From positions 1 to 48,716 of the IMG/VR virus record IMGVR_UViG_3300043466_002526: a stretch of 48,716 nt of DNA; one strand, 5' to 3'. The stretch comes from a virus. How positions within the stretch are numbered: position 1 is the first letter of the stretch; every line of letters starts with the position of its first letter. Under the pieces are notes generated by a model. That model was not told the origin of the DNA, made no database searches, and saw nothing but the letters and a program-made list of their open reading frames with translations. The position numbers and the translations under genes were made by a program. Below, piece by piece: positions 1 through 48,716 of this stretch.

Positions 1-1
1 A

Positions 2-1153
2 CAAGCAGCTGAGCTACGTGACCGTGAAAGAAGTATTTTATCCAGACTTGAGGAAGAAAAGAAAAGATTTGAGGATCATTTAAGAAGTAGTAAAAGAACT
101 ATTCCTGAAGAATTGGTTTACGAAGTCGTATCAAATATGACCAAAATTCCAATCTCTAATATCAACCTTGATGAGAGAAATAACCTTATCAATTTGAACG
201 ATAACTTAAATTCAAAGGTTATTGGTCAAGGAGAAGCGGTTACCAAAATTACCAAAGCAATCCGTAGAAATAGAATGGGTATTAAAGACCCAAATAAACC
301 AATCGGTTCATTCATTTTCTTGGGTTCGACAGGTGTTGGTAAAACATACTTGGCAAAACAATTAGCGAAAGAGATCTTTGGTAGTGAAGATAATATGATC
401 CGTGTGGACATGAGTGAATACCAAGAGAAACACACAATCTCTCGTTTGATTGGTTCACCTCCGGGATATGTTGGTCACGATGAAGGTGGTCAGTTGACAG
501 AACAAGTTAAAAACAAACCTTATTCTGTTGTATTGTTTGATGAGATTGAAAAAGCTCACAAAGACATCTTCTCAACACTTCTTCAGTTGTTAGATGATGG
601 TCATATTACAGATTCATTAGGTCGTAAGATCAACTTTAAGAATTGTTTGATCATTATGACTTCTAACATCGGTGTTAAACGTCTACAAGAGTTCGGAGCT
701 GGTGTTGGATTTAAAACGGGTAAGAGTGATGCAATCAGAGAAGAGGAGAAACGAGAAATCCTTAAAAAAGAATTAAGTAAATTTTTCGCACCTGAGTTCT
801 TGAACCGTATTGATGACGTAATCATCTTCAACTCACTTGAGAAACAACACATTGATGTGATTACAAAATTAGAAGTGGATAAGTTATTGAAGCGAGTTAG
901 TGAGAAGAAATACAATTTCACTTACGAACAGGATCTAATTGATTACATCTCAAAAGTTGGGTTTGATGAAACATTCGGAGCAAGACCAATCAAAAGAGCA
1001 ATCCAAGATAAAATTGAAGATTTAATTTCTGAAAAGATCTTGATGATGGAGATTGAGGAAAACAAAGATTATCAACTTAAAGTTGAGAATGATGAGATTA
1101 TAGTTTCCGATAAGGAAGAAAAAGTTAAAAAAACAAGAAAAAAGAAAGAATAA
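2..1153 (+). CDS. ClpC-type AAA+ unfoldase, C-terminal part (5' end outside window)
   Basis: The reading frame is open from the window edge, so the protein starts upstream. What is visible is the end of a coiled-coil middle region followed by a complete second Clp nucleotide-binding domain. It has Walker A GSTGVGKT, Walker B VVLFDEIEKAH, the pore-loop motif GYVGHDEGG, sensor-1 TSN, the arginine-finger segment FLNRIDDVI and sensor-2 GARPIKRAI. A VGF tripeptide (GAGVGFKTG) sits after sensor 1, where ClpC and ClpA carry the loop that docks on ClpP; ClpB lacks it. Hexameric unfoldases of this type thread proteins into ClpP. I infer a phage-borne unfoldase able to use the host ClpP. The tail is lysine-rich. 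The next gene follows after 47 nt with its own promoter. Confidence 0.9.
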   Translation, partial: QAAELRDRERSILSRLEEEKKRFEDHLRSSKRTIPEELVYEVVSNMTKIPISNINLDERNNLINLNDNLNSKVIGQGEAVTKITKAIRRNRMGIKDPNKPIGSFIFLGSTGVGKTYLAKQLAKEIFGSEDNMIRVDMSEYQEKHTISRLIGSPPGYVGHDEGGQLTEQVKNKPYSVVLFDEIEKAHKDIFSTLLQLLDDGHITDSLGRKINFKNCLIIMTSNIGVKRLQEFGAGVGFKTGKSDAIREEEKREILKKELSKFFAPEFLNRIDDVIIFNSLEKQHIDVITKLEVDKLLKRVSEKKYNFTYEQDLIDYISKVGFDETFGARPIKRAIQDKIEDLISEKILMMEIEENKDYQLKVENDEIIVSDKEEKVKKTRKKKE

Positions 1154-1177
1154 TTTTTTTATTAACAATTATTCAAC

Positions 1178-1185
1178 TATCTTTG
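1178..1185 (+). promoter_or_regulatory. Bacteroidota-type -7 box (TATCTTTG)
   Basis: TATCTTTG matches TAnnTTTG and lies 15 nt before the ATG at 1201. It overlaps an alternative TTG start, which argues for the downstream ATG. No clear -33 TTTG is visible. Confidence 0.5.
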
Positions 1186-1200
1186 TGGAAACAATTTGAA

Positions 1201-2223
1201 ATGGATCTAAATAAATTTAAAGAACTCTTATCTGTTCCAACCAAGACTTATAAGGAAAGTAAGATGGTGGAGTATCTAACCTCAACCATTGGTGATATGG
1301 ATGGAGTAGCTCTTACTTGTGATGAACACAATAACATATATGCGGTGAAAGGAACATTGGGTGAAGGAGAATTTTACCCAATGTTCATTTCTCATACTGA
1401 TACCGTACACGAACTTGTCGATCTAATTGACGTAAAGGAAGAATACCTTCTTCGTCCATATACTTTTGGTAAAGATTTTGGTAACGAACAAACTCTATGT
1501 TTAAAAGCATACGATAAAGACGGAAATCCAACTGGTATTGGTGGTGATGATAAATGCGGAATTTTCATTTGTTTAGAATTACTTCAAAAATTAGACAAAG
1601 TTAAAGTTGCGTTTTTCGTATCTGAAGAAACTGGTTGTCACGGATCTAAAATGGTTAATACTGAGTTCTTGAAAGATGTCGGTTATTGTGTGCAATACGA
1701 CGCACCAGGTGATCACCTGATCTCTCATAGTTGTTTTGGGACTACCTTATTCGATGTTGACGGAAAGTTCTTTAAAACCGCTTTATCGTCAATTACAAAG
1801 TCATTTGGTAATGAGATGTTTGTACAATCTCACCCATACACAGACATCATGATGATTAAACAAAAAAGTGATCTCTCATGTTTGAATATGTCTTGTGGTT
1901 ATTACAACATGCACACCAAGAATGAGTTTGTATGTTTAGATGATGTGGAGCGTGCCATCACAGCCGGTATGAATTTGGTTAAAGATCTTGGTTTACAGAA
2001 ATACGAATTCAAATACGAACCGAATAAACCAAAATTACAATATGACTTTGATTTCACAAAAGAAGAAGATGAAGATGAGGTTATTCACAATTTGGAATCG
2101 GTTGATGTTATTGAGATTGCAAGTGGTGTTATCATTGCGGATCCTTATGATGGGAATGAATTTTATATTGGTGATGATGACGGACTCAAACTATATGAGA
2201 TCCTCAAAGAACGTTATGGTTAA
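1201..2223 (+). CDS. M20-like metallopeptidase (peptidase T/ArgE-like)
   Basis: A 340-residue protein with the di-zinc signature order of the M20 family. SHTDTVH carries the first ligand and its Asp, GGDDKCG the bridging Asp, SEETGCHGS the general-base Glu and ligand, YDAPGD another acidic ligand, and MHTKNEFV the C-terminal His. Relatives remove amino acids from di- and tripeptides in the cytoplasm; the substrate here is unknown. The lid domain appears short compared with peptidase T (about 400 residues). The ATG at 1201 is preferred over TTG at 1183 because a promoter-like TATCTTTG overlaps the latter. Lying behind a Clp unfoldase, it could recycle peptides during infection, but that is inference. 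Confidence 0.8.
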   Translation: MDLNKFKELLSVPTKTYKESKMVEYLTSTIGDMDGVALTCDEHNNIYAVKGTLGEGEFYPMFISHTDTVHELVDLIDVKEEYLLRPYTFGKDFGNEQTLCLKAYDKDGNPTGIGGDDKCGIFICLELLQKLDKVKVAFFVSEETGCHGSKMVNTEFLKDVGYCVQYDAPGDHLISHSCFGTTLFDVDGKFFKTALSSITKSFGNEMFVQSHPYTDIMMIKQKSDLSCLNMSCGYYNMHTKNEFVCLDDVERAITAGMNLVKDLGLQKYEFKYEPNKPKLQYDFDFTKEEDEDEVIHNLESVDVIEIASGVIIADPYDGNEFYIGDDDGLKLYEILKERYG

Positions 2224-3357
2224 TTATTTTGGGTCAACCCTAAAATCCATCTGATCAAATAAACCTGGTTGGGTTGCCATTGCAATTACGTCATCAACGG
2301 TTGATAATCCTGCTTTATTATTACTACCCCAAAGACCTGTAGAAACAACATATTTAACTTTCATCGTTTCGGGGTCTAAACTAATGACTTTAATGTAGTA
2401 CTTACTTCCAGGTATACTTTTACGTTTAAATAAATCTAACTTAGACAACCTTTCCATTTCTTTAATATATTTTGGGTGATATCTTTCCCTCGCATCCTCA
2501 AGATAATCATCTATAACATCACTATATCTTTTACAAGCATATTCATTGTATTTCTCTTGATCCCAAATATTATACTCAATCTCATAATATATTGGCGGAT
2601 GATCTCTAAAGTTCTTATCAATGTATTTAAATATTACGTCCAATACATTCCCATCAAATTCACCATCATAAAGATATAGTTGTACTAAATTACCCCAACT
2701 TATGAAGTATGTTTTAAAACACTCGGTAAATCTACTTCGTCCCCAATTCTCAATACCAAAAGGTTTTAAACCATTACAGAATTTTTCACCAATATAATTA
2801 GATGCCTCATCACGTAACATATATTGTCTGGCACCACAATCTATCTCAGTCATATCGTCCTCCATTTTTGGGAAGAAGGCGTCTAAAACCTCTGTAAGTT
2901 CTTCTTCACCACTTAGTTTATCATCTTTAAAGTATTTTAGAGATTTTGGTGACACAATACTTATCAATTCACGTAATTTAACAACCGCTTCACCACAAAG
3001 ATATCCTAAAGTATAACCTTCATTCCAGTCATCACTTGATCTATTATAACAATCATCACCGAAGTCGTAGTTGCCATAATACATACTATCAAAATTCATT
3101 GCATCATACTCACCATCACCACCTTCGGCATTCTTACCATAAGTTTCAGGAAAAAAGAATTTCAAAAATTCCTCTAAACCATCAAAGTTAAATAGTAAAC
3201 CATCTTTGGTTACTTCAATAATGTTTGGATAATTTTCTCCATCTCCATCAATGAACTCAACATCTTCATAATCTAACTTACCTTTATTCAAAAGTAGTAG
3301 TTTTTGGAAGTCACTTAACTCAGGTATATCATTTTCTATAAGAAGCCTTTTTTTCAT
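2224..3357 (-). CDS. Acidic phage protein, leader-like N-terminus, function unknown
   Basis: A 377-residue acidic protein I do not recognise. It has many Asp/Glu/Tyr-rich stretches (for example GDDCYNRSSDDWNEGY) and no membrane segment. The ATG at 3357 is chosen because it follows ATATTTATAAATATATG, the recurring phage promoter motif. The longer in-frame extension would run through the tmRNA promoter and the first ~90 nt of the tmRNA. The N-terminus MKKRLLIENDIPEL resembles the short leader of other proteins in this window (hydrophobic residues, then [L/I]-x-E). The gene converges with the M20 gene and its stop abuts the M20 stop. Confidence 0.7.
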   Translation of the reverse strand: MKKRLLIENDIPELSDFQKLLLLNKGKLDYEDVEFIDGDGENYPNIIEVTKDGLLFNFDGLEEFLKFFFPETYGKNAEGGDGEYDAMNFDSMYYGNYDFGDDCYNRSSDDWNEGYTLGYLCGEAVVKLRELISIVSPKSLKYFKDDKLSGEEELTEVLDAFFPKMEDDMTEIDCGARQYMLRDEASNYIGEKFCNGLKPFGIENWGRSRFTECFKTYFISWGNLVQLYLYDGEFDGNVLDVIFKYIDKNFRDHPPIYYEIEYNIWDQEKYNEYACKRYSDVIDDYLEDARERYHPKYIKEMERLSKLDLFKRKSIPGSKYYIKVISLDPETMKVKYVVSTGLWGSNNKAGLSTVDDVIAMATQPGLFDQMDFRVDPK

Positions 3358-3372
3358 ATATTTATAAATATA

Positions 3373-3403
3373 TTGGATATTACAAATCTTTGTATTATAT
3401 TTG
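3373..3403 (+). promoter_or_regulatory. Promoter of the tmRNA (TTG-N20-TATATTTG)
   Basis: TTG at 3373 and TATATTTG at 3396-3403 are separated by 20 nt, matching the Bacteroidota sigma-A layout. Transcription would begin about 20 nt before the mature tmRNA 5' end, leaving a leader for RNase P. Confidence 0.65.
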
Positions 3404-3425
3404 TGGTATAAGTTATTTGACATAT

Positions 3426-3816
3426 GGGGGCGTTTTTGGATTTGACAGGTATTGGCTGAGGAATAAGGGCATGTAGGGACTAAGTTAATCTCTTTAAAAA
3501 CTGACTTGGAAAACAACTGGCAATGTGCTAAACAAAATGGAAACTCTTGGATTAGTAAGAGGTTCTGAAGTTACTGTAGCTTAAGATAAGTTCGGAAACG
3601 GGGGGTCGGCAGACATATAACCTAGCAACAGAAGTCGTAGTTTGATAGAGCACACCGGATGGCTCTCTAAATCCGATTCGGGACCATTGGTTGTTGATTT
3701 ACGATGGTGAAGAACAAATCAACTATTTTGGGATATTAGAAAATATCAACCTAAACATGTAGTCCTTATCTGACAGGATATTATGGACCGGAGTTCGACT
3801 CTCCGCACCTCCACCA
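3426..3816 (+). ncRNA. ssrA: tmRNA (transfer-messenger RNA)
   Basis: The RNA starts GGGGGCG and ends with a T-arm (GGAGTTCGACTCTCC) and an acceptor strand CACCTCC-A-CCA that pairs with the 5' end apart from one mismatch; the CCA is encoded. At ~390 nt it has tmRNA size. Two tag frames are possible. One runs from GGC at 3519 to TAA at 3582-3584 and encodes 21 residues beginning GNVLNK and ending SEVTVA. It parallels the Gly-initiated tags of Bacteroidota but is longer and lacks the usual ALAA end. The other begins at GCT 3527 and ends at TGA 3566 (AKQNGNSWISKRF). I prefer the first. tmRNA with SmpB rescues stalled ribosomes; a phage copy could tag proteins differently from the host. Confidence 0.92.
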
Positions 3817-3820
3817 ATTG

Positions 3821-3852
3821 TAAAACCTCATCATAAGATGGGGTTTTTTTTA
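3821..3852 (+). terminator. Rho-independent terminator after tmRNA
   Basis: AACCTCATC and GATGGGGTT pair around a short ATAA loop and are followed by a run of T, directly behind the tmRNA CCA end. Confidence 0.75.
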
Positions 3853-3867
3853 TTTAAAATAAAATTG

Positions 3868-3875
3868 TATATTTG
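3868..3875 (+). promoter_or_regulatory. -7 box TATATTTG upstream of rhomboid gene
   Basis: TATATTTG lies 4 nt before the ATG at 3880, predicting a nearly leaderless transcript. The same TATATTTGTA arrangement precedes genes at 25311, 36493 and 42435. Confidence 0.6.
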
Positions 3876-3879
3876 TAGA

Positions 3880-4605
3880 ATGAAAACAATAAAAACATAT
3901 TTGACAAATTTACCAAGTGGTGTAAAAACTATTTTTGGAATCAATATTATTGTTTATATTATAAGTTGTATATCGTTATTTTTGTTTTCATTTGATATTA
4001 ACCAACATCTTGGATTTTACCCAACCGATTCTGGAAATTTTGTTATTTATCAGATTCTAACATTTATGTTCACACATTCATATGAACCGACACATATATT
4101 TATCAATTTAATTTTATTTTTATTTTTTTCTGTTTCATTCGAAAAAAAATTCGGTACAGAAAACTACTACTGGATGTATGTTTTATCAAGTTTAACTTGT
4201 GTGTTGTTTTATAACACTTTGAAAAACCAAGAACTTGATTATTGTAAAAGACAATTAATAAGTAAAGATGTTAATATTTTTTCTGTAAAGTATAGTGATA
4301 GATTTAAACATCCAAAAGAAGAAAGGGTTTTGATTGAACGGTATTACGATTCTAAATCGTATGGTATTGGTGCTTCGGGGGCTTTATTCGGATTTGTTGG
4401 TTCTTTTTTAGTTTTTAATCTAAGATTTACAAGAAAAATAAGAACAATACTACTATTATGTCTGGCATCATATATGGTCTATAGTAATTTAATTGTTCTC
4501 TACCCATATGATTATACCTCATCTGGATCCTCAATTGGACATATAGGAGGGCTTATAACTGGATTGATATTTTCAATGTTTCTTAAAATAAAAAAGGAGG
4601 TTTAG
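3880..4605 (+). CDS. Rhomboid-family intramembrane serine protease
   Basis: A 241-residue integral membrane protein with about six hydrophobic segments. The rhomboid catalytic serine motif GASGALFGF sits near residue 165 and the catalytic histidine in GHIGG near residue 220. HIFINLILF near residue 70 matches the H-x-x-x-N element before the active site. Rhomboids cut transmembrane helices inside the bilayer. A hydrophilic insert of about 45 residues (around 115-160) precedes the serine helix. The ATG at 3880 follows a host-type promoter by 4 nt, so an upstream in-frame ATG is unlikely. A phage could use it to shed a host surface protein; the target is unknown. Confidence 0.85.
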   Translation: MKTIKTYLTNLPSGVKTIFGINIIVYIISCISLFLFSFDINQHLGFYPTDSGNFVIYQILTFMFTHSYEPTHIFINLILFLFFSVSFEKKFGTENYYWMYVLSSLTCVLFYNTLKNQELDYCKRQLISKDVNIFSVKYSDRFKHPKEERVLIERYYDSKSYGIGASGALFGFVGSFLVFNLRFTRKIRTILLLCLASYMVYSNLIVLYPYDYTSSGSSIGHIGGLITGLIFSMFLKIKKEV

Positions 4606-4617
4606 ACCTCCTTTTTT
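4592..4617. terminator. Bidirectional hairpin terminator
   Basis: AAAGGAGGT and ACCTCCTTT pair around TTAG, which contains the rhomboid stop codon. Flanking A and T runs let it work on both strands between the converging genes. Confidence 0.75.
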
Positions 4618-4635
4618 AATATTTTAATTTTTTAA

Positions 4636-5094
4636 TTATCTAAGACCCTGGAATGGTTTTTTTTGTGAAGATTGTTGTGTTCTTCCATGTGCCGAACCTT
4701 GAGCTGAGAGTGTTTTAACTCTTTCTTCTGGGTTAAACTGTTGTAAATGTCTATTTATTTCACTTATAATTTTATTTTGTTTATCAGCAAAACCAAAAAC
4801 ATTCATACCATAACTTACTTCTTCCATATCCGTTGAGATGTAAGATCCTATTGTGCTATATCCAAGTTTTTTTACGGCAGCCAAAGCTTCCATATAATCA
4901 GCTTTATTTTTGATCATATATACGGCGTTTAAAACACCTCTCTCATCAGTACCCAAACCAGCTATTCCTTTTTTAATCGCATTAACAGCATTTTGTCCGT
5001 TTCCTTCATTTAGAAGACTTGTATTATTTTCATTAATCACTCTTTTTACAATTCTCACCAAATCTGACTCAGTTAATTTTACTATTTTTTTCAT
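4636..5094 (-). CDS. Leader protein with annexin-like GLGTDE module
   Basis: 152 residues. Residues 1-22 are the archetypal leader (MKKIVKLTESDLVRIVKRV, then INE), with a candidate prohead-protease cut after Glu22 (V-I-N-E). The mature part contains AIKKGIAGLGTDERGVLNAV at about residues 38-57, which resembles an annexin-type or GxGTDE helical repeat, followed by a second helical segment and a Gln/Ser-rich tail ending KKPFQGLR. The ATATTTAT promoter motif lies upstream (near 5122). I infer a virion-packaged protein; the biochemical function is unknown. Related GxGT-like modules appear in the proteins at 29596 and 39018. Confidence 0.75.
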   Translation of the reverse strand: MKKIVKLTESDLVRIVKRVINENNTSLLNEGNGQNAVNAIKKGIAGLGTDERGVLNAVYMIKNKADYMEALAAVKKLGYSTIGSYISTDMEEVSYGMNVFGFADKQNKIISEINRHLQQFNPEERVKTLSAQGSAHGRTQQSSQKKPFQGLR

Positions 5095-5154
5095 ATTTTA
5101 ATTTTAATTTGATTATTTACAATATAAATATATCGTGAATTGAAAAAGGAATAA

Positions 5155-6714
5155 TTATCCGTAAGTTTCCTCACTTCCTTCCTTATCAGTTGTTCCAACA
5201 CCTTTAGTTATTGTTTTAGTCCCGGCTTTAGTTGCCCCTATAATTTTTTCAGCTTTCTCAATCCCAGTTTCAGCTTTTTTAATACCTTTTGCTAACTTTA
5301 CAGTTTCTTTTCCGGTTTTTTTAGTTCCTTTTACAGAATGTGTAGCAACAACACCATTCATAATAACATCAAAAGTGTCACAATATGTTTTACCAGCTTG
5401 ACAAATCAAGGGTCTTACATTTTCTGTTGTTGCATTAGAACCAAGTTCAAATATTTTATCTTTAATCCAACTAACAGTTTTTTCATTTAACTTACTCATT
5501 ATATCTTTACCCAGAACATTTTCAATGGATTGGAATATTGGTCCTAAATTTGTTTTTGCGTATGTTGTAAAATATGCTGTTCCCTTTTGTAGTAATGTTG
5601 TTGTTTTTGGTATTGTTTTGGTTACTACTTTTCCTGCTGTTCCTTTTATTGCATTTACAATCTCATCCAAAAAAGCTGTAATCTTATTTAAAGATCCCAA
5701 TAACATATTACCAAAATTCTTTAGAAAGGATAATTTTGTAATTAACCAATTTACACCTTTTTTAATACCATCAATAACCCACTTTGCACCACCGGCGATT
5801 TTACCAACAATACTATTAAAAAATTGACTTAATTTTGGGAATTTTTGTGCCATTTTTCCAAAAAAACCAACTGCGGTTTTTTCAGCACCAAGAACTGCTT
5901 TAGTCCCTTGTAGTGGTTTTAAAGAGGTCTGTAATCCAATTCCAGACAATAATAATGAAAATGTGTCTAAAATTGCATCAAAAAAACTACCTTTACCTTT
6001 ATCCATTTGAACAAAATCCCAAGCTGTTAAAGCACCATAAATTAACATATTTGCCGCTTGCCCACCTGGTATAGCGGTTAAAATTAATGTTGCAACAGTT
6101 CCACCAATACCATTTACAATATCCCTAAATCCTTCCATTATTTGTTCTAAAGATAAACTTCTTAAAGAATCAATTGCTTTATCAGCACCTTTTACTACCA
6201 TACCAACTGGTGTATATCCCGCAACCTTTAGTAATACATTTCTATTAGCACCGGCATAACCCATTTTCTCAAGATTGTTCCAGATATTACCGTATTCACT
6301 ATCAAAATCACTCATTTCCGCATTCAACCAAGACTTTAAATTTGGATATTGTTTCCAACTTGCGATATACTTGTTTAAAGCATCAAGAGTTTCTTTATTC
6401 TGAATTTTTTTGATTGCAGCTAAAGCTACACCTTCGTTTGTCCCATCATTATCTTTCAAATCCTTATCACCATCAACATCAAAAGCCTTTAATAATTCAC
6501 CAAAAATTGTATAAGCTGTTTTATTGGCACTTGCTTGGATTTTTTGTTTAGCAGTTTTAATTTGTTCTGGTGTTAATTGTTGAGGTTGTGTTTGTTCAAA
6601 TAAAGTTTGTTCGGATATTTGAACTTCTTTTTGATCTTCAATACTTTTATTAATATCAAAATTCATTAAGTAGTTAATTCTATTGACTTCTTCTATTATT
6701 AAAGATTTTTTCAT
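5155..6714 (-). CDS. Leader protein with large hydrophobic core (candidate injected membrane-active protein)
   Basis: 519 residues starting MKKSLIIEEVNRINYLM. A [I]-S-E motif near residue 35 (VQISE) is followed by a Gln/Thr-rich stretch. Residues ~190-290 hold strongly hydrophobic, glycine-rich segments (for example GGTVATLILTAIPGGQAANM). Basic amphipathic segments follow, then a Lys/Thr/Gly-rich C-terminus. The hydrophobic module (MEGFRDIV... LILTAIPGG... WDFVQMDKGK) is paralogous to that of the gene at 45910. The ATG at 6714 follows the ATATTTAT motif; the longer in-frame start would run across the terminator at 6748. Membrane insertion or pore formation during DNA entry is a guess. Confidence 0.7.
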   Translation of the reverse strand: MKKSLIIEEVNRINYLMNFDINKSIEDQKEVQISEQTLFEQTQPQQLTPEQIKTAKQKIQASANKTAYTIFGELLKAFDVDGDKDLKDNDGTNEGVALAAIKKIQNKETLDALNKYIASWKQYPNLKSWLNAEMSDFDSEYGNIWNNLEKMGYAGANRNVLLKVAGYTPVGMVVKGADKAIDSLRSLSLEQIMEGFRDIVNGIGGTVATLILTAIPGGQAANMLIYGALTAWDFVQMDKGKGSFFDAILDTFSLLLSGIGLQTSLKPLQGTKAVLGAEKTAVGFFGKMAQKFPKLSQFFNSIVGKIAGGAKWVIDGIKKGVNWLITKLSFLKNFGNMLLGSLNKITAFLDEIVNAIKGTAGKVVTKTIPKTTTLLQKGTAYFTTYAKTNLGPIFQSIENVLGKDIMSKLNEKTVSWIKDKIFELGSNATTENVRPLICQAGKTYCDTFDVIMNGVVATHSVKGTKKTGKETVKLAKGIKKAETGIEKAEKIIGATKAGTKTITKGVGTTDKEGSEETYG

Positions 6715-6747
6715 ATATTGTATAAAATATAAATATATGATATATAC

Positions 6748-6773
6748 AAAAAAAGGATAACCAACCGTTATCC
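6748..6773 (-). terminator. Rho-independent terminator of the large ncRNA
   Basis: On the minus strand GGATAAC and GTTATCC pair around GGTTG and are followed by seven T. It closes the transcription unit that starts near 7707. Confidence 0.8.
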
Positions 6774-7707
6774 CCAATTTTTTTTTCAATAAGTACTTAG
6801 ATTTTTAAAGATAAGCCTGAGATTACAGCTTGGTTTGAGAACCTTTTGAAGGATTATTTTTTTCCCTTCGTATCCACCATCTTTTGAATGGTATTTCTCA
6901 GTGACGGTCTTTTAGGTTTACCACTCCTTGAGGTTTGAATTACTCTCACCTTACTTGACTCTTTCCGAGGATGCCTCCCCAGTTCGTCCTTGCGGGACTA
7001 AAGGTTTTTCGGATAATTACACTTAGACTTGGGATCCTTGTGTGCAATGAACGGCTCATTACTATGTAGTCACCTTTCATCCAAACCTGACGGACACTTT
7101 TCCTTTCTGTAGTTTAATAATGGTCTTATTACTTTCCATAAAGTATTTGTGTTGTGGATTGTGAAAGTAGTGGTCCGTCAACCAAGCCAACTCATCTTTT
7201 GAACGAGTCGATACTTAACTACTCTCTGAAATGTCCCCATTTCCATATTTCAAGACTACTTCATTACAGGGTTTTGGTAAACCACCGTAAGGGAAGGTAG
7301 CGACACCACTCGTTCTCCTTCTTACCTTGTGGTACTTCCACTTGGTTTTAAGTAACCTATTATATTGGAACACGCAATATCAAAGTTGGATGACTTTAAG
7401 TTTTGCAATATCCCTACGGGTTATTCTTATTGGTGTTCCCACCTCAAACAGACGACCCACATCGCCAGTTTATTTTGACTCACTCTTTACAGCGTTGCCC
7501 TCAATACTAAAGCCAAAATAATATCCCGCTTGTGTACTCAAGCTCCCAAAGAAGCCGCAAATCATTTACACAAATGATTCACTTTATCCCACTTTCGTGG
7601 TTTATTTTCTGGACTATACACGGCCCAATATCTTTATCAGTTTCATTTCTTACTCCTGAAAGGATAATCTAAATTTTCAAAGAACTTTTTCGGACTTTTC
7701 CGATTTT
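6774..7707 (-). ncRNA. Large structured non-coding RNA (~0.95 kb), GOLLD/ROOL-like candidate
   Basis: No convincing gene lies in this ~900-nt stretch on either strand, base composition is less AT-rich than the neighbours, and the region is bounded by its own promoter and terminator. On the minus strand several strong local helices are visible. They include CCAC-GAAA-GTGG, AATCATTT-GTGT-AAATGATT, GCTTG/CAAGC, GAAATG-GGGA-CATTTC (GNRA loop), GTCC-CGCAA-GGAC, GAGG-CAT-CCTC, and a long-range TGACGGAC/GTCCGTCA pair. A boxA-like GTTCTTTGA sits near the 5' end. Size, phage context and closeness to a tRNA array fit the giant ornate RNA classes GOLLD and ROOL, but I cannot align it to either. Function unknown. 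Confidence 0.7.
7677..7685 (-). promoter_or_regulatory. boxA-like antitermination element (GTTCTTTGA)
   Basis: GTTCTTTGAAAA lies about 20 nt after the predicted start of the large RNA. It matches four further copies in the tRNA array and resembles the boxA of Bacteroidota rRNA leaders, where NusB/S10 bind. Confidence 0.5.
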
Positions 7708-7713
7708 GTTTTA

Positions 7714-7745
7714 CAAAGTTAAGACATTTATTTTGATTTGTCAAG
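7714..7745 (-). promoter_or_regulatory. Promoter of the large ncRNA (CTTG-N20-TAACTTTG)
   Basis: On the minus strand CTTG is followed 20 nt later by TAACTTTG, the Bacteroidota sigma-A layout. Confidence 0.65.
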
Positions 7746-7761
7746 TACTTTGTAAGTTTTT

Positions 7762-7911
7762 TTAATTTTTTTCAATGTAAAGCTTACCACTACCATATTT
7801 ATTTACCATAATTTTGGCAAACTCTAAATTAGGTGTATAAACTTTTTGACCTTTATCGTTGATGTATCCGTAGATTTCAACTTCAACTACTTCATTTTGT
7901 GTTTCACTCAT
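7762..7911 (-). CDS. Small 49-aa protein
   Basis: 49 residues (MSETQNEVVEVEIYGYINDK...), acidic N-terminal half and a Lys/Gly/Tyr-rich second half ending LYIEKN. No recognised domain. A host-type promoter TTG-N20-TATGTTTG ends about 20 nt before the ATG, supporting a real gene. It lies between the large ncRNA promoter and the M15 peptidase gene. Confidence 0.6.
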   Translation of the reverse strand: MSETQNEVVEVEIYGYINDKGQKVYTPNLEFAKIMVNKYGSGKLYIEKN

Positions 7912-7971
7912 TTTGTTTGTTTTTTAAATACATTACAAACATATAATAAATATTTGGGTGAGTCAAGAAAA

Positions 7972-8706
7972 TTAAAACATTTTTCTAATTCTTTCTATTT
8001 CCTCATTCAGTTTTGACGATCTTTTTTGCAAACCATTATTTTCTTTTAAAGAAAACACCTTACTTATCAATTCTCTATATTTTTCTTTTCTTTGTTCTTC
8101 AGGCATATTAAAAATATCCGAAAGTGAATTGATAATACTATTTTGTTTTGAACTTCTGTCCATTTGTTGTGTTTCTTCTTCGTCGTCTTTTGTTGGGGAA
8201 TCGGGTATGTCGGAAATTGTTAAGTTTGATTCGTCAGGAATGGTTAAATCCTCAGTACTTTTTGGTTCTGAGTTTGCTCCACTTTTTCTTGATATATGTA
8301 TGTGATTTTCGTGATTTGGAAACCCAAAAGTTAAAACGGCTTTATCATTACCTTTTTCACTATTTTTTTTATAACCCATAGAAACTAAAGTGTCTACAAA
8401 CTTTTGAATAGCATCGTATATTCCTTTTTGTTTTGCATCCGAAACACCACCAGAAAATCCTTTACCATTAACAATAGCAATATCTACAGCATTTCCAGTT
8501 TCGTGTCTTGTACCCTTTTTGTGTCCAGTGATTGCTGTAGTAATTGTAACCTCCACACCAGCTTTTTTTGCTGCATCACTAACATCTTTTAAAAGTTCCG
8601 GATTTATTTTGTCTTTGGATGGTGTTGCACTACCAACAATATTATCACCAAACATAACATTTGATAACCCAGAAGACTTTACTGATTCACGAATTTTAAA
8701 TTTCAT
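7972..8706 (-). CDS. M15-type peptidase domain protein (VanY/endolysin-like)
   Basis: 244 residues. The zinc motif of M15/VanY-type peptidases is present: R-H-E-T-G-N-A-V-D-I at ~67-76 (HxxxGxAxD) and H-E-N-H-I-H-I near residue 137 (HxH). Such enzymes cleave D-Ala or L-Ala-D-Glu bonds of peptidoglycan. A Ser/Thr/Asp-rich linker and a charged coiled-coil tail follow (residues ~150-244). The N-terminus MKFKIRESVKSSG has a short I-R-E leader-like motif, and an ATATTTAT motif precedes the ATG. It could be an endolysin or a virion-borne wall hydrolase; the leader favours the latter. Confidence 0.8.
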   Translation of the reverse strand: MKFKIRESVKSSGLSNVMFGDNIVGSATPSKDKINPELLKDVSDAAKKAGVEVTITTAITGHKKGTRHETGNAVDIAIVNGKGFSGGVSDAKQKGIYDAIQKFVDTLVSMGYKKNSEKGNDKAVLTFGFPNHENHIHISRKSGANSEPKSTEDLTIPDESNLTISDIPDSPTKDDEEETQQMDRSSKQNSIINSLSDIFNMPEEQRKEKYRELISKVFSLKENNGLQKRSSKLNEEIERIRKMF

Positions 8707-8707
8707 A

Positions 8708-9178
8708 TTATATAAATATGAACCAATCTGGAATTTGTCTATTTTTCCAATTTACAAAAGATTTTTTTGCTTTTCGGTAATAATTTCTGTAAGATTCAAT
8801 AACATCATTACCGATTTTAAACTCATCACCCATTGCAAGTGGTGGACAAGTAAAATCAACATCTTGAATATTTGGTTTATTAGTTAAACACCATTCAATT
8901 ATATCCTGTGATTTATGTCTTTTACCATATCGGTAGGTATATTCTTTACATAACTCCAAACCAAGATCACATAAATAAAGATAGTTTGATAAAGACTCTC
9001 TAACCCAAATAGAGCAAGGATGATTTTTGTGTGATAATTTATAAGGTGCGTCAGATCCAATAACCCAATGGACACCACATAGAAGTTGAGCAGTCTCCAG
9101 GATCATCTTAACCACATGTTTATCACAATGATACTGAGCACATTTTTTTGTATCAAAATCAAGGAAAAATATATTCAT
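8708..9178 (-). CDS. Conserved phage protein with YHCDKHVVKM motif
   Basis: 156 residues, Cys/His-rich: DFDTKKCAQYHCDKHVVKMI near residues 8-27, then HKNHPCSIWVRES, EYTYRYGK, PPLAMGDEF and ESYRNYYRKAKK. I recall this family from many phage genomes, where it has no established role; the conserved Cys/His/Asp residues suggest a metal site or enzyme. Its own host-type promoter TACCTTTG lies 7 nt before the ATG. The M15 gene follows after 1 nt. Confidence 0.65.
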   Translation of the reverse strand: MNIFFLDFDTKKCAQYHCDKHVVKMILETAQLLCGVHWVIGSDAPYKLSHKNHPCSIWVRESLSNYLYLCDLGLELCKEYTYRYGKRHKSQDIIEWCLTNKPNIQDVDFTCPPLAMGDEFKIGNDVIESYRNYYRKAKKSFVNWKNRQIPDWFIFI

Positions 9179-9216
9179 ACAACAAAGGTATGAATATAAA
9201 TTAAATTAAAAAAAAA

Positions 9217-9828
9217 TTATTGTGATAAATGATTCATTAAAACACCACCCAAAGATGTTGCATGTACTTGAAGATGATTTATTGATTCCATATCAAGTTT
9301 TGTTTTTCTTTTTGTAAAATCAACACCCAAAGTTCCGATAAATTTATCATCAATAGTTTTAATTGCAAATAAATAACCGGATTTACAACCAGTATCTTCG
9401 GCAATATATTTTAATCCATAAGTTGCAATTGATTCATCTTTATAATCAGGAATTTCAATTACATCATTACGATATAGTTGATTAATTGATTTTGAAAATA
9501 GATTTACCGGAATGTTATAAAAATTTGATTGCACTGAAGATATACCAGGACCTACAGTTTCATAAATAATTGAAAACTTTGCCATAGATTTTCCTGTTGG
9601 ATAAAAATTACCACCATTATGAAATTGTGTTACCCAAACTCTATCAGCATTAAATTCATCTTTTATATGTTCTATTCTTGAATTTATTAACTCACTTACA
9701 CGAAGTGTGTCTGTAACCATATCTGGTTTTTGTTTTCTTTTGTCCAAAAAATTTTTTAAAAAAATAACCGATAAAGGACCCAAAATACCGGTTATAAAAG
9801 CAATTGTTAGTTCTACCCAATTCTCCAT
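9217..9828 (-). CDS. Membrane-anchored GAF-like domain protein
   Basis: 203 residues. An N-terminal hydrophobic helix (residues ~5-26, ITGILGPLSVIFLKNFL) is followed by a soluble domain. That domain has the GAF fold pattern: a helix with HIKDEFNADRVWVTQFHNGG, a central sheet, CKSGYLFAIKTIDDKFIGTLGVDF, and a final helix. GAF domains bind small ligands or serve as dimer modules. ATATATTTAT precedes the start. No ligand can be inferred. Confidence 0.6.
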   Translation of the reverse strand: MENWVELTIAFITGILGPLSVIFLKNFLDKRKQKPDMVTDTLRVSELINSRIEHIKDEFNADRVWVTQFHNGGNFYPTGKSMAKFSIIYETVGPGISSVQSNFYNIPVNLFSKSINQLYRNDVIEIPDYKDESIATYGLKYIAEDTGCKSGYLFAIKTIDDKFIGTLGVDFTKRKTKLDMESINHLQVHATSLGGVLMNHLSQ

Positions 9829-9870
9829 TCACATAAATTTACTTAATAAATATATTGTAATATTAAAAAA

Positions 9871-9893
9871 CCCCACCTAAAAAGATGGGATTT
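9871..9893 (-). terminator. Weak hairpin terminator
   Basis: CCCA(T)C and (G)TGGGG pair imperfectly around a T-rich loop, with a T-rich tail on the minus strand, downstream of the gene starting at 10078. Confidence 0.35.
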
Positions 9894-9910
9894 ATAAAAT
9901 TTTGTTAAAA

Positions 9911-10078
9911 TTACTTCTTAACAACCACTGACCAAACAGCCCCAATTAGCGTTAAAATACCACCAATAGTTTGAGTTACGACCGCTTCACTAGCATAACC
10001 TTTCATTATGACAATACCACCAGCAAAGGTTAATATGTGTCTTGCAATCCCAAGGACTTGTTCTTGTGTAAGTTTCAT
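9911..10078 (-). CDS. Small two-helix membrane protein (holin-like)
   Basis: 55 residues (MKLTQEQVLGIARHILTFAGG...). There are two hydrophobic helices at ~13-25 and ~36-52, separated by a short polar turn (MKGYASEA) and ending VVKK. This hairpin layout fits small class II holins, but other small membrane proteins look alike. GATATTTATC lies ~35 nt upstream. Position next to the 10140 gene and near the M15 peptidase suggests a lysis module. Confidence 0.55.
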   Translation of the reverse strand: MKLTQEQVLGIARHILTFAGGIVIMKGYASEAVVTQTIGGILTLIGAVWSVVVKK

Positions 10079-10139
10079 AAAATTTTGTTTTTTATGGTTT
10101 ATTTGTTATAGATAAATATCTAAAAAACCATAAAAAGTT

Positions 10140-10346
10140 TTAATCTTTAATTTTGAACAAACGTCTGAACACTTCTTCCCACTGATTCATAGCTGGATTT
10201 ATTGCTATAAAAAAACCAATTAACCCAACAATAAATGGAAAAATTCCAACATCACTTTTAAGAAAATAAGTCGTCATTTGAAGCCCAATCCCAACAACAA
10301 TTACTGATAATACAGTAGATAAAATAGTAAAAAAAACATCTTTCAT
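10140..10346 (-). CDS. Small two-helix membrane protein
   Basis: 68 residues. Two transmembrane helices (residues ~5-27 and ~34-50) are joined by LKSDVGIFP, with a basic amphipathic tail NQWEEVFRRLFKIKD. It could be a holin, antiholin or phage envelope-modifying protein; the sequence does not decide. ATTTATATATTATG lies directly before the start. Confidence 0.5.
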   Translation of the reverse strand: MKDVFFTILSTVLSVIVVGIGLQMTTYFLKSDVGIFPFIVGLIGFFIAINPAMNQWEEVFRRLFKIKD

Positions 10347-10363
10347 AATATATAAATTTTAGA

Positions 10364-10477
10364 TGTCAGGGTGGGATTCGAACCCACATTTAGCAACCTT
10401 ATAACTTCTCGCGTCCAAATTGCTCTTGGACCGTGGTGTCTTTAGGACTTGGCACCGTGCCGCATTACGCTCCTGAC
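10364..10477 (-). tRNA. tRNA-like RNA, noncanonical (114 nt, possible GCA anticodon)
   Basis: The ends are tRNA-like: acceptor TGTCAGG pairs perfectly with CCTGACA, and the T-arm is GTGGG-TTCGAAT-CCCAC. The body is far too long. In the middle GTCCAA-GAGCAAT-TTGGAC forms a hairpin with a 7-nt loop containing GCA, but position 33 is A and not U. A second helix GCGT/ACGC could enclose it. It may be an expanded tRNA-Cys or a tRNA-like RNA that is not used in decoding. Confidence 0.5.
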
Positions 10478-10482
10478 AAACA

Positions 10483-10570
10483 ACGACTCTTCAGCTTTCT
10501 ACTCCCAGCACCGAGGAATTGTATCTAACTTAGCCCGTCTCACCGCTGTATGGGAACTGAAGTTCATCGT
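10483..10570 (-). ncRNA. Closed-stem small RNA in tRNA array
   Basis: On the minus strand ACGA-n4-CTTCAG at the 5' side pairs with CTGAAG-n2-TCGT at the 3' side, enclosing ~60 nt. It lies between a promoter and the tRNA-like RNA at 10364. No coding potential seen. Confidence 0.4.
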
Positions 10571-10583
10571 CTTTTTCTTACCG

Positions 10584-10615
10584 TAAAGATAAACAAAATA
10601 AATAATATAAACAAT
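10584..10615 (-). promoter_or_regulatory. Promoter for RNA pair 10570-10364 (ATTG-N20-TATCTTTA)
   Basis: TATCTTTA with an ATTG 20 nt upstream on the minus strand. One base differs from the TAnnTTTG consensus. Confidence 0.5.
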
Positions 10616-10622
10616 AATGGTG

Positions 10623-11033
10623 TCATAATTTATCTGTATTTTCCAAAAGTTCTTTTGCAATCATAGATACTGTTTTATTATCAACAAGTCCTTTATAGTT
10701 TTTATTAAACTCACCCATAATCTGTCCGAGATTGGTCAATCCACTCATTATATATGTGATAACCTTTTCACGGATTAGATTTTCACTCATCATTTGTGGT
10801 AAATATGGTTTAATATATTCCAATTCTTTTAATGATTCTGGTGTATTAGTTTGTGTTAAAGATTTTTCCATTTTCTTTAATATACCTAATACCACATCAT
10901 CAGATGCAATACCTGATCTTCCTTCTTCGTTTTGGATTTCACCCTTAACAACACCAAGGAAGTTTTTCTTTTCCATTTCTTTGTTCTTAAATGCTAACAT
11001 AAAATCGGCATTTATTTGTTCTTTTAATGTCAT
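10623..11033 (-). CDS. GatB/YqeY-domain protein
   Basis: 136 residues matching the YqeY family over its length: N-terminal LKEQINADFMLAFKNKEMEKKNFLGVVKGEI, the acidic NEEG segment, ELEYIKPYLPQMMSENLIREKV, LGQIMGEFNKNYKGLVDNKTVSMIAKELL. The domain is also the tail of GatB and GatE, where it contacts tRNA in amidotransferases. Free-standing YqeY proteins are poorly understood. Its place inside a phage tRNA array suggests a tRNA-related role, but that is contextual. Confidence 0.8.
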   Translation of the reverse strand: MTLKEQINADFMLAFKNKEMEKKNFLGVVKGEIQNEEGRSGIASDDVVLGILKKMEKSLTQTNTPESLKELEYIKPYLPQMMSENLIREKVITYIMSGLTNLGQIMGEFNKNYKGLVDNKTVSMIAKELLENTDKL

Positions 11034-11053
11034 AATTTTTTTAATTTAAAAAA

Positions 11054-11120
11054 GGTGGAGATTTGTAACCAACATAAGATCGCCCCTACGTCTCGTTTCT
11101 TTTGTCTTAGGCACTCCACC
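11054..11120 (-). ncRNA. Closed-stem small RNA (GGTGGAG/CTCCACC)
   Basis: A perfect 7-bp terminal helix GGTGGAG/CTCCACC encloses ~53 nt, with an inner TAAGA/TCTTA helix. It lacks a D-arm and a T-arm, so it is not a tRNA. Confidence 0.45.
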
Positions 11121-11210
11121 ATTGCAAGTTCTTCTTTGCTTGCGCCCCCATTCACGGATTTCCGATTTCCCAATGGGTTTTACCGTCCTATCGGAGTCAG
11201 GTAACCGCTG

Positions 11211-11315
11211 AAGTCAGGACCGGATTTGAACCGGTATGATGGGTTTTGCGAGAACTTCGTTGTACTTCCTATCCACATCTACTCGATATAGCGTCTACCA
11301 TTCCGCCACCTGACT
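11211..11315 (-). tRNA. tRNA-Leu-like RNA with expanded body (104 nt)
   Basis: Acceptor AGTCAGG/CCTGACT and T-arm ACCGG-TTCAAAT-CCGGT are perfect, and the D-arm GGCGGAATGGTAGACGC is leucine-like. The 55 nt between the D- and T-arms are ~15 longer than in a class II tRNA. One hairpin (TATAT-CGAGTAG-ATGTG) has no U33. GATG-T-GG pairs with CCCATC as a long variable arm. GAG could be an anticodon in an irregular loop; the isotype is uncertain. Confidence 0.55.
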
Positions 11316-11318
11316 ATT

Positions 11319-11414
11319 TTATGATAGTATCATAATTGTTATAGCCACACCCAGTACGATTACTGTAAGTAAAGCTACTGCCGCTCTAATAAATGTTTTG
11401 TCGTGTTCTTTCAT
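11319..11414 (-). CDS. Small single-helix membrane protein (31 aa)
   Basis: 31 residues: a charged N-terminus MKEHDKTFIRAA, then one transmembrane helix VALLTVIVLGVAITIMILS reaching the end. The start is a clean ATG behind an AT-rich leader. The gene sits between a tRNA-like RNA and the secreted protein gene. Too small for a family assignment. Confidence 0.5.
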   Translation of the reverse strand: MKEHDKTFIRAAVALLTVIVLGVAITIMILS

Positions 11415-11426
11415 AGTATATAGGTT

Positions 11427-11825
11427 TTATTCTGGTTTGTATGTTAAGATCAATGGTGTTCCGTTCTCATCTAAAACATTGAAGAATCGTTTTTCTCTGG
11501 TACCATCAAATTCACCAAACATTATTTTGTATACTTCATCTTCGTATAGGAGAATGCTTATGTACATTGTTCGGGCTTCAGCTGGTTTCTTAAAGAATCC
11601 AAAATCAATGGGATTCACCATTATGTCGTAAACAAATCCACTTGTATCAGCACCCAATTTATCAATTACCGTGTTGTATTTAATTATTGCTGCTCGAGGA
11701 TTGGTGAATCTCATCTCATAGAGATCATGTTCATTTTTCTTGAATCCGCTCATATTACGTAACTGAAACTGACCGATTACCGTACTGGTAACGAGTAAAC
11801 TAAATACTAAAATTAATTTTTTCAT
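11427..11825 (-). CDS. Secreted protein with Sec signal peptide
   Basis: 132 residues. A typical signal peptide (MKKLILVFSLLVTSTVIGQ) predicts export and cleavage near residue 19-20. The mature part (~112 residues) is mixed alpha/beta with YEMRFTNPRAAIIKYN and YEDEVYKIMFGEFDGTREKRFF. I do not recognise the fold. The ATG at 11825 is preferred because the longer frame would run into the tRNA at 11842. It could act in the host periplasm. Confidence 0.65.
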   Translation of the reverse strand: MKKLILVFSLLVTSTVIGQFQLRNMSGFKKNEHDLYEMRFTNPRAAIIKYNTVIDKLGADTSGFVYDIMVNPIDFGFFKKPAEARTMYISILLYEDEVYKIMFGEFDGTREKRFFNVLDENGTPLILTYKPE

Positions 11826-11841
11826 ATAACTTTTATTTTTG

Positions 11842-11911
11842 CCGTCAGGAGTGGATTTGAACCACTTACCGATCACCTTTCATATCTGCTCTACCATTGA
11901 GCTACCTGACT
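11842..11911 (-). tRNA. tRNA with irregular anticodon arm (possibly Phe, GAA)
   Basis: Acceptor AGTCAGG/CCTGACG, D-arm GCTC-AATGGTA-GAGC and T-arm AGTGG-TTCAAAT-CCACT are normal. The anticodon arm is weak: GAT/ATC closes a 10-nt loop ATGAAAGGTG. A U before GAA makes Phe the best reading. A separate, canonical tRNA-Phe lies at 22058. Confidence 0.6.
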
Positions 11912-11920
11912 ATTGTTTTA

Positions 11921-11952
11921 CAAAGATATGTATTTTATTTCAATCTACCAAA
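11921..11952 (-). promoter_or_regulatory. Array promoter (TTTG-N20-TATCTTTG), copy A
   Basis: On the minus strand TTTG, 20 nt, TATCTTTG ends ~10 nt before the tRNA at 11911. The ~40-nt block is nearly identical to the promoter at 18741. Confidence 0.8.
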
Positions 11953-11967
11953 TCTTTTTTAAAAATA

Positions 11968-11999
11968 AAAGGGGGAATTAAGGTGTTACCCCCTTTTTG
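11968..11999 (-). terminator. Terminator of the upstream array transcript
   Basis: AAAGGGGG and CCCCCTTT pair around a 13-nt loop with T-rich flanks. It separates the 12.0-12.8 kb RNA unit from the next promoter. Confidence 0.7.
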
Positions 12000-12162
12000 T
12001 TTCTGTCGTTTGAAGTTTCTATTTAAGGTCTTGGAAACCCCATTCGGTAAAAAAAGAGACCGCAGTTTCTGGTAACTTGCCAACCCCAGTACTTCTACCT
12101 TTGTTACTTTAACGTCTCAACAATGTTCTCAACTTGGGCGAGCACCAAAAAAGACGACCTGA
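12000..12162 (-). other. Non-coding stretch, weak RNA structure
   Basis: No gene seen. One small helix GGTCT/AGACC (12027-12061) is visible. It belongs to the minus-strand RNA unit that starts at the 12831 promoter. Confidence 0.35.
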
Positions 12163-12254
12163 AGTCAGTCAAGGAATCGAACCTTGATACAGGGAGCTAC
12201 CCGACATCCATAACCTTCCATCGGACTCGAACCGACCTTGTATCCAACCTGACT
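12163..12254 (-). ncRNA. tRNA-like RNA with two T-arm-like hairpins
   Basis: The ends are tRNA-like: AGTCAGG pairs with ACTGACT (6 of 7) and the T-arm is CAAGG-TTCGATT-CCTTG. In place of D- and anticodon arms a long helix GGATACAAGG/CCCTGTATC encloses a second T-arm-like hairpin, TCGG-TTCGAGT-CCGA. No standard anticodon arm is apparent. Compare the tRNA-like domain of tmRNA, which also lacks an anticodon arm. Confidence 0.5.
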
Positions 12255-12260
12255 AAAAAT

Positions 12261-12351
12261 AAGATTGATTTAGTGGACATATATGATCCCGTCTCGAGCA
12301 ATTCGTTTCCACTAAGCTTTGACTTTACGGGCTTAGCTTTAAATCAATCTT
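12261..12351 (-). ncRNA. Closed-stem RNA with 12-bp terminal helix and possible pseudoknot
   Basis: AAGATTGATTTA and TAAATCAATCTT pair perfectly over 12 bp and enclose 67 nt. Inside, CTAAGC/GCTTAG and AGTGGA/TCCACT form two hairpins. The loop of the first contains CCCGT and the loop of the second ACGGG, a possible kissing pair. Confidence 0.55.
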
Positions 12352-12373
12352 TTTTGAGGATGAGAAGTCCTCC

Positions 12374-12438
12374 GTGTTGTGTGTCAATCATTATACCACA
12401 GTTACTAATATTTGTTTCCTTTCTCAAGGGAACAACAC
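12374..12438 (-). ncRNA. GTGTTGT-family RNA, copy 1
   Basis: Terminal helix GTGTTGT/ACAACAC with an inner hairpin TTCCCTT-GAGA-AAGGAA (GNRA loop). The same architecture recurs at 18534-18596, with conserved helices and a diverged loop region. Confidence 0.6.
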
Positions 12439-12445
12439 AATTGTA

Positions 12446-12581
12446 GATAGTGATGGAGTACCCGTCTCGCTCCAATCTTAACTGCTTCTTCTGACTTTTA
12501 TCAGGGCCCCGGCAGAAAGGGTGCTGAATTCCGATTCCACTCTGGATTGTCGACATCCGTTGAGTGGGGAAAACCACTATC
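12446..12581 (-). ncRNA. Closed-stem RNA (GATAGTG/CACTATC)
   Basis: A 7-bp terminal helix encloses ~120 nt with an inner GGAG/CTCC hairpin. It lies directly downstream of a boxA-like element at 12589. Confidence 0.45.
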
Positions 12582-12588
12582 AATATTT

Positions 12589-12597
12589 TCAAAGAAC
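12589..12597 (-). promoter_or_regulatory. boxA-like element (GTTCTTTGA)
   Basis: GTTCTTTGAAAATATTG, one of five copies in the window. Confidence 0.5.
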
Positions 12598-12602
12598 TTT
12601 CT

Positions 12603-12682
12603 TTTGGCGGTCCATCCCGGTTACTCTCCGAGGACTTCTGATAGACAGTCAGATATGATAATATTTCACCAATGGACCAAAA
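12603..12682 (-). ncRNA. Closed-stem RNA (GGTCCAT/ATGGACC)
   Basis: GGTCCAT and ATGGACC pair, extended by TTTTGG/CCAAAA across one unpaired base. About 60 nt are enclosed. The 12683-12740 spacer to tRNA-Glu shows no feature. Confidence 0.45.
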
Positions 12683-12740
12683 ATCACACTTTAAAACCGT
12701 AGAGGTACAACTTGTGTGTTTGTGTTGTTCATTTAATTGT

Positions 12741-12812
12741 AGTCCGTATGAGAATCGAACTCATGTTGCCGGGATGAAAACCCGGATTCCTATAACCACT
12801 AGAAGAACGGAC
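12741..12812 (-). tRNA. tRNA-Glu(TTC)
   Basis: Canonical cloverleaf: acceptor GTCCGTT/TACGGAC, anticodon arm CCGGG-TTTTCAT-CCCGG, T-arm ATGAG-TTCGATT-CTCAT. It is the first RNA after the promoter at 12831. Confidence 0.93.
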
Positions 12813-12830
12813 CATTTTAATTTGGTTTTA

Positions 12831-12862
12831 CAAAGATATGTATTTTATTTAATTCTAACAAA
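12831..12862 (-). promoter_or_regulatory. Array promoter (TTTG-N20-TATCTTTG), copy B
   Basis: Exact TTTG-N20-TATCTTTG on the minus strand, 18 nt before tRNA-Glu. It would drive the 12.8-12.0 kb RNA unit. Confidence 0.8.
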
Positions 12863-12967
12863 TCTTTTTTTAATTTTCTTTTCAAGTTTTCTTACAAAAT
12901 CAGATTTAAAATTAGTCTTAACAAATTTAACTTTCGATGATTCTGAAGTACCTGGTGAACTACCCAA
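12845..12967 (-). other. Open reading fragment downstream of tnpB, possible IS flank
   Basis: A 40-codon frame without ATG (possible TTG at 12967) overlaps the tnpB stop and ends FVRKLEKKIKKRFVRIK at the array promoter. A similar basic ending (KEKFKKDLVD) precedes the twin promoter at 18741. It may be the tail of a gene cut by the insertion, or simply the end of the IS. In IS200/IS605 elements this zone beyond tnpB also encodes the omega RNA. Confidence 0.25.
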
Positions 12968-14156
12968 CCACTAAAGATGGTTGGGCTTCAGGAATCACAG
13001 ACTCACCTAATGGTAACGCCTCCTCCTGTTTTTGTTTAGTGTCCGATTCTATTCCATAACCAGACAATATGTTTATTCCTTGTTTAAGGATGTTTTTACT
13101 AGCATTTAAATCTCTATCGTGATGTTCATTACAAGAATTACAAGTCCATTCTCTGATTGAAAGATTTAAATCTTGGTATATCCATCCGCAACTAGAACAA
13201 GTTTTACTAGATGGAAAAAATCTATCAATTTTAACAAAAGATTTATCATTCCATTTTGACTTATATTCTAACATTGTATAGAACATACCTAAACTAACAT
13301 CGGACAATGATTGTGCTAATTTATGATTTTTCATCATATTTTTAACTGACAAATCTTCTACAGATATAATGTCGTGGTTTTTGACAATTTCTGTAGATAT
13401 TTTATGTAAGTAATCTTTTCTGATATTAGTTATTTTTTCGTGAGTTAAAGATAATTTAATTTTTTGTTTTTGTCCGCTATTACTACCTTTTTGTTTTTTA
13501 GATAGTTGTCTTTGTTGGTATTTAAGTTTTTTTAATTTTGATTTTAAAACTTTAATATTCTCATAGGTTTTTCCGTCTGAAAGTATTGCCAAATCTTTTA
13601 TACCAGTATCAACACCTACTTTTGAACCTGTTTTATCAAATGGTTTGTAATTAACTTCACAAGTTATACTAACATAATATTTTCCTGTTGTTGATTTGGT
13701 AATTGTTGCAAATAATATTTCACCTTCTATTTCTCTGTGTAAGTTTATTTTAATACCTTCTTTAAATTTAGGGATAACTAACTTTCCTTCATTGATTAAA
13801 GCGTTTTGAGGTATTTTGAAACTTTGTTTGTCGTATTTTGATTTGAATCTTGGAAATTTACTTTGTTTATTAAAAAAGTTTTTATATGCCGAATCAATAT
13901 TTCTAATTGCCGATTGTAAAGATTGTGAATTTATTTCCTTTAACCAATCAAAATCTTCTTCTTTTTTTAAATCGGTTAAAGTTCTTGCATTATCATAATA
14001 ATTTAATGAAGTTTTTTCGTTTAAATATTTTTCTTTTCTTTCGTGAAGAAATTTATTAAACACAAATCTACAAGCACCAAAATGTTTTGATAACAAAACA
14101 ATTTGTTCCGATGTCGGCTCAATTCTAAACTTATATGATTTGTGAATAATCTTCAT
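12960..14156 (-). CDS. tnpB: TnpB, IS200/IS605-family RNA-guided nuclease
   Basis: 398 residues with the full TnpB layout. There is an N-terminal domain (MKIIHKSYKFRIEPTSEQ), a RuvC-like domain with VGVDTGIKDL (first Asp), ISVEDLSVKNM (Glu), the zinc finger CSSCGW...CNSC, and HDRDLNASKNI (last Asp). TnpB is a guide-RNA nuclease that helps the element persist. The catalytic residues look intact. A hairpin CCCAACCA/TGGTTGGG lies at the 3' end of the gene (12963-12985), where the element's right end and omega RNA are expected. Unusually, the phage promoter motif AGATATTTATAA directly precedes the start. Confidence 0.95.
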   Translation of the reverse strand: MKIIHKSYKFRIEPTSEQIVLLSKHFGACRFVFNKFLHERKEKYLNEKTSLNYYDNARTLTDLKKEEDFDWLKEINSQSLQSAIRNIDSAYKNFFNKQSKFPRFKSKYDKQSFKIPQNALINEGKLVIPKFKEGIKINLHREIEGEILFATITKSTTGKYYVSITCEVNYKPFDKTGSKVGVDTGIKDLAILSDGKTYENIKVLKSKLKKLKYQQRQLSKKQKGSNSGQKQKIKLSLTHEKITNIRKDYLHKISTEIVKNHDIISVEDLSVKNMMKNHKLAQSLSDVSLGMFYTMLEYKSKWNDKSFVKIDRFFPSSKTCSSCGWIYQDLNLSIREWTCNSCNEHHDRDLNASKNILKQGINILSGYGIESDTKQKQEEALPLGESVIPEAQPSLVVG

Positions 14157-14189
14157 TTATTATAAATATCTTGATTATCTACAAAAGAC

Positions 14190-14241
14190 AGAATTTTTGT
14201 AAAATGTTTGTATTCTGTGAAAACATATTTACAAAAATTCT
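14190..14241. repeat. 14-bp inverted repeat between tnpB and tnpA
   Basis: AGAATTTTTGTAAA (14190-14203) and TTTACAAAAATTCT (14228-14241) are perfect inverted copies flanking 24 nt, directly before tnpA. It could be regulatory or a remnant of an element end. Confidence 0.7.
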
Positions 14242-14246
14242 TTACT

Positions 14247-14657
14247 ATGTCAAAAAAATCAAACTACATTACAACAAATCGTTCAAAACATTATTTAAAA
14301 ATTCATTTAATATTTGTTTGTAAATATCGTAAACCATTATTAATAGGTAATTTAAATGAAGATATGAAAACAATATTAGAGAATATCACAAATAATTCTG
14401 ATTTTAGTATTGAGGTTATGGAATCAGATATTAACCACATTCATTTTTTAATAAGATATATTCCTCGTTTGTCAGTTTCATCAATTGTTCGTAAATTAAA
14501 ACAAGAGTCAACAAAACAAATTTGGTGTTTATATTCAGATGTTTTAAGTCAAGAATTTTGGTTAGAAAAAACTTTTTGGTCTGATGGTTATTTTGCTTGT
14601 TCAATTGGTGAAGCTTCGCCAGAAACAATTAGGGAATATATTTTAAATCAAGGTTAA
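14247..14657 (+). CDS. tnpA: TnpA, IS200/IS605-family Y1 transposase
   Basis: 136 residues. HIHFLIRYIP carries the HUH metal-binding pair, and TIREYILNQ carries the likely nucleophilic Tyr near the C-terminus. KHYLKIHLIFVCKYRKPLL is the typical first strand. Y1 transposases move single-stranded DNA between subterminal hairpins. It is divergent from tnpB, the IS605 arrangement. The ATG at 14247 fits family length better than an upstream start, which would run through the inverted repeat. Confidence 0.93.
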   Translation: MSKKSNYITTNRSKHYLKIHLIFVCKYRKPLLIGNLNEDMKTILENITNNSDFSIEVMESDINHIHFLIRYIPRLSVSSIVRKLKQESTKQIWCLYSDVLSQEFWLEKTFWSDGYFACSIGEASPETIREYILNQG

Positions 14658-14717
14658 AAATATTTTTTAAGAAAAATCGTTTTTTTTTTTGATGGATATT
14701 TATATTAAAAAAATATT

Positions 14718-15056
14718 ATGAAAAAAGTAATTAGATTAACCGAATCCGATTTAACAAGAATTGTTAAACGAGTAATTAAAGAAGATTCATCTTTAAGAAA
14801 TATTGTTAAAGACAAGATTTCTTCATCAATGACAACATCTGGTAAATTTATAGAATCCGAACAAGAAATTAAAAATGATATTTTATCTTATTTAGATGAA
14901 TTATTAGACCAAGATATTGAACTGATACATCAATTAATCCAATTAAAAACTGGTGAAATATCAAGCAATGATGTTGACTTAATTAAATTTATGGAAATTG
15001 GTCAAAAATTAAATCAAAAATTAATGTCAATCGCTGGTAAGTATAACAAAAAATAA
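14718..15056 (+). CDS. Leader protein, 112 aa
   Basis: Residues 1-22 are the leader (MKKVIRLTESDLTRIVKRVI, then KE), with a candidate cut after Glu22 (V-I-K-E). The mature part is a helical, charged ~90-residue protein (ILSYLDELLDQDIELIHQLI) with no recognised domain. GGATATTTATATT lies ~20 nt upstream. It is one of the few leader genes on the plus strand. Confidence 0.7.
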   Translation: MKKVIRLTESDLTRIVKRVIKEDSSLRNIVKDKISSSMTTSGKFIESEQEIKNDILSYLDELLDQDIELIHQLIQLKTGEISSNDVDLIKFMEIGQKLNQKLMSIAGKYNKK

Positions 15057-15100
15057 TAATATTTATAATTTAACTAAACACCACTAAAACCACCTTACAT

Positions 15101-15128
15101 CCCACAAACTAAAGATTTGTGGGTTTTT
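15101..15128 (+). terminator. Rho-independent terminator
   Basis: CCCACAAA and TTTGTGGG pair around CTAAAGA and are followed by five T, ending the 14718 gene. Confidence 0.75.
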
Positions 15129-15187
15129 CGGTGGAGTTATATAAAACTATATTTCCCATCATTTATTCTTTTAATCGTTTATTTTTT

Positions 15188-15268
15188 GAACTACCCATAG
15201 GATTCGAACCTACAACCCTTGGGCCGAAGTAGACCCATGTGCAACCCAAGTTTACACCATAAGTAGTT
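15188..15268 (-). tRNA. tRNA, isotype uncertain
   Basis: Acceptor AACTACT/GGTAGTT, D-arm GTGT-AAACTTGGGTT-GCAC and T-arm GTAGG-TTCGAAT-CCTAT are present. The anticodon hairpin TGGG-TCTACTTCGG-CCCA has a loop longer than 7 nt. TAC (Val) would be in register only with C at position 33. Confidence 0.6.
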
Positions 15269-15269
15269 A

Positions 15270-15361
15270 CTCAAGAAGACAGACAGGAATTAGTGTCGAC
15301 AAATTTCCTTAGGCTATATGAACCATCTTCTTGTTAGGTTCGGTTAATTACTCCGAACTTT
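15270..15361 (-). ncRNA. Structured spacer RNA
   Basis: Non-coding. A hairpin GTTCGG/CCGAAC (15338-15358) is evident next to tRNA-Ala. Confidence 0.3.
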
Positions 15362-15362
15362 G

Positions 15363-15436
15363 TGGAGGATAACGGATTCGAACCGTTGACCCCCTGCGTG
15401 CAAGGCAGGTGCTCTAGCCAGCTGAGCTAATCCCCC
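15363..15436 (-). tRNA. tRNA-Ala(TGC)
   Basis: Canonical: GGGGGAT/ATCCTCC acceptor, anticodon arm CCTGC-CTTGCAC-GCAGG, T-arm AACGG-TTCGAAT-CCGTT. Confidence 0.95.
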
Positions 15437-15838
15437 AGATTTCCCCACCTTGAGATTACAGGTGAGTAGTTACATCGGTTTTTCCTATTCAAAAACCTGC
15501 TGGGCATCCCCTTTGAAAAAGTCAATCCTTACTTGGGGGAGAGGAGGATTTTCCAAACCGATTCCCAATGAGTACTATTTTCACGCGTTAGTACCTGTCT
15601 CGTTAAGTTTTTATGAAGGAAACTTAAAAACTTCGGGTATCTCTTTCCCATTTAATAAGAATGAAACATTTCTCCGATTTTTACTTATGGTTTGTTCCCC
15701 ATAACCTGTTGATGTGCACATCAGAGCAGGGATCTGAACAGAGTACCTTGGGGCATTCAAACTCTCGGTAAAGGTTGCGATCCTGTGAGAGCCAAGGGTC
15801 CTTTCAACGACGCTAATTCGTCTTCTGTTGTTTCATTT
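15437..15838 (-). ncRNA. ~400-nt structured RNA leader of the tRNA-Ala transcript
   Basis: No gene on either strand. The region lies between a strong promoter (15845) and tRNA-Ala. Visible helices include CCTTGG/CCAAGG with inner CTCTC/GAGAG (15746-15797), GATGT-GC-ACATC near 15715 and AAGTTTTTATG/AAACTTAAAAACTT-type pairing near 15610. It could contain several small RNAs or one larger one. Confidence 0.5.
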
Positions 15839-15844
15839 ATAATA

Positions 15845-15877
15845 CAAAGATATGTATTTTTTTTTTAATTTTTCAAA
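15845..15877 (-). promoter_or_regulatory. Array promoter (TTTG-N21-TATCTTTG)
   Basis: TATCTTTG with TTTG 21 nt upstream on the minus strand; it overlaps the 3' end of the endonuclease gene. Confidence 0.75.
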
Positions 15878-16680
15878 TTATTAATAATTTTTAAAATATC
15901 ATTTTCATATTCTTTTTTTAATAACATTTTTACTTTGTATCTTTTAAGCGTATAGTTTTCTTTTATTTTTGACTCTCTTACTATTTCTTTTAAACTATTT
16001 TCATCGTGAAATCTTTCACCATCAATCTCAACACACAAGTTTAGTTTTGGAAAAAAGAAATCAACATAATATATGTCAAACTTGAATTGTTGTATAAAAT
16101 CTAAATCTTTGGTAAGACCTTTTTTTTCTATAAATTCCCTGAAGAATTTTTCAGGATACGATTCTTTAATTCCAGCACATAACCTATTTGGGTGTAATTC
16201 AGGATTTTTTTTAAACTTATCCTTCATATTTTTACTAAGTTTTTCTTTATATATTAAACAACTTTTTTGACATTCACTAGAACAATATATGTTGTGATTT
16301 TTTTTAACTTTTTTACCACAAACTAAACAATTCGGCTTTGGTTTTTCAGTAACATTTTTTTTGTTGTAGTTTTTAACACCAATAGTGATTTTGTTTTTTG
16401 TTTCTTCAGATAAAATCCTACCTGTATTATTAAACTGAGCACTACAACTGTTATTACAGAATTTTCTTTTATCCCTTTTATAAGATTGGAAATTTTTACC
16501 ACAATTGTAACAACTAATAATTTCGTTAGATTCTTTTTTAAGACACTTAACACCAAGCCTAATACATTTATTAGTTATAGACCTAATTGTGGTTTCCATT
16601 ATCTCACTAATTTCTTTATATGTCTTACCTTCTGAAATTAATTTTTTTAATTTTTTTTCTTTATTTTCATCCCATCTCAT
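15865..16680 (-). CDS. Vsr/DUF559-like homing endonuclease with zinc fingers
   Basis: 271 residues. The N-terminal helix-turn-helix (RWDENKEKKLKKLISEGKTYKEISEIM) resembles that of the HNH protein at 23528. Two Cys-rich fingers follow (CYNCGKNF...CNNSC and CLVCGKKV...CSSEC). A C-terminal PD-(D/E)xK-type core, VDFFFPKLNLCVEIDGERFH, resembles Vsr-like nucleases. Free-standing enzymes of this kind spread by cutting alleles that lack them. The ATG at 16680 is chosen because the upstream ATG lies inside the ATATTTATATAT promoter motif. Confidence 0.8.
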   Translation of the reverse strand: MRWDENKEKKLKKLISEGKTYKEISEIMETTIRSITNKCIRLGVKCLKKESNEIISCYNCGKNFQSYKRDKRKFCNNSCSAQFNNTGRILSEETKNKITIGVKNYNKKNVTEKPKPNCLVCGKKVKKNHNIYCSSECQKSCLIYKEKLSKNMKDKFKKNPELHPNRLCAGIKESYPEKFFREFIEKKGLTKDLDFIQQFKFDIYYVDFFFPKLNLCVEIDGERFHDENSLKEIVRESKIKENYTLKRYKVKMLLKKEYENDILKIINNLKN

Positions 16681-16756
16681 ATATATAAATATCACGAAAT
16701 GAGTAAAAATTCAGATTTGAACCTATTTTTAGTAAAAATAAATTTTATTATAAATT

Positions 16757-16830
16757 TGGAGCGGATAGATGGTACCTCCCCATCTTCCTCGGCTTGGAAG
16801 GCCGAAGCATTAATTTTATGCTATACCCGC
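16757..16830 (-). tRNA. tRNA-Gly(TCC), encoded CCA, no elbow bases
   Basis: Acceptor GCGGGTA/TATCCGC, D-stem GCAT/ATGC, anticodon arm TCGGC-CTTCCAA-GCCGA and T-stem GATGG/CCATC are all paired, and CCA is encoded. The D-loop AAAATTA has no GG and the T-loop GGAGGTA has no TTC, so the usual D-loop/T-loop contacts cannot form. Compare the staphylococcal cell-wall tRNA-Gly, which also lacks these bases. Confidence 0.8.
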
Positions 16831-17051
16831 AAGTTGTGACTACTCCCTGGGTAAGTTTCGTCACTTTACGTGAATGGGGTGATCAAGCCCACTAACATCA
16901 CGGAGAAATAGTTTATACGTCAAACTTATCTCATCAACAACGGCAGTTTTTCTCGCCTTAAACTGATAAACGATTTGATTCCTTGTACCCTATCTTTTAA
17001 GTGCTCGGTACACTCATCTCTCAAACTGAACTCTACTGCATACACTCCCAG
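16831..17051 (-). ncRNA. Structured spacer between tRNA-Ile and tRNA-Gly
   Basis: About 210 nt without a gene. Hairpins GTGAT/ATCAC and TTCAC/GTGA are visible near 16850-16895. It may hold one or two small RNAs. Confidence 0.35.
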
Positions 17052-17125
17052 TACCGAAGACGGGACTCGAACCCATAACCTTGACGATATAAGCGTCCTG
17101 CTCTCACCAATTGAGCTACGTCGGC
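17052..17125 (-). tRNA. tRNA-Ile(TAT)
   Basis: Anticodon arm GACG-CTTATAT-CGTC with U33 and TAT at 34-36, D-arm GCTC/GAGC, T-arm ATGGG-TTCGAGT-CCCGT. The acceptor has one mismatch. Confidence 0.85.
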
Positions 17126-17130
17126 ATAAT

Positions 17131-17757
17131 TTATTTTTTTCTTCTGTAAACCTCACCTTTATAGTGTTTATCAACAAATCTTTTTACTTGTGAATGTGTT
17201 AAACCTAAAATATCAGATACTTTTTTTACCCACCCATAAGTTGTCATATCAACATCTTTAATTAAATCTAACCTTTCAGTGACAATATCTTCAGTTAATT
17301 TATTAAAACCACCGAATTTATCACCCATTTTTTTTGCATTATTAATTCTAAATTCTAAAGGTACCGATTCCCAAGTTTTTTTTCTTTTTTCTTTATTATC
17401 CCACGAACCAGCAATACTTCCATATTTTAATCCGTGTAATCGTCTCTTTTCTTCTGTCCAATAATTTTTATTTACGTGATCAAAAGAACCTAAACCACCC
17501 AAAGAAATGTTATATGTGTTTTTATTAGTTACAAAACTTTCATTAACTATCTCACTTTCCATCTGAAACATTTGCTTTGGGTTATCAAATATTGCTAAAT
17601 ATTTTTTATCAAAGTTATCAATTCCGTATTTTTTAATGGCCTCCTTTATATTTTTTCCAGACCCCATATACCCATCGTTAAGATTTTCAGTTTTATGTAC
17701 ACCAACATAAATCTTACCATTAACTTTATTTGTTATTTCATAAACTATGTATTTCAT
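17131..17757 (-). CDS. GIY-YIG homing endonuclease (Seg-like)
   Basis: 208 residues. The GIY-YIG core is at the N-terminus: IVYEITNKVNGKIYVGVHKT, then GYMGSGK, an acidic Glu in MESEIV, and NISLGGLG. The C-terminal part has DNA-binding NUMOD-like segments, including a helix-turn-helix (VKKVSDILGLTHSQVKRFV). Such free-standing genes resemble the seg genes of T4. TTATATTTATATAT lies upstream. It sits between tRNA-Ile and a terminator. Confidence 0.88.
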   Translation of the reverse strand: MKYIVYEITNKVNGKIYVGVHKTENLNDGYMGSGKNIKEAIKKYGIDNFDKKYLAIFDNPKQMFQMESEIVNESFVTNKNTYNISLGGLGSFDHVNKNYWTEEKRRLHGLKYGSIAGSWDNKEKRKKTWESVPLEFRINNAKKMGDKFGGFNKLTEDIVTERLDLIKDVDMTTYGWVKKVSDILGLTHSQVKRFVDKHYKGEVYRRKK

Positions 17758-17793
17758 TTTGAACCTCCGTTTATATATAAATATAACGATAGT

Positions 17794-17818
17794 TCAAAAA
17801 TTGTCAGTCTTTCCTGAC
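17794..17818 (-). terminator. Terminator of the 18.7-17.8 kb RNA unit
   Basis: GTCAG-GAAAGA-CTGAC followed by AATTTTT on the minus strand. Confidence 0.75.
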
Positions 17819-17880
17819 CGTCACCTCTAACCCACAGGTATGAACCCGTATTGTAGTAAAGCTTGGTTGGCTATGAAATA

Positions 17881-17940
17881 AGGATGAACACGGGCCTAGC
17901 AAGCCATCTTTCAGGAAAGGCCCTTCCACCTATTCATCCT
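17881..17940 (-). ncRNA. Closed-stem RNA (AGGATGAA/TTCATCCT)
   Basis: A perfect 8-bp terminal helix and an inner GGGCCT/AGGCCC helix (17892-17923). The adjoining 17820-17880 carries a T-arm-like GGGTTCATACC sequence but no full tRNA. Confidence 0.5.
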
Positions 17941-17946
17941 ATTAGT

Positions 17947-18016
17947 AGCGTGTCGTGGACTCGAACCACCCCGTAGACGTTATGAGCGTCCCATGCAACC
18001 AATTACACCTTCACGC
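17947..18016 (-). tRNA. tRNA with CAT anticodon (Met or lysidine-type Ile)
   Basis: Anticodon arm GGACG-CTCATAA-CGTCT; acceptor GCGTGAA/GACACGC pairs over five bp; T-loop TTCGAGT. A second CAT tRNA is at 22989; charge identity cannot be told from sequence. Confidence 0.85.
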
Positions 18017-18022
18017 AATATG

Positions 18023-18129
18023 TAGTCAAAGAAGGATTCGAACCTATCACGAGATAAGTGTGAGATTCACCTTACCCCAAGGAGTTTTGAGTATTATCTC
18101 CCAGCGTCTACCAATTCCGCCACTTGACT
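18023..18129 (-). tRNA. tRNA-Leu(CAA) with enlarged anticodon loop and very long variable arm
   Basis: Acceptor AGTCAAG/TTTGACT and leucine D-arm GGCGGAATTGGTAGACGC. The anticodon stem GGGAG/CTCCT closes a 13-nt loop, ATAATA plus CTCAAAA; the latter is a normal Leu-CAA loop. The variable arm GGTAAG-GTGA-ATC-TCAC-A-CTTATC has ten base pairs, about twice the usual length. Confidence 0.75.
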
Positions 18130-18134
18130 GTTTT

Positions 18135-18290
18135 GACTTTACCTTACAAAGTCTAAGTAGGTTTGTCAGAACTTTCCTTCCTGATGAGGGCTCTTTTTGT
18201 GACACGTACATTGTTACTATTTCAAACAATCCCATTGGTCATCACTGGCACGTTATTCATCCTTTTAACACGAAGCCACCGTGTTGCTCA
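18135..18290 (-). ncRNA. Structured spacer RNA(s)
   Basis: Non-coding, with hairpins GACTTT/AAAGTC (18135-18153), ATTGTT/AACAAT and AACACG-AAGCCAC-CGTGTT (18267-18285). Confidence 0.4.
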
Positions 18291-18293
18291 CCG

Positions 18294-18397
18294 TAGTCAG
18301 GACAGGATTTGAACCTGTAATTGAACCGCCGCTTCCATCCACTCAGCGATTCCCTATTCTTGGGTGTGGTGCATCTAACCAATTCAGCCACCTGACT
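18294..18397 (-). tRNA. tRNA-like RNA with two D-arm-like segments (103 nt)
   Basis: Acceptor AGTCAGG/CCTGACT and T-arm ACAGG-TTCAAAT-CCTGT are perfect, and the D-arm GGCTGAATTGGTTAGATGC is normal. The 52 nt between D- and T-arm contain CCAC/GTGG around a 23-nt loop with its own CCC-AAGAATA-GGG hairpin. A second D-arm-like sequence, CGCT-GAGTGGATGGA-AGCG, overlaps this. GCT (Ser) is possible only with C at position 33. The isotype is unresolved. Confidence 0.5.
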
Positions 18398-18416
18398 AAA
18401 CCCCCTCTGTACTCAA

Positions 18417-18479
18417 TTGTAATAGTGGTTGACCTTCCTAGGAATGTACACTTTAAGTCACCTTGTGTACCTATTACAA
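18417..18479 (-). ncRNA. Closed-stem RNA (TTGTAATAG/CTATTACAA)
   Basis: A perfect 9-bp terminal helix encloses 45 nt. Confidence 0.5.
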
Positions 18480-18533
18480 CTGCCTGACCTTGGGAATCAG
18501 GAATGGTACATTAAGTTGAGGTTGAGTTCCTCT

Positions 18534-18596
18534 GTGTTGTATGGGTTATGACAATGCAAAACCATCTAATACATTCCTTTCTCAAGGGAACAACAC
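18534..18596 (-). ncRNA. GTGTTGT-family RNA, copy 2
   Basis: Same terminal helix GTGTTGT/ACAACAC and GAGA-loop hairpin as at 12374-12438, with a different middle. Confidence 0.6.
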
Positions 18597-18617
18597 AATA
18601 TTTACTGTAGTTTAGTA

Positions 18618-18654
18618 GTTAAATCAAACTCTCGTTTCACTATCTTGATTTAAC
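18618..18654 (-). ncRNA. Hairpin RNA (10-bp GTTAAATCAA stem)
   Basis: GTTAAATCAA/TTGATTTAAC, perfect 10 bp, loop of 17 nt, downstream of the boxA at 18712. Confidence 0.45.
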
Positions 18655-18711
18655 AGGTTGATACACTTTACGAGTTTCCCGTTTCTTACAACCACAATGT
18701 TTTCCAATATT

Positions 18712-18720
18712 TCAAAGAAC
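18712..18720 (-). promoter_or_regulatory. boxA-like element (GTTCTTTGA)
   Basis: GTTCTTTGAAATATTGG, about 20 nt after the promoter at 18741; the classic position for boxA in a stable-RNA leader. Confidence 0.6.
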
Positions 18721-18740
18721 CTTTTTCCTTATTTGTTTTA

Positions 18741-18772
18741 CAAAGATATGTATTTTATTTCAATCTACCAAA
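18741..18772 (-). promoter_or_regulatory. Array promoter (TTTG-N20-TATCTTTG), copy C
   Basis: Nearly identical over ~40 nt to the promoter at 11921. It drives the unit ending at 17794. Confidence 0.8.
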
Positions 18773-18876
18773 TCTTTTTTAAACTTTTCTTTTCTTGTAT
18801 ATTTTTTTTTATTACGATACACATTTGGTCTTGTTGCCATCTTAATTTCCTGATATGTAATCTCAATTGTTTTCAT
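18760..18876 (-). CDS. Small basic protein (38 aa)
   Basis: 38 residues (MKTIEITYQEIKMATRPNVY...), then a very basic tail RNKKKYTRKEKFKKDLVD. Its ATG overlaps the end of the 18863 gene by 14 nt, suggesting coupled translation. Its last codons lie inside the array promoter. No family recognised; basic charge suggests nucleic-acid binding. Confidence 0.5.
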   Translation of the reverse strand: MKTIEITYQEIKMATRPNVYRNKKKYTRKEKFKKDLVD

Positions 18877-19168
18877 CGTTATATAGTCTTTGAACGTGTT
18901 TAATTATTTTATTTATATCTTCTTCTGTTTGGAAAGCCAAAACATCATTTGTTAGTTCTGTTTCATAACAGATTTCCCAATGATTTTTTGTTCCTTTTAA
19001 AATTGCAACCTCCCAGGTTTTATCATCTGTGTAAGACGAATATCTGGTACTATAAGGATGTTTAAATCTAACAACTGAAAGTCCGTATCCACCAGGAAAA
19101 AAAATCAGTCCTTGTGATCCTTCACCAGCATTATGTTGTCTAAACTCTATATCCTTAAATGTTATCAT
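18863..19168 (-). CDS. Conserved phage protein, paralogue of 24933
   Basis: 101 residues, nearly the same as the protein at 24933: GLIFFPGGYGLSVVRF, YTDD-TWEVAILKGTK and WEICY-TELTNDVLA. A compact beta-rich fold with a C-terminal helix (EEDINKIIKHVQRLY). Function unknown. A host-type promoter TTTG-N20-TACTTTTG ends 6 nt before the ATG. Confidence 0.75.
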   Translation of the reverse strand: MITFKDIEFRQHNAGEGSQGLIFFPGGYGLSVVRFKHPYSTRYSSYTDDKTWEVAILKGTKNHWEICYETELTNDVLAFQTEEDINKIIKHVQRLYNDENN

Positions 19169-19205
19169 AAAACAAAAGTATAAATAATTTTTTAATCTAC
19201 CAAAT

Positions 19206-19970
19206 TTATTTTAACCACTTTCTAATTGCATTATCACTAACACCATATTTTCTTCCAGTTCCCAAATACCCCAAAACTTCAACATCTTTTAATAATGTTT
19301 CTCTTTCTGGTCTTTCTACTTTTCTATTTTTTACTTGGTAACAAACTTCACATGTTTTACTTCTTTTGTTAATCTTTTTACCACAATCACAAAACTTATC
19401 ACACTCAACATAAACCCTTTTAACTTTTTCCTTTTTAATTGTTTTTTCCTTTTTTTCAAAAAGTTCTGGGTACATCTCCCTCATAGTTTTTGGTGTCGTC
19501 TTAATTGATTTATTATTACCCCTATAATTAGGTGTATTTGCATGGCAATTCGGACACAATATTTGGATATTATCCAATTTATTATTGAAGTGGTTTCCAT
19601 CAATGTGGTGTAGTTCTAATGGTATTTTTTTATCTAACCAAGAATCTAAATTACAATTTTCACATCTATGTTGTTTTATTCCTTCATTTATTAGTCGTTG
19701 TTTTAGGTTATAACTTGAATACATCAACCCATCAACCAAATAGTACTCAATAGGTATTATTTCGGTTAATCTTTTGTAGTTTTCTCCAACATTGTGTCCC
19801 TGTCCGGTAAAATGTGTAGTATCTATATTGTTATCTAATATAAATTTTTTCATTGTCCGATAGTTTCCACCTTTTGCCTTTAAACCAACCAATCTTAAAA
19901 CATTCGCAATTGATTTTGATTTTTCAACAGCTTTAATAACATCGTCGTATGTGTATCTTTTTTTTATCAT
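19206..19970 (-). CDS. HNH homing endonuclease
   Basis: 254 residues. The HNH core is CENCNLDSWLDKKIPLELHHIDGNHFNNKLDNIQILCPNCH (residues ~100-142), with paired CxxC zinc knuckles. The N-terminal part has a helix-turn-helix (YDDVIKAVEKSKSIANVLRL). The C-terminal part has a zinc ribbon (CDCGKKINKRSKTCEVC) and a final DNA-binding segment, YLGTGRKYGVSDNAIRKWL, shared with the gene at 20674. GATATTTATTAT precedes the start. Confidence 0.92.
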   Translation of the reverse strand: MIKKRYTYDDVIKAVEKSKSIANVLRLVGLKAKGGNYRTMKKFILDNNIDTTHFTGQGHNVGENYKRLTEIIPIEYYLVDGLMYSSYNLKQRLINEGIKQHRCENCNLDSWLDKKIPLELHHIDGNHFNNKLDNIQILCPNCHANTPNYRGNNKSIKTTPKTMREMYPELFEKKEKTIKKEKVKRVYVECDKFCDCGKKINKRSKTCEVCYQVKNRKVERPERETLLKDVEVLGYLGTGRKYGVSDNAIRKWLK

Positions 19971-20035
19971 AATTCCCTTTTATAATAAATATCTGAACCA
20001 ACACGAAAAGTTAAATAAATTTTAACTTTTTTTTG

Positions 20036-20109
20036 TATCCCCGATGAGATTCGAACTCATACTGAATGGATTTTAAGTCCAATGCCTCTGCCGATTGGGC
20101 TACGGGGAT
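20036..20109 (-). tRNA. tRNA with TAA anticodon (Leu) but short variable loop
   Basis: Acceptor ATCCCCG/CGGGGAT, anticodon arm TTGGA-CTTAAAA-TCCAT, T-arm ATGAG-TTCGAAT-CTCAT. Leu tRNAs are normally class II with a long variable arm; here the variable region is 5 nt. Confidence 0.88.
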
Positions 20110-20127
20110 GTTATTCACACCAATATT

Positions 20128-20136
20128 TCAAAGAAC
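20128..20136 (-). promoter_or_regulatory. boxA-like element (GTTCTTTGA)
   Basis: GTTCTTTGAAATATTGG immediately before the TAA tRNA and directly after a terminator's T-run. Confidence 0.5.
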
Positions 20137-20164
20137 AAAAAAACCCCTCTTTGTTAGAGAGGGG
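20137..20164 (-). terminator. Rho-independent terminator
   Basis: CCCCTCT-CTAACAA-AGAGGGG followed by seven T on the minus strand; boxA begins in its tail. Confidence 0.8.
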
Positions 20165-20191
20165 CTTCAAAATTTTTATATGTATAAAATC

Positions 20192-20260
20192 TTACACCCT
20201 CTCCTTGAAAGTTGCCTCAGCTAAATCGCCTCCTATCAATGATATGTGTAAATTTTTCAT
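20192..20260 (-). CDS. Very small ORF (22 aa) with phage promoter and terminator
   Basis: 22 residues beginning MKNLHISLIGGDLAEA. ATATATTTATATC lies ~25 nt before the ATG and a terminator follows, the same layout as the 35-aa gene at 24730. Function unknown; could be a peptide or a leader. Confidence 0.4.
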   Translation of the reverse strand: MKNLHISLIGGDLAEATFKERV

Positions 20261-20312
20261 TTGCGGTTTTTTATTTTGATATAAATATATTAATAATTTT
20301 AAAAGTGTCAAA

Positions 20313-20654
20313 TTATTTTTTAATTATTTTTGATAATTCAGATTTAATATCCCCCATTTCGTTAAATTTAAAATCTTTTCCAAATCTACTACCTTCTTTT
20401 TTTACTGTAATAGCATTTCTTCTGAACATAACTTGACCTACGTGTTCTCCATCACAATGAACCTCAAAATCGGTCCCAACTTGTTTTACTTTACAGTCTT
20501 TAGATTTTAAAAAATCTCTTATTTTATCTCGGAAATTTTCCATCTTAACATCAAGGTCTTTTTCCTTTGATGATTTTTCAATATTTCCTTCCTGGATTAC
20601 TCGTTTAACAATACGAGCTAAATCTGATTCTGTTATTCTTATAATTTTTTTCAT
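20313..20654 (-). CDS. Leader protein, 113 aa
   Basis: Residues 1-22 are the leader (MKKIIRITESDLARIVKRVI, then QE) with a candidate cut after Glu22. The mature part is charged, with a beta-rich segment KQVGTDFEVHCDGEHVGQVM and a basic RFGKDFKF stretch. No known domain. The ATG at 20654 lies 10 nt after GATATATTTAT. Confidence 0.7.
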   Translation of the reverse strand: MKKIIRITESDLARIVKRVIQEGNIEKSSKEKDLDVKMENFRDKIRDFLKSKDCKVKQVGTDFEVHCDGEHVGQVMFRRNAITVKKEGSRFGKDFKFNEMGDIKSELSKIIKK

Positions 20655-20673
20655 AATAATAAATATATCGTTA

Positions 20674-21342
20674 TTATTCATTTTTAATGGTACTTAACCA
20701 TTTTCTTATTATATTATCACTAACACCATATTTTCTACCTACACCGGAATAACCCATTTCCCTTACTTCATTAAGTAATTGGTTAAATGGAGGTCTTTCA
20801 ACTCTTCTATTTTTTATACTCCAACACTTTTCACACATCGTTGATCTTAAATTAATTTGTGAACCACACTGACAAGTTTTCATTTCTTTTACGATATTTG
20901 GTTTATTTTTTTTCTTAGAGTTTGAATAATTATGTTCTTGCATATGGCAATTAGAACAAAGAATTTTTAGATTTTCTAATCTATTGTTAAATCTATTTTC
21001 ATCTATGTGGTGAAGTTCTAATGGAATTGGTTTACCCATCCATTCTTCTAAACCACAACACTCACATTTTTTTTCTTTAATACCATCTCTAATTAATAGT
21101 TTTCGTAATTTAGATGCAGATACAACATCTTTTTCAATATAATCAAACACACTAATCCTATTTGTTGATATTTTTTTACCTTTCAATCCTTTATTACCCG
21201 AATATTCAATATTAAGTTTATTTAAATACGAGTTTAAAGTTTCTGGTTTACAATTCAAAAATTTACAAATGTTTGCCTTAGATTCGTTGTTCTCAACCAT
21301 CAAAAGTATGTCTTCTTTCTTTTCAATTATATCATTTCTCAT
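20674..21342 (-). CDS. HNH homing endonuclease, relative of the 19206 protein
   Basis: 222 residues. HNH core: CECCGLEEWMGKPIPLELHHIDENRFNNRLENLKILCSNCH. The N-terminal helix-turn-helix (KANICKFLNCKPETLNSYLNKL) and C-terminal GYSGVGRKYGVSDNIIRKWL match the 19206 protein's architecture, showing a recent gene family. GATATTTATTAATA precedes the start. Confidence 0.92.
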   Translation of the reverse strand: MRNDIIEKKEDILLMVENNESKANICKFLNCKPETLNSYLNKLNIEYSGNKGLKGKKISTNRISVFDYIEKDVVSASKLRKLLIRDGIKEKKCECCGLEEWMGKPIPLELHHIDENRFNNRLENLKILCSNCHMQEHNYSNSKKKNKPNIVKEMKTCQCGSQINLRSTMCEKCWSIKNRRVERPPFNQLLNEVREMGYSGVGRKYGVSDNIIRKWLSTIKNE

Positions 21343-21408
21343 AGTGTGTTTTATTAATAAATATCATACACACTATGAAAAGTATAATAGTTCGTATACT
21401 ATTTTTTG

Positions 21409-21490
21409 TACCTTCGGAGAGACTCGAACTCTCACTCCTTTAACGGAATCCGGGCCTAAACCGGATGTGTCTGCATTCCACCACGAAGGC
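21409..21490 (-). tRNA. tRNA-Leu(TAG)
   Basis: Canonical class II: GCCTTCG/CGAAGGT, D-arm GGTGGAATGCAGACAC, anticodon arm TCCGG-TTTAGGC-CCGGA. Confidence 0.95.
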
Positions 21491-21499
21491 ATTTTGTTG

Positions 21500-21584
21500 A
21501 GTAAGTGGTCAGATTTGAACTGACGGGAGACTTTCGTCTGTCGGTTTTGCAGACCGATGGTTTCAACCACTCACCCACACTTAC
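21500..21584 (-). tRNA. tRNA-Cys(GCA) with class II variable arm
   Basis: Acceptor GTAAGTG/CACTTAC, discriminator T, anticodon arm TCGGT-CTGCAAA-ACCGA. The variable arm AGAC-GAAA-GTCT and the D-arm GGTGAGTGGTTGAAACC look serine-like. U73 plus GCA favours Cys charging. Confidence 0.9.
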
Positions 21585-21587
21585 ATA

Positions 21588-22043
21588 TTAACGGCAGTGG
21601 TGGTCTGCCGCTCTTGTTGCAATTTGATTGTGTGGTTTTATATTTGTTTTATACCCCAAGGACATTGCCCATCCTGTTGCTGGTTGAACCAGTTTTGAAC
21701 TAAAGTGTTTATCGTCACTATTATAGTCCAAGTCAATTTCCACCTTTACATTAACTTTCTTTGTCAGCCATTCAGCAACCTCAATTGAATAATCGGCCTC
21801 ATTCCATAATCTTGTCCATTTGTCTTTTACTTTTTTCATCTTTTGTTTGTGGTAAATATAGTGGACACCCCTATTACCATACCTGTAAGCAATTGCCGTA
21901 ACATAAACAGTTGATCTTCTATGATTTTGAGAGTCAGTTCCGATATGAACTTCTGCCCAGGGACAATCTTTTAGAATGTCAATTGTGTGTTTTACAATGT
22001 CAGATACAGGTTCACCAGTAACTTTTCGGAATACTCTGTTCAT
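21588..22043 (-). CDS. YkuK/DUF458-like RNase H-fold protein
   Basis: 151 residues. VHIGTDSQNHRRSTVYVTAIAY is the signature first strand with its acidic residue, VEIDLDYN supplies further acidic residues, and AADHHC ends the protein. This matches the YkuK (DUF458) group of the RNase H-like superfamily, predicted nucleases of unknown substrate. Located inside the tRNA array between tRNA-Cys and tRNA-Phe; a role in RNA processing is possible. Confidence 0.75.
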   Translation of the reverse strand: MNRVFRKVTGEPVSDIVKHTIDILKDCPWAEVHIGTDSQNHRRSTVYVTAIAYRYGNRGVHYIYHKQKMKKVKDKWTRLWNEADYSIEVAEWLTKKVNVKVEIDLDYNSDDKHFSSKLVQPATGWAMSLGYKTNIKPHNQIATRAADHHCR

Positions 22044-22057
22044 AGTTTATAATTTTT

Positions 22058-22133
22058 GTGGAACCCAACCGAGTCGAACGGTTACCTTCTGATCTTCAGT
22101 CAGACGTGACACACCTGCTTACACCAGGGTTCC
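22058..22133 (-). tRNA. tRNA-Phe(GAA)
   Basis: GGAACCC/GGGTTCC acceptor, anticodon arm TCTGA-CTGAAGA-TCAGA, T-arm AACCG-TTCGACT-CGGTT. Confidence 0.94.
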
Positions 22134-22142
22134 TTATTTTAG

Positions 22143-22215
22143 CGCGTCGTCAGGGAATCGAACCCAATGTCCATGCGAGGTGTTGGAGACCTGCCGCTTC
22201 CATAAGCTACGACGC
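22143..22215 (-). tRNA. tRNA-Trp(CCA)
   Basis: GCGTCGT/ACGACGC acceptor and AGGT-CTCCAAC-ACCT anticodon arm. Confidence 0.93.
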
Positions 22216-22256
22216 AGTAGTGCCCGACCTAGCTCGGTGCCGACTTCGGATTAAAG

Positions 22257-22328
22257 TACCCCTCGAGAGATTTGAACTCCCACCTTAAGCCTTAGAAGAG
22301 CTTTGTACTTCCATTATACGAAAGGGGC
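22257..22328 (-). tRNA. tRNA-Arg(TCT)
   Basis: Anticodon arm AAGCT-CTTCTAA-GGCTT; acceptor GCCCCTT/GAGGGGT. First of three TCT-anticodon genes. Confidence 0.92.
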
Positions 22329-22334
22329 AAATAA

Positions 22335-22463
22335 AAGATGATGAACAACTTTATCAGGAATCCCGTCGTATGACTTCACACACCCTTAGAGAGAAATCTA
22401 TTCTTAGTGTGTACCCTTGCGAACACCTCTCCGTGTCCGTTGTTCTACGCTTCCTATCATCTT
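22335..22463 (-). ncRNA. Closed-stem RNA, 129 nt, between tRNA-Arg genes
   Basis: AAGATGAT/ATCATCTT (8 bp) continues after an asymmetric bulge into GAACAAC/GTTGTTC (7 bp). Inside are GGACAC-GGAGAG-GTGTTC and ACACAC/GTGTGT hairpins. Strongly structured and non-coding. Confidence 0.6.
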
Positions 22464-22466
22464 TTG

Positions 22467-22538
22467 TACCTTCGGAGAGACTCGAACTCCCAATCATCAG
22501 ATTCGTATTCTGAGGCTTTTCCATTAAGCTACGAAGGT
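22467..22538 (-). tRNA. tRNA-Arg(ACG)
   Basis: Anticodon arm TCAGA-ATACGAA-TCTGA; acceptor ACCTTCG/CGAAGGT. Confidence 0.93.
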
Positions 22539-22541
22539 ATA

Positions 22542-22635
22542 AATAGTTCTGGTCAACCACTCGTCACCCACCTCAGGGAATAAAGGGAATACCACCCTAT
22601 ACTTTGAGCCTAAGCCTTGTCCGTTGTGAACTATT
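22542..22635 (-). ncRNA. Closed-stem RNA (AATAGTTC/GAACTATT)
   Basis: A perfect 8-bp terminal helix encloses ~78 nt with an inner CTCA...TGAG/GGG...CCC helix. It lies between tRNA-Arg(ACG) and tRNA-His. Confidence 0.55.
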
Positions 22636-22637
22636 TG

Positions 22638-22711
22638 TGTGTATGATGGGGCACGATCCCATGGCCTCCACTTTCACAGAGTGGCACTCTACCAACTGAG
22701 CTACATACACC
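22638..22711 (-). tRNA. tRNA-His(GTG)
   Basis: Anticodon arm CCACT-CTGTGAA-AGTGG, acceptor GTGTATG/CATACAC with a G at -1, T-loop ATCGTGC. Confidence 0.92.
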
Positions 22712-22718
22712 ATATAAA

Positions 22719-22737
22719 CCCCACTCCGTAAGTGGGG
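22719..22737. terminator. GC-rich hairpin, possible terminator
   Basis: CCCCACT-CCGTA-AGTGGGG. On the minus strand it is followed by TTTATAT, a weak tail. Confidence 0.35.
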
Positions 22738-22775
22738 AGGGTCAATCCGGCCTGACCAAGCCATTACCTTCTCCG

Positions 22776-22976
22776 TTAGGGAGATGCTTCTTTGGTTGAT
22801 TCAATATGTTCTAACGCAATTAGAATCAATCCGTTGAGGTATTGCCATTTTGGACTTGCGGTTGGGTAATGTCCAAATATCTCAACTAATTTTTGTTCTT
22901 GCCATTCCCTTTCTGAAGGTACCGGTGATAACCATTCTTCTTCGTTTTTTTCAAATGCTATAAAAGTTTCTATTTT
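22776..22976 (-). pseudogene. Open frame of 66 codons without a usable start
   Basis: The frame encodes a protein-like sequence (KNEEEWLSPVPSEREWQEQK, then HYPTASPKWQYLNG) but has no ATG, GTG or TTG at its beginning; an in-frame stop precedes it. It may be a decayed 3' fragment of a gene or use a rare ATA start. It interrupts the tRNA array between tRNA-His and tRNA-Met. Confidence 0.3.
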
Positions 22977-22988
22977 TTAAAAGTTTTG

Positions 22989-23058
22989 TCCCGTATGTTG
23001 GGTTCGAACCAACCTAAAATCGGATATGAGCCAATTTCGTTCACCTAGAACCTACGGG
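22989..23058 (-). tRNA. tRNA with CAT anticodon (Met or Ile2)
   Basis: Anticodon arm ATTGG-CTCATAT-CCGAT; acceptor CCCGTAG/ATACGGG. Confidence 0.9.
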
Positions 23059-23073
23059 TTGTTGTTTTATATC

Positions 23074-23155
23074 TATCCGGAAATTTTCCTAATTGATTGT
23101 TCAATCTTAGATGTCTATCCGGAAAAAAGTTATAGTATCCGGAAAATTTCCGGAT
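23074..23155. repeat. TATCCGGAAA repeats and palindrome
   Basis: Three direct copies of TATCCGGAAA (23074, 23116, 23136) and one inverted copy (TTTCCGGAT, 23147-23155). The last two form a near-perfect palindrome. They fill the spacer between tRNA-Met and tRNA-Ser and could be protein-binding sites. Confidence 0.6.
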
Positions 23156-23162
23156 TTTAATT

Positions 23163-23249
23163 GCGGAAGACATTGGAATCGAACCAAATACCCGAAGGTA
23201 CATCTCGCTTAGCAGGCGGACCCTATCGCCATCAAGGTTTATCTTCCGT
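23163..23249 (-). tRNA. tRNA-Ser(GCT)
   Basis: Class II: anticodon arm CGC-CTGCTAA-GCG, variable arm TACC-TTCG-GGTA, acceptor CGGAAGA/TCTTCCG. Confidence 0.93.
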
Positions 23250-23251
23250 AG

Positions 23252-23324
23252 TGTTCACGATAGGTTACGATCCTATTACCTCCGACGTATCAGATCGGTG
23301 CTCTACCAATTGAGCTACGTGAAC
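23252..23324 (-). tRNA. tRNA-Ile(GAT)
   Basis: Anticodon arm CCGAT-CTGATAC-GTCGG; acceptor GTTCACG/CGTGAAC. Confidence 0.94.
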
Positions 23325-23330
23325 TTATTG

Positions 23331-23405
23331 CGGACCAGATAGGACTCGAACCTACTATCTTCTGCTTAACAGGCAGTAGCTTATGACCACTTAAGCTTCT
23401 GGTCC
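23331..23405 (-). tRNA. tRNA-Asn(GTT)
   Basis: Anticodon arm CTGC-CTGTTAA-GCAG; acceptor GGACCAG/CTGGTCC. Confidence 0.94.
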
Positions 23406-23409
23406 ATTG

Positions 23410-23495
23410 TGGGAGAGGAGGGACTCGAACCCCCAAGTTCCATTACAGAAGACGGTTTTACAGACCGCTGAGCCAACCAATTGCTCAACTCTCCC
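23410..23495 (-). tRNA. tRNA-Tyr(GTA)
   Basis: Class II: anticodon arm GCGGT-CTGTAAA-ACCGT; acceptor GGGAGAG/CTCTCCC. First RNA after the promoter at 23506. Confidence 0.94.
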
Positions 23496-23505
23496 TTAAT
23501 TTTTA

Positions 23506-23537
23506 CAAAGATAATACTTTTTTTTAATTAACACAAA
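23506..23537 (-). promoter_or_regulatory. Array promoter (TTTG-N20-TATCTTTG)
   Basis: Exact match on the minus strand, ~11 nt before tRNA-Tyr; drives the 23.5-21.4 kb tRNA unit. Confidence 0.8.
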
Positions 23538-24151
23538 TTAAATCCTTTATACCAACCAAATTGTTTTGCCGTCCTTATTTTATGACAATTTGAACATCTA
23601 ACGTCACATTTATCAATTTCTTGTTTTATTTTTTCCCATTTATATCCTTTATGTACCGCGGTTGAGAGTTCAAAGTGTTTATCTGTATCATCCCTATGGT
23701 CAAATTCTAAAACTATCACATTTGTTTCCCCACAATCAACACAAGGATTACTTTTTAAGTAATTAAAGATTTCATTTCTAATCTTGAAGTGGTATTTTTT
23801 ATTTCTTTCCTGTATTACTTTTTTGTGTTTTTCTGGATTTTCAGAATAATACTTTTTAGACCTATTATTACTACAATCTCGACAAATAGTATTTAAACCG
23901 TCTTTTTTTGTTTTGTTTTTATTAAATTCTGTTTTGTTTTTTTTAATACCACAGGTCCCACAATATTTTTCATTATCTCCACATTCAATAGGACATTTAG
24001 GGTGATAATTTTCAAATTTTATATTATACCTATTTGCTACATATCTTATAGAGTCTCTTGTTTTACCTAAAATTTTACCTATTTCGGTATAATTTTTACC
24101 CTCAATTATTAGTAGTTCTACTTTTTTTATTTCATTTTCATCCCATCCCAT
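23528..24151 (-). CDS. HNH homing endonuclease with zinc finger
   Basis: 207 residues. The N-terminal helix-turn-helix GWDENEIKKVELLIIEGKNY matches that of the Vsr-like protein at 15865, so domains have been shuffled. A CGTCGIKKNKTEFN...CRDC finger and an HNH core of the CVDCGETNVIVLEFDHRD...CSNCHKIRTAKQ type follow. AATATTTATAAT precedes the ATG at 24151. The stop region overlaps the array promoter. Confidence 0.9.
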   Translation of the reverse strand: MGWDENEIKKVELLIIEGKNYTEIGKILGKTRDSIRYVANRYNIKFENYHPKCPIECGDNEKYCGTCGIKKNKTEFNKNKTKKDGLNTICRDCSNNRSKKYYSENPEKHKKVIQERNKKYHFKIRNEIFNYLKSNPCVDCGETNVIVLEFDHRDDTDKHFELSTAVHKGYKWEKIKQEIDKCDVRCSNCHKIRTAKQFGWYKGFNLC

Positions 24152-24229
24152 ATCTGTCTTTTTATTATAAATATTATGAATAATGAAAAAAACCACTATA
24201 CTTTTAAATTTTTTTTAAATTAAAAGTTG

Positions 24230-24304
24230 TGTCCCCGGTTGGATTCGAACCAACGGTCTTCCCGTTAAAAGCGGGAGGCTTGAACCAGACTCAGCTACGA
24301 GGAC
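24230..24304 (-). tRNA. tRNA-Lys(TTT)
   Basis: Anticodon arm TCCCG-CTTTTAA-CGGGA; acceptor GTCCTCG/CGGGGAC. Confidence 0.94.
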
Positions 24305-24310
24305 TTATAG

Positions 24311-24384
24311 TAGCATAGGCCGGACTCGAACCGACATCTTCCTCATCCCAAATGAGGTGGCTTAGCCAATTAGCCAACTACGCT
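24311..24384 (-). tRNA. tRNA-Pro(TGG)
   Basis: Anticodon arm CCTCA-TTTGGGA-TGAGG; acceptor AGCGTAG/CTATGCT. Confidence 0.94.
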
Positions 24385-24390
24385 ATAGTG

Positions 24391-24474
24391 AGGAAGAGTG
24401 AGGTGTCGATCCCCATACCTTTCAGTACCTACCGTTTTCAAGACGGTGTCACAAGCCGTTGTGATTACCCTTCC
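24391..24474 (-). tRNA. tRNA-Ser(TGA)
   Basis: Class II: anticodon arm ACCGT-CTTGAAA-ACGGT; acceptor GGAAGGG/CTCTTCC; T-loop ATCGACA. Confidence 0.92.
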
Positions 24475-24479
24475 ATTGT

Positions 24480-24548
24480 TGTTCCCCAGGGACTCGAACC
24501 CCAATTCCACGGACCAAAACCGCGTGTCCTGCCATTAGACGAGGGAAC
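24480..24548 (-). tRNA. tRNA-Gln(TTG)
   Basis: Anticodon arm CGCGG-TTTTGGT-CCGTG; acceptor GTTCCCT/GGGGAAC. Confidence 0.93.
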
Positions 24549-24565
24549 AAAATGAAGCCAATATG

Positions 24566-24574
24566 TCAAAGAAC
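24566..24574 (-). promoter_or_regulatory. boxA-like element (GTTCTTTGA)
   Basis: GTTCTTTGACATATTGG between tRNA-Thr and tRNA-Gln; the copy closest to the rRNA-leader boxA of Bacteroidota as I know it. Confidence 0.6.
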
Positions 24575-24586
24575 TTTTTTCTTTTG

Positions 24587-24659
24587 AGGTTCCTATCAGG
24601 TTCGAACTGATGACTCCGGGTTACAAAGCCGGGGTATTACCAAACTATACTAAGAAACC
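24587..24659 (-). tRNA. tRNA-Thr(TGT)
   Basis: Anticodon arm CCGG(C)-TTTGTAA-(C)CCGG; acceptor GGTTTCT/AGGAACC. Confidence 0.92.
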
Positions 24660-24668
24660 AATATAAAA

Positions 24669-24697
24669 CAAAAAACCCAAGGTTTGTTGCCTTGGGT
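24669..24697 (-). terminator. Rho-independent terminator
   Basis: ACCCAAGG/CCTTGGGT hairpin, loop CAACAAA, then six T on the minus strand, after the 35-aa gene. Confidence 0.8.
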
Positions 24698-24729
24698 CTT
24701 ATATTCCTTTTTATGTTTATTAATCGTTA

Positions 24730-24837
24730 TTAACTCATAAATGAAAATGCCCCAGACAGTTTAAGCGTGTTATAGCAGAAGGACCACTGATTGCGCGGTT
24801 GCTTACTAATGACCATATGTCTAAGATTTGTTTTCAT
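24730..24837 (-). CDS. Small ORF (35 aa) with phage promoter and terminator
   Basis: 35 residues starting MKTNLRHMVISKQPRNQW and ending with a Ser/Phe-rich tail. ATATATTTATAACG lies just upstream of the ATG and a strong terminator follows, so it is a complete mini transcription unit. No similarity recognised. Confidence 0.45.
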   Translation of the reverse strand: MKTNLRHMVISKQPRNQWSFCYNTLKLSGAFSFMS

Positions 24838-24884
24838 TTTCGTTATAAATATATCGTTATTTCTAAAAGTTTTAATTTCTGTTA

Positions 24885-24915
24885 CAAAGATAGGTATTTT
24901 TTTCTAATTGACAAG
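24885..24915 (-). promoter_or_regulatory. Host-type promoter (CTTG-N19-TATCTTTG)
   Basis: TATCTTTG on the minus strand upstream of the small ORF and of the Lys-Thr tRNA group; read-through or antitermination would be needed to reach the tRNAs. Confidence 0.6.
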
Positions 24916-24932
24916 TGTTTTTTTAAAAAAAT

Positions 24933-25223
24933 TTAGTGTAATCTCATTATGTGTTTAATTATTTTATTTATATCTTCTTCTGTTTGGTAAGCTAGTACAT
25001 CATTTGTTAGTTCTGTATCATAACAAATTTCCCAATAATCTTTTGTTCCTTTTAAAATTGCAACCTCCCAAGTATTGTCATCTGTATATGTCGAATATCT
25101 ACTACTACCTGGATGTCTAAATCTAACAACAGAAAGTCCGTATCCACCAGGAAAGAAAATCAGACCGTGTAATCCTTCACCAACACTATGTGGTTCAAAC
25201 TCTATATCGTCAAATGTAAACAT
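24933..25223 (-). CDS. Conserved phage protein, paralogue of 18863
   Basis: 96 residues; see the 18863 protein, with which it shares most positions. The ATG at 25223 is chosen because TACATTTG, a host-type -7 box, lies 7 nt before it. Both copies flank tRNA sub-arrays, suggesting duplication together with neighbouring DNA. Confidence 0.75.
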   Translation of the reverse strand: MFTFDDIEFEPHSVGEGLHGLIFFPGGYGLSVVRFRHPGSSRYSTYTDDNTWEVAILKGTKDYWEICYDTELTNDVLAYQTEEDINKIIKHIMRLH

Positions 25224-25310
25224 AGAACAAATGTAAGTATTTTTTAAAGAAAAAATCAATAATATTAAATTTTATTTTTTTAATTCAAACTAATATTATA
25301 TATTTGTATA

Positions 25311-25730
25311 ATGAAGACAATAAAAGTATATAAAATTAAAATTGACAACCAAGAGTTGGCAAATGATATTATGGACGATTTTACTAATATTGTTATTGGT
25401 GACGAAATTTTAAATGTTATTTTTAATTCAATTAGTGAAACTGAAGATTTTGTTTTTTGTTTTTTAACCGATGATAAACAAGAGATGATTTTTAATTTGT
25501 TTATTGATTATGGTGTTTTAAGATCGCACTTTGACATTACAAAAGATGTTTTATATCAAAAAGATACGAGCATTGTTGTTGAATGTCTAAGTGATATTAA
25601 ATTGATTAAAAATTTTATTAGTGAGTTTTTGGATTCCGATACGGTTTTGGATAAAATTATTGAACTTGGTATTGATTCGTTAAATGATATTGATTACCAA
25701 GTATTACAAAATGAAAATCCCCAAGTATAA
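25311..25730 (+). CDS. Acidic protein of unknown function
   Basis: 139 residues, acidic, mostly alternating beta and helix (MKTIKVYKIKIDNQELANDI; GVLRSHFDITKDVLYQKD). No recognised domain. TATATTTG lies 4 nt before the ATG (25299-25306), the near-leaderless arrangement also seen for the rhomboid gene. A terminator follows the stop. Confidence 0.65.
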   Translation: MKTIKVYKIKIDNQELANDIMDDFTNIVIGDEILNVIFNSISETEDFVFCFLTDDKQEMIFNLFIDYGVLRSHFDITKDVLYQKDTSIVVECLSDIKLIKNFISEFLDSDTVLDKIIELGIDSLNDIDYQVLQNENPQV

Positions 25731-25747
25731 CCTGGGGATTTTTTTTA
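25714..25747. terminator. Terminator between converging genes
   Basis: ATCCCCA and TGGGGAT pair around AGTATAACC, followed by a T-run. Confidence 0.75.
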
Positions 25748-26167
25748 TTTATTTCTTTTTCTACTTTCTGACATTGTTCCAGGACTAAATGGTGATCCGG
25801 CACCTAATCTTCTTTTTGGGTCAGAATGACGAGGAACCCATTTAACATATTTGTCTTTGTTACCAACAATTTCCCATCTTCCTCTGTAATTATCTTCTTC
25901 AGCTTGACGCATAAGGGATTCTTTTTTTCTATCCCAATTATCATAAAACACATCTTCTTCTGGTATAGCGTCTAATTCAGATTTTAATTCATCACGCTTA
26001 GCATCTTTCTCTGATTCATCACCATAACCAGTAAAACCTCTTTTAATTCCTTTTCCTAAATCACCAAAGAAACCTTCTTCAACCTCAACATCTTGTTGTT
26101 CTTTGATTATTCTTTCAACCAAATGAATTAGTTCTGATTCGGTTAATCTAACTATTTTCTTTCCCAT
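25745..26167 (-). CDS. Leader protein, 140 aa
   Basis: Leader MGKKIVRLTESELIHLVERI followed by I-K-E, candidate cut after Glu23. The mature part is hydrophilic: a Gly/Glu segment (EGFFGDLGKGIKRGFTGYGD), charged helices, then YVKWVPRHSDPKRRLGAGSP. No known domain. ATATATTTATTATT lies ~40 nt upstream. Confidence 0.7.
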   Translation of the reverse strand: MGKKIVRLTESELIHLVERIIKEQQDVEVEEGFFGDLGKGIKRGFTGYGDESEKDAKRDELKSELDAIPEEDVFYDNWDRKKESLMRQAEEDNYRGRWEIVGNKDKYVKWVPRHSDPKRRLGAGSPFSPGTMSESRKRNK

Positions 26168-26227
26168 ATTTTTATTTTTTATTTCTTATTTTAATAATAA
26201 ATATATGGAAGACTAAAAAAAACAAAA

Positions 26228-26250
26228 AAAGGAGATAAAAATCTCCTTTT
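26228..26250 (-). terminator. Hairpin terminator
   Basis: AAAGGAGAT and ATCTCCTTT pair around AAAA; T-rich on the minus strand. Confidence 0.7.
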
Positions 26251-26341
26251 AATTTTTTTGTTCTTCTAAGATTTTAAGATAGACTATATAATCTTCAGAT
26301 GTTATAAACTCGTAATGTATCTGTTCAAAAATATCTTCCAT
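26249..26341 (-). CDS. Small acidic protein (30 aa), coupled to 26341 gene
   Basis: 30 residues (MEDIFEQIHYEFITSEDYIV, then YLKILEEQKN). Its ATG overlaps the upstream stop in TAATG, typical of translational coupling, and a terminator follows. Function unknown. Confidence 0.5.
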   Translation of the reverse strand: MEDIFEQIHYEFITSEDYIVYLKILEEQKN

Positions 26342-27078
26342 TATTCGTTGTATAACATTTTAATAATTTCAACATCGATTGGTGCGTATTCAGTTGTTGT
26401 TGTCCAACCTTGGTAAAACATACTATTTGGATAATCGTAAGAATCTTGTTTGAAACCTAAAGCTTGAGTAAATTCTTCACGAAGTAAGTGTTTTTGACCG
26501 TCAATATCTGCGCATCTAAAAATATCAACAAACATATTTGCATCATAAATAACAGAACCAGAATTTGTAGTAAATAAACCCCAATTGTCCTCAACATAAT
26601 TAGCAGCATATGGTTCTACATTTACATAATCTTGAGCTGAACCGAAAACAACAACAAAATTAGCCTCACTTCTTGAATTAACAAATTTTATGTTAATCGG
26701 ATCAATATAAGAATTTAATTCATTTACAATACTTTTAAACTCATCCATAAGGTAATCACGCTTTTGACCCATAACATATACCTTAACATCACTATTCCAC
26801 TTCGAGATTTGGTCTCCTGAACCATACTCTGAACCTCTACAAATAGTATTAAAGTAGTTGATAGCTTCTTTTGAATGTTCAACAGGCTCACTAGGTTCAG
26901 TAGGTTGATTGTCACTTTCAGTTTGAGTTTGTGTTTTATTACCACCACCATATTGTGTTGATAATGTGTCAACCAAATCTGAAATATTGTTTAAATCAGA
27001 TAATGACTTATTTTTTGAGTTTTCATACATAAAAAATGCTGCACCCAAAACTACGACTAAAGAGAAAACTGTTTTCAT
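26341..27078 (-). CDS. DUF2927-like protein, membrane-anchored or secreted
   Basis: 245 residues. There is an N-terminal hydrophobic segment (residues ~3-18), a Thr/Gln/Glu-rich linker (~50-70), and a globular domain. Its C-terminal part, LLREEFTQALGFKQDSYDYPNSMFYQG, resembles the DUF2927 family, an uncharacterised zincin-like group. In these the expected first His of HExxH is replaced (here R-E-E), so catalytic activity is doubtful. A host-type promoter TTTG-N19-TATCTTTG (27108-27138) drives it. Confidence 0.6.
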   Translation of the reverse strand: MKTVFSLVVVLGAAFFMYENSKNKSLSDLNNISDLVDTLSTQYGGGNKTQTQTESDNQPTEPSEPVEHSKEAINYFNTICRGSEYGSGDQISKWNSDVKVYVMGQKRDYLMDEFKSIVNELNSYIDPINIKFVNSRSEANFVVVFGSAQDYVNVEPYAANYVEDNWGLFTTNSGSVIYDANMFVDIFRCADIDGQKHLLREEFTQALGFKQDSYDYPNSMFYQGWTTTTEYAPIDVEIIKMLYNE

Positions 27079-27107
27079 ATTTTTTATTGTTTTAATTGAT
27101 TACAATA

Positions 27108-27138
27108 CAAAGATATATGTTTTATTTGGATTTACAAA
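27108..27138 (-). promoter_or_regulatory. Promoter of the DUF2927-like gene
   Basis: TTTG-N19-TATCTTTG on the minus strand, 30 nt before the ATG. Confidence 0.7.
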
Positions 27139-27159
27139 ACATTTTTTGAAATTTTTTTG

Positions 27160-27215
27160 TGATTCCGAATGGATTCGAACCATTGACCTACTGCTTAGAA
27201 GGCAACCATTGAATC
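27160..27215 (-). tRNA. D-armless tRNA-Arg(TCT)-like gene (56 nt)
   Basis: GATTC/GAATC acceptor pairs, anticodon arm GTTGC-CTTCTAA-GCAGT and T-arm AATGG-TTCGAAT-CCATT are intact, but only TG separates acceptor and anticodon arm: the D-arm is absent. TAATTTTG, a host-type -7 box, lies ~8 nt upstream, so it may be transcribed. It is either a deletion derivative or a minimal tRNA. Confidence 0.6.
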
Positions 27216-27295
27216 ATAATACAAAATTACATATTAATTTTTAATATATACAACTTTTTATTAGAATTTTTTTTTCTATCCATATATTTATTAAT

Positions 27296-27658
27296 ATGGA
27301 AAATAAAATTTGTACTTTATGTAATGAAGAAAAAACTATAACAGAATTCTATCAACAAAAAGATAGAAAAACTGGTTCATCACAATGTAAACAATGTTTT
27401 AATCAATATTGTATTGAACGTTGGAAACAAAGAAAAATTGATGCTATCAAATATAAAGGTGGTTCATGTATTGACTGTAATGTTACTTACCCAGATGTAC
27501 CTTATGTTATATTTGATTTTCACCATTTAGACCCAAACGAAAAAGATGTCGATTGGAGTAAACTTCGTTTACGTTCATGGGATAAAATTGTCAAAGAACT
27601 TGATAAATGTGTATTGTTATGTTCTAATTGTCATAGAATACGACATCATATTCAGTAG
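27296..27658 (+). CDS. Short HNH endonuclease
   Basis: 120 residues. An N-terminal zinc knuckle CTLCNEEKTITEFYQQ...CKQC leads into the HNH core (CIDCNVTYPDVPYVIFDFHH, then CSNCHRIRHH). This compact form is common in phage free-standing homing endonucleases. ATATATTTATTAATATG gives both promoter motif and start. It lies on the plus strand, against the tRNA direction. Confidence 0.88.
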   Translation: MENKICTLCNEEKTITEFYQQKDRKTGSSQCKQCFNQYCIERWKQRKIDAIKYKGGSCIDCNVTYPDVPYVIFDFHHLDPNEKDVDWSKLRLRSWDKIVKELDKCVLLCSNCHRIRHHIQ

Positions 27659-27726
27659 CCCCACCTAGAATCGAACTAGGAACTAATCTTTAGAAGAGAT
27701 TCGTTATATCCATTTAACTATGGAGC
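27657..27726 (-). tRNA. tRNA-Arg(TCT), second complete copy
   Basis: Anticodon arm AATCT-CTTCTAA-AGATT; acceptor GCTCCAT/GTGGGGC. Abuts the HNH gene stop. Confidence 0.92.
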
Positions 27727-27728
27727 CA

Positions 27729-27762
27729 TGTCCGTAGCTACTATCCAGCTGAGCTACGGAAC
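27729..27762 (-). pseudogene. tRNA remnant folded as a 9-bp hairpin
   Basis: TCCGTAGCT and AGCTACGGA pair perfectly around a D-loop-like sequence (CAGCTGGATAGT). It looks like a tRNA reduced to acceptor plus D-arm. Confidence 0.5.
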
Positions 27763-27769
27763 CATTTAG

Positions 27770-27946
27770 TTAAATCTTTTTAACTTCGTATTTATGTCCA
27801 GAATCCGAGTTGAGCTGAAATGTATCTTTCATTTTTTCCGCTTCTTTTTCTGTATCAAATTCCCATATTTCACCTTGACTATCTAATAAAATAACCGGGA
27901 CTCTTTTTTTATTTTCCGTTTTTACATGTTTAACAATTACATACAT
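27770..27946 (-). CDS. Small protein (58 aa)
   Basis: 58 residues (MYVIVKHVKTENKKRVPVIL; EFDTEKEAEKMKDTFQLNSD), one beta-beta-helix-beta unit of the type found in small phage proteins that contain a substituted-amino-acid-lookup motif (EIWEFDTEKEAEK). No firm family. Clean ATG, stop 8 nt before the tRNA remnant. Confidence 0.6.
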   Translation of the reverse strand: MYVIVKHVKTENKKRVPVILLDSQGEIWEFDTEKEAEKMKDTFQLNSDSGHKYEVKKI

Positions 27947-28169
27947 AGCTTATCTTTTTTATTCAATTATGAGTAATTGATTTTGTTTTGTCAAATTAAA
28001 TATTAAATTTTCCACCTAAATTTTTAATCTTTTTTCCCTTAACAAAATCTAATATAAAACAAAATAGGAACCGAAGTTCCTACTTTGCTAGATAATTAAC
28101 ACCTCCTTCTTTTGTCGGTTTATCCTTACCGGACAACTACATCCAGTAAGTATTTTTGAGACATTATCC
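27947..28169. other. Intergenic region with terminator, no gene seen
   Basis: 220 nt. The only clear element is the hairpin at 28056-28083. A 12-codon frame starts at ~28160 on the minus strand but is too short to call. Confidence 0.4.
28056..28083 (-). terminator. UUCG-loop terminator
   Basis: TAGGAAC-TTCG-GTTCCTA followed by TTTTGTTTT on the minus strand, ending the 30.7-28.2 kb operon. Confidence 0.75.
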
Positions 28170-29576
28170 TTATCTCATTGTTTTTCTTTTTATTTCTTTC
28201 AAACTCAATCTAATGTTTCTTGAAAGAGATTCCTCAAGTTGTGTTCCTGCTTGTTGTGATGCTTTATTTTCTTCGGCATTAGGGCTAAATCTATTTGTTG
28301 ATGTATTTAATTCTCTTAACATTGTTTCATAATCTTTTCCACCAACACCAAGGAAACCTTTTAGATTTACTCTACCACATTTTCTAACCAATTTTTTTAA
28401 TGTTGTTAAAGTATCAAAATATTCATTCTCACCACCTTTATAATTACTACTATAAGTTTGGTTCATTGAATCAGCACATTCAGCATCATCATTAGATGCC
28501 ATACAAGCATGTAATACTGTTATTGCAGCTCTACACGAATCTTTATCAGCATATTGACTTTGAACATCTTTTATTGCTCTTTTAGCTTGTCTTCCAGACG
28601 CTGAGGTTTTTACAAATTCTTTATAATCTGAAACATTTATACCTTGTTTTCTTGCTTCTTCTTTTTGTTTTGCATTCATTGGCCAAATTTCTCTATCACC
28701 TTCAATCTCATTTGCATATTTTAATAAGACATCGTCACAATCACCACCTTGACAAAGTTTTTTAACTGAAGTTGGGTTTTTCGCCTCCTGTGTTCCAGGT
28801 AAAGCAGCATCTCTTGTATAACCCATTCTTTTTAACATTGCCTCAACTTCATCTGGAATGTCAAAACCTCTTTCTTCACCACCTAAACTTACCCAAATAA
28901 AATATTTTCCTGGTTCTGTAAATTCTTGTTTTAAACCATCCAATGATGTTTTTTTAATATATTGTTTTTTATCATTTACACCCATACCAGTATTCAAATC
29001 AACAGGTTCATATAGTGTTCCGATTCCAGATTTTGGTCTAACTTTTGTATAACTAAAATCGGTTTCTTTAGCCCCACTTGGACCAACAAGTTCTTCAACT
29101 CTAATTGATTGTTCGGCCGAAAGATTTTTAACATCAGATACAAAACTTTCACCTCTTTTTAATTCTGGACATACTAACTGATTTTCAGAATATGGTTTTT
29201 CTTTATTTCCAGTATCTTGTTTTACAAGTAAAAAAGCTCCTTTTGAATTTCTTTTGGCAAATACAAAAAATCTAAGATCATTTAACATAAATGATACATA
29301 TTGGTCACCGGCGTTGACATTATTAACACCAGAATTTCTTAATTTTTGAATATTCTCTGGTTTAATATTTCCGATTTTACTTATATTTTTAGCCCCTTTA
29401 TTCGTTAAACAACCAGCAGGTCCTGAAATCCAGGTTAGCCATTCTTCTGGTGTTTTAAAAGAAATAGCACTATCTTGTTCATTTAATATTTGTTCAGAAA
29501 TAAGTGGTTTTACATCACCCATTTTTGTTTCAAGAAGTCCAAGCATTCTTTTAATTTCTAAATTAACATTTTTCAT
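28170..29576 (-). CDS. Leader protein, 468 aa, unknown function
   Basis: N-terminus MKNVNLEIKRMLGLLETKMG with two candidate cut sites (L-I-S-E and I-L-N-E near residues 28 and 33). The remainder is soluble, with several Cys (GPAGCLTN, KLCQGGDCDD, CRAAITVLHACMASNDDAEC) that could form disulfides after export. A charged C-terminus LEESLSRNIRLSLKEIKR resembles the C-terminus of the 31073 protein (LDESLSMFKRIIK). No known domain. It is the third gene of a minus-strand operon. Confidence 0.7.
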   Translation of the reverse strand: MKNVNLEIKRMLGLLETKMGDVKPLISEQILNEQDSAISFKTPEEWLTWISGPAGCLTNKGAKNISKIGNIKPENIQKLRNSGVNNVNAGDQYVSFMLNDLRFFVFAKRNSKGAFLLVKQDTGNKEKPYSENQLVCPELKRGESFVSDVKNLSAEQSIRVEELVGPSGAKETDFSYTKVRPKSGIGTLYEPVDLNTGMGVNDKKQYIKKTSLDGLKQEFTEPGKYFIWVSLGGEERGFDIPDEVEAMLKRMGYTRDAALPGTQEAKNPTSVKKLCQGGDCDDVLLKYANEIEGDREIWPMNAKQKEEARKQGINVSDYKEFVKTSASGRQAKRAIKDVQSQYADKDSCRAAITVLHACMASNDDAECADSMNQTYSSNYKGGENEYFDTLTTLKKLVRKCGRVNLKGFLGVGGKDYETMLRELNTSTNRFSPNAEENKASQQAGTQLEESLSRNIRLSLKEIKRKTMR

Positions 29577-29595
29577 TTTCTTATATATTTAAATT

Positions 29596-30462
29596 TTATA
29601 ATTCACCACAAATATCAGAAATATCGGATGTGGTTATTTTACTTTTTTTAATTTCACTTTGAACCAATTTATCAAGTTCATCATCATATTTACCTGTTTG
29701 TTCAAGACCTAAACATCCTTGAAGTTTTTTAATCTGGCCACCAGAAATTCCATCTTTACATCCTTTATAAAACTCACCAGAACAAACAACATAAGATAGA
29801 TCATCATCTTTTTCCGTTTCTGAACCCTTATTACCCCCACCTGGATCACGAAGACCTTCGTCCTCTTTGGTTTTATTTTCAATTTTTTTATAACCTGGAA
29901 CATCTCCATCAACTTCCATTGTTTTCTTTACAGCACCTGATAAACCATTCATTACAATTGTGTCAAAATTTTGATAAACCTCATCCATCAAAACTTCACC
30001 CAAGTCTTGAGTATAAAGTTTTTCATATTCTTTTTTAACTTTACAATAATCACCAATTGATCTTATTTTCTTTAATAATTTTGTTACAGTTTCATTATAT
30101 GTTCCCCAATCCATCCCCAATGTGTACCAATCACTCCAATTAAAAGACTTATTTAATTTTTTTGCAATATATTGATAATCATTTGGGTTGTTAAATGTTT
30201 TTAATTTACTAGAAGTTGGTATATCACACCCTTTATTGATTTGACTAAAAGCATCTTTACTTTTTTGTCCGGTTAATGAATCCCAATTTTTATAAAGTGC
30301 CGCAGCACCACCAGCCGCAAGACCAATACCAAGTAATGTCAAAAAAAACTCGTTTAGTGGTTCTTTATCCTCCTTTAGATACAATTGGTTTGTTGCTTTT
30401 TTGTGCATTTCAAGGATTCTCTGTTTCTCATATTGATCCAAAAAATATAAAGGTTTTTTCAT
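29596..30462 (-). CDS. Leader protein with peptidoglycan-binding-like C-terminus
   Basis: 288 residues. The leader MKKPLYFLDQYEKQRILEMH ends in L-K-E and L-N-E motifs (~31-38), followed by a glycine-zipper-like hydrophobic segment (FFLTLLGIGLAAGGAAALY). The middle, IRSIGDYCKVKKEYEKLYTQ, resembles an annexin-like/GxGT helical module. The C-terminal IKKLQGCLGLEQTGKYDDEL fits a PG_binding_1-type repeat. It is homologous in layout to the 39018 protein. I infer a virion protein contacting the cell wall during entry. Confidence 0.7.
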   Translation of the reverse strand: MKKPLYFLDQYEKQRILEMHKKATNQLYLKEDKEPLNEFFLTLLGIGLAAGGAAALYKNWDSLTGQKSKDAFSQINKGCDIPTSSKLKTFNNPNDYQYIAKKLNKSFNWSDWYTLGMDWGTYNETVTKLLKKIRSIGDYCKVKKEYEKLYTQDLGEVLMDEVYQNFDTIVMNGLSGAVKKTMEVDGDVPGYKKIENKTKEDEGLRDPGGGNKGSETEKDDDLSYVVCSGEFYKGCKDGISGGQIKKLQGCLGLEQTGKYDDELDKLVQSEIKKSKITTSDISDICGEL

Positions 30463-30707
30463 AATAATGTATTTGCTTTTCCTCTTGTTAATTTATTTAA
30501 AGATTTCCAGGTTACTTTATAGTCAATTTGATTTGCAACACTCCTTGTAAGTCCGGTTTCCCACTTTGTTACAGTCGGATAACCATTGCCACCACCAGAA
30601 GTCGCCGTTGATCCACCACCTTCTTCTTGTTCATCAATTTCACCTTCGCTTTTATCACTAAAAGTAAATTTTTGCATAATTGAAATTAAATCTTCAAGAT
30701 TATCCAT
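30459..30707 (-). CDS. Small Gly/Glu-rich protein
   Basis: 82 residues. An acidic, Gly-rich middle (EGEIDEQEEGGGSTATSGGG) contains an I-D-E site, followed by a conserved-looking basic tail (IDYKVTWKSLNKLTRGKANT). Its stop overlaps the next ATG by 4 nt (ATGA). TATATTTATATT lies upstream and starts the operon. Unknown function. Confidence 0.6.
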   Translation of the reverse strand: MDNLEDLISIMQKFTFSDKSEGEIDEQEEGGGSTATSGGGNGYPTVTKWETGLTRSVANQIDYKVTWKSLNKLTRGKANTLL

Positions 30708-30758
30708 AGAATATCTTTTAATATAAATATACCTATGGTATGAAAAAAAATATAAGGA

Positions 30759-31070
30759 TTAAAAACTTTCTACCTTTGGTAGTTTTTCTGGATATACAAT
30801 ATAATATTCGTTTAGGAAAGAAAAAAGAGTATCTTCATCTATTGTCGGAAATTCATCTTCAAAATCATCCTCGTCTTCAAAATCATCATCCAATGTATTA
30901 AAAAAATCGTAACTTTCTTCAATTAGATTATATCCAAATTCTTTTGACTCATCCAAATTGATAATATCATTTCTTACCTCATCCTCTGAATCAATTGTAA
31001 GACGAAATGTAATTTCCATCCTTTTTGTATCTTCATAAATGTAATAAGAAACAATTTCTCTAACTTCCAT
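30759..31070 (-). CDS. Acidic protein (103 aa)
   Basis: 103 residues. The acidic run DDDFEDEDDFEDEF near residues 62-75 separates a beta-rich N-terminal half from a short C-terminal helix. Two nt downstream of the 31073 gene, so co-translated. Acidic proteins of this kind can act as DNA mimics or simply bind cations; nothing here decides. Confidence 0.6.
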   Translation of the reverse strand: MEVREIVSYYIYEDTKRMEITFRLTIDSEDEVRNDIINLDESKEFGYNLIEESYDFFNTLDDDFEDEDDFEDEFPTIDEDTLFSFLNEYYIVYPEKLPKVESF

Positions 31071-31072
31071 TA

Positions 31073-31648
31073 TTATTTGATAATTCTTTTAAACATACTA
31101 AGAGATTCATCAAGTTTTACAATGAAATCTTCTTTTAAATCATCTGGAACATCTTTAATTAGATCAATAGATAATTTATTATCAAAATCAATTTCATCAT
31201 CTTCATCGATTTCATATTCTTCATCATCTAAATAATCATCTTCAATAGCCATCATATCGGAGAAATCTTCCTCATCATCATAGTATGGATCATACATACT
31301 TCGGTCTTTATAGTCATCAGAATTTCCAGTAGAAAAGAATTCATATTCATCATCTCTATCCTCAACATCATCAAAATCTACGGTTCCATTTTTTAAATCA
31401 TCTGGACCGTCAGCAATCTTATCAAGAGGAATGTGTGACTCATTTATTCCAACATTTGTATAAGGTTTAACATTACCTTTATTTGATACAACAATACCAC
31501 CCTTATCATTCGCAAAATCTTGAACATATAATGGTTGTGTATTTGATTGTTGTCCAAATTGTGTTACATAACCATCATATATTGTTTTGTGTTGATCCAA
31601 AATATTATTTTTTTCGGTTTGTGACATTTTAAAGAAATATTGGTTCAT
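31073..31648 (-). CDS. Leader-like acidic protein (191 aa)
   Basis: N-terminus MNQYFFKMSQTEKNNILDQH resembles the EKxxILxxH leader subtype (compare MKKPLYFLDQYEKQRILEMH at 29596). Residues ~80-170 are extremely Asp/Glu/Tyr-rich and probably disordered. The C-terminus KLDESLSMFKRIIK has an L-D-E site. No enzymatic motif. Confidence 0.6.
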   Translation of the reverse strand: MNQYFFKMSQTEKNNILDQHKTIYDGYVTQFGQQSNTQPLYVQDFANDKGGIVVSNKGNVKPYTNVGINESHIPLDKIADGPDDLKNGTVDFDDVEDRDDEYEFFSTGNSDDYKDRSMYDPYYDDEEDFSDMMAIEDDYLDDEEYEIDEDDEIDFDNKLSIDLIKDVPDDLKEDFIVKLDESLSMFKRIIK

Positions 31649-31661
31649 ATTTTGTTTTTTT

Positions 31662-31970
31662 TTAAAAATTTTTATTGAGAATATCTCTCTTTGTTCTTAC
31701 GAGAACAATTTTATTTTCGGTTAGCGATTCTTCACTACCATCAATTTGAACTATTTTTTTCCAGCTATCAGCACCATCAATTAAAGCGAGTTTTGATCCA
31801 CCAACCCATTCAACATAATATATTTTGTCTCCTTGGACCTCACTAACGGATTTAACTTTACCTGGTGTTCCTGGATTTACTGGTGAATATGGATCATCCA
31901 TTATAACACAAATCACCTTGTCCCCAACTTCTAGTGGAGCGTTATTTTCATATTTTATTTTCTTTGCCAT
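31662..31970 (-). CDS. SH3/KOW-like beta-barrel protein
   Basis: 102 residues. LEVGDKVICVIMDDPYSP...GTPGKVKSV...YYVEWVGGSKLALI is the alternating pattern of a small SH3- or KOW-like barrel, as in phage and ribosome-associated proteins. The tail ESLTENKIVLVRTKRDIL is charged. TATATTTG directly precedes the ATG. It is divergent from the 32004 gene over 33 nt. Confidence 0.55.
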   Translation of the reverse strand: MAKKIKYENNAPLEVGDKVICVIMDDPYSPVNPGTPGKVKSVSEVQGDKIYYVEWVGGSKLALIDGADSWKKIVQIDGSEESLTENKIVLVRTKRDILNKNF

Positions 31971-32003
31971 ACAAATATAAATATAACGAAATATTTATTT
32001 AGT

Positions 32004-32624
32004 ATGAAAATAATAGTAAAAGAATCTCAATATAGAAAACTAATTCTTGAAGAAAGAAAAATTATGTTTGAAAAAAAGTTAGAAAATATGAAAAACTTCT
32101 TTGGGGAATTAAGTGAAAACATCAAAAACCAGATTGGTTTGGATTTAACCTTTTTATCTACTTGGGGTGTAACTATTGCCGGATTTGTAAAACCAGTTCA
32201 AGATTTTATTGCAAATAAATTTGACGGAATATCACCTGACGATTTAGTGTTAATGTCTGTTGGTTTAATTTTGGTATATTATCAAAATAATAAAGAAAAA
32301 TTAAAAAGTGTTTTAGACGAAATAAAAGAAAGAAACCTAGTTGAGGTATTTGATGATACATTAAAAGTCGGTGAAAGATTAAGAAATGTGTTCGTTAAAT
32401 TTATAGAAAGTTTAGCAATACCTACTTTAAAATATTCTAATATATTGGCATATACTTTTATTATCCCACTAATTGGTGATTTGTTTAATTTAGTCCAAGG
32501 TGAATCAGATATGGTTAATCCAATTGATGTTGTAAAAAGAATTGGTGGATATATTGTTTTAAATTTGAGTGGTGAAATTGTTAAAAGAATTTTACTTGCA
32601 ATTGTAAGGAGATTTAAATCTTAA
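32004..32624 (+). CDS. Leader protein with hydrophobic helices (206 aa)
   Basis: Leader subtype MKIIVKESQYRKLILEERK with a candidate cut after Glu16-17. An amphipathic N-terminal half follows, then hydrophobic stretches DLVLMSVGLILVYYQ and ILAYTFIIPLIGDLFNLV, and a helical end ILLAIVRRFKS. It could be membrane-active. AATATTTATTTAG lies 12 nt before the ATG. It converges with the 32621 gene, overlapping by 4 nt. Confidence 0.65.
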   Translation: MKIIVKESQYRKLILEERKIMFEKKLENMKNFFGELSENIKNQIGLDLTFLSTWGVTIAGFVKPVQDFIANKFDGISPDDLVLMSVGLILVYYQNNKEKLKSVLDEIKERNLVEVFDDTLKVGERLRNVFVKFIESLAIPTLKYSNILAYTFIIPLIGDLFNLVQGESDMVNPIDVVKRIGGYIVLNLSGEIVKRILLAIVRRFKS

Positions 32625-33028
32625 TATTTAAATCCTGGATCAAAAAACACCCCAAATTCCAGTTTTTCAAAATTGTCACCATATAAATCACAAGTATATA
32701 ATAAAACACCTCTTAAAGAAGAATATGTGTTTTTTAATTGTAAATTTTCGGTCAAACCAACAACACTACCTTTATATATTTTAGTTTTTAATTTGACAAT
32801 TTCTTGACTAATATTTTCTGGTTCAAAATCACATTCCGGACAATCTACATCATTTATTTTTATTTCAAATATAAGTTCATTAACCTTGTTTTTTTCTCTA
32901 TCATAAACAACATCACCCGTTATTATAGATACATTACTCCCATATTCAGAAAGTAATCCAGATTTTGCAAGGATTAGACTTTTTAACATCTCAATTTTTT
33001 TTAATATATTTTCTGGAATATTCTTCAT
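32621..33028 (-). CDS. Unknown protein (135 aa)
   Basis: 135 residues. An N-terminal helix (MKNIPENILKKIEMLKSLIL) carries an L-L-S-E motif near residue 28, a candidate cut site. A beta-rich domain follows with CPEC near residue 63. It overlaps the upstream 33025 gene by 4 nt, so the two are translationally coupled. Confidence 0.6.
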   Translation of the reverse strand: MKNIPENILKKIEMLKSLILAKSGLLSEYGSNVSIITGDVVYDREKNKVNELIFEIKINDVDCPECDFEPENISQEIVKLKTKIYKGSVVGLTENLQLKNTYSSLRGVLLYTCDLYGDNFEKLEFGVFFDPGFKY

Positions 33029-34851
33029 TTTTTTTCTTTTATAATTATTTCCATAACTTTTTTTGTTTCATCGTCTGTTAAGTTATGAATATCTTTATTT
33101 TTCTCAAACCAATTTTTCATAACAGTTATAAATGGTTTTTTTGTCATTTTTGACATTCTTTTAAAACCAAAAATCTGAGCATCAATTTCTTCTGGTTGTG
33201 TATAATATTTAAACGAATCCGTTTCTTCTGGTTGATCCAAATCGTAAAGACTATTTAATTTTTGATAAACATGTCTTAATTCGTGTCCAACCAACTCATT
33301 TAATTCGCCAACAATATCATAAATTAATTTTTGTTTATTTGTTGGGTTATATTTTATTTTAATTGATATTGTATCCTCATCCCTCCAATAGTCAGCATTT
33401 AATATAAAATCGTCTATTTTTCTATCTTGTTCAATCTCCAATTCAAAACCAATTGGTATTGGTAGATCGGTAAATTCATAGAACATATTATCATTATCCA
33501 ATTCTTCAGGTAGATAAAATGTTCCTTCCTCATTTTCTTTGAAAACTTTTACGACATCTCTAACGATTGTTCTAATAATATTTCTTAATTCTGATTTATT
33601 TCTTTCTAAAATAATATCATTTTTAATCTCTTCTATTTCAACAACCAAATCACCATTTCCTTTTATAACTCTATGATACATACCTTTTGGTATGAAGATT
33701 GTCTCACCTTCTTTTAATTGTTTTGGTATTTGATTATCCATCTGAAACTTCCAACCATTTGATTTTATTACTTTAACATTTCTGTCTAATTCATCAAAAT
33801 GCCATTTTAACTCATCATTATCTAAACTTTCTTTAAATAATCTTGTTTTCTTTCCATTTTCTTTGATTTCATCAAAAGGTAATTCATCATCTTCTTTTCC
33901 TTTTTTTTCTGGTAGTGGTGGATCCAATAAAAATTTCTCATTTAACCAATGTCTTAATTCATTCTCAACGAAAAATTCTGGAACCTCCTCATCATCTGAT
34001 TTTTCTGATGCAATTTCTGCAATATATCTAGCAAACTTAACTTTTAGTTTATCATCAAGCATTGTCATAAGTCCATCAGATATAAAAAATATTTTTGATA
34101 ATGGGTCGTCAATTCCTAACTCACCCTCAACCAAATTAAAAATTTTCATTATTGTTTTTCCCCACCAAGTTTTATAACCGGTTGTTTCTTCAATTCCAGG
34201 TCTAAACACTTTATTAAACGCTCGTAATAATGATCCGGTAAAACCCACAATTGATAATTGTGGAAAAAACCAAGGAAGCAATCTTAATATTGCTTTATAT
34301 CCTCCTTCACCAATATGTTGATATAATCTTTTTGCTTTTGCGTTTGTTACAATTTCTTTTAACTGACCGAATGTTATTTTTCCTTGAGCTTTACAAAATT
34401 TTTTTGCATCACAAATATTTTTGATTGCTCTTTCGGATGGCTCAATTTCTTCATTTAAACGATTATCCGTAGTATAGTCTAACTTAAATAACGGTCTTTT
34501 ATTAAAATTAATTCTAATATTAAACTTATCTGGATCATATTCTATATACTGACCATCTTGTAATTGTAGAATATTTTCACCTTTTAATAAAATCAAATCT
34601 TCAATAAAATTAGTTCTTATATTATTTGGTTCAGTATCAATAAAAAAACTAACAGTTGCTTGTGAATTTAAAAGTTCCTCTTTTGGTATGTATTTGTTGA
34701 CAGAACTTTTTGGTGTTATTGCAATACCATATAATTTAAGATTTATTTTTTTCTTATATTTTTCATAAAATAATGGTTCACACGCTTTTTTTAAAAAGGC
34801 GTTAAATAACATTATATATTTTTTATTAATAAATCTTTCGTATGGTGTCAT
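33025..34851 (-). CDS. Multidomain protein with HExxH zinc-protease motif
   Basis: 608 residues. A basic N-terminal domain contains NRLNEEIEPSE (~130-140), with an L-N-E site. A helical domain (~145-300) follows, then an acidic linker (EKKGKEDDELPFDEI), and a cupin-like beta segment LKEGETIFIPKGMYHRVIKG (~383-402). The C-terminal domain holds ELVGHELRHVYQKLNSL (HELRH near residue 525) with a downstream acidic PEEIDAQ, as in gluzincin-like proteases. I infer a metalloprotease, possibly virion-associated. The substrate is unknown. Confidence 0.7.
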   Translation of the reverse strand: MTPYERFINKKYIMLFNAFLKKACEPLFYEKYKKKINLKLYGIAITPKSSVNKYIPKEELLNSQATVSFFIDTEPNNIRTNFIEDLILLKGENILQLQDGQYIEYDPDKFNIRINFNKRPLFKLDYTTDNRLNEEIEPSERAIKNICDAKKFCKAQGKITFGQLKEIVTNAKAKRLYQHIGEGGYKAILRLLPWFFPQLSIVGFTGSLLRAFNKVFRPGIEETTGYKTWWGKTIMKIFNLVEGELGIDDPLSKIFFISDGLMTMLDDKLKVKFARYIAEIASEKSDDEEVPEFFVENELRHWLNEKFLLDPPLPEKKGKEDDELPFDEIKENGKKTRLFKESLDNDELKWHFDELDRNVKVIKSNGWKFQMDNQIPKQLKEGETIFIPKGMYHRVIKGNGDLVVEIEEIKNDIILERNKSELRNIIRTIVRDVVKVFKENEEGTFYLPEELDNDNMFYEFTDLPIPIGFELEIEQDRKIDDFILNADYWRDEDTISIKIKYNPTNKQKLIYDIVGELNELVGHELRHVYQKLNSLYDLDQPEETDSFKYYTQPEEIDAQIFGFKRMSKMTKKPFITVMKNWFEKNKDIHNLTDDETKKVMEIIIKEKK

Positions 34852-34857
34852 AATTAA

Positions 34858-35472
34858 TTACCAACTTCTTGATGATTTAAGTCCCAATTTTTTTCTATAT
34901 CTTGAAACATTACACGCCCAGTAACCAGCTTTTGTTCTATCTTTCTTTTGATCACATTTATGACGAGCTCTAAATGATTTTGCTCTTGATTTACTTGCGT
35001 TTCTAACTCTCAAATTAGGATCACCAAAAGTTACTTTTTTAATATTACCACTTGGTGATTTAACATATACAGCAAATTTCTTTGGTCCTCCTGGTGTTCT
35101 AAAAGGGCTATTTAATTTAACATTTTTTCCTCTGTGTTTTGCTTCGGTAATCGGTTCTTCCACCTCAATTGGGGCATCAAGCCAAACTTCCTCACCACTT
35201 TCAAGAATTACCTTTTTACCTAAATCACTTTCAACAATCCAAGTATCTTCTTCATTTAATTGGATTAAACCACGATTATATAATTTTCTTACTTCATTTA
35301 TTAAATTGAAATATTCATCAGAATAAATTCTAAAGATGTTTTCAGATAGTGTAATGTTATTATCCAAATGGTATTTCAAATTTTCAGACACTTTTACATT
35401 CTCAACTAATCTCATTGAGTGTGAATATATCTCAAGTAATGATTTTCTAATTATATTTTCTAAAATTCTCAT
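34858..35472 (-). CDS. DUF5872-like protein with several [L/I]-x-E sites
   Basis: 204 residues. The C-terminal ~95 residues (KLNSPFRTPGGPKKFAVYVK, then FGDPNLRVR and KSFRARHKCDQK...GYWACNVSRYRKKLG) match a domain I know from T4-like cyanophage proteins (DUF5872). In those, it follows an N-terminal region and a cut-like site. Here PITEAKHRGKN (~107-117) provides I-T-E just before the domain. This family link supports the idea that the leaders mark virion-packaged proteins. Confidence 0.7.
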   Translation of the reverse strand: MRILENIIRKSLLEIYSHSMRLVENVKVSENLKYHLDNNITLSENIFRIYSDEYFNLINEVRKLYNRGLIQLNEEDTWIVESDLGKKVILESGEEVWLDAPIEVEEPITEAKHRGKNVKLNSPFRTPGGPKKFAVYVKSPSGNIKKVTFGDPNLRVRNASKSRAKSFRARHKCDQKKDRTKAGYWACNVSRYRKKLGLKSSRSW

Positions 35473-35541
35473 AGTTGTTGATATTTATTTGTATAAATAC
35501 TTTGTATCTTAATAAATAAAACATATTTATAGTAAAATACT

Positions 35542-36084
35542 ATGAAAAGAAATAGATTAAACGAAAGAGATATTACACGAATCATCAATCGTGTGCTAGC
35601 CGAACAAGAAAACCCAAGTTCAGAAAAAAAAGGTAAAAATAAGGAAGATGTAAAACCAAGATGTATTCCAGAAAATGTTGTTCCTTTAAATGAGATTGTT
35701 GGTTTTGCTGATGAGTATGTAAAATATTCTCCTGGAATTAAAAAAAGAAGAGCCGGTGTAAATTCAATGGTTGATACTATTGGTATTTTAAATAATCTTA
35801 GATGGGCTAACGATATTAAAGACGGTGGAGCACATTTAGCTTATGAAATGATGAACAATCTAAATCGTTTTAGAAATAAAAACTATTACGATGAAACAAC
35901 TGGTGATTGTCATAAAGCTATGGATAAAATTCTTGAATTATACAAAGAAAACGAACACGGAACTGAACTTGTTAAAGATATTGAGAGAGTTTTAGCTCTA
36001 CAAACAAAAGATGATGAATATACACCATCACCAAGAGCTAAAGAATATTTAAAACAATGTATTAACCTAATTAAAGGTCAATAA
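35542..36084 (+). CDS. Leader protein, 180 aa
   Basis: Leader MKRNRLNERDITRIINRVLAE, candidate cut after V-L-A-E (Glu21). A charged linker, then a helical domain with NMVPLNEIVGFADEYVKY-like and LNNLRWANDIKDGGAHLAYE segments. No recognised family. CATATTTATAGTA lies ~20 nt upstream and a terminator follows. Confidence 0.68.
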   Translation: MKRNRLNERDITRIINRVLAEQENPSSEKKGKNKEDVKPRCIPENVVPLNEIVGFADEYVKYSPGIKKRRAGVNSMVDTIGILNNLRWANDIKDGGAHLAYEMMNNLNRFRNKNYYDETTGDCHKAMDKILELYKENEHGTELVKDIERVLALQTKDDEYTPSPRAKEYLKQCINLIKGQ

Positions 36085-36120
36085 AAGTTTGCTTAGGACC
36101 ATTACTGGTTATGGTAATGT

Positions 36121-36152
36121 TAAAAGGGACAATTCGCTACTGTCCCTTTTTT
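36121..36152 (+). terminator. Rho-independent terminator
   Basis: AAAGGGACA/TGTCCCTTT around ATTCGCTAC, then TTTTA. Confidence 0.75.
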
Positions 36153-36182
36153 ATTTATCTAAATATTTATATAAAAACAACT

Positions 36183-36416
36183 ATGATGAAAAATTATTGG
36201 AAACCCACACCGAAAAAGTGGAGAAAATTAGGGGATGCTTTACTTGCTGTTGCAACAGTTATTGCAATTGGTGGTATTTGGCAGTATGATAGTCTAAAAG
36301 AAATTTTCACAACAACTGAACTTAAAATTATGATTGTGTCCTCAATTATATTTGGGGTTGTTGGTAAATTTCTTACAAATTTCTTTAAGGAGGATAAATC
36401 AGAATCCCAAGAATAA
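36183..36416 (+). CDS. Holin-like two-helix membrane protein (77 aa)
   Basis: 77 residues. A basic start MMKNYWKPTPKKWRKLGDAL leads into two hydrophobic helices (~18-34 and ~45-65), then a charged tail FFKEDKSESQE. Length and topology fit class II holins. The ATG at 36183 follows AATATTTATATAAA by ~15 nt. Confidence 0.6.
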   Translation: MMKNYWKPTPKKWRKLGDALLAVATVIAIGGIWQYDSLKEIFTTTELKIMIVSSIIFGVVGKFLTNFFKEDKSESQE

Positions 36417-36436
36417 CATTTTATCAGTTTTTTACT

Positions 36437-36463
36437 CCCCTCACAAAAGAGGGGTTTCTTTTT
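36437..36463 (+). terminator. Rho-independent terminator
   Basis: CCCCTC-ACAAAA-GAGGGG followed by a T-rich run. Confidence 0.75.
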
Positions 36464-36492
36464 TTAGGTAATTATTACTATATTTGTATCCT

Positions 36493-36648
36493 ATGAGTGA
36501 TAAAAAAACAAAAAAACAAGTAGAAAGAAAGGTATTTGAAAGGACAATTACTCTTGATGATTGTATTATGATCTGGAAATATGACAATTATAAGACAAAT
36601 ACCGGCCCATATGAGGTGGAAATCAAACAACAAAAGAAAAAGGATTAA
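36493..36648 (+). CDS. Small basic protein (51 aa)
   Basis: 51 residues: a Lys-rich N-terminus (MSDKKTKKQVERKVFERTIT) then LDDCIMIWKYDNYKTNTGPY and a Lys-rich end. The host-type box TATATTTG lies 6 nt before the ATG. No family recognised. Confidence 0.6.
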   Translation: MSDKKTKKQVERKVFERTITLDDCIMIWKYDNYKTNTGPYEVEIKQQKKKD

Positions 36649-36665
36649 TTAGAGTATTTATTTAT

Positions 36666-37106
36666 ATGAAGTTATTACCTATTTTAAGTGAAATAATAGA
36701 CAAAAAAACCCTCATTTCAGCGTTAAAAACGATGGATTTTGACGAAAAAGAGGCTAAAAATGAGCTAAAATACCACCTAAATAGGGTAAAAAACCTCCAA
36801 AAAACACTTATAGGATACCGAATTTTGGTTGTAGATGACGAAAAAGACATCAATTTAGACGAAATTGGGACACATTTTAGTGAAAATAGACAAGAATTAT
36901 TGTCAAATCACTCATTTTGTACTGGTTGTGGGGAAAAATACTACCTAATTACCGCAGAAATACCAAAAAATGAGGTAGATTTACAAGAAACACTCAGAAA
37001 TAACATACTTTACCCCAATGAACACGAAATTTCAGTAAAAAATAAGGGAAAAAATGTAAAAATACTCAAAATTCAAGAAATTAACGCCGAAAATGATGAT
37101 TTTTAA
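36666..37106 (+). CDS. Unknown protein with CxxC motif (146 aa)
   Basis: 146 residues. N-terminus MKLLPILSEIIDKKTL has an I-L-S-E motif at residues 6-9. A charged helical part follows, then SHSFCTGCGEKYYLITAE-like Cys-x-x-Cys at ~84-87. TATTTATTTATATG gives motif and start. Converges on a bidirectional hairpin with the 37149 gene. Confidence 0.6.
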   Translation: MKLLPILSEIIDKKTLISALKTMDFDEKEAKNELKYHLNRVKNLQKTLIGYRILVVDDEKDINLDEIGTHFSENRQELLSNHSFCTGCGEKYYLITAEIPKNEVDLQETLRNNILYPNEHEISVKNKGKNVKILKIQEINAENDDF

Positions 37107-37151
37107 GGTTATAAACTGATAAAATGCTAAATATTTCAGTCTATAACCTTA
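37107..37151. terminator. Bidirectional hairpin
   Basis: AAGGTTATA and TATAACCTT pair, with inner AACTG/CAGT, between converging genes. Confidence 0.65.
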
Positions 37152-37376
37152 TTTTTTGGTGATTTTTCTAATAATCTCCTTAACTTTATTCAATTCTTGA
37201 TCAAAATGACTTGTAATTGAGGTTTTTTGTTGGGTTATTGACTGATTTGCAATGTTATTTATTTTATTCAGAATGTTTTTAATGTGTTTTTTAAAAATTC
37301 TATACAATATGTAGTATATTAAAACATTTATACCTAAAAAAACTAATGATATGATTAAAAAATATAAAATATTCAT
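37149..37376 (-). CDS. Membrane-anchored coiled-coil protein (75 aa)
   Basis: 75 residues. An N-terminal transmembrane helix (residues 2-25) is followed by a basic stretch and a coiled coil (IKNILNKINNIANQSI; ELNKVKEIIRKITKK). This is the shape of an inner-membrane spanin subunit or of a small adaptor; no partner gene is evident. Confidence 0.5.
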   Translation of the reverse strand: MNILYFLIISLVFLGINVLIYYILYRIFKKHIKNILNKINNIANQSITQQKTSITSHFDQELNKVKEIIRKITKK

Positions 37377-37456
37377 AACTTACTGATTTGGATACTTAAA
37401 ATTAAGTCTTTTTACTTTAAAATAAAGATTTTTATGCTTATTTTTAGATAAAATAT

Positions 37457-37738
37457 ATGAAATACAAAAAGTTTCTCCAAAAAGTTTTAGATATTGGGCT
37501 GAAATCACAAACAGAACTTACTTTTGGTAAAGGAAGTTTCATAAAAATAAGTAATATGACCTATATTAGGAGTAAAAAAGCTTATTTGGTTAATGTAACC
37601 TTACATTTTGATGATTTTGAGAACTCAATGGATTTATATCCAGATGGTTTAGAATATATTGTTAAATCAGCTTGGGATGTTCTTGGTGTTGGAAATCCGA
37701 TTATTATACAATCGTCGGTTGATGTAATTCCTAAATAA
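37457..37738 (+). CDS. Unknown small protein (93 aa)
   Basis: 93 residues with an amphipathic N-terminal helix and a beta-rich rest (AYLVNVTLHFDDFENSMDLY). No family recognised. Preceded by an AT-rich leader without a clear promoter box. Confidence 0.55.
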   Translation: MKYKKFLQKVLDIGLKSQTELTFGKGSFIKISNMTYIRSKKAYLVNVTLHFDDFENSMDLYPDGLEYIVKSAWDVLGVGNPIIIQSSVDVIPK

Positions 37739-37750
37739 ATTTAAACAATT

Positions 37751-38341
37751 TTAATCCCACCACCATTGCATTCTTTCTTTTAAAATTTTAAATAATAAAT
37801 TATGCGCTTTTTCTTGGTTATGTTTTGCGACATAAAAACATAAGTCCCTTTTATCTAAATTAGGTTTATTTTTTAAAACTTTACGAACACTTGACGGATA
37901 CTTTTTTAAGTATTCATTATAATTTTCTGTCAAAATATTAATCTCCATTTTTTTAAGATTTTCATTACCTTCAATAGGTTCAAATCTGAATTTAGAGTCT
38001 TCATAGTCAAGATATTCGGTATTGTAATATTCGTCTTTAACTCTTTCTATAAGATTCAAAACAATAGTCATATCACGATTATCTCTATCAACATCCATAT
38101 GACGATTTGCATAGATTATTTCCTTTCTTTGGAATTCTATTTTTTTTTGAAGAATTGTGAATATGTGCCAACTATCCCAATCTTTATCTTTATATAATGT
38201 TGGGATCCACCTGAAGATATTTTTTATACCTCCAATAAAGTATCTTAGTCTCCAGTGTGTATTTCGACATAAGAATGGTAAAACTCCTTTTCTATTCCAA
38301 GCAGAATCATTTGGGATTGGAAGTTTGTTGTAGTTTTTCAT
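37751..38341 (-). CDS. Conserved phage protein with WxxP/KDWDSW motif
   Basis: 196 residues. Motifs IFRWIPTLYKDKDWDSWHIF and QKKIEFQRKEI match a family seen in many phage genomes without known function. The C-terminal part has HNQEKAHNLLFKILKERMQWWW. Host-type TATATTTG lies ~25 nt upstream inside the 38307 gene. Confidence 0.6.
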   Translation of the reverse strand: MKNYNKLPIPNDSAWNRKGVLPFLCRNTHWRLRYFIGGIKNIFRWIPTLYKDKDWDSWHIFTILQKKIEFQRKEIIYANRHMDVDRDNRDMTIVLNLIERVKDEYYNTEYLDYEDSKFRFEPIEGNENLKKMEINILTENYNEYLKKYPSSVRKVLKNKPNLDKRDLCFYVAKHNQEKAHNLLFKILKERMQWWWD

Positions 38342-38525
38342 TTTCTTCTTCTTTATATTGCAAATATAACGAAAATAAAACTAAAAAGTTAATAAAAACA
38401 CATAAAAAAGTTTCAAGTATATAATGCCAGTTAGTCTGTGTCATTGATAAGTGTGTTCCAAACCACATAAATGAACCATATTTATTCATTAATTGAATTA
38501 TGAGATATTTGATAAATTTTTTCAT
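38307..38525 (-). CDS. Small membrane protein (72 aa)
   Basis: 72 residues starting MKKFIKYLIIQLMNKYGSF. A hydrophobic helix (WHYILETFLCVFINFLVLFS) follows and a Glu/Lys-rich tail. FGTHL is shared with the membrane protein at 44495. The end overlaps the 38341 start by 35 nt. TATTTATTAG lies before the ATG at 38525. Confidence 0.5.
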   Translation of the reverse strand: MKKFIKYLIIQLMNKYGSFMWFGTHLSMTQTNWHYILETFLCVFINFLVLFSLYLQYKEEENEKLQQTSNPK

Positions 38526-38583
38526 TTCTAATAAATACATTTTACAATTCAATTTTATTTAAGTATGATTGTTAAAAAAAATT

Positions 38584-39003
38584 ATGGTAAATGAACAAAG
38601 TAATGTAGTTGTAAACTACGTAGGTAAATTAGAAGATGGAACAATCTTTGATTCATCTTTGGTGGAGGGGAGAACTCCATTAGAAGCACAATTAGGACAA
38701 GGTCAACTTATTCCTGGATTTGAAAAAGGTTTAGTTGGTATGCAAGTTGGTGATAAAAAAACAGTAGAAATTGAGTCAGATCAAGCCTATGGTCCAAGAA
38801 ATGAAGAACTGGTGATTGAAATTGAAAAAACAAAGGTTCCAGAAAATGTTGAGGTAGGTGCGATGTTACAAACATTTGGTCCTATGGGTCCAAGTATTGT
38901 AAAAGTTTTGGAAATTAAAGATGAGGTTGTTGTTATTGATGCTAACCATCCTTTAGCCGGACAAAAACTTATTTTTGAATTAGAATTGGTGGGGATTTCA
39001 TAA
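38584..39003 (+). CDS. FKBP-type peptidyl-prolyl isomerase (SlyD-like)
   Basis: 139 residues with the FKBP signature: NYVGKLEDGTIFDSS, LGQGQLIPGFEKGLVGMQVG, AYGPRNEELV, then an inserted chaperone flap (EKTKVPENVEVG...) and HPLAGQKLIFELELV. SlyD-type enzymes speed proline isomerisation and act as chaperones. The C-terminal His-rich metal tail of SlyD is missing. A phage copy may help fold virion proteins. Confidence 0.9.
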   Translation: MVNEQSNVVVNYVGKLEDGTIFDSSLVEGRTPLEAQLGQGQLIPGFEKGLVGMQVGDKKTVEIESDQAYGPRNEELVIEIEKTKVPENVEVGAMLQTFGPMGPSIVKVLEIKDEVVVIDANHPLAGQKLIFELELVGIS

Positions 39004-39017
39004 ATCCCCATTTTTAT

Positions 39018-40163
39018 TTAATATTCTTCCCCACCAAACTCAACTTGGTCTGATGTTGGTTTTGGTTGTTCTATTTTTGTTTGATCACTATCCGGTATTT
39101 CAAGGTCTTGTCCACCATCTATTACTTTAGCACCACATAGTTTCTCAACATCAGCATCAGTAAAATAACTTCTACCAATTTTAGCACTTACAGCACTTAC
39201 TGTGTTTGGTCCCATTTTTCCGTCGGCACCAATTCCTAAACATCCTTGTACTTTTTTAATTGTATCTGAAACACAACCTTTTATATATGTTTCAGTACAA
39301 GTTTTATATTTTGTACCAGTTCCACCACCACCAGTATTACGCTCACGATAAATTATTGTTTGAGTTTCTTTTTTAATTTTTTCTTTTTCTTGTGGAGACG
39401 CGCTAGGACAAGCCCAATTTTGGGCTTCATATTCCGCTCTTGTTTTGAACCCACATTTTTTAGCATTAATTAATATTTGTGATGGACATTTGTATTGTGC
39501 GGCTTTATATGATTCAGTTGATTTATAACCACAATCTATTGCTTTTTTGTGTAAATCTTCTACTTTTTTCGGATCCGTAATTTTAGGTGTTTTTTTAATT
39601 AATTTTTCTAATGGCATCCAAACATAGTTCAACCATTCATTTTCTTGTTCAATATCACCATCAATTGCATCAAATAATGTTTCACCATAAATTCTATTAT
39701 ATCTATCACTTACAGCACAAAAATCAACAACTGTTTCACAACTTTGTAAAGCCCTTCTTAAATTATTCAATGAAGTATAACCCCAAGGTGTTAAAGCGTC
39801 GTGAATATCTGTTGCAATTTCTTTAATTCTGGAGTCATCTTTAGTTGGTTTTGAAAAATTATTTTTATTGGTTCTACAAAATTCAAATGTTTTTTTAACC
39901 CTATCATAACTCTTGCCGCCTGAACTAAGTAAATAACCAATTGCAGCACCAGCCACTGTGCCAATTACAGCACCAATCGGTCCACCAATTAAAGCCCCTG
40001 CTCCGGCACCAGTCCCGGCACCGACAGCTGACCAACCAGCGGATTGCGTCGGATCACCTTCATTTAATTGATTTTTTTGTTCTTGTAATAAACCTTTATA
40101 ATTGTAAAGAGACATTATTTCTCTTTTTTCATCTTCTGTTATTAAAAATCTTTTTGTTCCCAT
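39018..40163 (-). CDS. Leader protein with glycine zipper and peptidoglycan-binding-like domain
   Basis: 381 residues. Leader MGTKRFLITEDEKREIMSLY; candidate cuts at L-L-Q-E and Q-L-N-E (~27-35). A glycine-zipper segment follows (GAGTGAGAGALIGGPIGAVI, ~50-85). Next comes a helical repeat with WGYTSLNNLRRALQSCETVV like an annexin-type module, Cys-rich repeats (AIDCGYKS..., AKKCGFKT...), and IKKVQGCLGIGADGKMGPNT as a PG_binding_1-like unit. Layout matches the 29596 protein. Probably a virion protein involved in entry (inference). Confidence 0.72.
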   Translation of the reverse strand: MGTKRFLITEDEKREIMSLYNYKGLLQEQKNQLNEGDPTQSAGWSAVGAGTGAGAGALIGGPIGAVIGTVAGAAIGYLLSSGGKSYDRVKKTFEFCRTNKNNFSKPTKDDSRIKEIATDIHDALTPWGYTSLNNLRRALQSCETVVDFCAVSDRYNRIYGETLFDAIDGDIEQENEWLNYVWMPLEKLIKKTPKITDPKKVEDLHKKAIDCGYKSTESYKAAQYKCPSQILINAKKCGFKTRAEYEAQNWACPSASPQEKEKIKKETQTIIYRERNTGGGGTGTKYKTCTETYIKGCVSDTIKKVQGCLGIGADGKMGPNTVSAVSAKIGRSYFTDADVEKLCGAKVIDGGQDLEIPDSDQTKIEQPKPTSDQVEFGGEEY

Positions 40164-40205
40164 ATTTTTTTATTTAATAAATATAATTAAAACCAAAAAA
40201 AACCA

Positions 40206-40748
40206 TTAATTCATGTCCGGTCTTTGGAATGGTTTTCCCTTTCTTAATCTTTTTCTAAATTTAGTATCGGCATCTTTTAGAGCATAAGCATAAGATTCAA
40301 CCCATTCTAAAACAATTGTTGTCATTTCTTCTAATTTACTTTTAACATTTTCTTTAGAAAAAATATCTTCACCCATGTTAATTAACATTCTTATTTTTTC
40401 TTGATACGACTCTAATTTTCTATGTAGTATTTCACTAATTTTAATAACTTCTTTATCTGTAAAATCTTGTAGAACAGTTTTTGACACACTATTTATTTCT
40501 GAAATTAAATCAATTGCTTCTTTTAGATTTTCTTTTAAATCTATATATTCAATAGTTTTTGAACTTGTCATTTCAGCTATACCCCTAAAAACCGTCATTA
40601 AATCTTTTAAAGTATCAATCAAAATAGACATAGACTTCCCACCATGTTGTAACATTTGGTCGAAATCATCATATCCAGCAGCCTCTTCTGAAATATAATT
40701 TACCAATTTTTCCAATTGATGTTCTGTCACAAGTATTTTTTTTCCCAT
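40206..40748 (-). CDS. Leader protein, helical (180 aa)
   Basis: Leader MGKKILVTEHQLEKLVNYIS with a candidate cut after Y-I-S-E (Glu21). The mature part is almost entirely helical (LIDTLKDLMTVFRGIAEMTS; SEILHRKLESYQEKIRMLIN). The C-terminus RKGKPFQRPDMN resembles KKPFQGLR in the 4636 protein, a possible shared C-terminal tag. It follows the 37-aa gene by a few nt. Confidence 0.68.
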   Translation of the reverse strand: MGKKILVTEHQLEKLVNYISEEAAGYDDFDQMLQHGGKSMSILIDTLKDLMTVFRGIAEMTSSKTIEYIDLKENLKEAIDLISEINSVSKTVLQDFTDKEVIKISEILHRKLESYQEKIRMLINMGEDIFSKENVKSKLEEMTTIVLEWVESYAYALKDADTKFRKRLRKGKPFQRPDMN

Positions 40749-40750
40749 AA

Positions 40751-40864
40751 TTATTTTTTTAATTCTTCATTATATTTTGCAAGAATTTTGGCATTATTTT
40801 TAATCATTTTTAGATATTTATAAAGATTTCTTTTGTTTCTTGATTTTGTTTCTTCTTTTTTCAT
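40751..40864 (-). CDS. Small basic protein (37 aa)
   Basis: 37 residues (MKKEETKSRNKRNLYKYLKM, then a helical Lys-rich end). TAATATTTATAGGT lies directly before the ATG and the leader gene at 40748 begins just after its stop, so the two form an operon. Function unknown. Confidence 0.5.
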   Translation of the reverse strand: MKKEETKSRNKRNLYKYLKMIKNNAKILAKYNEELKK

Positions 40865-40875
40865 ACCTATAAATA

Positions 40876-41430
40876 TTACTCTGATTCTAATTTTTCAAAT
40901 ATTGGTTCACAAAAACCAATTAAAATTTGAAAATAATCATTTTCCATCCAGTTTATTATATCTTTGAGAGTGTCAAAATTTTTTGGTGGTGAAAAACTAT
41001 CATTAAAAACAATTTCATTATCATATGTACTACCATCATCATCTTCCCATGTGAAATATTCTAAGTCAATATGTAAATAGCATCGACCGTCCCAAAATGG
41101 TGTTGCATACCCATCAAGACGACTTTCTGTATTTTTTTTTGTTATAGAAAAATATACACTCCCAACAAATTCATCCTTCTCAATATAAACAGAATATTTG
41201 TCTGTGATATATTTTGTCATAACAACATTATCAATTATTAGTTTTGAAATAATATCATACAATTCATCACAACTAAATTTTGGTAATTTTACATTACCAA
41301 TAATTCCTATTAATACTGGAATTGTAATACCAAAAATATCTAATGTCTTTATAAATCCATTTTTTTCAAACGAGTTTGTAATAACAGTGATTAATTTTGA
41401 CTTTTGTGATTCGGAAATTAAATATTTCAT
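40876..41430 (-). CDS. Leader-like protein (184 aa)
   Basis: N-terminus MKYLISESQKSKLITVITNS is the ISESQ subtype with an L-I-S-E site at residues 4-7. The remainder is a mixed alpha/beta domain with YLHIDLEYFTWEDDDGSTYD. No family recognised. AGTATTTATTAAAATATG gives motif and start; a terminator separates it from 41505. Confidence 0.6.
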   Translation of the reverse strand: MKYLISESQKSKLITVITNSFEKNGFIKTLDIFGITIPVLIGIIGNVKLPKFSCDELYDIISKLIIDNVVMTKYITDKYSVYIEKDEFVGSVYFSITKKNTESRLDGYATPFWDGRCYLHIDLEYFTWEDDDGSTYDNEIVFNDSFSPPKNFDTLKDIINWMENDYFQILIGFCEPIFEKLESE

Positions 41431-41455
41431 ATTTTAATAAATACTTTTATAAAAT

Positions 41456-41486
41456 AAAAACCTCACCAGTAATTGATGAGGTTCGT
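41456..41486 (-). terminator. Hairpin terminator
   Basis: AACCTCA/TGAGGTT pair with T-rich flanks. Confidence 0.6.
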
Positions 41487-41504
41487 AGTTTTTTTTTAAA
41501 TATA

Positions 41505-42368
41505 CTATCTTTGTTGTTGGTATCCTTGTACTGCGCCTTGTACAGCACCTCTACCTGCTGACGCAATTCTACCAAAAATATTATCAGCTTTCATTCCAAG
41601 TGCTTGTCTGATTGGTTTTTTAAGTTCTTTTGTTAGTGGGTCACCACCAAACATCTTATCTAGATTATCCATTGCTTTTTCTCGTTGATCCGCAGGTGTA
41701 TTTAAGATATATTGACCGGCAGGTGATTTAGTCCAAGTGGTAATTTTTGTTTGTGTTGCTTGATCTAATGTTGCTAAATTTGGAAATTGTTTTAATAAAT
41801 CTTGTGTTGGTGTTCCGGCTAGTTGAGCTAAAGGTTTTGCACCACCACCTACTGTTGTTCCAGTTGTTATAACTTTACTTGAGAGTGACACACCAGATAA
41901 AGGTTTCAACTCCATTTTTTCAACTTTTGCGAAATTTAATTTACTGATTCCCTCAATAGCTTTAGGGTTTTTTGCCTCAGTCCAATCTTTAAATTTACCT
42001 TGTTTTGCAAATTCTTTAGCTTTTGTAGATACTGGTTCTTCTACTAATTTAAAATAGTATTTATCGCCTTCTTTTTTATAATAATAGTCTTTATCTTGTG
42101 CCTGTAAAATTTGGGTTGGTACATAGTTTTTATCACCTTGTGCTTGAGATGTTGCGGTTTCTTGTTTCGGTACTGCAGTTGGGGTAGTTGCAGTTGGGGT
42201 AGTTGCAGTTGGGGTAGTTGCAGTTGGGGTAGTTGGTTGAGTTATTGCTAAATCTTCCGGTTCTCCAGCTCCAGCCATTTGTTCTGAAATAAATTCTTTT
42301 TTAATTGCATTAATGTGCATTCCAAGAATTCTACTTTTTTCTTCTTCTGATATAATAAATTTTTTCAT
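41505..42368 (-). CDS. Leader protein with Thr/Pro repeats (287 aa)
   Basis: Leader MKKFIISEEEKSRILGMHIN, then a candidate cut at F-I-S-E (~residue 30). Residues ~45-65 are four TTPTA repeats encoded by a perfect 15-nt tandem repeat. A Gln/Lys-rich middle follows and a helical C-terminal half (FPNLATLDQATQTKITTWTK; EKAMDNLDKMFGGDPLTKEL). No known domain. TAATATTTATAAATA lies upstream. Confidence 0.7.
   Translation of the reverse strand: MKKFIISEEEKSRILGMHINAIKKEFISEQMAGAGEPEDLAITQPTTPTATTPTATTPTATTPTAVPKQETATSQAQGDKNYVPTQILQAQDKDYYYKKEGDKYYFKLVEEPVSTKAKEFAKQGKFKDWTEAKNPKAIEGISKLNFAKVEKMELKPLSGVSLSSKVITTGTTVGGGAKPLAQLAGTPTQDLLKQFPNLATLDQATQTKITTWTKSPAGQYILNTPADQREKAMDNLDKMFGGDPLTKELKKPIRQALGMKADNIFGRIASAGRGAVQGAVQGYQQQR
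42175..42234. repeat. 15-nt tandem repeat, four exact copies
   Basis: GCAGTTGGGGTAGTT repeated four times inside the 41505 gene, encoding Thr/Pro/Ala repeats. Likely to vary in copy number by slippage. Confidence 0.9.
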
Positions 42369-42434
42369 AATAATAATTTATTTATAAATATTAAAACAAT
42401 CAAAAAAAATATTTATATTTGTAGAATAAATCAA

Positions 42435-42860
42435 ATGTCTATGAAAACAATATTTTTTATTTTTACACTTTTTGTTTTTAGTTTTGTTAATTCACAAATT
42501 ATCAAAATTAAAGTTTATGAAACTATTGAATACTCTAATTACGACACAACGGGAGTTTTTAATGTGATCTCCAATGTTTTGGAACCTATATTATACAACT
42601 ATGGTAATTGTGAGTATGTTATTGATCTGACAAATAAAAGAGATATGTTTTATAGGGATGGTATTTTGGAAACCGAGAGTGATTTAGCATATGTAAATAA
42701 TGGAAGTTTATATGTTGTTAATTTTTTATATGAAGGTTATGATGTTGGTGTTATATTCAATTTGGATATAGAAAATGAAACCTTTGATTGGTTTTCAAGA
42801 ACCGGAGATTACTATGACATATCAAAAGCCACAAAATTTGAAATAATTAAAACACAATAA
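42435..42860 (+). CDS. Secreted protein with signal peptide (141 aa)
   Basis: 141 residues. MKTIFFIFTLFVFSFVNSQ (from the second Met) is a signal peptide with a likely cut near residue 20. The mature part is mixed alpha/beta, acidic (CEYVIDLTNKRDMFYRDGIL). The host-type box TATATTTG is at 42414-42421. ATG 42441 is an equally good start. Function unknown; the 11427 protein has the same size class and export signal. Confidence 0.6.
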   Translation: MSMKTIFFIFTLFVFSFVNSQIIKIKVYETIEYSNYDTTGVFNVISNVLEPILYNYGNCEYVIDLTNKRDMFYRDGILETESDLAYVNNGSLYVVNFLYEGYDVGVIFNLDIENETFDWFSRTGDYYDISKATKFEIIKTQ

Positions 42861-42861
42861 A

Positions 42862-42893
42862 ATTAAAAACCCACCGATTAAAGTGGGTTTTTT
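42862..42893. terminator. Bidirectional terminator
   Basis: AACCCAC-CGATTAAA-GTGGGTT followed by a T-run. Confidence 0.75.
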
Positions 42894-42895
42894 TA

Positions 42896-43387
42896 TTAAG
42901 GTTTTTTAACTGGTTGAGGTTGTGCAGCACCAGGTTTTTGTGGTTGTGGTTGGAAACCTGCAACCCAACCATCAACGGCAGCTTTAAGACCTGGTTGTGG
43001 TAATTGTTGTAATGTTTTCGGTAGATTTTTATTAAAATTAATATTAAACGCTTGAATGATGGAATTTCCAATTAATCTTGGTCCACCCTGTGTTAGCATA
43101 ATAGAAATATCTTGAGCCTCACCAACTTGTGTGTTTCCATACATAAATTTATATAATACTCTATCACCACTAGCAACTCTTTGTACAGTTAATTTAGCTT
43201 GTGGGAACTGTGGATTTTGTTTTATTTTTAAATCAATTTCTTTATTTAAAATTCCGGCAACTTGATTCATAATCTGAGATACAGTACCTTCAGTATCAAT
43301 TGCTTCAGTTAAAAATTGTTTTGAGATTACACTTTTGTGCATTCCAAGAATTCTTGATCTTTCTTCTTCGGTAATGATTAGTTTCAT
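42896..43387 (-). CDS. Leader protein, 163 aa
   Basis: Leader MKLIITEEERSRILGMHKSV with a candidate cut at F-L-T-E (~residue 28). The leader is nearly the same as in 41505 although the mature parts differ. The mature part has ITQIMNQVAGILNKEI-like helix and VQRVASGDRVLYKFMYGNTQ, and a Pro/Gln-rich tail. GATATTTATAAAA lies upstream. Confidence 0.7.
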   Translation of the reverse strand: MKLIITEEERSRILGMHKSVISKQFLTEAIDTEGTVSQIMNQVAGILNKEIDLKIKQNPQFPQAKLTVQRVASGDRVLYKFMYGNTQVGEAQDISIMLTQGGPRLIGNSIIQAFNINFNKNLPKTLQQLPQPGLKAAVDGWVAGFQPQPQKPGAAQPQPVKKP

Positions 43388-43427
43388 AATATTTTTATTT
43401 TATAAATATCACAAATAACAAAAAAAA

Positions 43428-43724
43428 TTATTTATCGTGTAATGGATAATCTTTTTTTAAACCTCTATAATACATATCCATTAAAGGTCCAAACACACCG
43501 ATTATATAATCAATAATTGGTTCCCACTCTTTTTCTGACATATTTCCAAGATCAACTTCATATTTCATATAAAAAAATATTTCAACAGCCGTCCTGGCTA
43601 ACTCTACTTTAAAATCTTCTTTATTTCTTGTATCAAAATAAGCGTGTATGGCACCTCTTTTCATAACTTTTTCAAGTTTATGTGAGTTATATCTTCTAAT
43701 AAAAAATGGTGGTAGTTTATTCAT
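43428..43724 (-). CDS. Small protein of the LPPFxxRR family (98 aa)
   Basis: 98 residues. N-terminal LPPFFIRRYNSHKLEKVMKR aligns with LPPFLKRRLTMFDLEWLDKE of the 43726 protein, one nt upstream in the same operon, but the leader is missing. C-terminal IIDYIIGVFGPLMDMYYRGL. Function unknown. Confidence 0.58.
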   Translation of the reverse strand: MNKLPPFFIRRYNSHKLEKVMKRGAIHAYFDTRNKEDFKVELARTAVEIFFYMKYEVDLGNMSEKEWEPIIDYIIGVFGPLMDMYYRGLKKDYPLHDK

Positions 43725-43725
43725 A

Positions 43726-44112
43726 TTATTTTTGTTTTTTTCTTTCCCAGGCTTGACGAAGTTTTATCTCATATCTTTTTTTCAGATATGGTATTAACTT
43801 CCAATAAATTGATGCTACTTCATCAAAACCATCTTCACTATAAATTAAACCATAATGTGGATCTTGTTCAGTTTCAATCTCATCATCTTTTCTATGAACC
43901 ACAAATTCGTGAAGTAAATCACCAAGAATATCATCGACAAACAAATCAAAATCATTTCTAAATGGCATAGCATAAATGTGATGACCCAATTCTTTATCAA
44001 GCCATTCCAAATCAAACATTGTTAATCTTCTTTTTAAAAATGGTGGTAACTCTGAAAATAAACCTTTAATGTGTTCGGATTCTTTTAAGACTTTTCTAAT
44101 TAGGGATTTCAT
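43726..44112 (-). CDS. LPPFLKRR-family protein with leader (128 aa)
   Basis: 128 residues. Leader MKSLIRKVLKESEHIKGLFS with V-L-K-E; then ELPPFLKRRLTMFDLEWLDK, an acidic central part, and WKLIPYLKKRYEIKLRQAWE. It is a paralogue of the 45524 protein. No known function. Confidence 0.6.
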   Translation of the reverse strand: MKSLIRKVLKESEHIKGLFSELPPFLKRRLTMFDLEWLDKELGHHIYAMPFRNDFDLFVDDILGDLLHEFVVHRKDDEIETEQDPHYGLIYSEDGFDEVASIYWKLIPYLKKRYEIKLRQAWERKKQK

Positions 44113-44120
44113 ATAAAAAA

Positions 44121-44498
44121 TTAAAATAATTTAAAAAATAGTGTAAATGAAAGACCAAAAATAATTCTTGCAATTAAAACATATAATAAAACAAAAATAT
44201 TTGACACATAATTAAACATCAAAAAATATATACCAGAAAAAATGAATAAATTTCTCAATAGTTTAAATAAATGCCAAGCATCCGTAAGACCAACAAATAA
44301 TGTTTTGGATAAAAAAAACTTTTCACCATCACTTGGATTTCCGTTTTTATATTTATTTTTCCAAGAAATTTGTGGATCCCAAAATAGTTGATTTTTAAAT
44401 TTTTTAAAAATTGAGTTATTATAATGAAATTGTAGTTTATCCATTATGGCTTCAGAAAAACCAGATAAAAAAAATAACAAAAATCCAATATAAATCAT
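44121..44498 (-). CDS. Membrane protein (125 aa)
   Basis: 125 residues. A hydrophobic N-terminal helix, a hydrophilic section (FHYNNSIFKKFKNQLFWDPQ) and two further hydrophobic helices at the C-terminus. It overlaps the 44495 stop by 4 nt. Family not recognised. Confidence 0.5.
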   Translation of the reverse strand: MIYIGFLLFFLSGFSEAIMDKLQFHYNNSIFKKFKNQLFWDPQISWKNKYKNGNPSDGEKFFLSKTLFVGLTDAWHLFKLLRNLFIFSGIYFLMFNYVSNIFVLLYVLIARIIFGLSFTLFFKLF

Positions 44499-44692
44499 TT
44501 ATTGTTTTTTAAGAATTTTACATACCAAATACTTGAGGCAACCAAACCACCATAAGAGGCAATAAAAACGGAAATCTTCAAATACCAATCATCCAAATAC
44601 CCATCAATAATCCAAGATGGATATAAAACAGATCCGGTCAAACATAATAGAATTGACAACCAAGAAGTTAAGTGTGTTCCAAAATTTTTCAT
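44495..44692 (-). CDS. Small membrane protein (65 aa)
   Basis: 65 residues, two hydrophobic helices (~10-30, ~38-58). The FGTHL N-terminus is shared with the 38307 protein. TAATATTTATAAATA lies ~15 nt before the ATG. Confidence 0.5.
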   Translation of the reverse strand: MKNFGTHLTSWLSILLCLTGSVLYPSWIIDGYLDDWYLKISVFIASYGGLVASSIWYVKFLKNNK

Positions 44693-44776
44693 AATACTTT
44701 TTATTTATAAATATTAGACAAAATAAAAAACCTCACAAAATACTTGTGAGGTTTCTATGTAAATTAATTTTAATTA

Positions 44777-45358
44777 TTAGTTATATACTCTTATTTCAAT
44801 TGTAGTGTTTGTTAAACCACTATCAGTACTAGAAAGTCCAGTAAGGGATACAAAAGATGTCAAAATTGAAACTACATTAGCATCTTCTGTGTTTATAGAA
44901 TATAATAATTCAGAATTACCATTATTACCATTTTGAATAAAAGAGGTTGTTTTATTAGTAGTAAATAATCCATTAGAATTAGTACGATAAACCCCAACCC
45001 CATTATAAGTAAACCAAACATTCCCAATAGTATTCTCTAGCACTGTTACTACTGGAGCTCCTAGATCAAATTCTAAACTTCCTGTTCCCCAATTATTAGG
45101 AGTAGGTCCTGTTGCTACAAAGTATGTATCCCCATCATTGTTAGGTGCTCCTACATTAGTAAAATCACCTCCACTATCTATAATTCTATAAGTTCTTCCA
45201 ACAACTAGTGAACCTGAAGTTTGTCCTTGACTATCACCTCCACCACTCTGTGTTAATAAAGCTGTATAAACTTTATAAGAAGGTGGCGCACTAGGTGTAA
45301 TTTCAGTTCCATTAAGAACAATTTCAGATGCGGTTAATTTATCTACTTTTAGTGGCAT
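44777..45358 (-). CDS. Fibre-like virion protein (193 aa)
   Basis: 193 residues, Gly/Thr/Ser/Asn-rich and beta-rich: SLVVGRTYRIIDSGGDFTNV, GDTYFVATGPTPNNWGTGSL, GNVWFTYNGVGVYRTNSNGL. These motifs are typical of phage tail-fibre or host-recognition modules. Composition differs from the Lys/Glu/Ile-rich neighbours, which suggests module exchange. GTAAATATTTATTATT precedes the start. Confidence 0.6.
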   Translation of the reverse strand: MPLKVDKLTASEIVLNGTEITPSAPPSYKVYTALLTQSGGGDSQGQTSGSLVVGRTYRIIDSGGDFTNVGAPNNDGDTYFVATGPTPNNWGTGSLEFDLGAPVVTVLENTIGNVWFTYNGVGVYRTNSNGLFTTNKTTSFIQNGNNGNSELLYSINTEDANVVSILTSFVSLTGLSSTDSGLTNTTIEIRVYN

Positions 45359-45523
45359 AATTTGTTTTTTTTAATTGTTTATTTAATAATAAATATTTAC
45401 AAATTCCGATTTGTTCGTATAATTTTAAACCTTTCAAAAAACGCGGCCAATCGGAACCAAGATAAAATCACGGACGAAGTCCGGGTTCGGTTTATACCCC
45501 CATTAAGAAAGGAAGAATTATAT
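45359..45523. other. Spacer with GC-rich hairpin
   Basis: CGGAC-GAA-GTCCG at ~45472-45484 within an otherwise featureless spacer; a short frame here overlaps the 45524 gene and is not supported. Confidence 0.35.
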
Positions 45524-45898
45524 TTATAATGATTTTTTTCTTTCCCAGTTAAGATGCAACCGGTCTTTATACCTTTTTTCAAGAAATGGTTTTAATTCCC
45601 AATACATATCCATAACCTTATCTCGGCTGGTCTCATCCCAAAGATGTTCATCATAGTCCTCATCATAATATGTATCAATTTCATCACCCTTTTTTTCGGA
45701 TACAAAATCATGCAAAAGATTGCCAATAATACAATCAGAAAAATCTTCAAATTTATTTACGGGAGGCGTTGCTATAATAAAACGACTTACATTCTCATCA
45801 AACCATTCCAAATCTTCCATTGTAACCCTTCGTTTAAGAAATGAGGGAAGATCCAAAAATAATCTTTCATATTGTGATTCCGTTATAAGGATTTTCAT
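45524..45898 (-). CDS. LPSFLKRR-family protein with leader (124 aa)
   Basis: Leader MKILITESQYERLFLD (L-I-T-E at residues 4-7), then LPSFLKRRVTMEDLEWFDEN, an acidic Tyr/Asp-rich segment (DTYYDEDYDEHLWDE) and YWELKPFLEKRYKDRLHLNW. Paralogue of 43726. Unknown function. Confidence 0.6.
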   Translation of the reverse strand: MKILITESQYERLFLDLPSFLKRRVTMEDLEWFDENVSRFIIATPPVNKFEDFSDCIIGNLLHDFVSEKKGDEIDTYYDEDYDEHLWDETSRDKVMDMYWELKPFLEKRYKDRLHLNWERKKSL

Positions 45899-45909
45899 AA
45901 TAAATGTTA

Positions 45910-46926
45910 TTAATGATGACCACCGGCCACGGCGGCGGCCAAAGCATGGCCCGCTTGATGGGTGGTGTAATGTGTTCCAGCATGTTGAGCCGTGTGTTGA
46001 GCCGTATGTTTTGTCTTACTTAAAGAAGATACCAATTTACCTTCTTGCACAACAAACGCATTCTCAATTTTGGTCAATATGGATGAAACCGAAGTTGATA
46101 ATTGATTACTCAATTTAATTAGACCTTTATAAATGGCGGTATTTTTTAAATTTTTCCCAAAATAACTTATTAATTTTTTAATATGTTCGGCAATTTTGGG
46201 GACAAATGATTTAATTGCTTTTACCAATTTTAGGACATATTTAAAAACTTTTGGGGTGTTCTTACTAATTGCCCTTGCAAAAACCTCAATAGATTGATTT
46301 GCAAATTTAGCAACGGGTGATAATGCCTTTTTAACAAACTTACCACCAGGACCGGTTGTTACAACCGCACATAGATCAACAATGATATTAAACCAATCCC
46401 ATTTATTTTTATTTACACCCAACATAACATCATAAACCGTTAATAAGGACCACGCCCCAACATTAATAAATTGACCAATACCAGGAAGTACTTCAAGTAT
46501 TAATTGAACCACAAATCCGGTTCCACTTGTTAAGAACTCCCTTAAACCTTCCATAAATTGATCAAATGTAATTGATGTTAGTTTTTTTAAAGGTTCGCTC
46601 CAGCCTTTTACTACTTCACCTGATTGTTTTGCACTTAATCCTTGTGCCCAACCACCCATACTTTGTTCTGTAATATATGAATCATCATATTTGAATGGTG
46701 TTTTAAATGTCCCCCTTGTTTTAAACTTACCAACAAATTCTTTGAAGAGTTCAAAATCCAAACCCATTTCTTTAACCTTATCTATTATTTCTTGTCTTTC
46801 GGCTCGTTCGGTTGAAACCACAAACTCAATTGCCAATGACCTTTCATTAACATCTTCACTTTCGTTAATAACTCGTTTAACAATACGAACTAAATCTGAT
46901 TCTGTAAGTCTAATAATCTTTTTCAT
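45910..46926 (-). CDS. Leader protein with hydrophobic core, paralogue of 5155 (338 aa)
   Basis: Leader MKKIIRLTESDLVRIVKRVI, then NE (cut after Glu22). Residues ~100-200 carry FMEGLREFLTSGTGFVVQLI and LPGIGQFINVGAWSLLTVYD hydrophobic segments, matching the 5155 protein. Basic amphipathic helices follow and a His/Ala/Thr-rich C-terminus (HTAQHTAQHAG...AGGHH). I infer a packaged, membrane-active protein. GATATATTTATTATTATG gives motif and start. Confidence 0.72.
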   Translation of the reverse strand: MKKIIRLTESDLVRIVKRVINESEDVNERSLAIEFVVSTERAERQEIIDKVKEMGLDFELFKEFVGKFKTRGTFKTPFKYDDSYITEQSMGGWAQGLSAKQSGEVVKGWSEPLKKLTSITFDQFMEGLREFLTSGTGFVVQLILEVLPGIGQFINVGAWSLLTVYDVMLGVNKNKWDWFNIIVDLCAVVTTGPGGKFVKKALSPVAKFANQSIEVFARAISKNTPKVFKYVLKLVKAIKSFVPKIAEHIKKLISYFGKNLKNTAIYKGLIKLSNQLSTSVSSILTKIENAFVVQEGKLVSSLSKTKHTAQHTAQHAGTHYTTHQAGHALAAAVAGGHH

Positions 46927-47000
46927 AATAATAAATATATCATAAAATAAAAAACCCCACTCTTATTTGGAATGGGGGTTATAATACATTAAGAATAAAA

Positions 47001-47378
47001 TTATTCGGTAAAATCAATACCCAACAAAGGATTCCAATTTTCTATAATATATTCCAAAACCTCATCATATTCCTCTTCATCAATTTCTTCCTCATAATGT
47101 TCACCGTCAACATAAACAACATCATTATCAATATCTTCAGGATAAAGACGAATAAAGTTTTCCATAAAGTAATCCGAATCACAACCAATTATTTTGTAAA
47201 CCTCAATATAATCTTGATACACATTAACATATTCAGGATCAACTAAGTTATTCTTGGTAAGTAATGACATTAATTTTCGAACATTTTCATCCGGTGGTGA
47301 AGTCAATCTATTTTCTTTAATCACTCGTTTAACAATACGAGCTAGATCTGATTCTGTTAGTCTAATTATTTTTTTCAT
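47001..47378 (-). CDS. Leader protein, acidic (125 aa)
   Basis: Leader MKKIIRLTESDLARIVKRVI, then KE (cut after Glu22). The ~100-residue mature protein is acidic and mixed alpha/beta (VNVYQDYIEVYKIIGCDSDY; EHYEEEIDEEEYDEVLEYII). No known domain. GGTATTTATTATTATG gives motif and start. Confidence 0.7.
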   Translation of the reverse strand: MKKIIRLTESDLARIVKRVIKENRLTSPPDENVRKLMSLLTKNNLVDPEYVNVYQDYIEVYKIIGCDSDYFMENFIRLYPEDIDNDVVYVDGEHYEEEIDEEEYDEVLEYIIENWNPLLGIDFTE

Positions 47379-47380
47379 AA

Positions 47381-47675
47381 TAATAAATACCTTGATTTTC
47401 TCAAAATTTTTCCAAAAATATTTTTTTAGAATTTGGGTTTTATTTTAGAAGGGGGTCGTGTTTTGTGGGGAATCATTTTATAACCCCGGAAATTGGGGAA
47501 ATTTTACCCAGAAATTTTTTTACGAATACTTCATTTTTGGGATTGAGCCCCCTATTTCCCTGTCAAAATGTCATATATGGGGGGGATACGGGAGGGGGGA
47601 GGGGGTAATAATGTCAGACCCCCATATGGGAGGGGGGTATATATACCATAAGCCCCCACTCGGTCAAATTGTCAG
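47381..47675. other. Gene-free G-rich region
   Basis: About 295 nt with no supported gene. The plus strand is unusually G-rich for this genome, with the quadruplex-like tract at 47579 and a CCCCCATATGGGAGGGGGG-type dyad at ~47619-47637. Confidence 0.5.
47579..47605 (+). other. G-quadruplex-forming tract
   Basis: Four runs of 7, 3, 6 and 5 G separated by loops of 4, 1 and 1 nt on the plus strand. Confidence 0.6.
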
Positions 47676-48401
47676 TTATAATTTATCAACATCAACCTGT
47701 GGATAAAAATAATTAATCTCAAGATTGATTGGTTCTTTTTCATCTCTCCAGTTAATAAATAATCTTGGGTTCTCGGTCGCAGTTCTTACAAAGTATCCAT
47801 CTGACCTTCCTTCAAACTTTGTGATTATCATACTGGAGGGAATCATTTTATAATACTCATTCATTAGATCATTTATCCTATCATTAAGTTTTATAACCTC
47901 ATCTCTATATTTTATATCAACATATCTCATTAGATACATTCCTCGTTCTTCAAGTAGGTCCAACATATGATCCTTCAAATATTCTTTTGGGGGTCTTGTG
48001 TTTGTTAGTTTATAGAACTTATTTAGATCAACATCAACATCAACATAAATTGATGTTCCATAACCATCCTCATATTGGGGATTCAATGATATTATAAATG
48101 GATAATGTTTTTTAATCATCTTTGATAGAATATCAAATCCTTTTTGTTTTTCATTGATTGATTCATTCATTGGTTGGTCATTCGTTTCTTCAATGTCCAT
48201 TTCCCCAATGATTTTTGTATTGTCATCCAGGGATTCCTTCCACTGATTATATTCTTCTTCGTTATTAAATTCCATTAACTTTGATTCGTAGTATTCCCCC
48301 TTGTCGTCAGTTATGTGTAGGGCAATTCCCTTTGTTATTGGTTTATCTTCTTCCAATAATAATTTGGTTAATTGTTCTTCCGTTATAATATACTTTTTCA
48401 T
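47676..48401 (-). CDS. Leader protein (241 aa)
   Basis: Leader MKKYIITEEQLTKLLLEEDK with L-L-E-E. The mature part has an acidic N-terminal half (EEYNQWKESLDDNTKIIGEM) with a second M-N-E/I-N-E site near residue 80, and a beta-rich C-terminal half (YGTSIYVDVDVDLNKFYKLT). No known domain. The gene lies 3 nt behind the next gene upstream, in an operon. Confidence 0.65.
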   Translation of the reverse strand: MKKYIITEEQLTKLLLEEDKPITKGIALHITDDKGEYYESKLMEFNNEEEYNQWKESLDDNTKIIGEMDIEETNDQPMNESINEKQKGFDILSKMIKKHYPFIISLNPQYEDGYGTSIYVDVDVDLNKFYKLTNTRPPKEYLKDHMLDLLEERGMYLMRYVDIKYRDEVIKLNDRINDLMNEYYKMIPSSMIITKFEGRSDGYFVRTATENPRLFINWRDEKEPINLEINYFYPQVDVDKL

Positions 48402-48404
48402 AAA

Positions 48405-48716
48405 TTAAATTACTTCAAACCAATCTTCATATATCTCACCATCTGTTTCATCCTTATCAGTTATCTCCCAATCCCAGGGATCAATCTCATTGTGTTGTCT
48501 TAACTCTTCAAGATAGATTGAATTAAAATCATCATCAAGATATGTATCAACTTGACCTGATCTTGTGCATCGTACCCGAACCTTTTCATCCGTTACATAA
48601 TCACAGTCCTTATACTCACGAGTTGGTCTATTAAGTTCCTTATCTTCCACATAATAAAAAGGATTATTCTTTAAAAGAAAATAAAGGTATTCAATATCCA
48701 ATCTTTCAAACTCCCA
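48405..48716 (-). CDS. Acidic protein, 5' end possibly outside window
   Basis: The frame is open to the window edge (…WEFERLDIEYLYFLLKNN…), so the start may lie beyond it; a TTG at 48701 is the only internal early candidate. At least 98 residues, acidic, with CDYVTDEKVRVRCTRSG near the middle and DETDGEIYEDWFEVI at the end. Operon partner of the 47676 leader gene. Unknown function. Confidence 0.55.
   Translation of the reverse strand, partial: WEFERLDIEYLYFLLKNNPFYYVEDKELNRPTREYKDCDYVTDEKVRVRCTRSGQVDTYLDDDFNSIYLEELRQHNEIDPWDWEITDKDETDGEIYEDWFEVI

Follow-up and report, generated by a model that had tools for sequence, protein, structure and literature searches.

A short, apparently removable N-terminal leader on dozens of unrelated proteins per genome in an uncultured group of T4-like large phages

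Leader genes in the window

The DNA analysed here, the window, is a 48,716-nucleotide fragment (IMG/VR virus record IMGVR_UViG_3300043466_002526) that carries many genes whose products begin with one of several short leaders (Table 1). The shared leader that the first-pass annotation had reported at the ORFs 4636, 14718, 20313, 25745, 45910 and 47001 is a strong type A leader in their translations, and those at 35542 and 40206 were recognised as type-A-like through homology to genes of the contig G002. The other leaders reported there belong to type B (41505, 42896, 39018 and 29596), type C (45524, 32004, 40876 and the related 47676) and type D (43726). The N-termini at 5155, 28170 and 31073 are type-B-like, the latter two being kept in G002, but divergent, and 2224, 7972 and 36666, already graded weaker in that annotation, fail as leaders. 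The gene at 34858, absent from the earlier list, encodes a phrog_7595 C-terminal domain.

Table 1. Leader genes of the window. The arrow marks the predicted cut.
Coordinates	Strand	Leader	Product or basis
4636..5094	-	Type A, residues 1-22, ...VINE↓N	Small helical cargo, GLGTDE annexin-like signature
5155..6726	-	Type-B-like, MKKSLIIEEVNRINYLM...ISEQ	~520-aa tape-measure-like/membrane-type protein
14718..15056	+	Type A, ...VIKE↓D	Translation
20313..20651	-	Type A, ...VIQE↓G	Translation
25745..26167	-	Type A variant, RLTESELIHLVERIIKE↓Q	Translation
28170..29576	-	Divergent type-B-like, end PLISE↓Q	N-terminus kept in G002 (PLINE↓Q)
29596..30462	-	Type B, EKQRILEMHKKATNQLYLKE↓D	Type B profile
31073..31648	-	Divergent type-B-like N-terminus, EKNNILDQHK	Kept in G002; acidic protein
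32004..32624	+	Type C, MKIIVKESQYRKLILEE	Probable membrane protein
34858..35472	-	Type D, MRILENIIRKSLLE	G002 counterpart MRILENIIKRVIKE
35542..36084	+	Type-A-like, RLNERDITRIINRVLAE↓Q	Homology to G002 genes with clear leader
39018..40163	-	Type B, 32 residues	Type B profile; G005 comparison
40206..40748	-	Type-A-like, LVTEHQLEKLVNYISE↓E	Homology; G002 counterpart KLTESELKTVITKIIE↓Q
40876..41430	-	Type C, MKYLISESQKSKL	Translation, type C profile
41505..42368	-	Type B, IISEEEKSRILGMH...EFISE↓Q	Translation, type B profile
42896..43387	-	Type B, IITEEERSRILGMH...QFLTE↓A	Translation, type B profile
43726..44112	-	Type D, MKSLIRKVLKE↓SEHIK	Paralogue of 45524, leaders differ
45524..45898	-	Type C, MKILITE↓SQYERL	Paralogue of 43726
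45910..46926	-	Type A, ...VINE↓S	338-aa membrane-type protein
47001..47378	-	Type A, ...VIKE↓N	Translation, G005 comparison
47676..48401	-	C/A-like, IITEEQLTKLLLEE	Related to type C

Comparison with G005, a 257-kb contig that is collinear to the window (75-99% identity), revealed both conserved and exchanged genes. The 4636 gene has an identical copy in G005, and more distant members of its family occur in G002 and L117; the annexin-like label of its cargo derives from the GxGTDE signature and one Pfam annexin match among 136 leader proteins, and its AlphaFold model (mean pLDDT 66) had no PDB match at E<=0.001. The 14718 gene, which adjoins an IS200/IS605 element, is missing from G005, as is the full-length 20313 gene, whose true start Met is residue 10 of the longest ORF. 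At 5155 the N-terminus is divergent and the likely true start is an ATG within a longer TTG ORF. Among near relatives, cargos are exchanged behind one leader and leaders before one cargo. Thus the leader of 29596 sits on another cargo in G002 (129288), the position neighbouring 47001 in G005 (80362) has the same leader with a different cargo, and the 39018 protein and its G005 counterpart share an identical 32-residue leader and a C-terminal domain around different central domains.

Sequence and extent of the leader types

The ~22-residue type A consensus, MKKxxRLTESDLxRIVKRVIxE (profile over 136 proteins), stands at the starts of 135 distinct proteins. Each column between the Met and the Glu (+14) holds ~1-4.3 bits of information, P1' holds 1.05 bits and positions from +16 on hold ~0, so that conservation reaches from the Met to the Glu and is zero two residues past it. 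The window contains the corresponding DNA pattern 5 times, versus 0.00 in shuffles; an in-frame ATG lies 5-13 codons upstream in 138/138 occurrences in viral contigs and exactly 7 codons upstream in 106 of them, while three of the 138 are protein C-termini. A terminal [LIV]-x-E was found at one position in 121/135 type A proteins, against a per-position background of 2%. When a small shift was allowed, [LIVMF]xE was present at +14 to +19 in 236 of 240 non-redundant N-terminal type A leaders (Glu at +14 in 199), and 34 leaders with Glu at +18, one helical turn further, constitute the HRIVKESVNRVL form. The hydrophobic moment of the leader is 0.83, compared with 0.28 for random segments, and AlphaFold modelled it, with low confidence, as a helix (9-26) apart from the cargo. 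At several sites of the leader the synonymous codon entropy is near that of the genome on average (1.66 versus 1.68 bits for Thr, for instance), indicating that the peptide is under selection and not merely copied as DNA.

The sister types B (EEKxRILxMH...FLxE), C (MKIIITESQ) and D (a short IIKKVLKE form) are likewise N-terminal. Profile matches were N-terminal in 39/40 cases for type B and 102/105 for type C, and the regular expressions for A, B and C matched none of the thousands of internal Met positions that served as controls. In type B the terminal [LIV]-x-E is supported (9/11 versus 4/22, p=0.0007). The first-pass annotation had placed such a site downstream of most leaders, which holds for types A and B but not for the ITESQ leaders of type C, where its frequency is at chance (26/51 versus 48/102, p=0.73); a downstream cut was dropped for these. 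By analogy with T4 Alt, which is cut at ITE-6 (PMC5694885), we propose that they are more likely cut at ITE, residues 5-7 within the leader (MKIIITE↓SQ).

Leader copies also occur at other positions. The Glu is missing from 5/6 C-terminal copies (p=1e-7), as counted after script filtering of a scan that was not frame-restricted and returned mostly N-terminal leaders; such loss is expected if the role of the Glu is to free a downstream cargo. In L057 a second, internal leader retains ...VLTE before a second cargo, and in the YMFFSNL family the same cargo follows long and short leaders that both end at one point. H-type leaders are present in Prevotella/Segatella chromosomes too, with no phage head module visible around them.

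Cargos, head genes and relatives

As the first-pass annotation had claimed, the mature parts are unrelated: those of the 135 type A proteins form 114 unrelated clusters, and the 286 leader proteins of types A-C form 166. Recognisable domains occur in a minority of cargos and include lysozyme, LysM, peptidoglycan-binding, M78 peptidase and sigma factor domains, and it is on these that the roles suggested earlier, such as wall hydrolase, are based. Type C cargos include an ECF sigma factor and a GH24 lysozyme, which, instead of being injected, could have their role late in the cell that produces them.

A gp21-like prohead protease and further leader genes, a search for which the earlier annotation had named as a check, were found in G005, which encodes ~36 candidate leader genes, a T4-type head module, an S77 prohead protease of the gp21 family and a capsid protein resembling Gp23. 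Pfam matches in the leader-bearing genomes comprise Peptidase_S77, Portal_T4 and Gp23 (Portal_T4 and Gp23 in G002). The S77 matches (PF03420) lie above the curated cut-off (best E 8e-13 to 5e-28), display catalytic-type His (NHPESS) and Ser (GISSRG) motifs and were obtained in 13/16 leader contigs, G005 included; S77 was not found in the other three, possibly fragments, and the window has no S77 gene. Since S77 was also detected in 4-5 of nine random viral contigs of at least 100 kb (Fisher p 0.09-0.2), its presence is necessary but not discriminating, and it was dropped as a discriminating test. In 11 capsid proteins of the clade, LINE followed by A or S is kept at the site where T4 gp23 is cut (LLKE↓A in G003), matching the VINE/VIKE of the leaders and thus suggesting the same predicted cut motif.

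Upstream of the genes, TATTTAT was found for 49/64 leader genes, 24/32 virion genes, 4/26 replication genes and 272/1009 of all others. Judged by its distribution, it looks like a late-promoter element common to leader and virion genes and not to replication genes.

The nearest isolates by capsid protein are Microcystis phage Mel-JY01 and Flavobacterium phage immuto; relatives suggest, as a guess, a Bacteroidota host. Profile A1 gave 0 matches in immuto, LR756502, LR756511 and Mel-JY01 and one weak match in LR756508; immuto has a few candidate leaders at most (e.g. MKKQILSEQFKRMQFLAGIITE). A tblastn search with the type A 23-mer against 50,697 phage records returned no match, and a literature search found neither the motif strings nor a description of such a leader in huge phages.

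The leaders as candidate capsid-targeting propeptides

The internal proteins of T4 carry a short N-terminal capsid-targeting sequence (CTS) that the prohead protease gp21 removes at [L/I]-x-E. We propose that the leader acts like this CTS. Short, helical and amphipathic, with [S/T]-E-x-[D/E/Q] as its N-cap, it would presumably be bound by the scaffold core during head assembly, late in infection; the S77 (gp21-family) protease would then cut behind the Glu that closes [V/I/L]-[I/L]-x-E, so that mature cargo would be set free within the head and later ejected along with the DNA to enter the next bacterium. Several interchangeable leader classes would tag ~30 fast-changing cargos per genome. A T4-type packaging tag had been put forward in the first-pass annotation, and the S77 and gp23-like genes in G005, the capsid cut motif, the late-type signals, the Glu end and the exchange of cargos and leaders all argue for it, so that it withstood each genomic test capable of overturning it; core binding, cleavage, packaging, injection and cargo activity in the next host we infer from sequence. 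Very probably, then, the leaders are a T4-like capsid-targeting propeptide that S77 removes from ejected proteins, themselves a large and modular set.

By pattern, and as known here from sequence alone, the system resembles T4 IPI/IPII/IPIII and Alt in its short N-terminal peptide on unrelated proteins, Glu-ended motif, T4-like head genes and hypervariable cargo. The leader measures 22 aa (26 in H-type) versus 10-20 residues for T4 propeptides, and ~30 candidate genes per genome compare with three IPs and Alt in T4; unlike in T4, several leader classes coexist in one genome and tags are also C-terminal and internal, in a clade that is uncultured. T4 Ip1-3 have no homology to each other beyond the leader, and at least 10 Ips are reported across T-evens (PMC12373910). 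In phiKZ/SPN3US, too, a prohead protease (gp245 in SPN3US) processes ejected proteins after Glu, and the paralogues gp53/gp54 have diverged while their N-termini are identical (PMC5694885); however, propeptides there mostly exceed 100 residues and the SPN3US motif is A-x-E, in contrast to the short, modular leaders on unrelated cargos found here. The Dar antirestriction proteins of phage P1 are likewise associated with the head and protect entering DNA (PMC12810830), but they are few compared with the large cargo set here.

The leaders might instead be structural or assembly propeptides of head-core proteins, the cargos being scaffold or virion parts that are retained or degraded and not effectors. 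A leader-bearing gene (267665) adjoins the S77 gene in G003, some cargos have tape-measure-like profile similarity and a C-terminally tagged family is encoded beside the capsid gene in G001/G006, all in favour of this; we nevertheless consider it unlikely, given cargo domains from lysozyme to sigma factor and a cargo turnover between near-identical phages that is atypical of structural parts. Nor do we favour an address elsewhere in the infected cell (phage nucleus/replication compartment, membrane or inclusion), with the leader cleaved or kept. Lys/Arg-rich amphipathic helices could bind membranes or import factors, and H-type leaders do occur in bacterial chromosomes, but the conserved stretch breaks off precisely at a site of prohead-protease type that agrees with the one in the capsid precursor of the clade, the head genes form a T4-like module and the late-type upstream element is common to leader and virion genes. 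Compared with Sec/Tat signals (positive n-region, 7-15-residue hydrophobic core, AxA cut), moreover, the leader is a charged amphipathic helix without core or AxA, and such an address appears highly improbable.

The TATTTAT element in common and the mobile elements beside leader genes (IS200/IS605 at 12.96-14.66 kb, IS1595 in Prevotella) would also suit a cassette for recombination or expression, made up of promoter and start region, through which new genes spread while the peptide itself has no function. The peptide is kept while its codons vary, though, and the Glu end persists where the leader is extended by one helical turn yet is mostly gone from C-terminal copies, which makes a cassette extremely improbable.

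Returning to capsid targeting, we suggest more tentatively, as quite possible if short of probable, a general head-loading address code, in which interchangeable leader classes are usable N-terminally, C-terminally or inside polyproteins for at least 30 proteins per virion. New cargo could then be recruited by gene-leader fusion, and with an ECF sigma factor, peptidases and cell-wall enzymes delivered, host take-over would begin with a ready-made proteome. This group of T4-like uncultured large phages apparently puts one short, removable label on dozens of unrelated proteins per genome. If the capsid-targeting reading is true, the leader would be a sequence key to the injected proteins of uncultured phages from genomes alone, and hundreds of small proteins that have no known function would become candidates for first-minute effectors and anti-defence proteins, the class of T4 IPI, Ip2 and Ip3. 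It would also offer a toolkit from nature with which proteins could be loaded into phage heads, and the T4 capsid-targeting principle would grow from a handful of proteins to about one tenth of the genes in an abundant environmental phage group.

Leader types and their anatomy

Every ORF in the 48.7-kb window was translated, and the first-pass annotation's claim that unrelated proteins begin with one leader pattern was borne out at their N-termini. Six ORFs start with the near-identical MKKIIRLTESDLxRIVKRVI[NKQ]E (type A), and others with ITEEEKxRILGMH (type B), the short MKIIITESQYxxL (type C) or, as type D, a short helix (MKSLIRKVLKE, for example), all types beginning with an N-cap-like [S/T]-E-x-[D/E/Q]. 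Three entries listed there as weak (2224, 7972 and 36666) failed as leaders, and ORF 34858 joins the list. The type A DNA pattern occurs 5 times in the window, compared with 0 in 100 shuffles.

Column information for type A was computed over 135 proteins whose differing mature parts form 114 unrelated clusters, taking the T of TESDL as position 0. It amounts to ~1-4.3 bits per column from Met through Glu at +14, 1.05 bits at the residue after Glu (Q/N/E/D/S) and approximately zero beyond. A second form, LTESDLHRIVKESVNRVLxE, adds four residues, one turn of the helix, yet likewise ends in [VIL]xE (34/240). The leader helix is strongly amphipathic (moment 0.83 versus 0.28 for random and 0.37 for shuffled sequences). 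Since codon entropy is near the genome average at several leader sites, being moderately lower at others, selection acts mainly on the peptide.

Prohead protease and the proposed cleavage site

If the leader is a T4-like capsid-targeting propeptide (CTS) cut after Glu by an S77 (gp21-family) prohead protease, that enzyme is needed. The protease search proposed in the first-pass annotation returned Peptidase_S77 above the curated cut-off in 13 of 16 leader contigs, including the 257-kb contig G005; the gene was not found in the window, itself a fragment. Where its surroundings were read, it adjoins T4-like portal, acidic scaffold-like and Gp23 genes. S77 is nevertheless not specific to the model, because it was also present in 4-5 of 9 large contigs drawn at random, and just one of the nine has a leader match. 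An upstream TATTTAT precedes 49/64 leader genes, 24/32 virion genes, 4/26 replication genes and 272/1009 of all others, a large contrast between gene classes even though both element and genome are AT-rich. The T4-like portal gene of contig G002 holds an intein, and the S77 gene of G003 an intein-like insertion.

T4 gp21 and related proteases recognise short motifs and cleave behind the Glu, and the N-terminal cut of T4 Alt is ITE-6 (PMC5694885); from T4 gp23, 65 residues are removed. Capsid proteins of the leader clade keep LINE before A/S near residue 65-70 (LLKE before A in G003), the same motif as the VINE/VIKE/VLNE of the leaders. A candidate site is present in 236/240 N-terminal leaders, and Glu is absent in 5/6 leaders at the extreme C-terminus (4 families). 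These C-terminal leaders occur in L042, L030, L023/L497 and L067/L484, and the protein bearing it in L067/L484 is similar to a family whose gene, in G001 and G006, lies shortly downstream of that for the capsid protein. In L057, a second leader lies between two cargos and retains its Glu. For type B, a site falls near position 28 in 9/11 versus 4/22 control stretches; for type C, a downstream site was not above chance. The alignment of window paralogues 43726 (MKSLIRKVLKE, then SEHIKGLFSELPPFLKRR) and 45524 (MKILITE, then SQYERLFLDLPSFLKRR) begins just after KE and ITE respectively, so that, judging from this one family, the type C cut may be the ITE within the leader itself.

Spread, exchange and mobile elements

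Searched with a degenerate DNA pattern encoding TE[S]DLxRIVK, IMG/VR contigs gave at least 119 matching stretches. An ATG lies in frame 5-13 codons upstream of 138/138 occurrences (exactly 7 in 106), and 3/138 are C-terminal. In the phage records searched, no isolate with a type A leader was found. The large leader-bearing contigs examined measure 117-349 kb, and by a profile search eleven of them contain 5-15 copies of type A apiece. Strict patterns for all types gave 36 candidate leader proteins in G005, 36 in G002, 28 in G001 and 31 in G006; at internal Met control positions types A-C had 0 matches and type D 0-5 per genome, making type D counts somewhat noisy. One copy of the G002 SLKEKLLGLIKKVGFES family lies directly upstream of the prohead protease gene.

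The protein of ORF 4636 has an identical copy in G005. ORF 39018 and G005 71914 have 32 identical leader residues and a common C-terminal domain, and differ in their central domains, while 47001 and G005 80362 combine the same leader with different cargos at neighbouring, apparently equivalent positions. ORF 29596 and a G002 gene likewise have a type B leader in common and different cargos. Conversely, L035 and L116 have cargos of one cluster, preceded by a leader of type A and by one of type B. In the YMFFSNL family the type A leader is complete in some phages, whereas others have just the second half of it (MNLNSIIKKVLKE).

H-type leaders, longer relatives of type A (26 versus 22 residues), were also found in Prevotella and Segatella chromosomes, which packaging does not account for unless these are captured phage genes. 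IS1595-family transposases adjoin six of the genome-contig leader matches. In these Prevotella-type contigs (L200, L204, L221, L222, L224 and L227) the neighbour is an H-type leader gene, and five of the six pairs are convergent, their stop codons abutting or overlapping despite the differences among the leader proteins, suggesting that an IS1595-family element may capture or target leader genes.

Locations of features in the window and in leader-bearing contigs
Feature	Location	Remark
Rhomboid-family membrane protease gene	window 3838-4605	PF01694, E 1.6e-15; unexpected in phage
20 predicted tRNA genes	window 12739-27727	among HNH and GIY-YIG endonuclease genes
IS200/IS605-type element	window 12960-14657	TnpB (OrfB_IS605 + Cas12f1-like TNB domains) and Y1 transposase; directly adjoins leader gene 14718; segment, leader gene included, missing from collinear G005
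tRNA prediction, four-base anticodon	window 15188-15267	
Stretch collinear with window	G005 34.4-82.3 kb	75-99% identity; 68% of window covered
Run of 7 proteins	G005 84-88 kb	start MNLQE[SN]IRRILREE or close variants; apparently unlike one another behind it
Dense MKIIITESQ/MKYLITESQ runs	G001 1-3 kb and 292-294 kb; G006 3-9 kb	
Dense MKIIITESQ/MKYLITESQ run	G002 238-242 kb	multi-copy paralogous family (SLKEKLLGLIKKVGFES)
Inserts, portal/S77 genes	L142:2873-5968 and L190:5809-7632	
ECF sigma factor	L104:2357-2935	MKIIITESQ leader; within run of leader genes

Cargo and the T4 internal proteins

Cargo domains were sought in 136 leader proteins, each from a separate cluster; few had a recognisable domain and the rest were without assignment. 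Those recognised comprise peptidoglycan-binding, LysM, GH24 lysozyme and other endolysin families, an M78/IrrE-type peptidase, an annexin-like repeat and an ECF sigma factor. The last is a candidate injected sigma factor, or else a late regulator with this N-terminus by chance. Such a composition suits delivered effectors, short of proof.

A conserved CTS on a diverse set of T4 internal proteins is established (PMC3012670, PMC12373910). The leader motif was not found in the literature searched, and as far as that literature shows, the leader families, their number per genome and their mixed classes are new, as are, on the same basis, the C-terminal and internal use of leaders and the uncultured T4-like clade. 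The view that the leader system works like the CTS of T4 internal proteins, on the same principle, is well supported, and the leader may also be such a CTS in the strict sense.

Follow-up and report, generated by a model that had tools for sequence, protein, structure and literature searches.

What is the gene-less unit on the minus strand at 7708-6748 of the virus record IMGVR_UViG_3300043466_002526, which we analyzed over 48,716 nt (henceforth the window)? The earlier note had read it as a divergent member of the GOLLD or ROOL RNAs or as a new class. The Rfam covariance-model scan for GOLLD and ROOL that it suggested identified a full-length GOLLD RNA of ~960 nt at 7708-6748 (-). The GOLLD model RF02032 matched at 7226-6814 (-) with 320.9 bits (E 3e-91), against a gathering score of 150 bits. 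The match was complete, running from the first to the last of model positions 1-416 without truncation, and 93 of the 98 Rfam pairs mapped onto the window sequence. RF02032 covers the conserved 3′ domain only, and the 5′ domain lies outside the Rfam model. The setting also agrees with GOLLD: the source is a virus record of 48.7 kb, consistent with a phage or prophage origin, and ~20 tRNAs lie nearby, at 11.8-27.7 kb of the window. The region has a close counterpart in a 257-kb contig (the sister contig, L290). We regard it as virtually certain that the unit is GOLLD RNA. Judged by its sequence, it is a new representative of a described RNA family and, at 320.9 bits over the full model, not a very divergent one; of the earlier proposal, GOLLD stood, and ROOL and a new class were rejected.

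GOLLD occurs widely among environmental phage contigs and there has promoters of the Bacteroidota type: two consensus DNA patterns, by which GOLLD loci were collected from viral contigs, each matched more than 100 stretches, a lower bound for one of them, and one further DNA pattern scan gave no match. Comparison with 33 relatives bore out the promoter that the earlier note had described as CTTG followed by a 20-nt spacer. Its -33 element TTG (in CTTG; 7744-7742, minus strand) is separated by 20 nt from a -7 element of the Bacteroidota type TAnnTTTG, TAACTTTG, at 7721-7714 (-), which would place the start of transcription near 7708. The window contains 20 matches to the loose promoter pattern where 8.6 ± 3.3 would be expected, so that the pattern alone is weak; the promoter call counts because TTG-N18-21-TAnnTTTG is kept in 33/33 GOLLD relatives, and not because of the pattern match. 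A leader hairpin, TCGG-AAAAGT-CCGA, is predicted at 7703-7690 (-), and its stem recurs as CGG/CCG or CAGG/CCTG in many relatives.

The boxA-like leader was likewise confirmed. The element GTTCTTTGAAA lies at 7685-7675 (-), and all 33 relatives carry GTTCTTT[GA]A, as GTTCTTTGA in 31 and GTTCTTTAA in the other 2. There are four copies of GTTCTTTGAAA in the window, all on the minus strand, against 0.22 expected. In three Bacteroidota genomes, part of those tested, GTTCTTTGA was found 82-146 nt upstream of 16S, and GTTCTTTAA precedes 16S at two loci of another Bacteroidota genome. This 16S-leader boxA stands behind a GOLLD-type promoter, and it was absent from the other Bacteroidota loci tested. 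The natural reading seems to be that this long untranslated RNA has an antitermination leader resembling that of rRNA: the host polymerase would transcribe the GOLLD gene, and boxA-type antitermination would carry it through ~960 nt of untranslated structured RNA.

Elsewhere in the window, exact GTTCTTTGAAA sites were located at 20136-20126 (-), 17 nt before a tRNA-Leu, and at 12597-12587 (-), after a tRNA-Glu. The boxA at 18720 has a GOLLD-like promoter and leader before it and a tRNA after it; the unit concerned, 18760-18290 (-), comprises ~300 nt without a minus-strand gene and a tRNA at its end, and is possibly another structured RNA. The tRNA region also holds an IS605 OrfB/TnpB-like transposase at 12960-14156 (-) and, at 15188-15267 (-), a tRNA for which ARAGORN gave an anticodon of four bases (actt); it may be a frameshift-reading tRNA or a degenerate one.

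At the other end of the GOLLD unit, the intrinsic terminator proposed earlier was found as a stem at 6775-6753 (-) with a T run behind it that extends to about 6747. The unit was also said to hold no gene, a claim that a coding frame conserved in relatives would contradict. No such frame was kept across the 33 GOLLD relatives: the longest stop-free stretch had a median of 89 codons, and 202 of 216 deletions were not multiples of three. Taken as a whole, the locus is best explained by a complete GOLLD gene in a large phage, with a Bacteroidota host probable, an explanation that we hold with high confidence.

The structure was evaluated on 33 diverged full-length GOLLD sequences, whose body lengths, 872-955 nt, all exceed 800 nt. 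The 5′ part of the structure was derived from the relatives with RNAalifold, and the 3′ part is Rfam's own. Among the 218 pairs, 95% were paired, compared with 82.4% in shuffles and ~40% when the pairs were slid, a control that somewhat favors the 5′ structure because of its derivation from the relatives. Double-sided changes occurred in 143 of the 218 pairs against 87.5 in partner shuffles, and the covariation score was 0.439 against 0.193 in controls. An unbiased covariation scan found the GOLLD helices independently, with 86% canonical pairs among the top 50 column pairs compared with a background of 14%. The RNA also folded more stably than its shuffles (z -3.2). The covariance analysis with metagenomic relatives that had been suggested thus gave very strong support to a structured non-coding RNA. 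As for the long-range 8-bp helix of the earlier note, which came with no precise position, several long-range helices proved real, among them 7529-7522 with 7423-7416 and 7088-7079 with 6940-6931.

The 5′ domain, at 7621-7228 (-), contains 18 helices that covary among the 33 sequences. A profile of this domain matched 186 loci, compared with 211 loci with the 3′ domain, and the junction between the two fell at the identical point in 174 of 178 loci. Hence the 5′ domain is an integral part of the GOLLD unit, continuous with the 3′ domain, and the covariation supports a domain that Rfam omits.

Three other identities were weighed against these data. A decayed GOLLD copy that has lost folding or expression is very improbable: pairing across the relatives drops to 65% in one helix of the Rfam structure (alignment columns 1149-1154 with 1160-1166), but promoter, boxA and terminator are all intact and the score of the window sequence is on a par with those of its relatives. 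A new giant phage RNA class unrelated to any described would draw on the fact that Rfam models the 3′ half only and that no family reaches its cut-off on the 5′ domain; it was rejected, and we give it hardly any credence, because the 3′ half matches GOLLD over all 416 model positions and the 5′ domain forms one unit with it in most GOLLD loci. ROOL or another known giant RNA has a practically negligible chance, for although ROOL is likewise phage-borne, found near tRNAs and cage-forming (PMC12286853), its covariance model gave no match in the whole window at the gathering threshold, nor any within 6700-7800 when E was relaxed to 1, and this identity was ruled out. A Sphinx_2 match of 19.6 bits, under its cut-off, was set aside.

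The GOLLD RNA env-38 forms a hollow RNA-only cage of 14 identical copies, empty apart from a disordered linker (PMC12286853). In the window, an A-rich variable linker at 7162-7105 (-), of 57 nt here and 40-62 nt in relatives, appears to correspond to the linker inside that cage. Around it, covariation revealed contacts that the Rfam structure does not mark. A pseudoknot joins the bulge GACGGA (7179-7174, minus strand) to UCCGUC (7094-7089, minus strand); all 6 of its pairs show double changes, and it is 99.5% paired across the 33 sequences. The linker-flank GG at 7103-7102 (-) pairs with the hairpin-loop CC at 7032-7031 (-), and this GG/CC is swapped to GC/GC in 11 of 33 sequences, all of them paired; going by the published description (PMC12286853), it is probably the intermolecular bridge B7 of env-38 (L20 with J13/15). 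A palindromic GC in the loop CGCAAG, at 6993-6992 (-), is invariant in 33/33 sequences, hence without covariation, and is a candidate, probably, for the self-kissing L21a contact B8. Both equations, with B7 and with B8, stay provisional because they rest on layout and numbering. The covariation of one pair, 6872 with 6823, would fit the published contact between the last hairpin loop and a linker. We discarded a further possible contact (7087-7086 with 7054-7053), whose bases already pair in an Rfam helix and whose signal came from one outlying clade. By analogy with env-38, the 5′ domain would form a cap and the 3′ domain a ring, and 14 such RNAs would assemble into a hollow cage. Homology to one solved member, together with the conserved contacts, makes it likely that the GOLLD here assembles as an RNA cage.

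The part of this locus that a specialist may not expect is a phage tmRNA at 3426-3816 (+), 3 kb from GOLLD and convergent with it, that is, tail-to-tail. It scored 102 bits against the RF00023 gathering score of 47, and its 3′ CCA is encoded (CCACCA). The tag frame lies at about 3519-3584 (+) and reads GNVLNKMETLGLVRGSEVTVA; the tag has 21 residues and ends in VTVA, not in the usual LAA. A promoter-like TTG-N20-TATATTTG precedes the tmRNA at 3373-3403 (+) as a pattern match only. Folded as a single sequence, the tmRNA gave no informative signal (z 0.3).

On the far side of the tmRNA lie an M20/M42-like peptidase (1183-2223, plus strand), common to 17 other GOLLD-tmRNA loci, and a ClpC-like Hsp100 ATPase, common to 16 others, of which the window start leaves the C-terminal part (113-1153, plus strand). 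The two genes adjoin the tmRNA in most GOLLD-tmRNA phages (for example L290:3326-5575 (+) and L291:9556-11613 (-)) and constitute, together with it, a possible phage set for trans-translation and proteolysis. The start of the Clp ORF of the sister contig (L290:2128-5575 (+)) resembles the C-terminal part of an intein, ending in VSHN/C at the P-loop, and the ORF ahead of it may be an endonuclease; the Clp gene here may be fractured and carry a split intein. Of 45 long GOLLD records, 4 encode SmpB, the tmRNA partner, which rules it out as a constant partner; it is absent from the 257-kb sister contig and presumably supplied by the host.

We then compared coordinates across loci. A tmRNA above cut-off was present in 33 of the 45 long GOLLD records; 32 of these tmRNAs were convergent with GOLLD, about 0.1 to 3.4 kb from its 3′ end, and in one record (G017) the tmRNA lay 175 kb away. 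In the fetched loci, 77 of 207 GOLLD matches had a tmRNA nearby: 76 downstream and convergent, 1 downstream on the same strand and 0 upstream, the upstream count covering the 84 to 151 loci with upstream DNA present. Conversely, when loci were chosen by tmRNA and had at least 5 kb of sequence beyond it, a convergent GOLLD lay within 5 kb in 25 of 30. For the 36 tmRNA-chosen records without a nearby GOLLD, many of them fragments, none was found anywhere in the record in 29. ROOL as a replacement for GOLLD in tmRNA phages was discarded, as no ROOL was found in 36 tmRNA-bearing records by a search that was also silent in all control genomes. Many GOLLD records are near copies, and they were hence clustered by GOLLD identity; a tmRNA accompanied 6 of 15 testable clusters at 80% identity and 11 of 24 at 85%. 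In the literature searched, no report of the GOLLD-tmRNA pairing was found, and the original 2009 GOLLD paper, outside that search, might note the link; in those papers searched among the ones that name both RNAs, the tmRNA serves as a reference or belongs to the host, and is not described beside GOLLD.

Three side observations were made in the same loci. In L233:169-599 (+), a group I intron (374-599) lies near a tmRNA motif (169-201), Rfam finds no intact tmRNA there, and the intron may interrupt the tmRNA gene. Two GOLLD copies stand 16 kb apart in G007, the 58,992-base record of L022. A tRNA-Met(CAT) is directly downstream or directly upstream of GOLLD in L013, L025, L029, L054, L075 and L167; L008, L010, L011 and L063.

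Does this neighborhood bear on function? To our knowledge, no function has been demonstrated for GOLLD. As a GOLLD RNA, it would be expected to rise in expression during lysis. There is about an even chance that the arrangement merely reflects gene order inherited within one phage group and has no functional meaning. Among the GOLLD lineages sampled, the deeper ones (AM24, LR745206 and others) had no tmRNA beside them, so the link is not common to all GOLLDs; with the tmRNA records that lack GOLLD, this rules tmRNA out as an obligate partner. The Clp and peptidase genes beyond the tmRNA, being common to most loci, indicate that the gene order there is inherited from one ancestral arrangement, and the wide separation of the two RNAs in G017 points the same way. 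Against mere inheritance, gene content in the interval of about 0.1 to 5.6 kb that separates GOLLD from tmRNA varies by lineage, yet both RNAs and their tail-to-tail order persist. On the GOLLD tree, moreover, the tmRNA label changes 12 times within one large clade, at least 8 of the changes being forced by supported branches, with the tmRNA always on the same side and a single exception in orientation. The order may be inherited, or it may mark a phage translation module.

A role outside translation, in which the cage would serve as an RNase sink, a decoy or a structural particle packed in the virion, is rather unlikely; the env-38 cage is empty save for its disordered linker (PMC12286853), which suits such a role, and nothing speaks directly against it, but the translation-rich neighborhood favors translation. 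As the most likely role we tentatively propose that GOLLD acts on the translation machinery during infection, where it might hold or protect ribosomes, phage tRNAs or tmRNA. This is suggested by the tmRNA, the ~20 tRNAs, the ClpC-like ATPase and the peptidase encoded in the same region, and by the ribosome pull-down cited in PMC12286853. The more specific proposal, that GOLLD cages cooperate with the phage tmRNA, ClpC-like ATPase and peptidase to hold or shield ribosomes, tRNAs or tmRNA, is doubtful; if true, phage-run translation would survive stalling or host RNA-cutting defenses. A tmRNA fixed tail-to-tail with many phage GOLLDs gives the question of what the cage does a testable direction; the link, if functional, would open ribosome-rescue and tRNA-protection experiments.

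Among known systems, the tmRNA of huge phages (PMC7162821) is likewise phage-encoded and sometimes accompanied by SmpB, and the tmRNA and SmpB passages of that account leave GOLLD unmentioned. ROOL (RF03087) is, according to the literature, also a large, cage-forming phage RNA near tRNAs, but the window matches it in neither sequence nor structure. The GOLLDs of Acinetobacter phage AM24 (KY000079; 214.7 bits with RF02032) and of the 634-kb phage LR745206 (287.3 bits) score above the gathering score, as that of the window does; unlike it, neither has a tmRNA within the 16-17 kb around GOLLD, and the AM24 GOLLD sits inside a tRNA cluster. Compared with the 14-mer env-38 (PMC12286853), the window GOLLD, whose cage is putative, differs in its Bacteroidota-type promoter, its rRNA-like boxA, its occurrence in long phage contigs and its tail-to-tail tmRNA, and no tRNA was found in its linker. 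The two share a phage origin near tRNAs, a complete 3′ domain, the division into 5′ and 3′ domains, a body of ~900 nt and a variable linker. The 5′ domain may have the env-38 fold, what agrees being the domain layout, and, by description, the covarying loop-linker contact and the palindromic GC loop probably match bridges B7 and B8.
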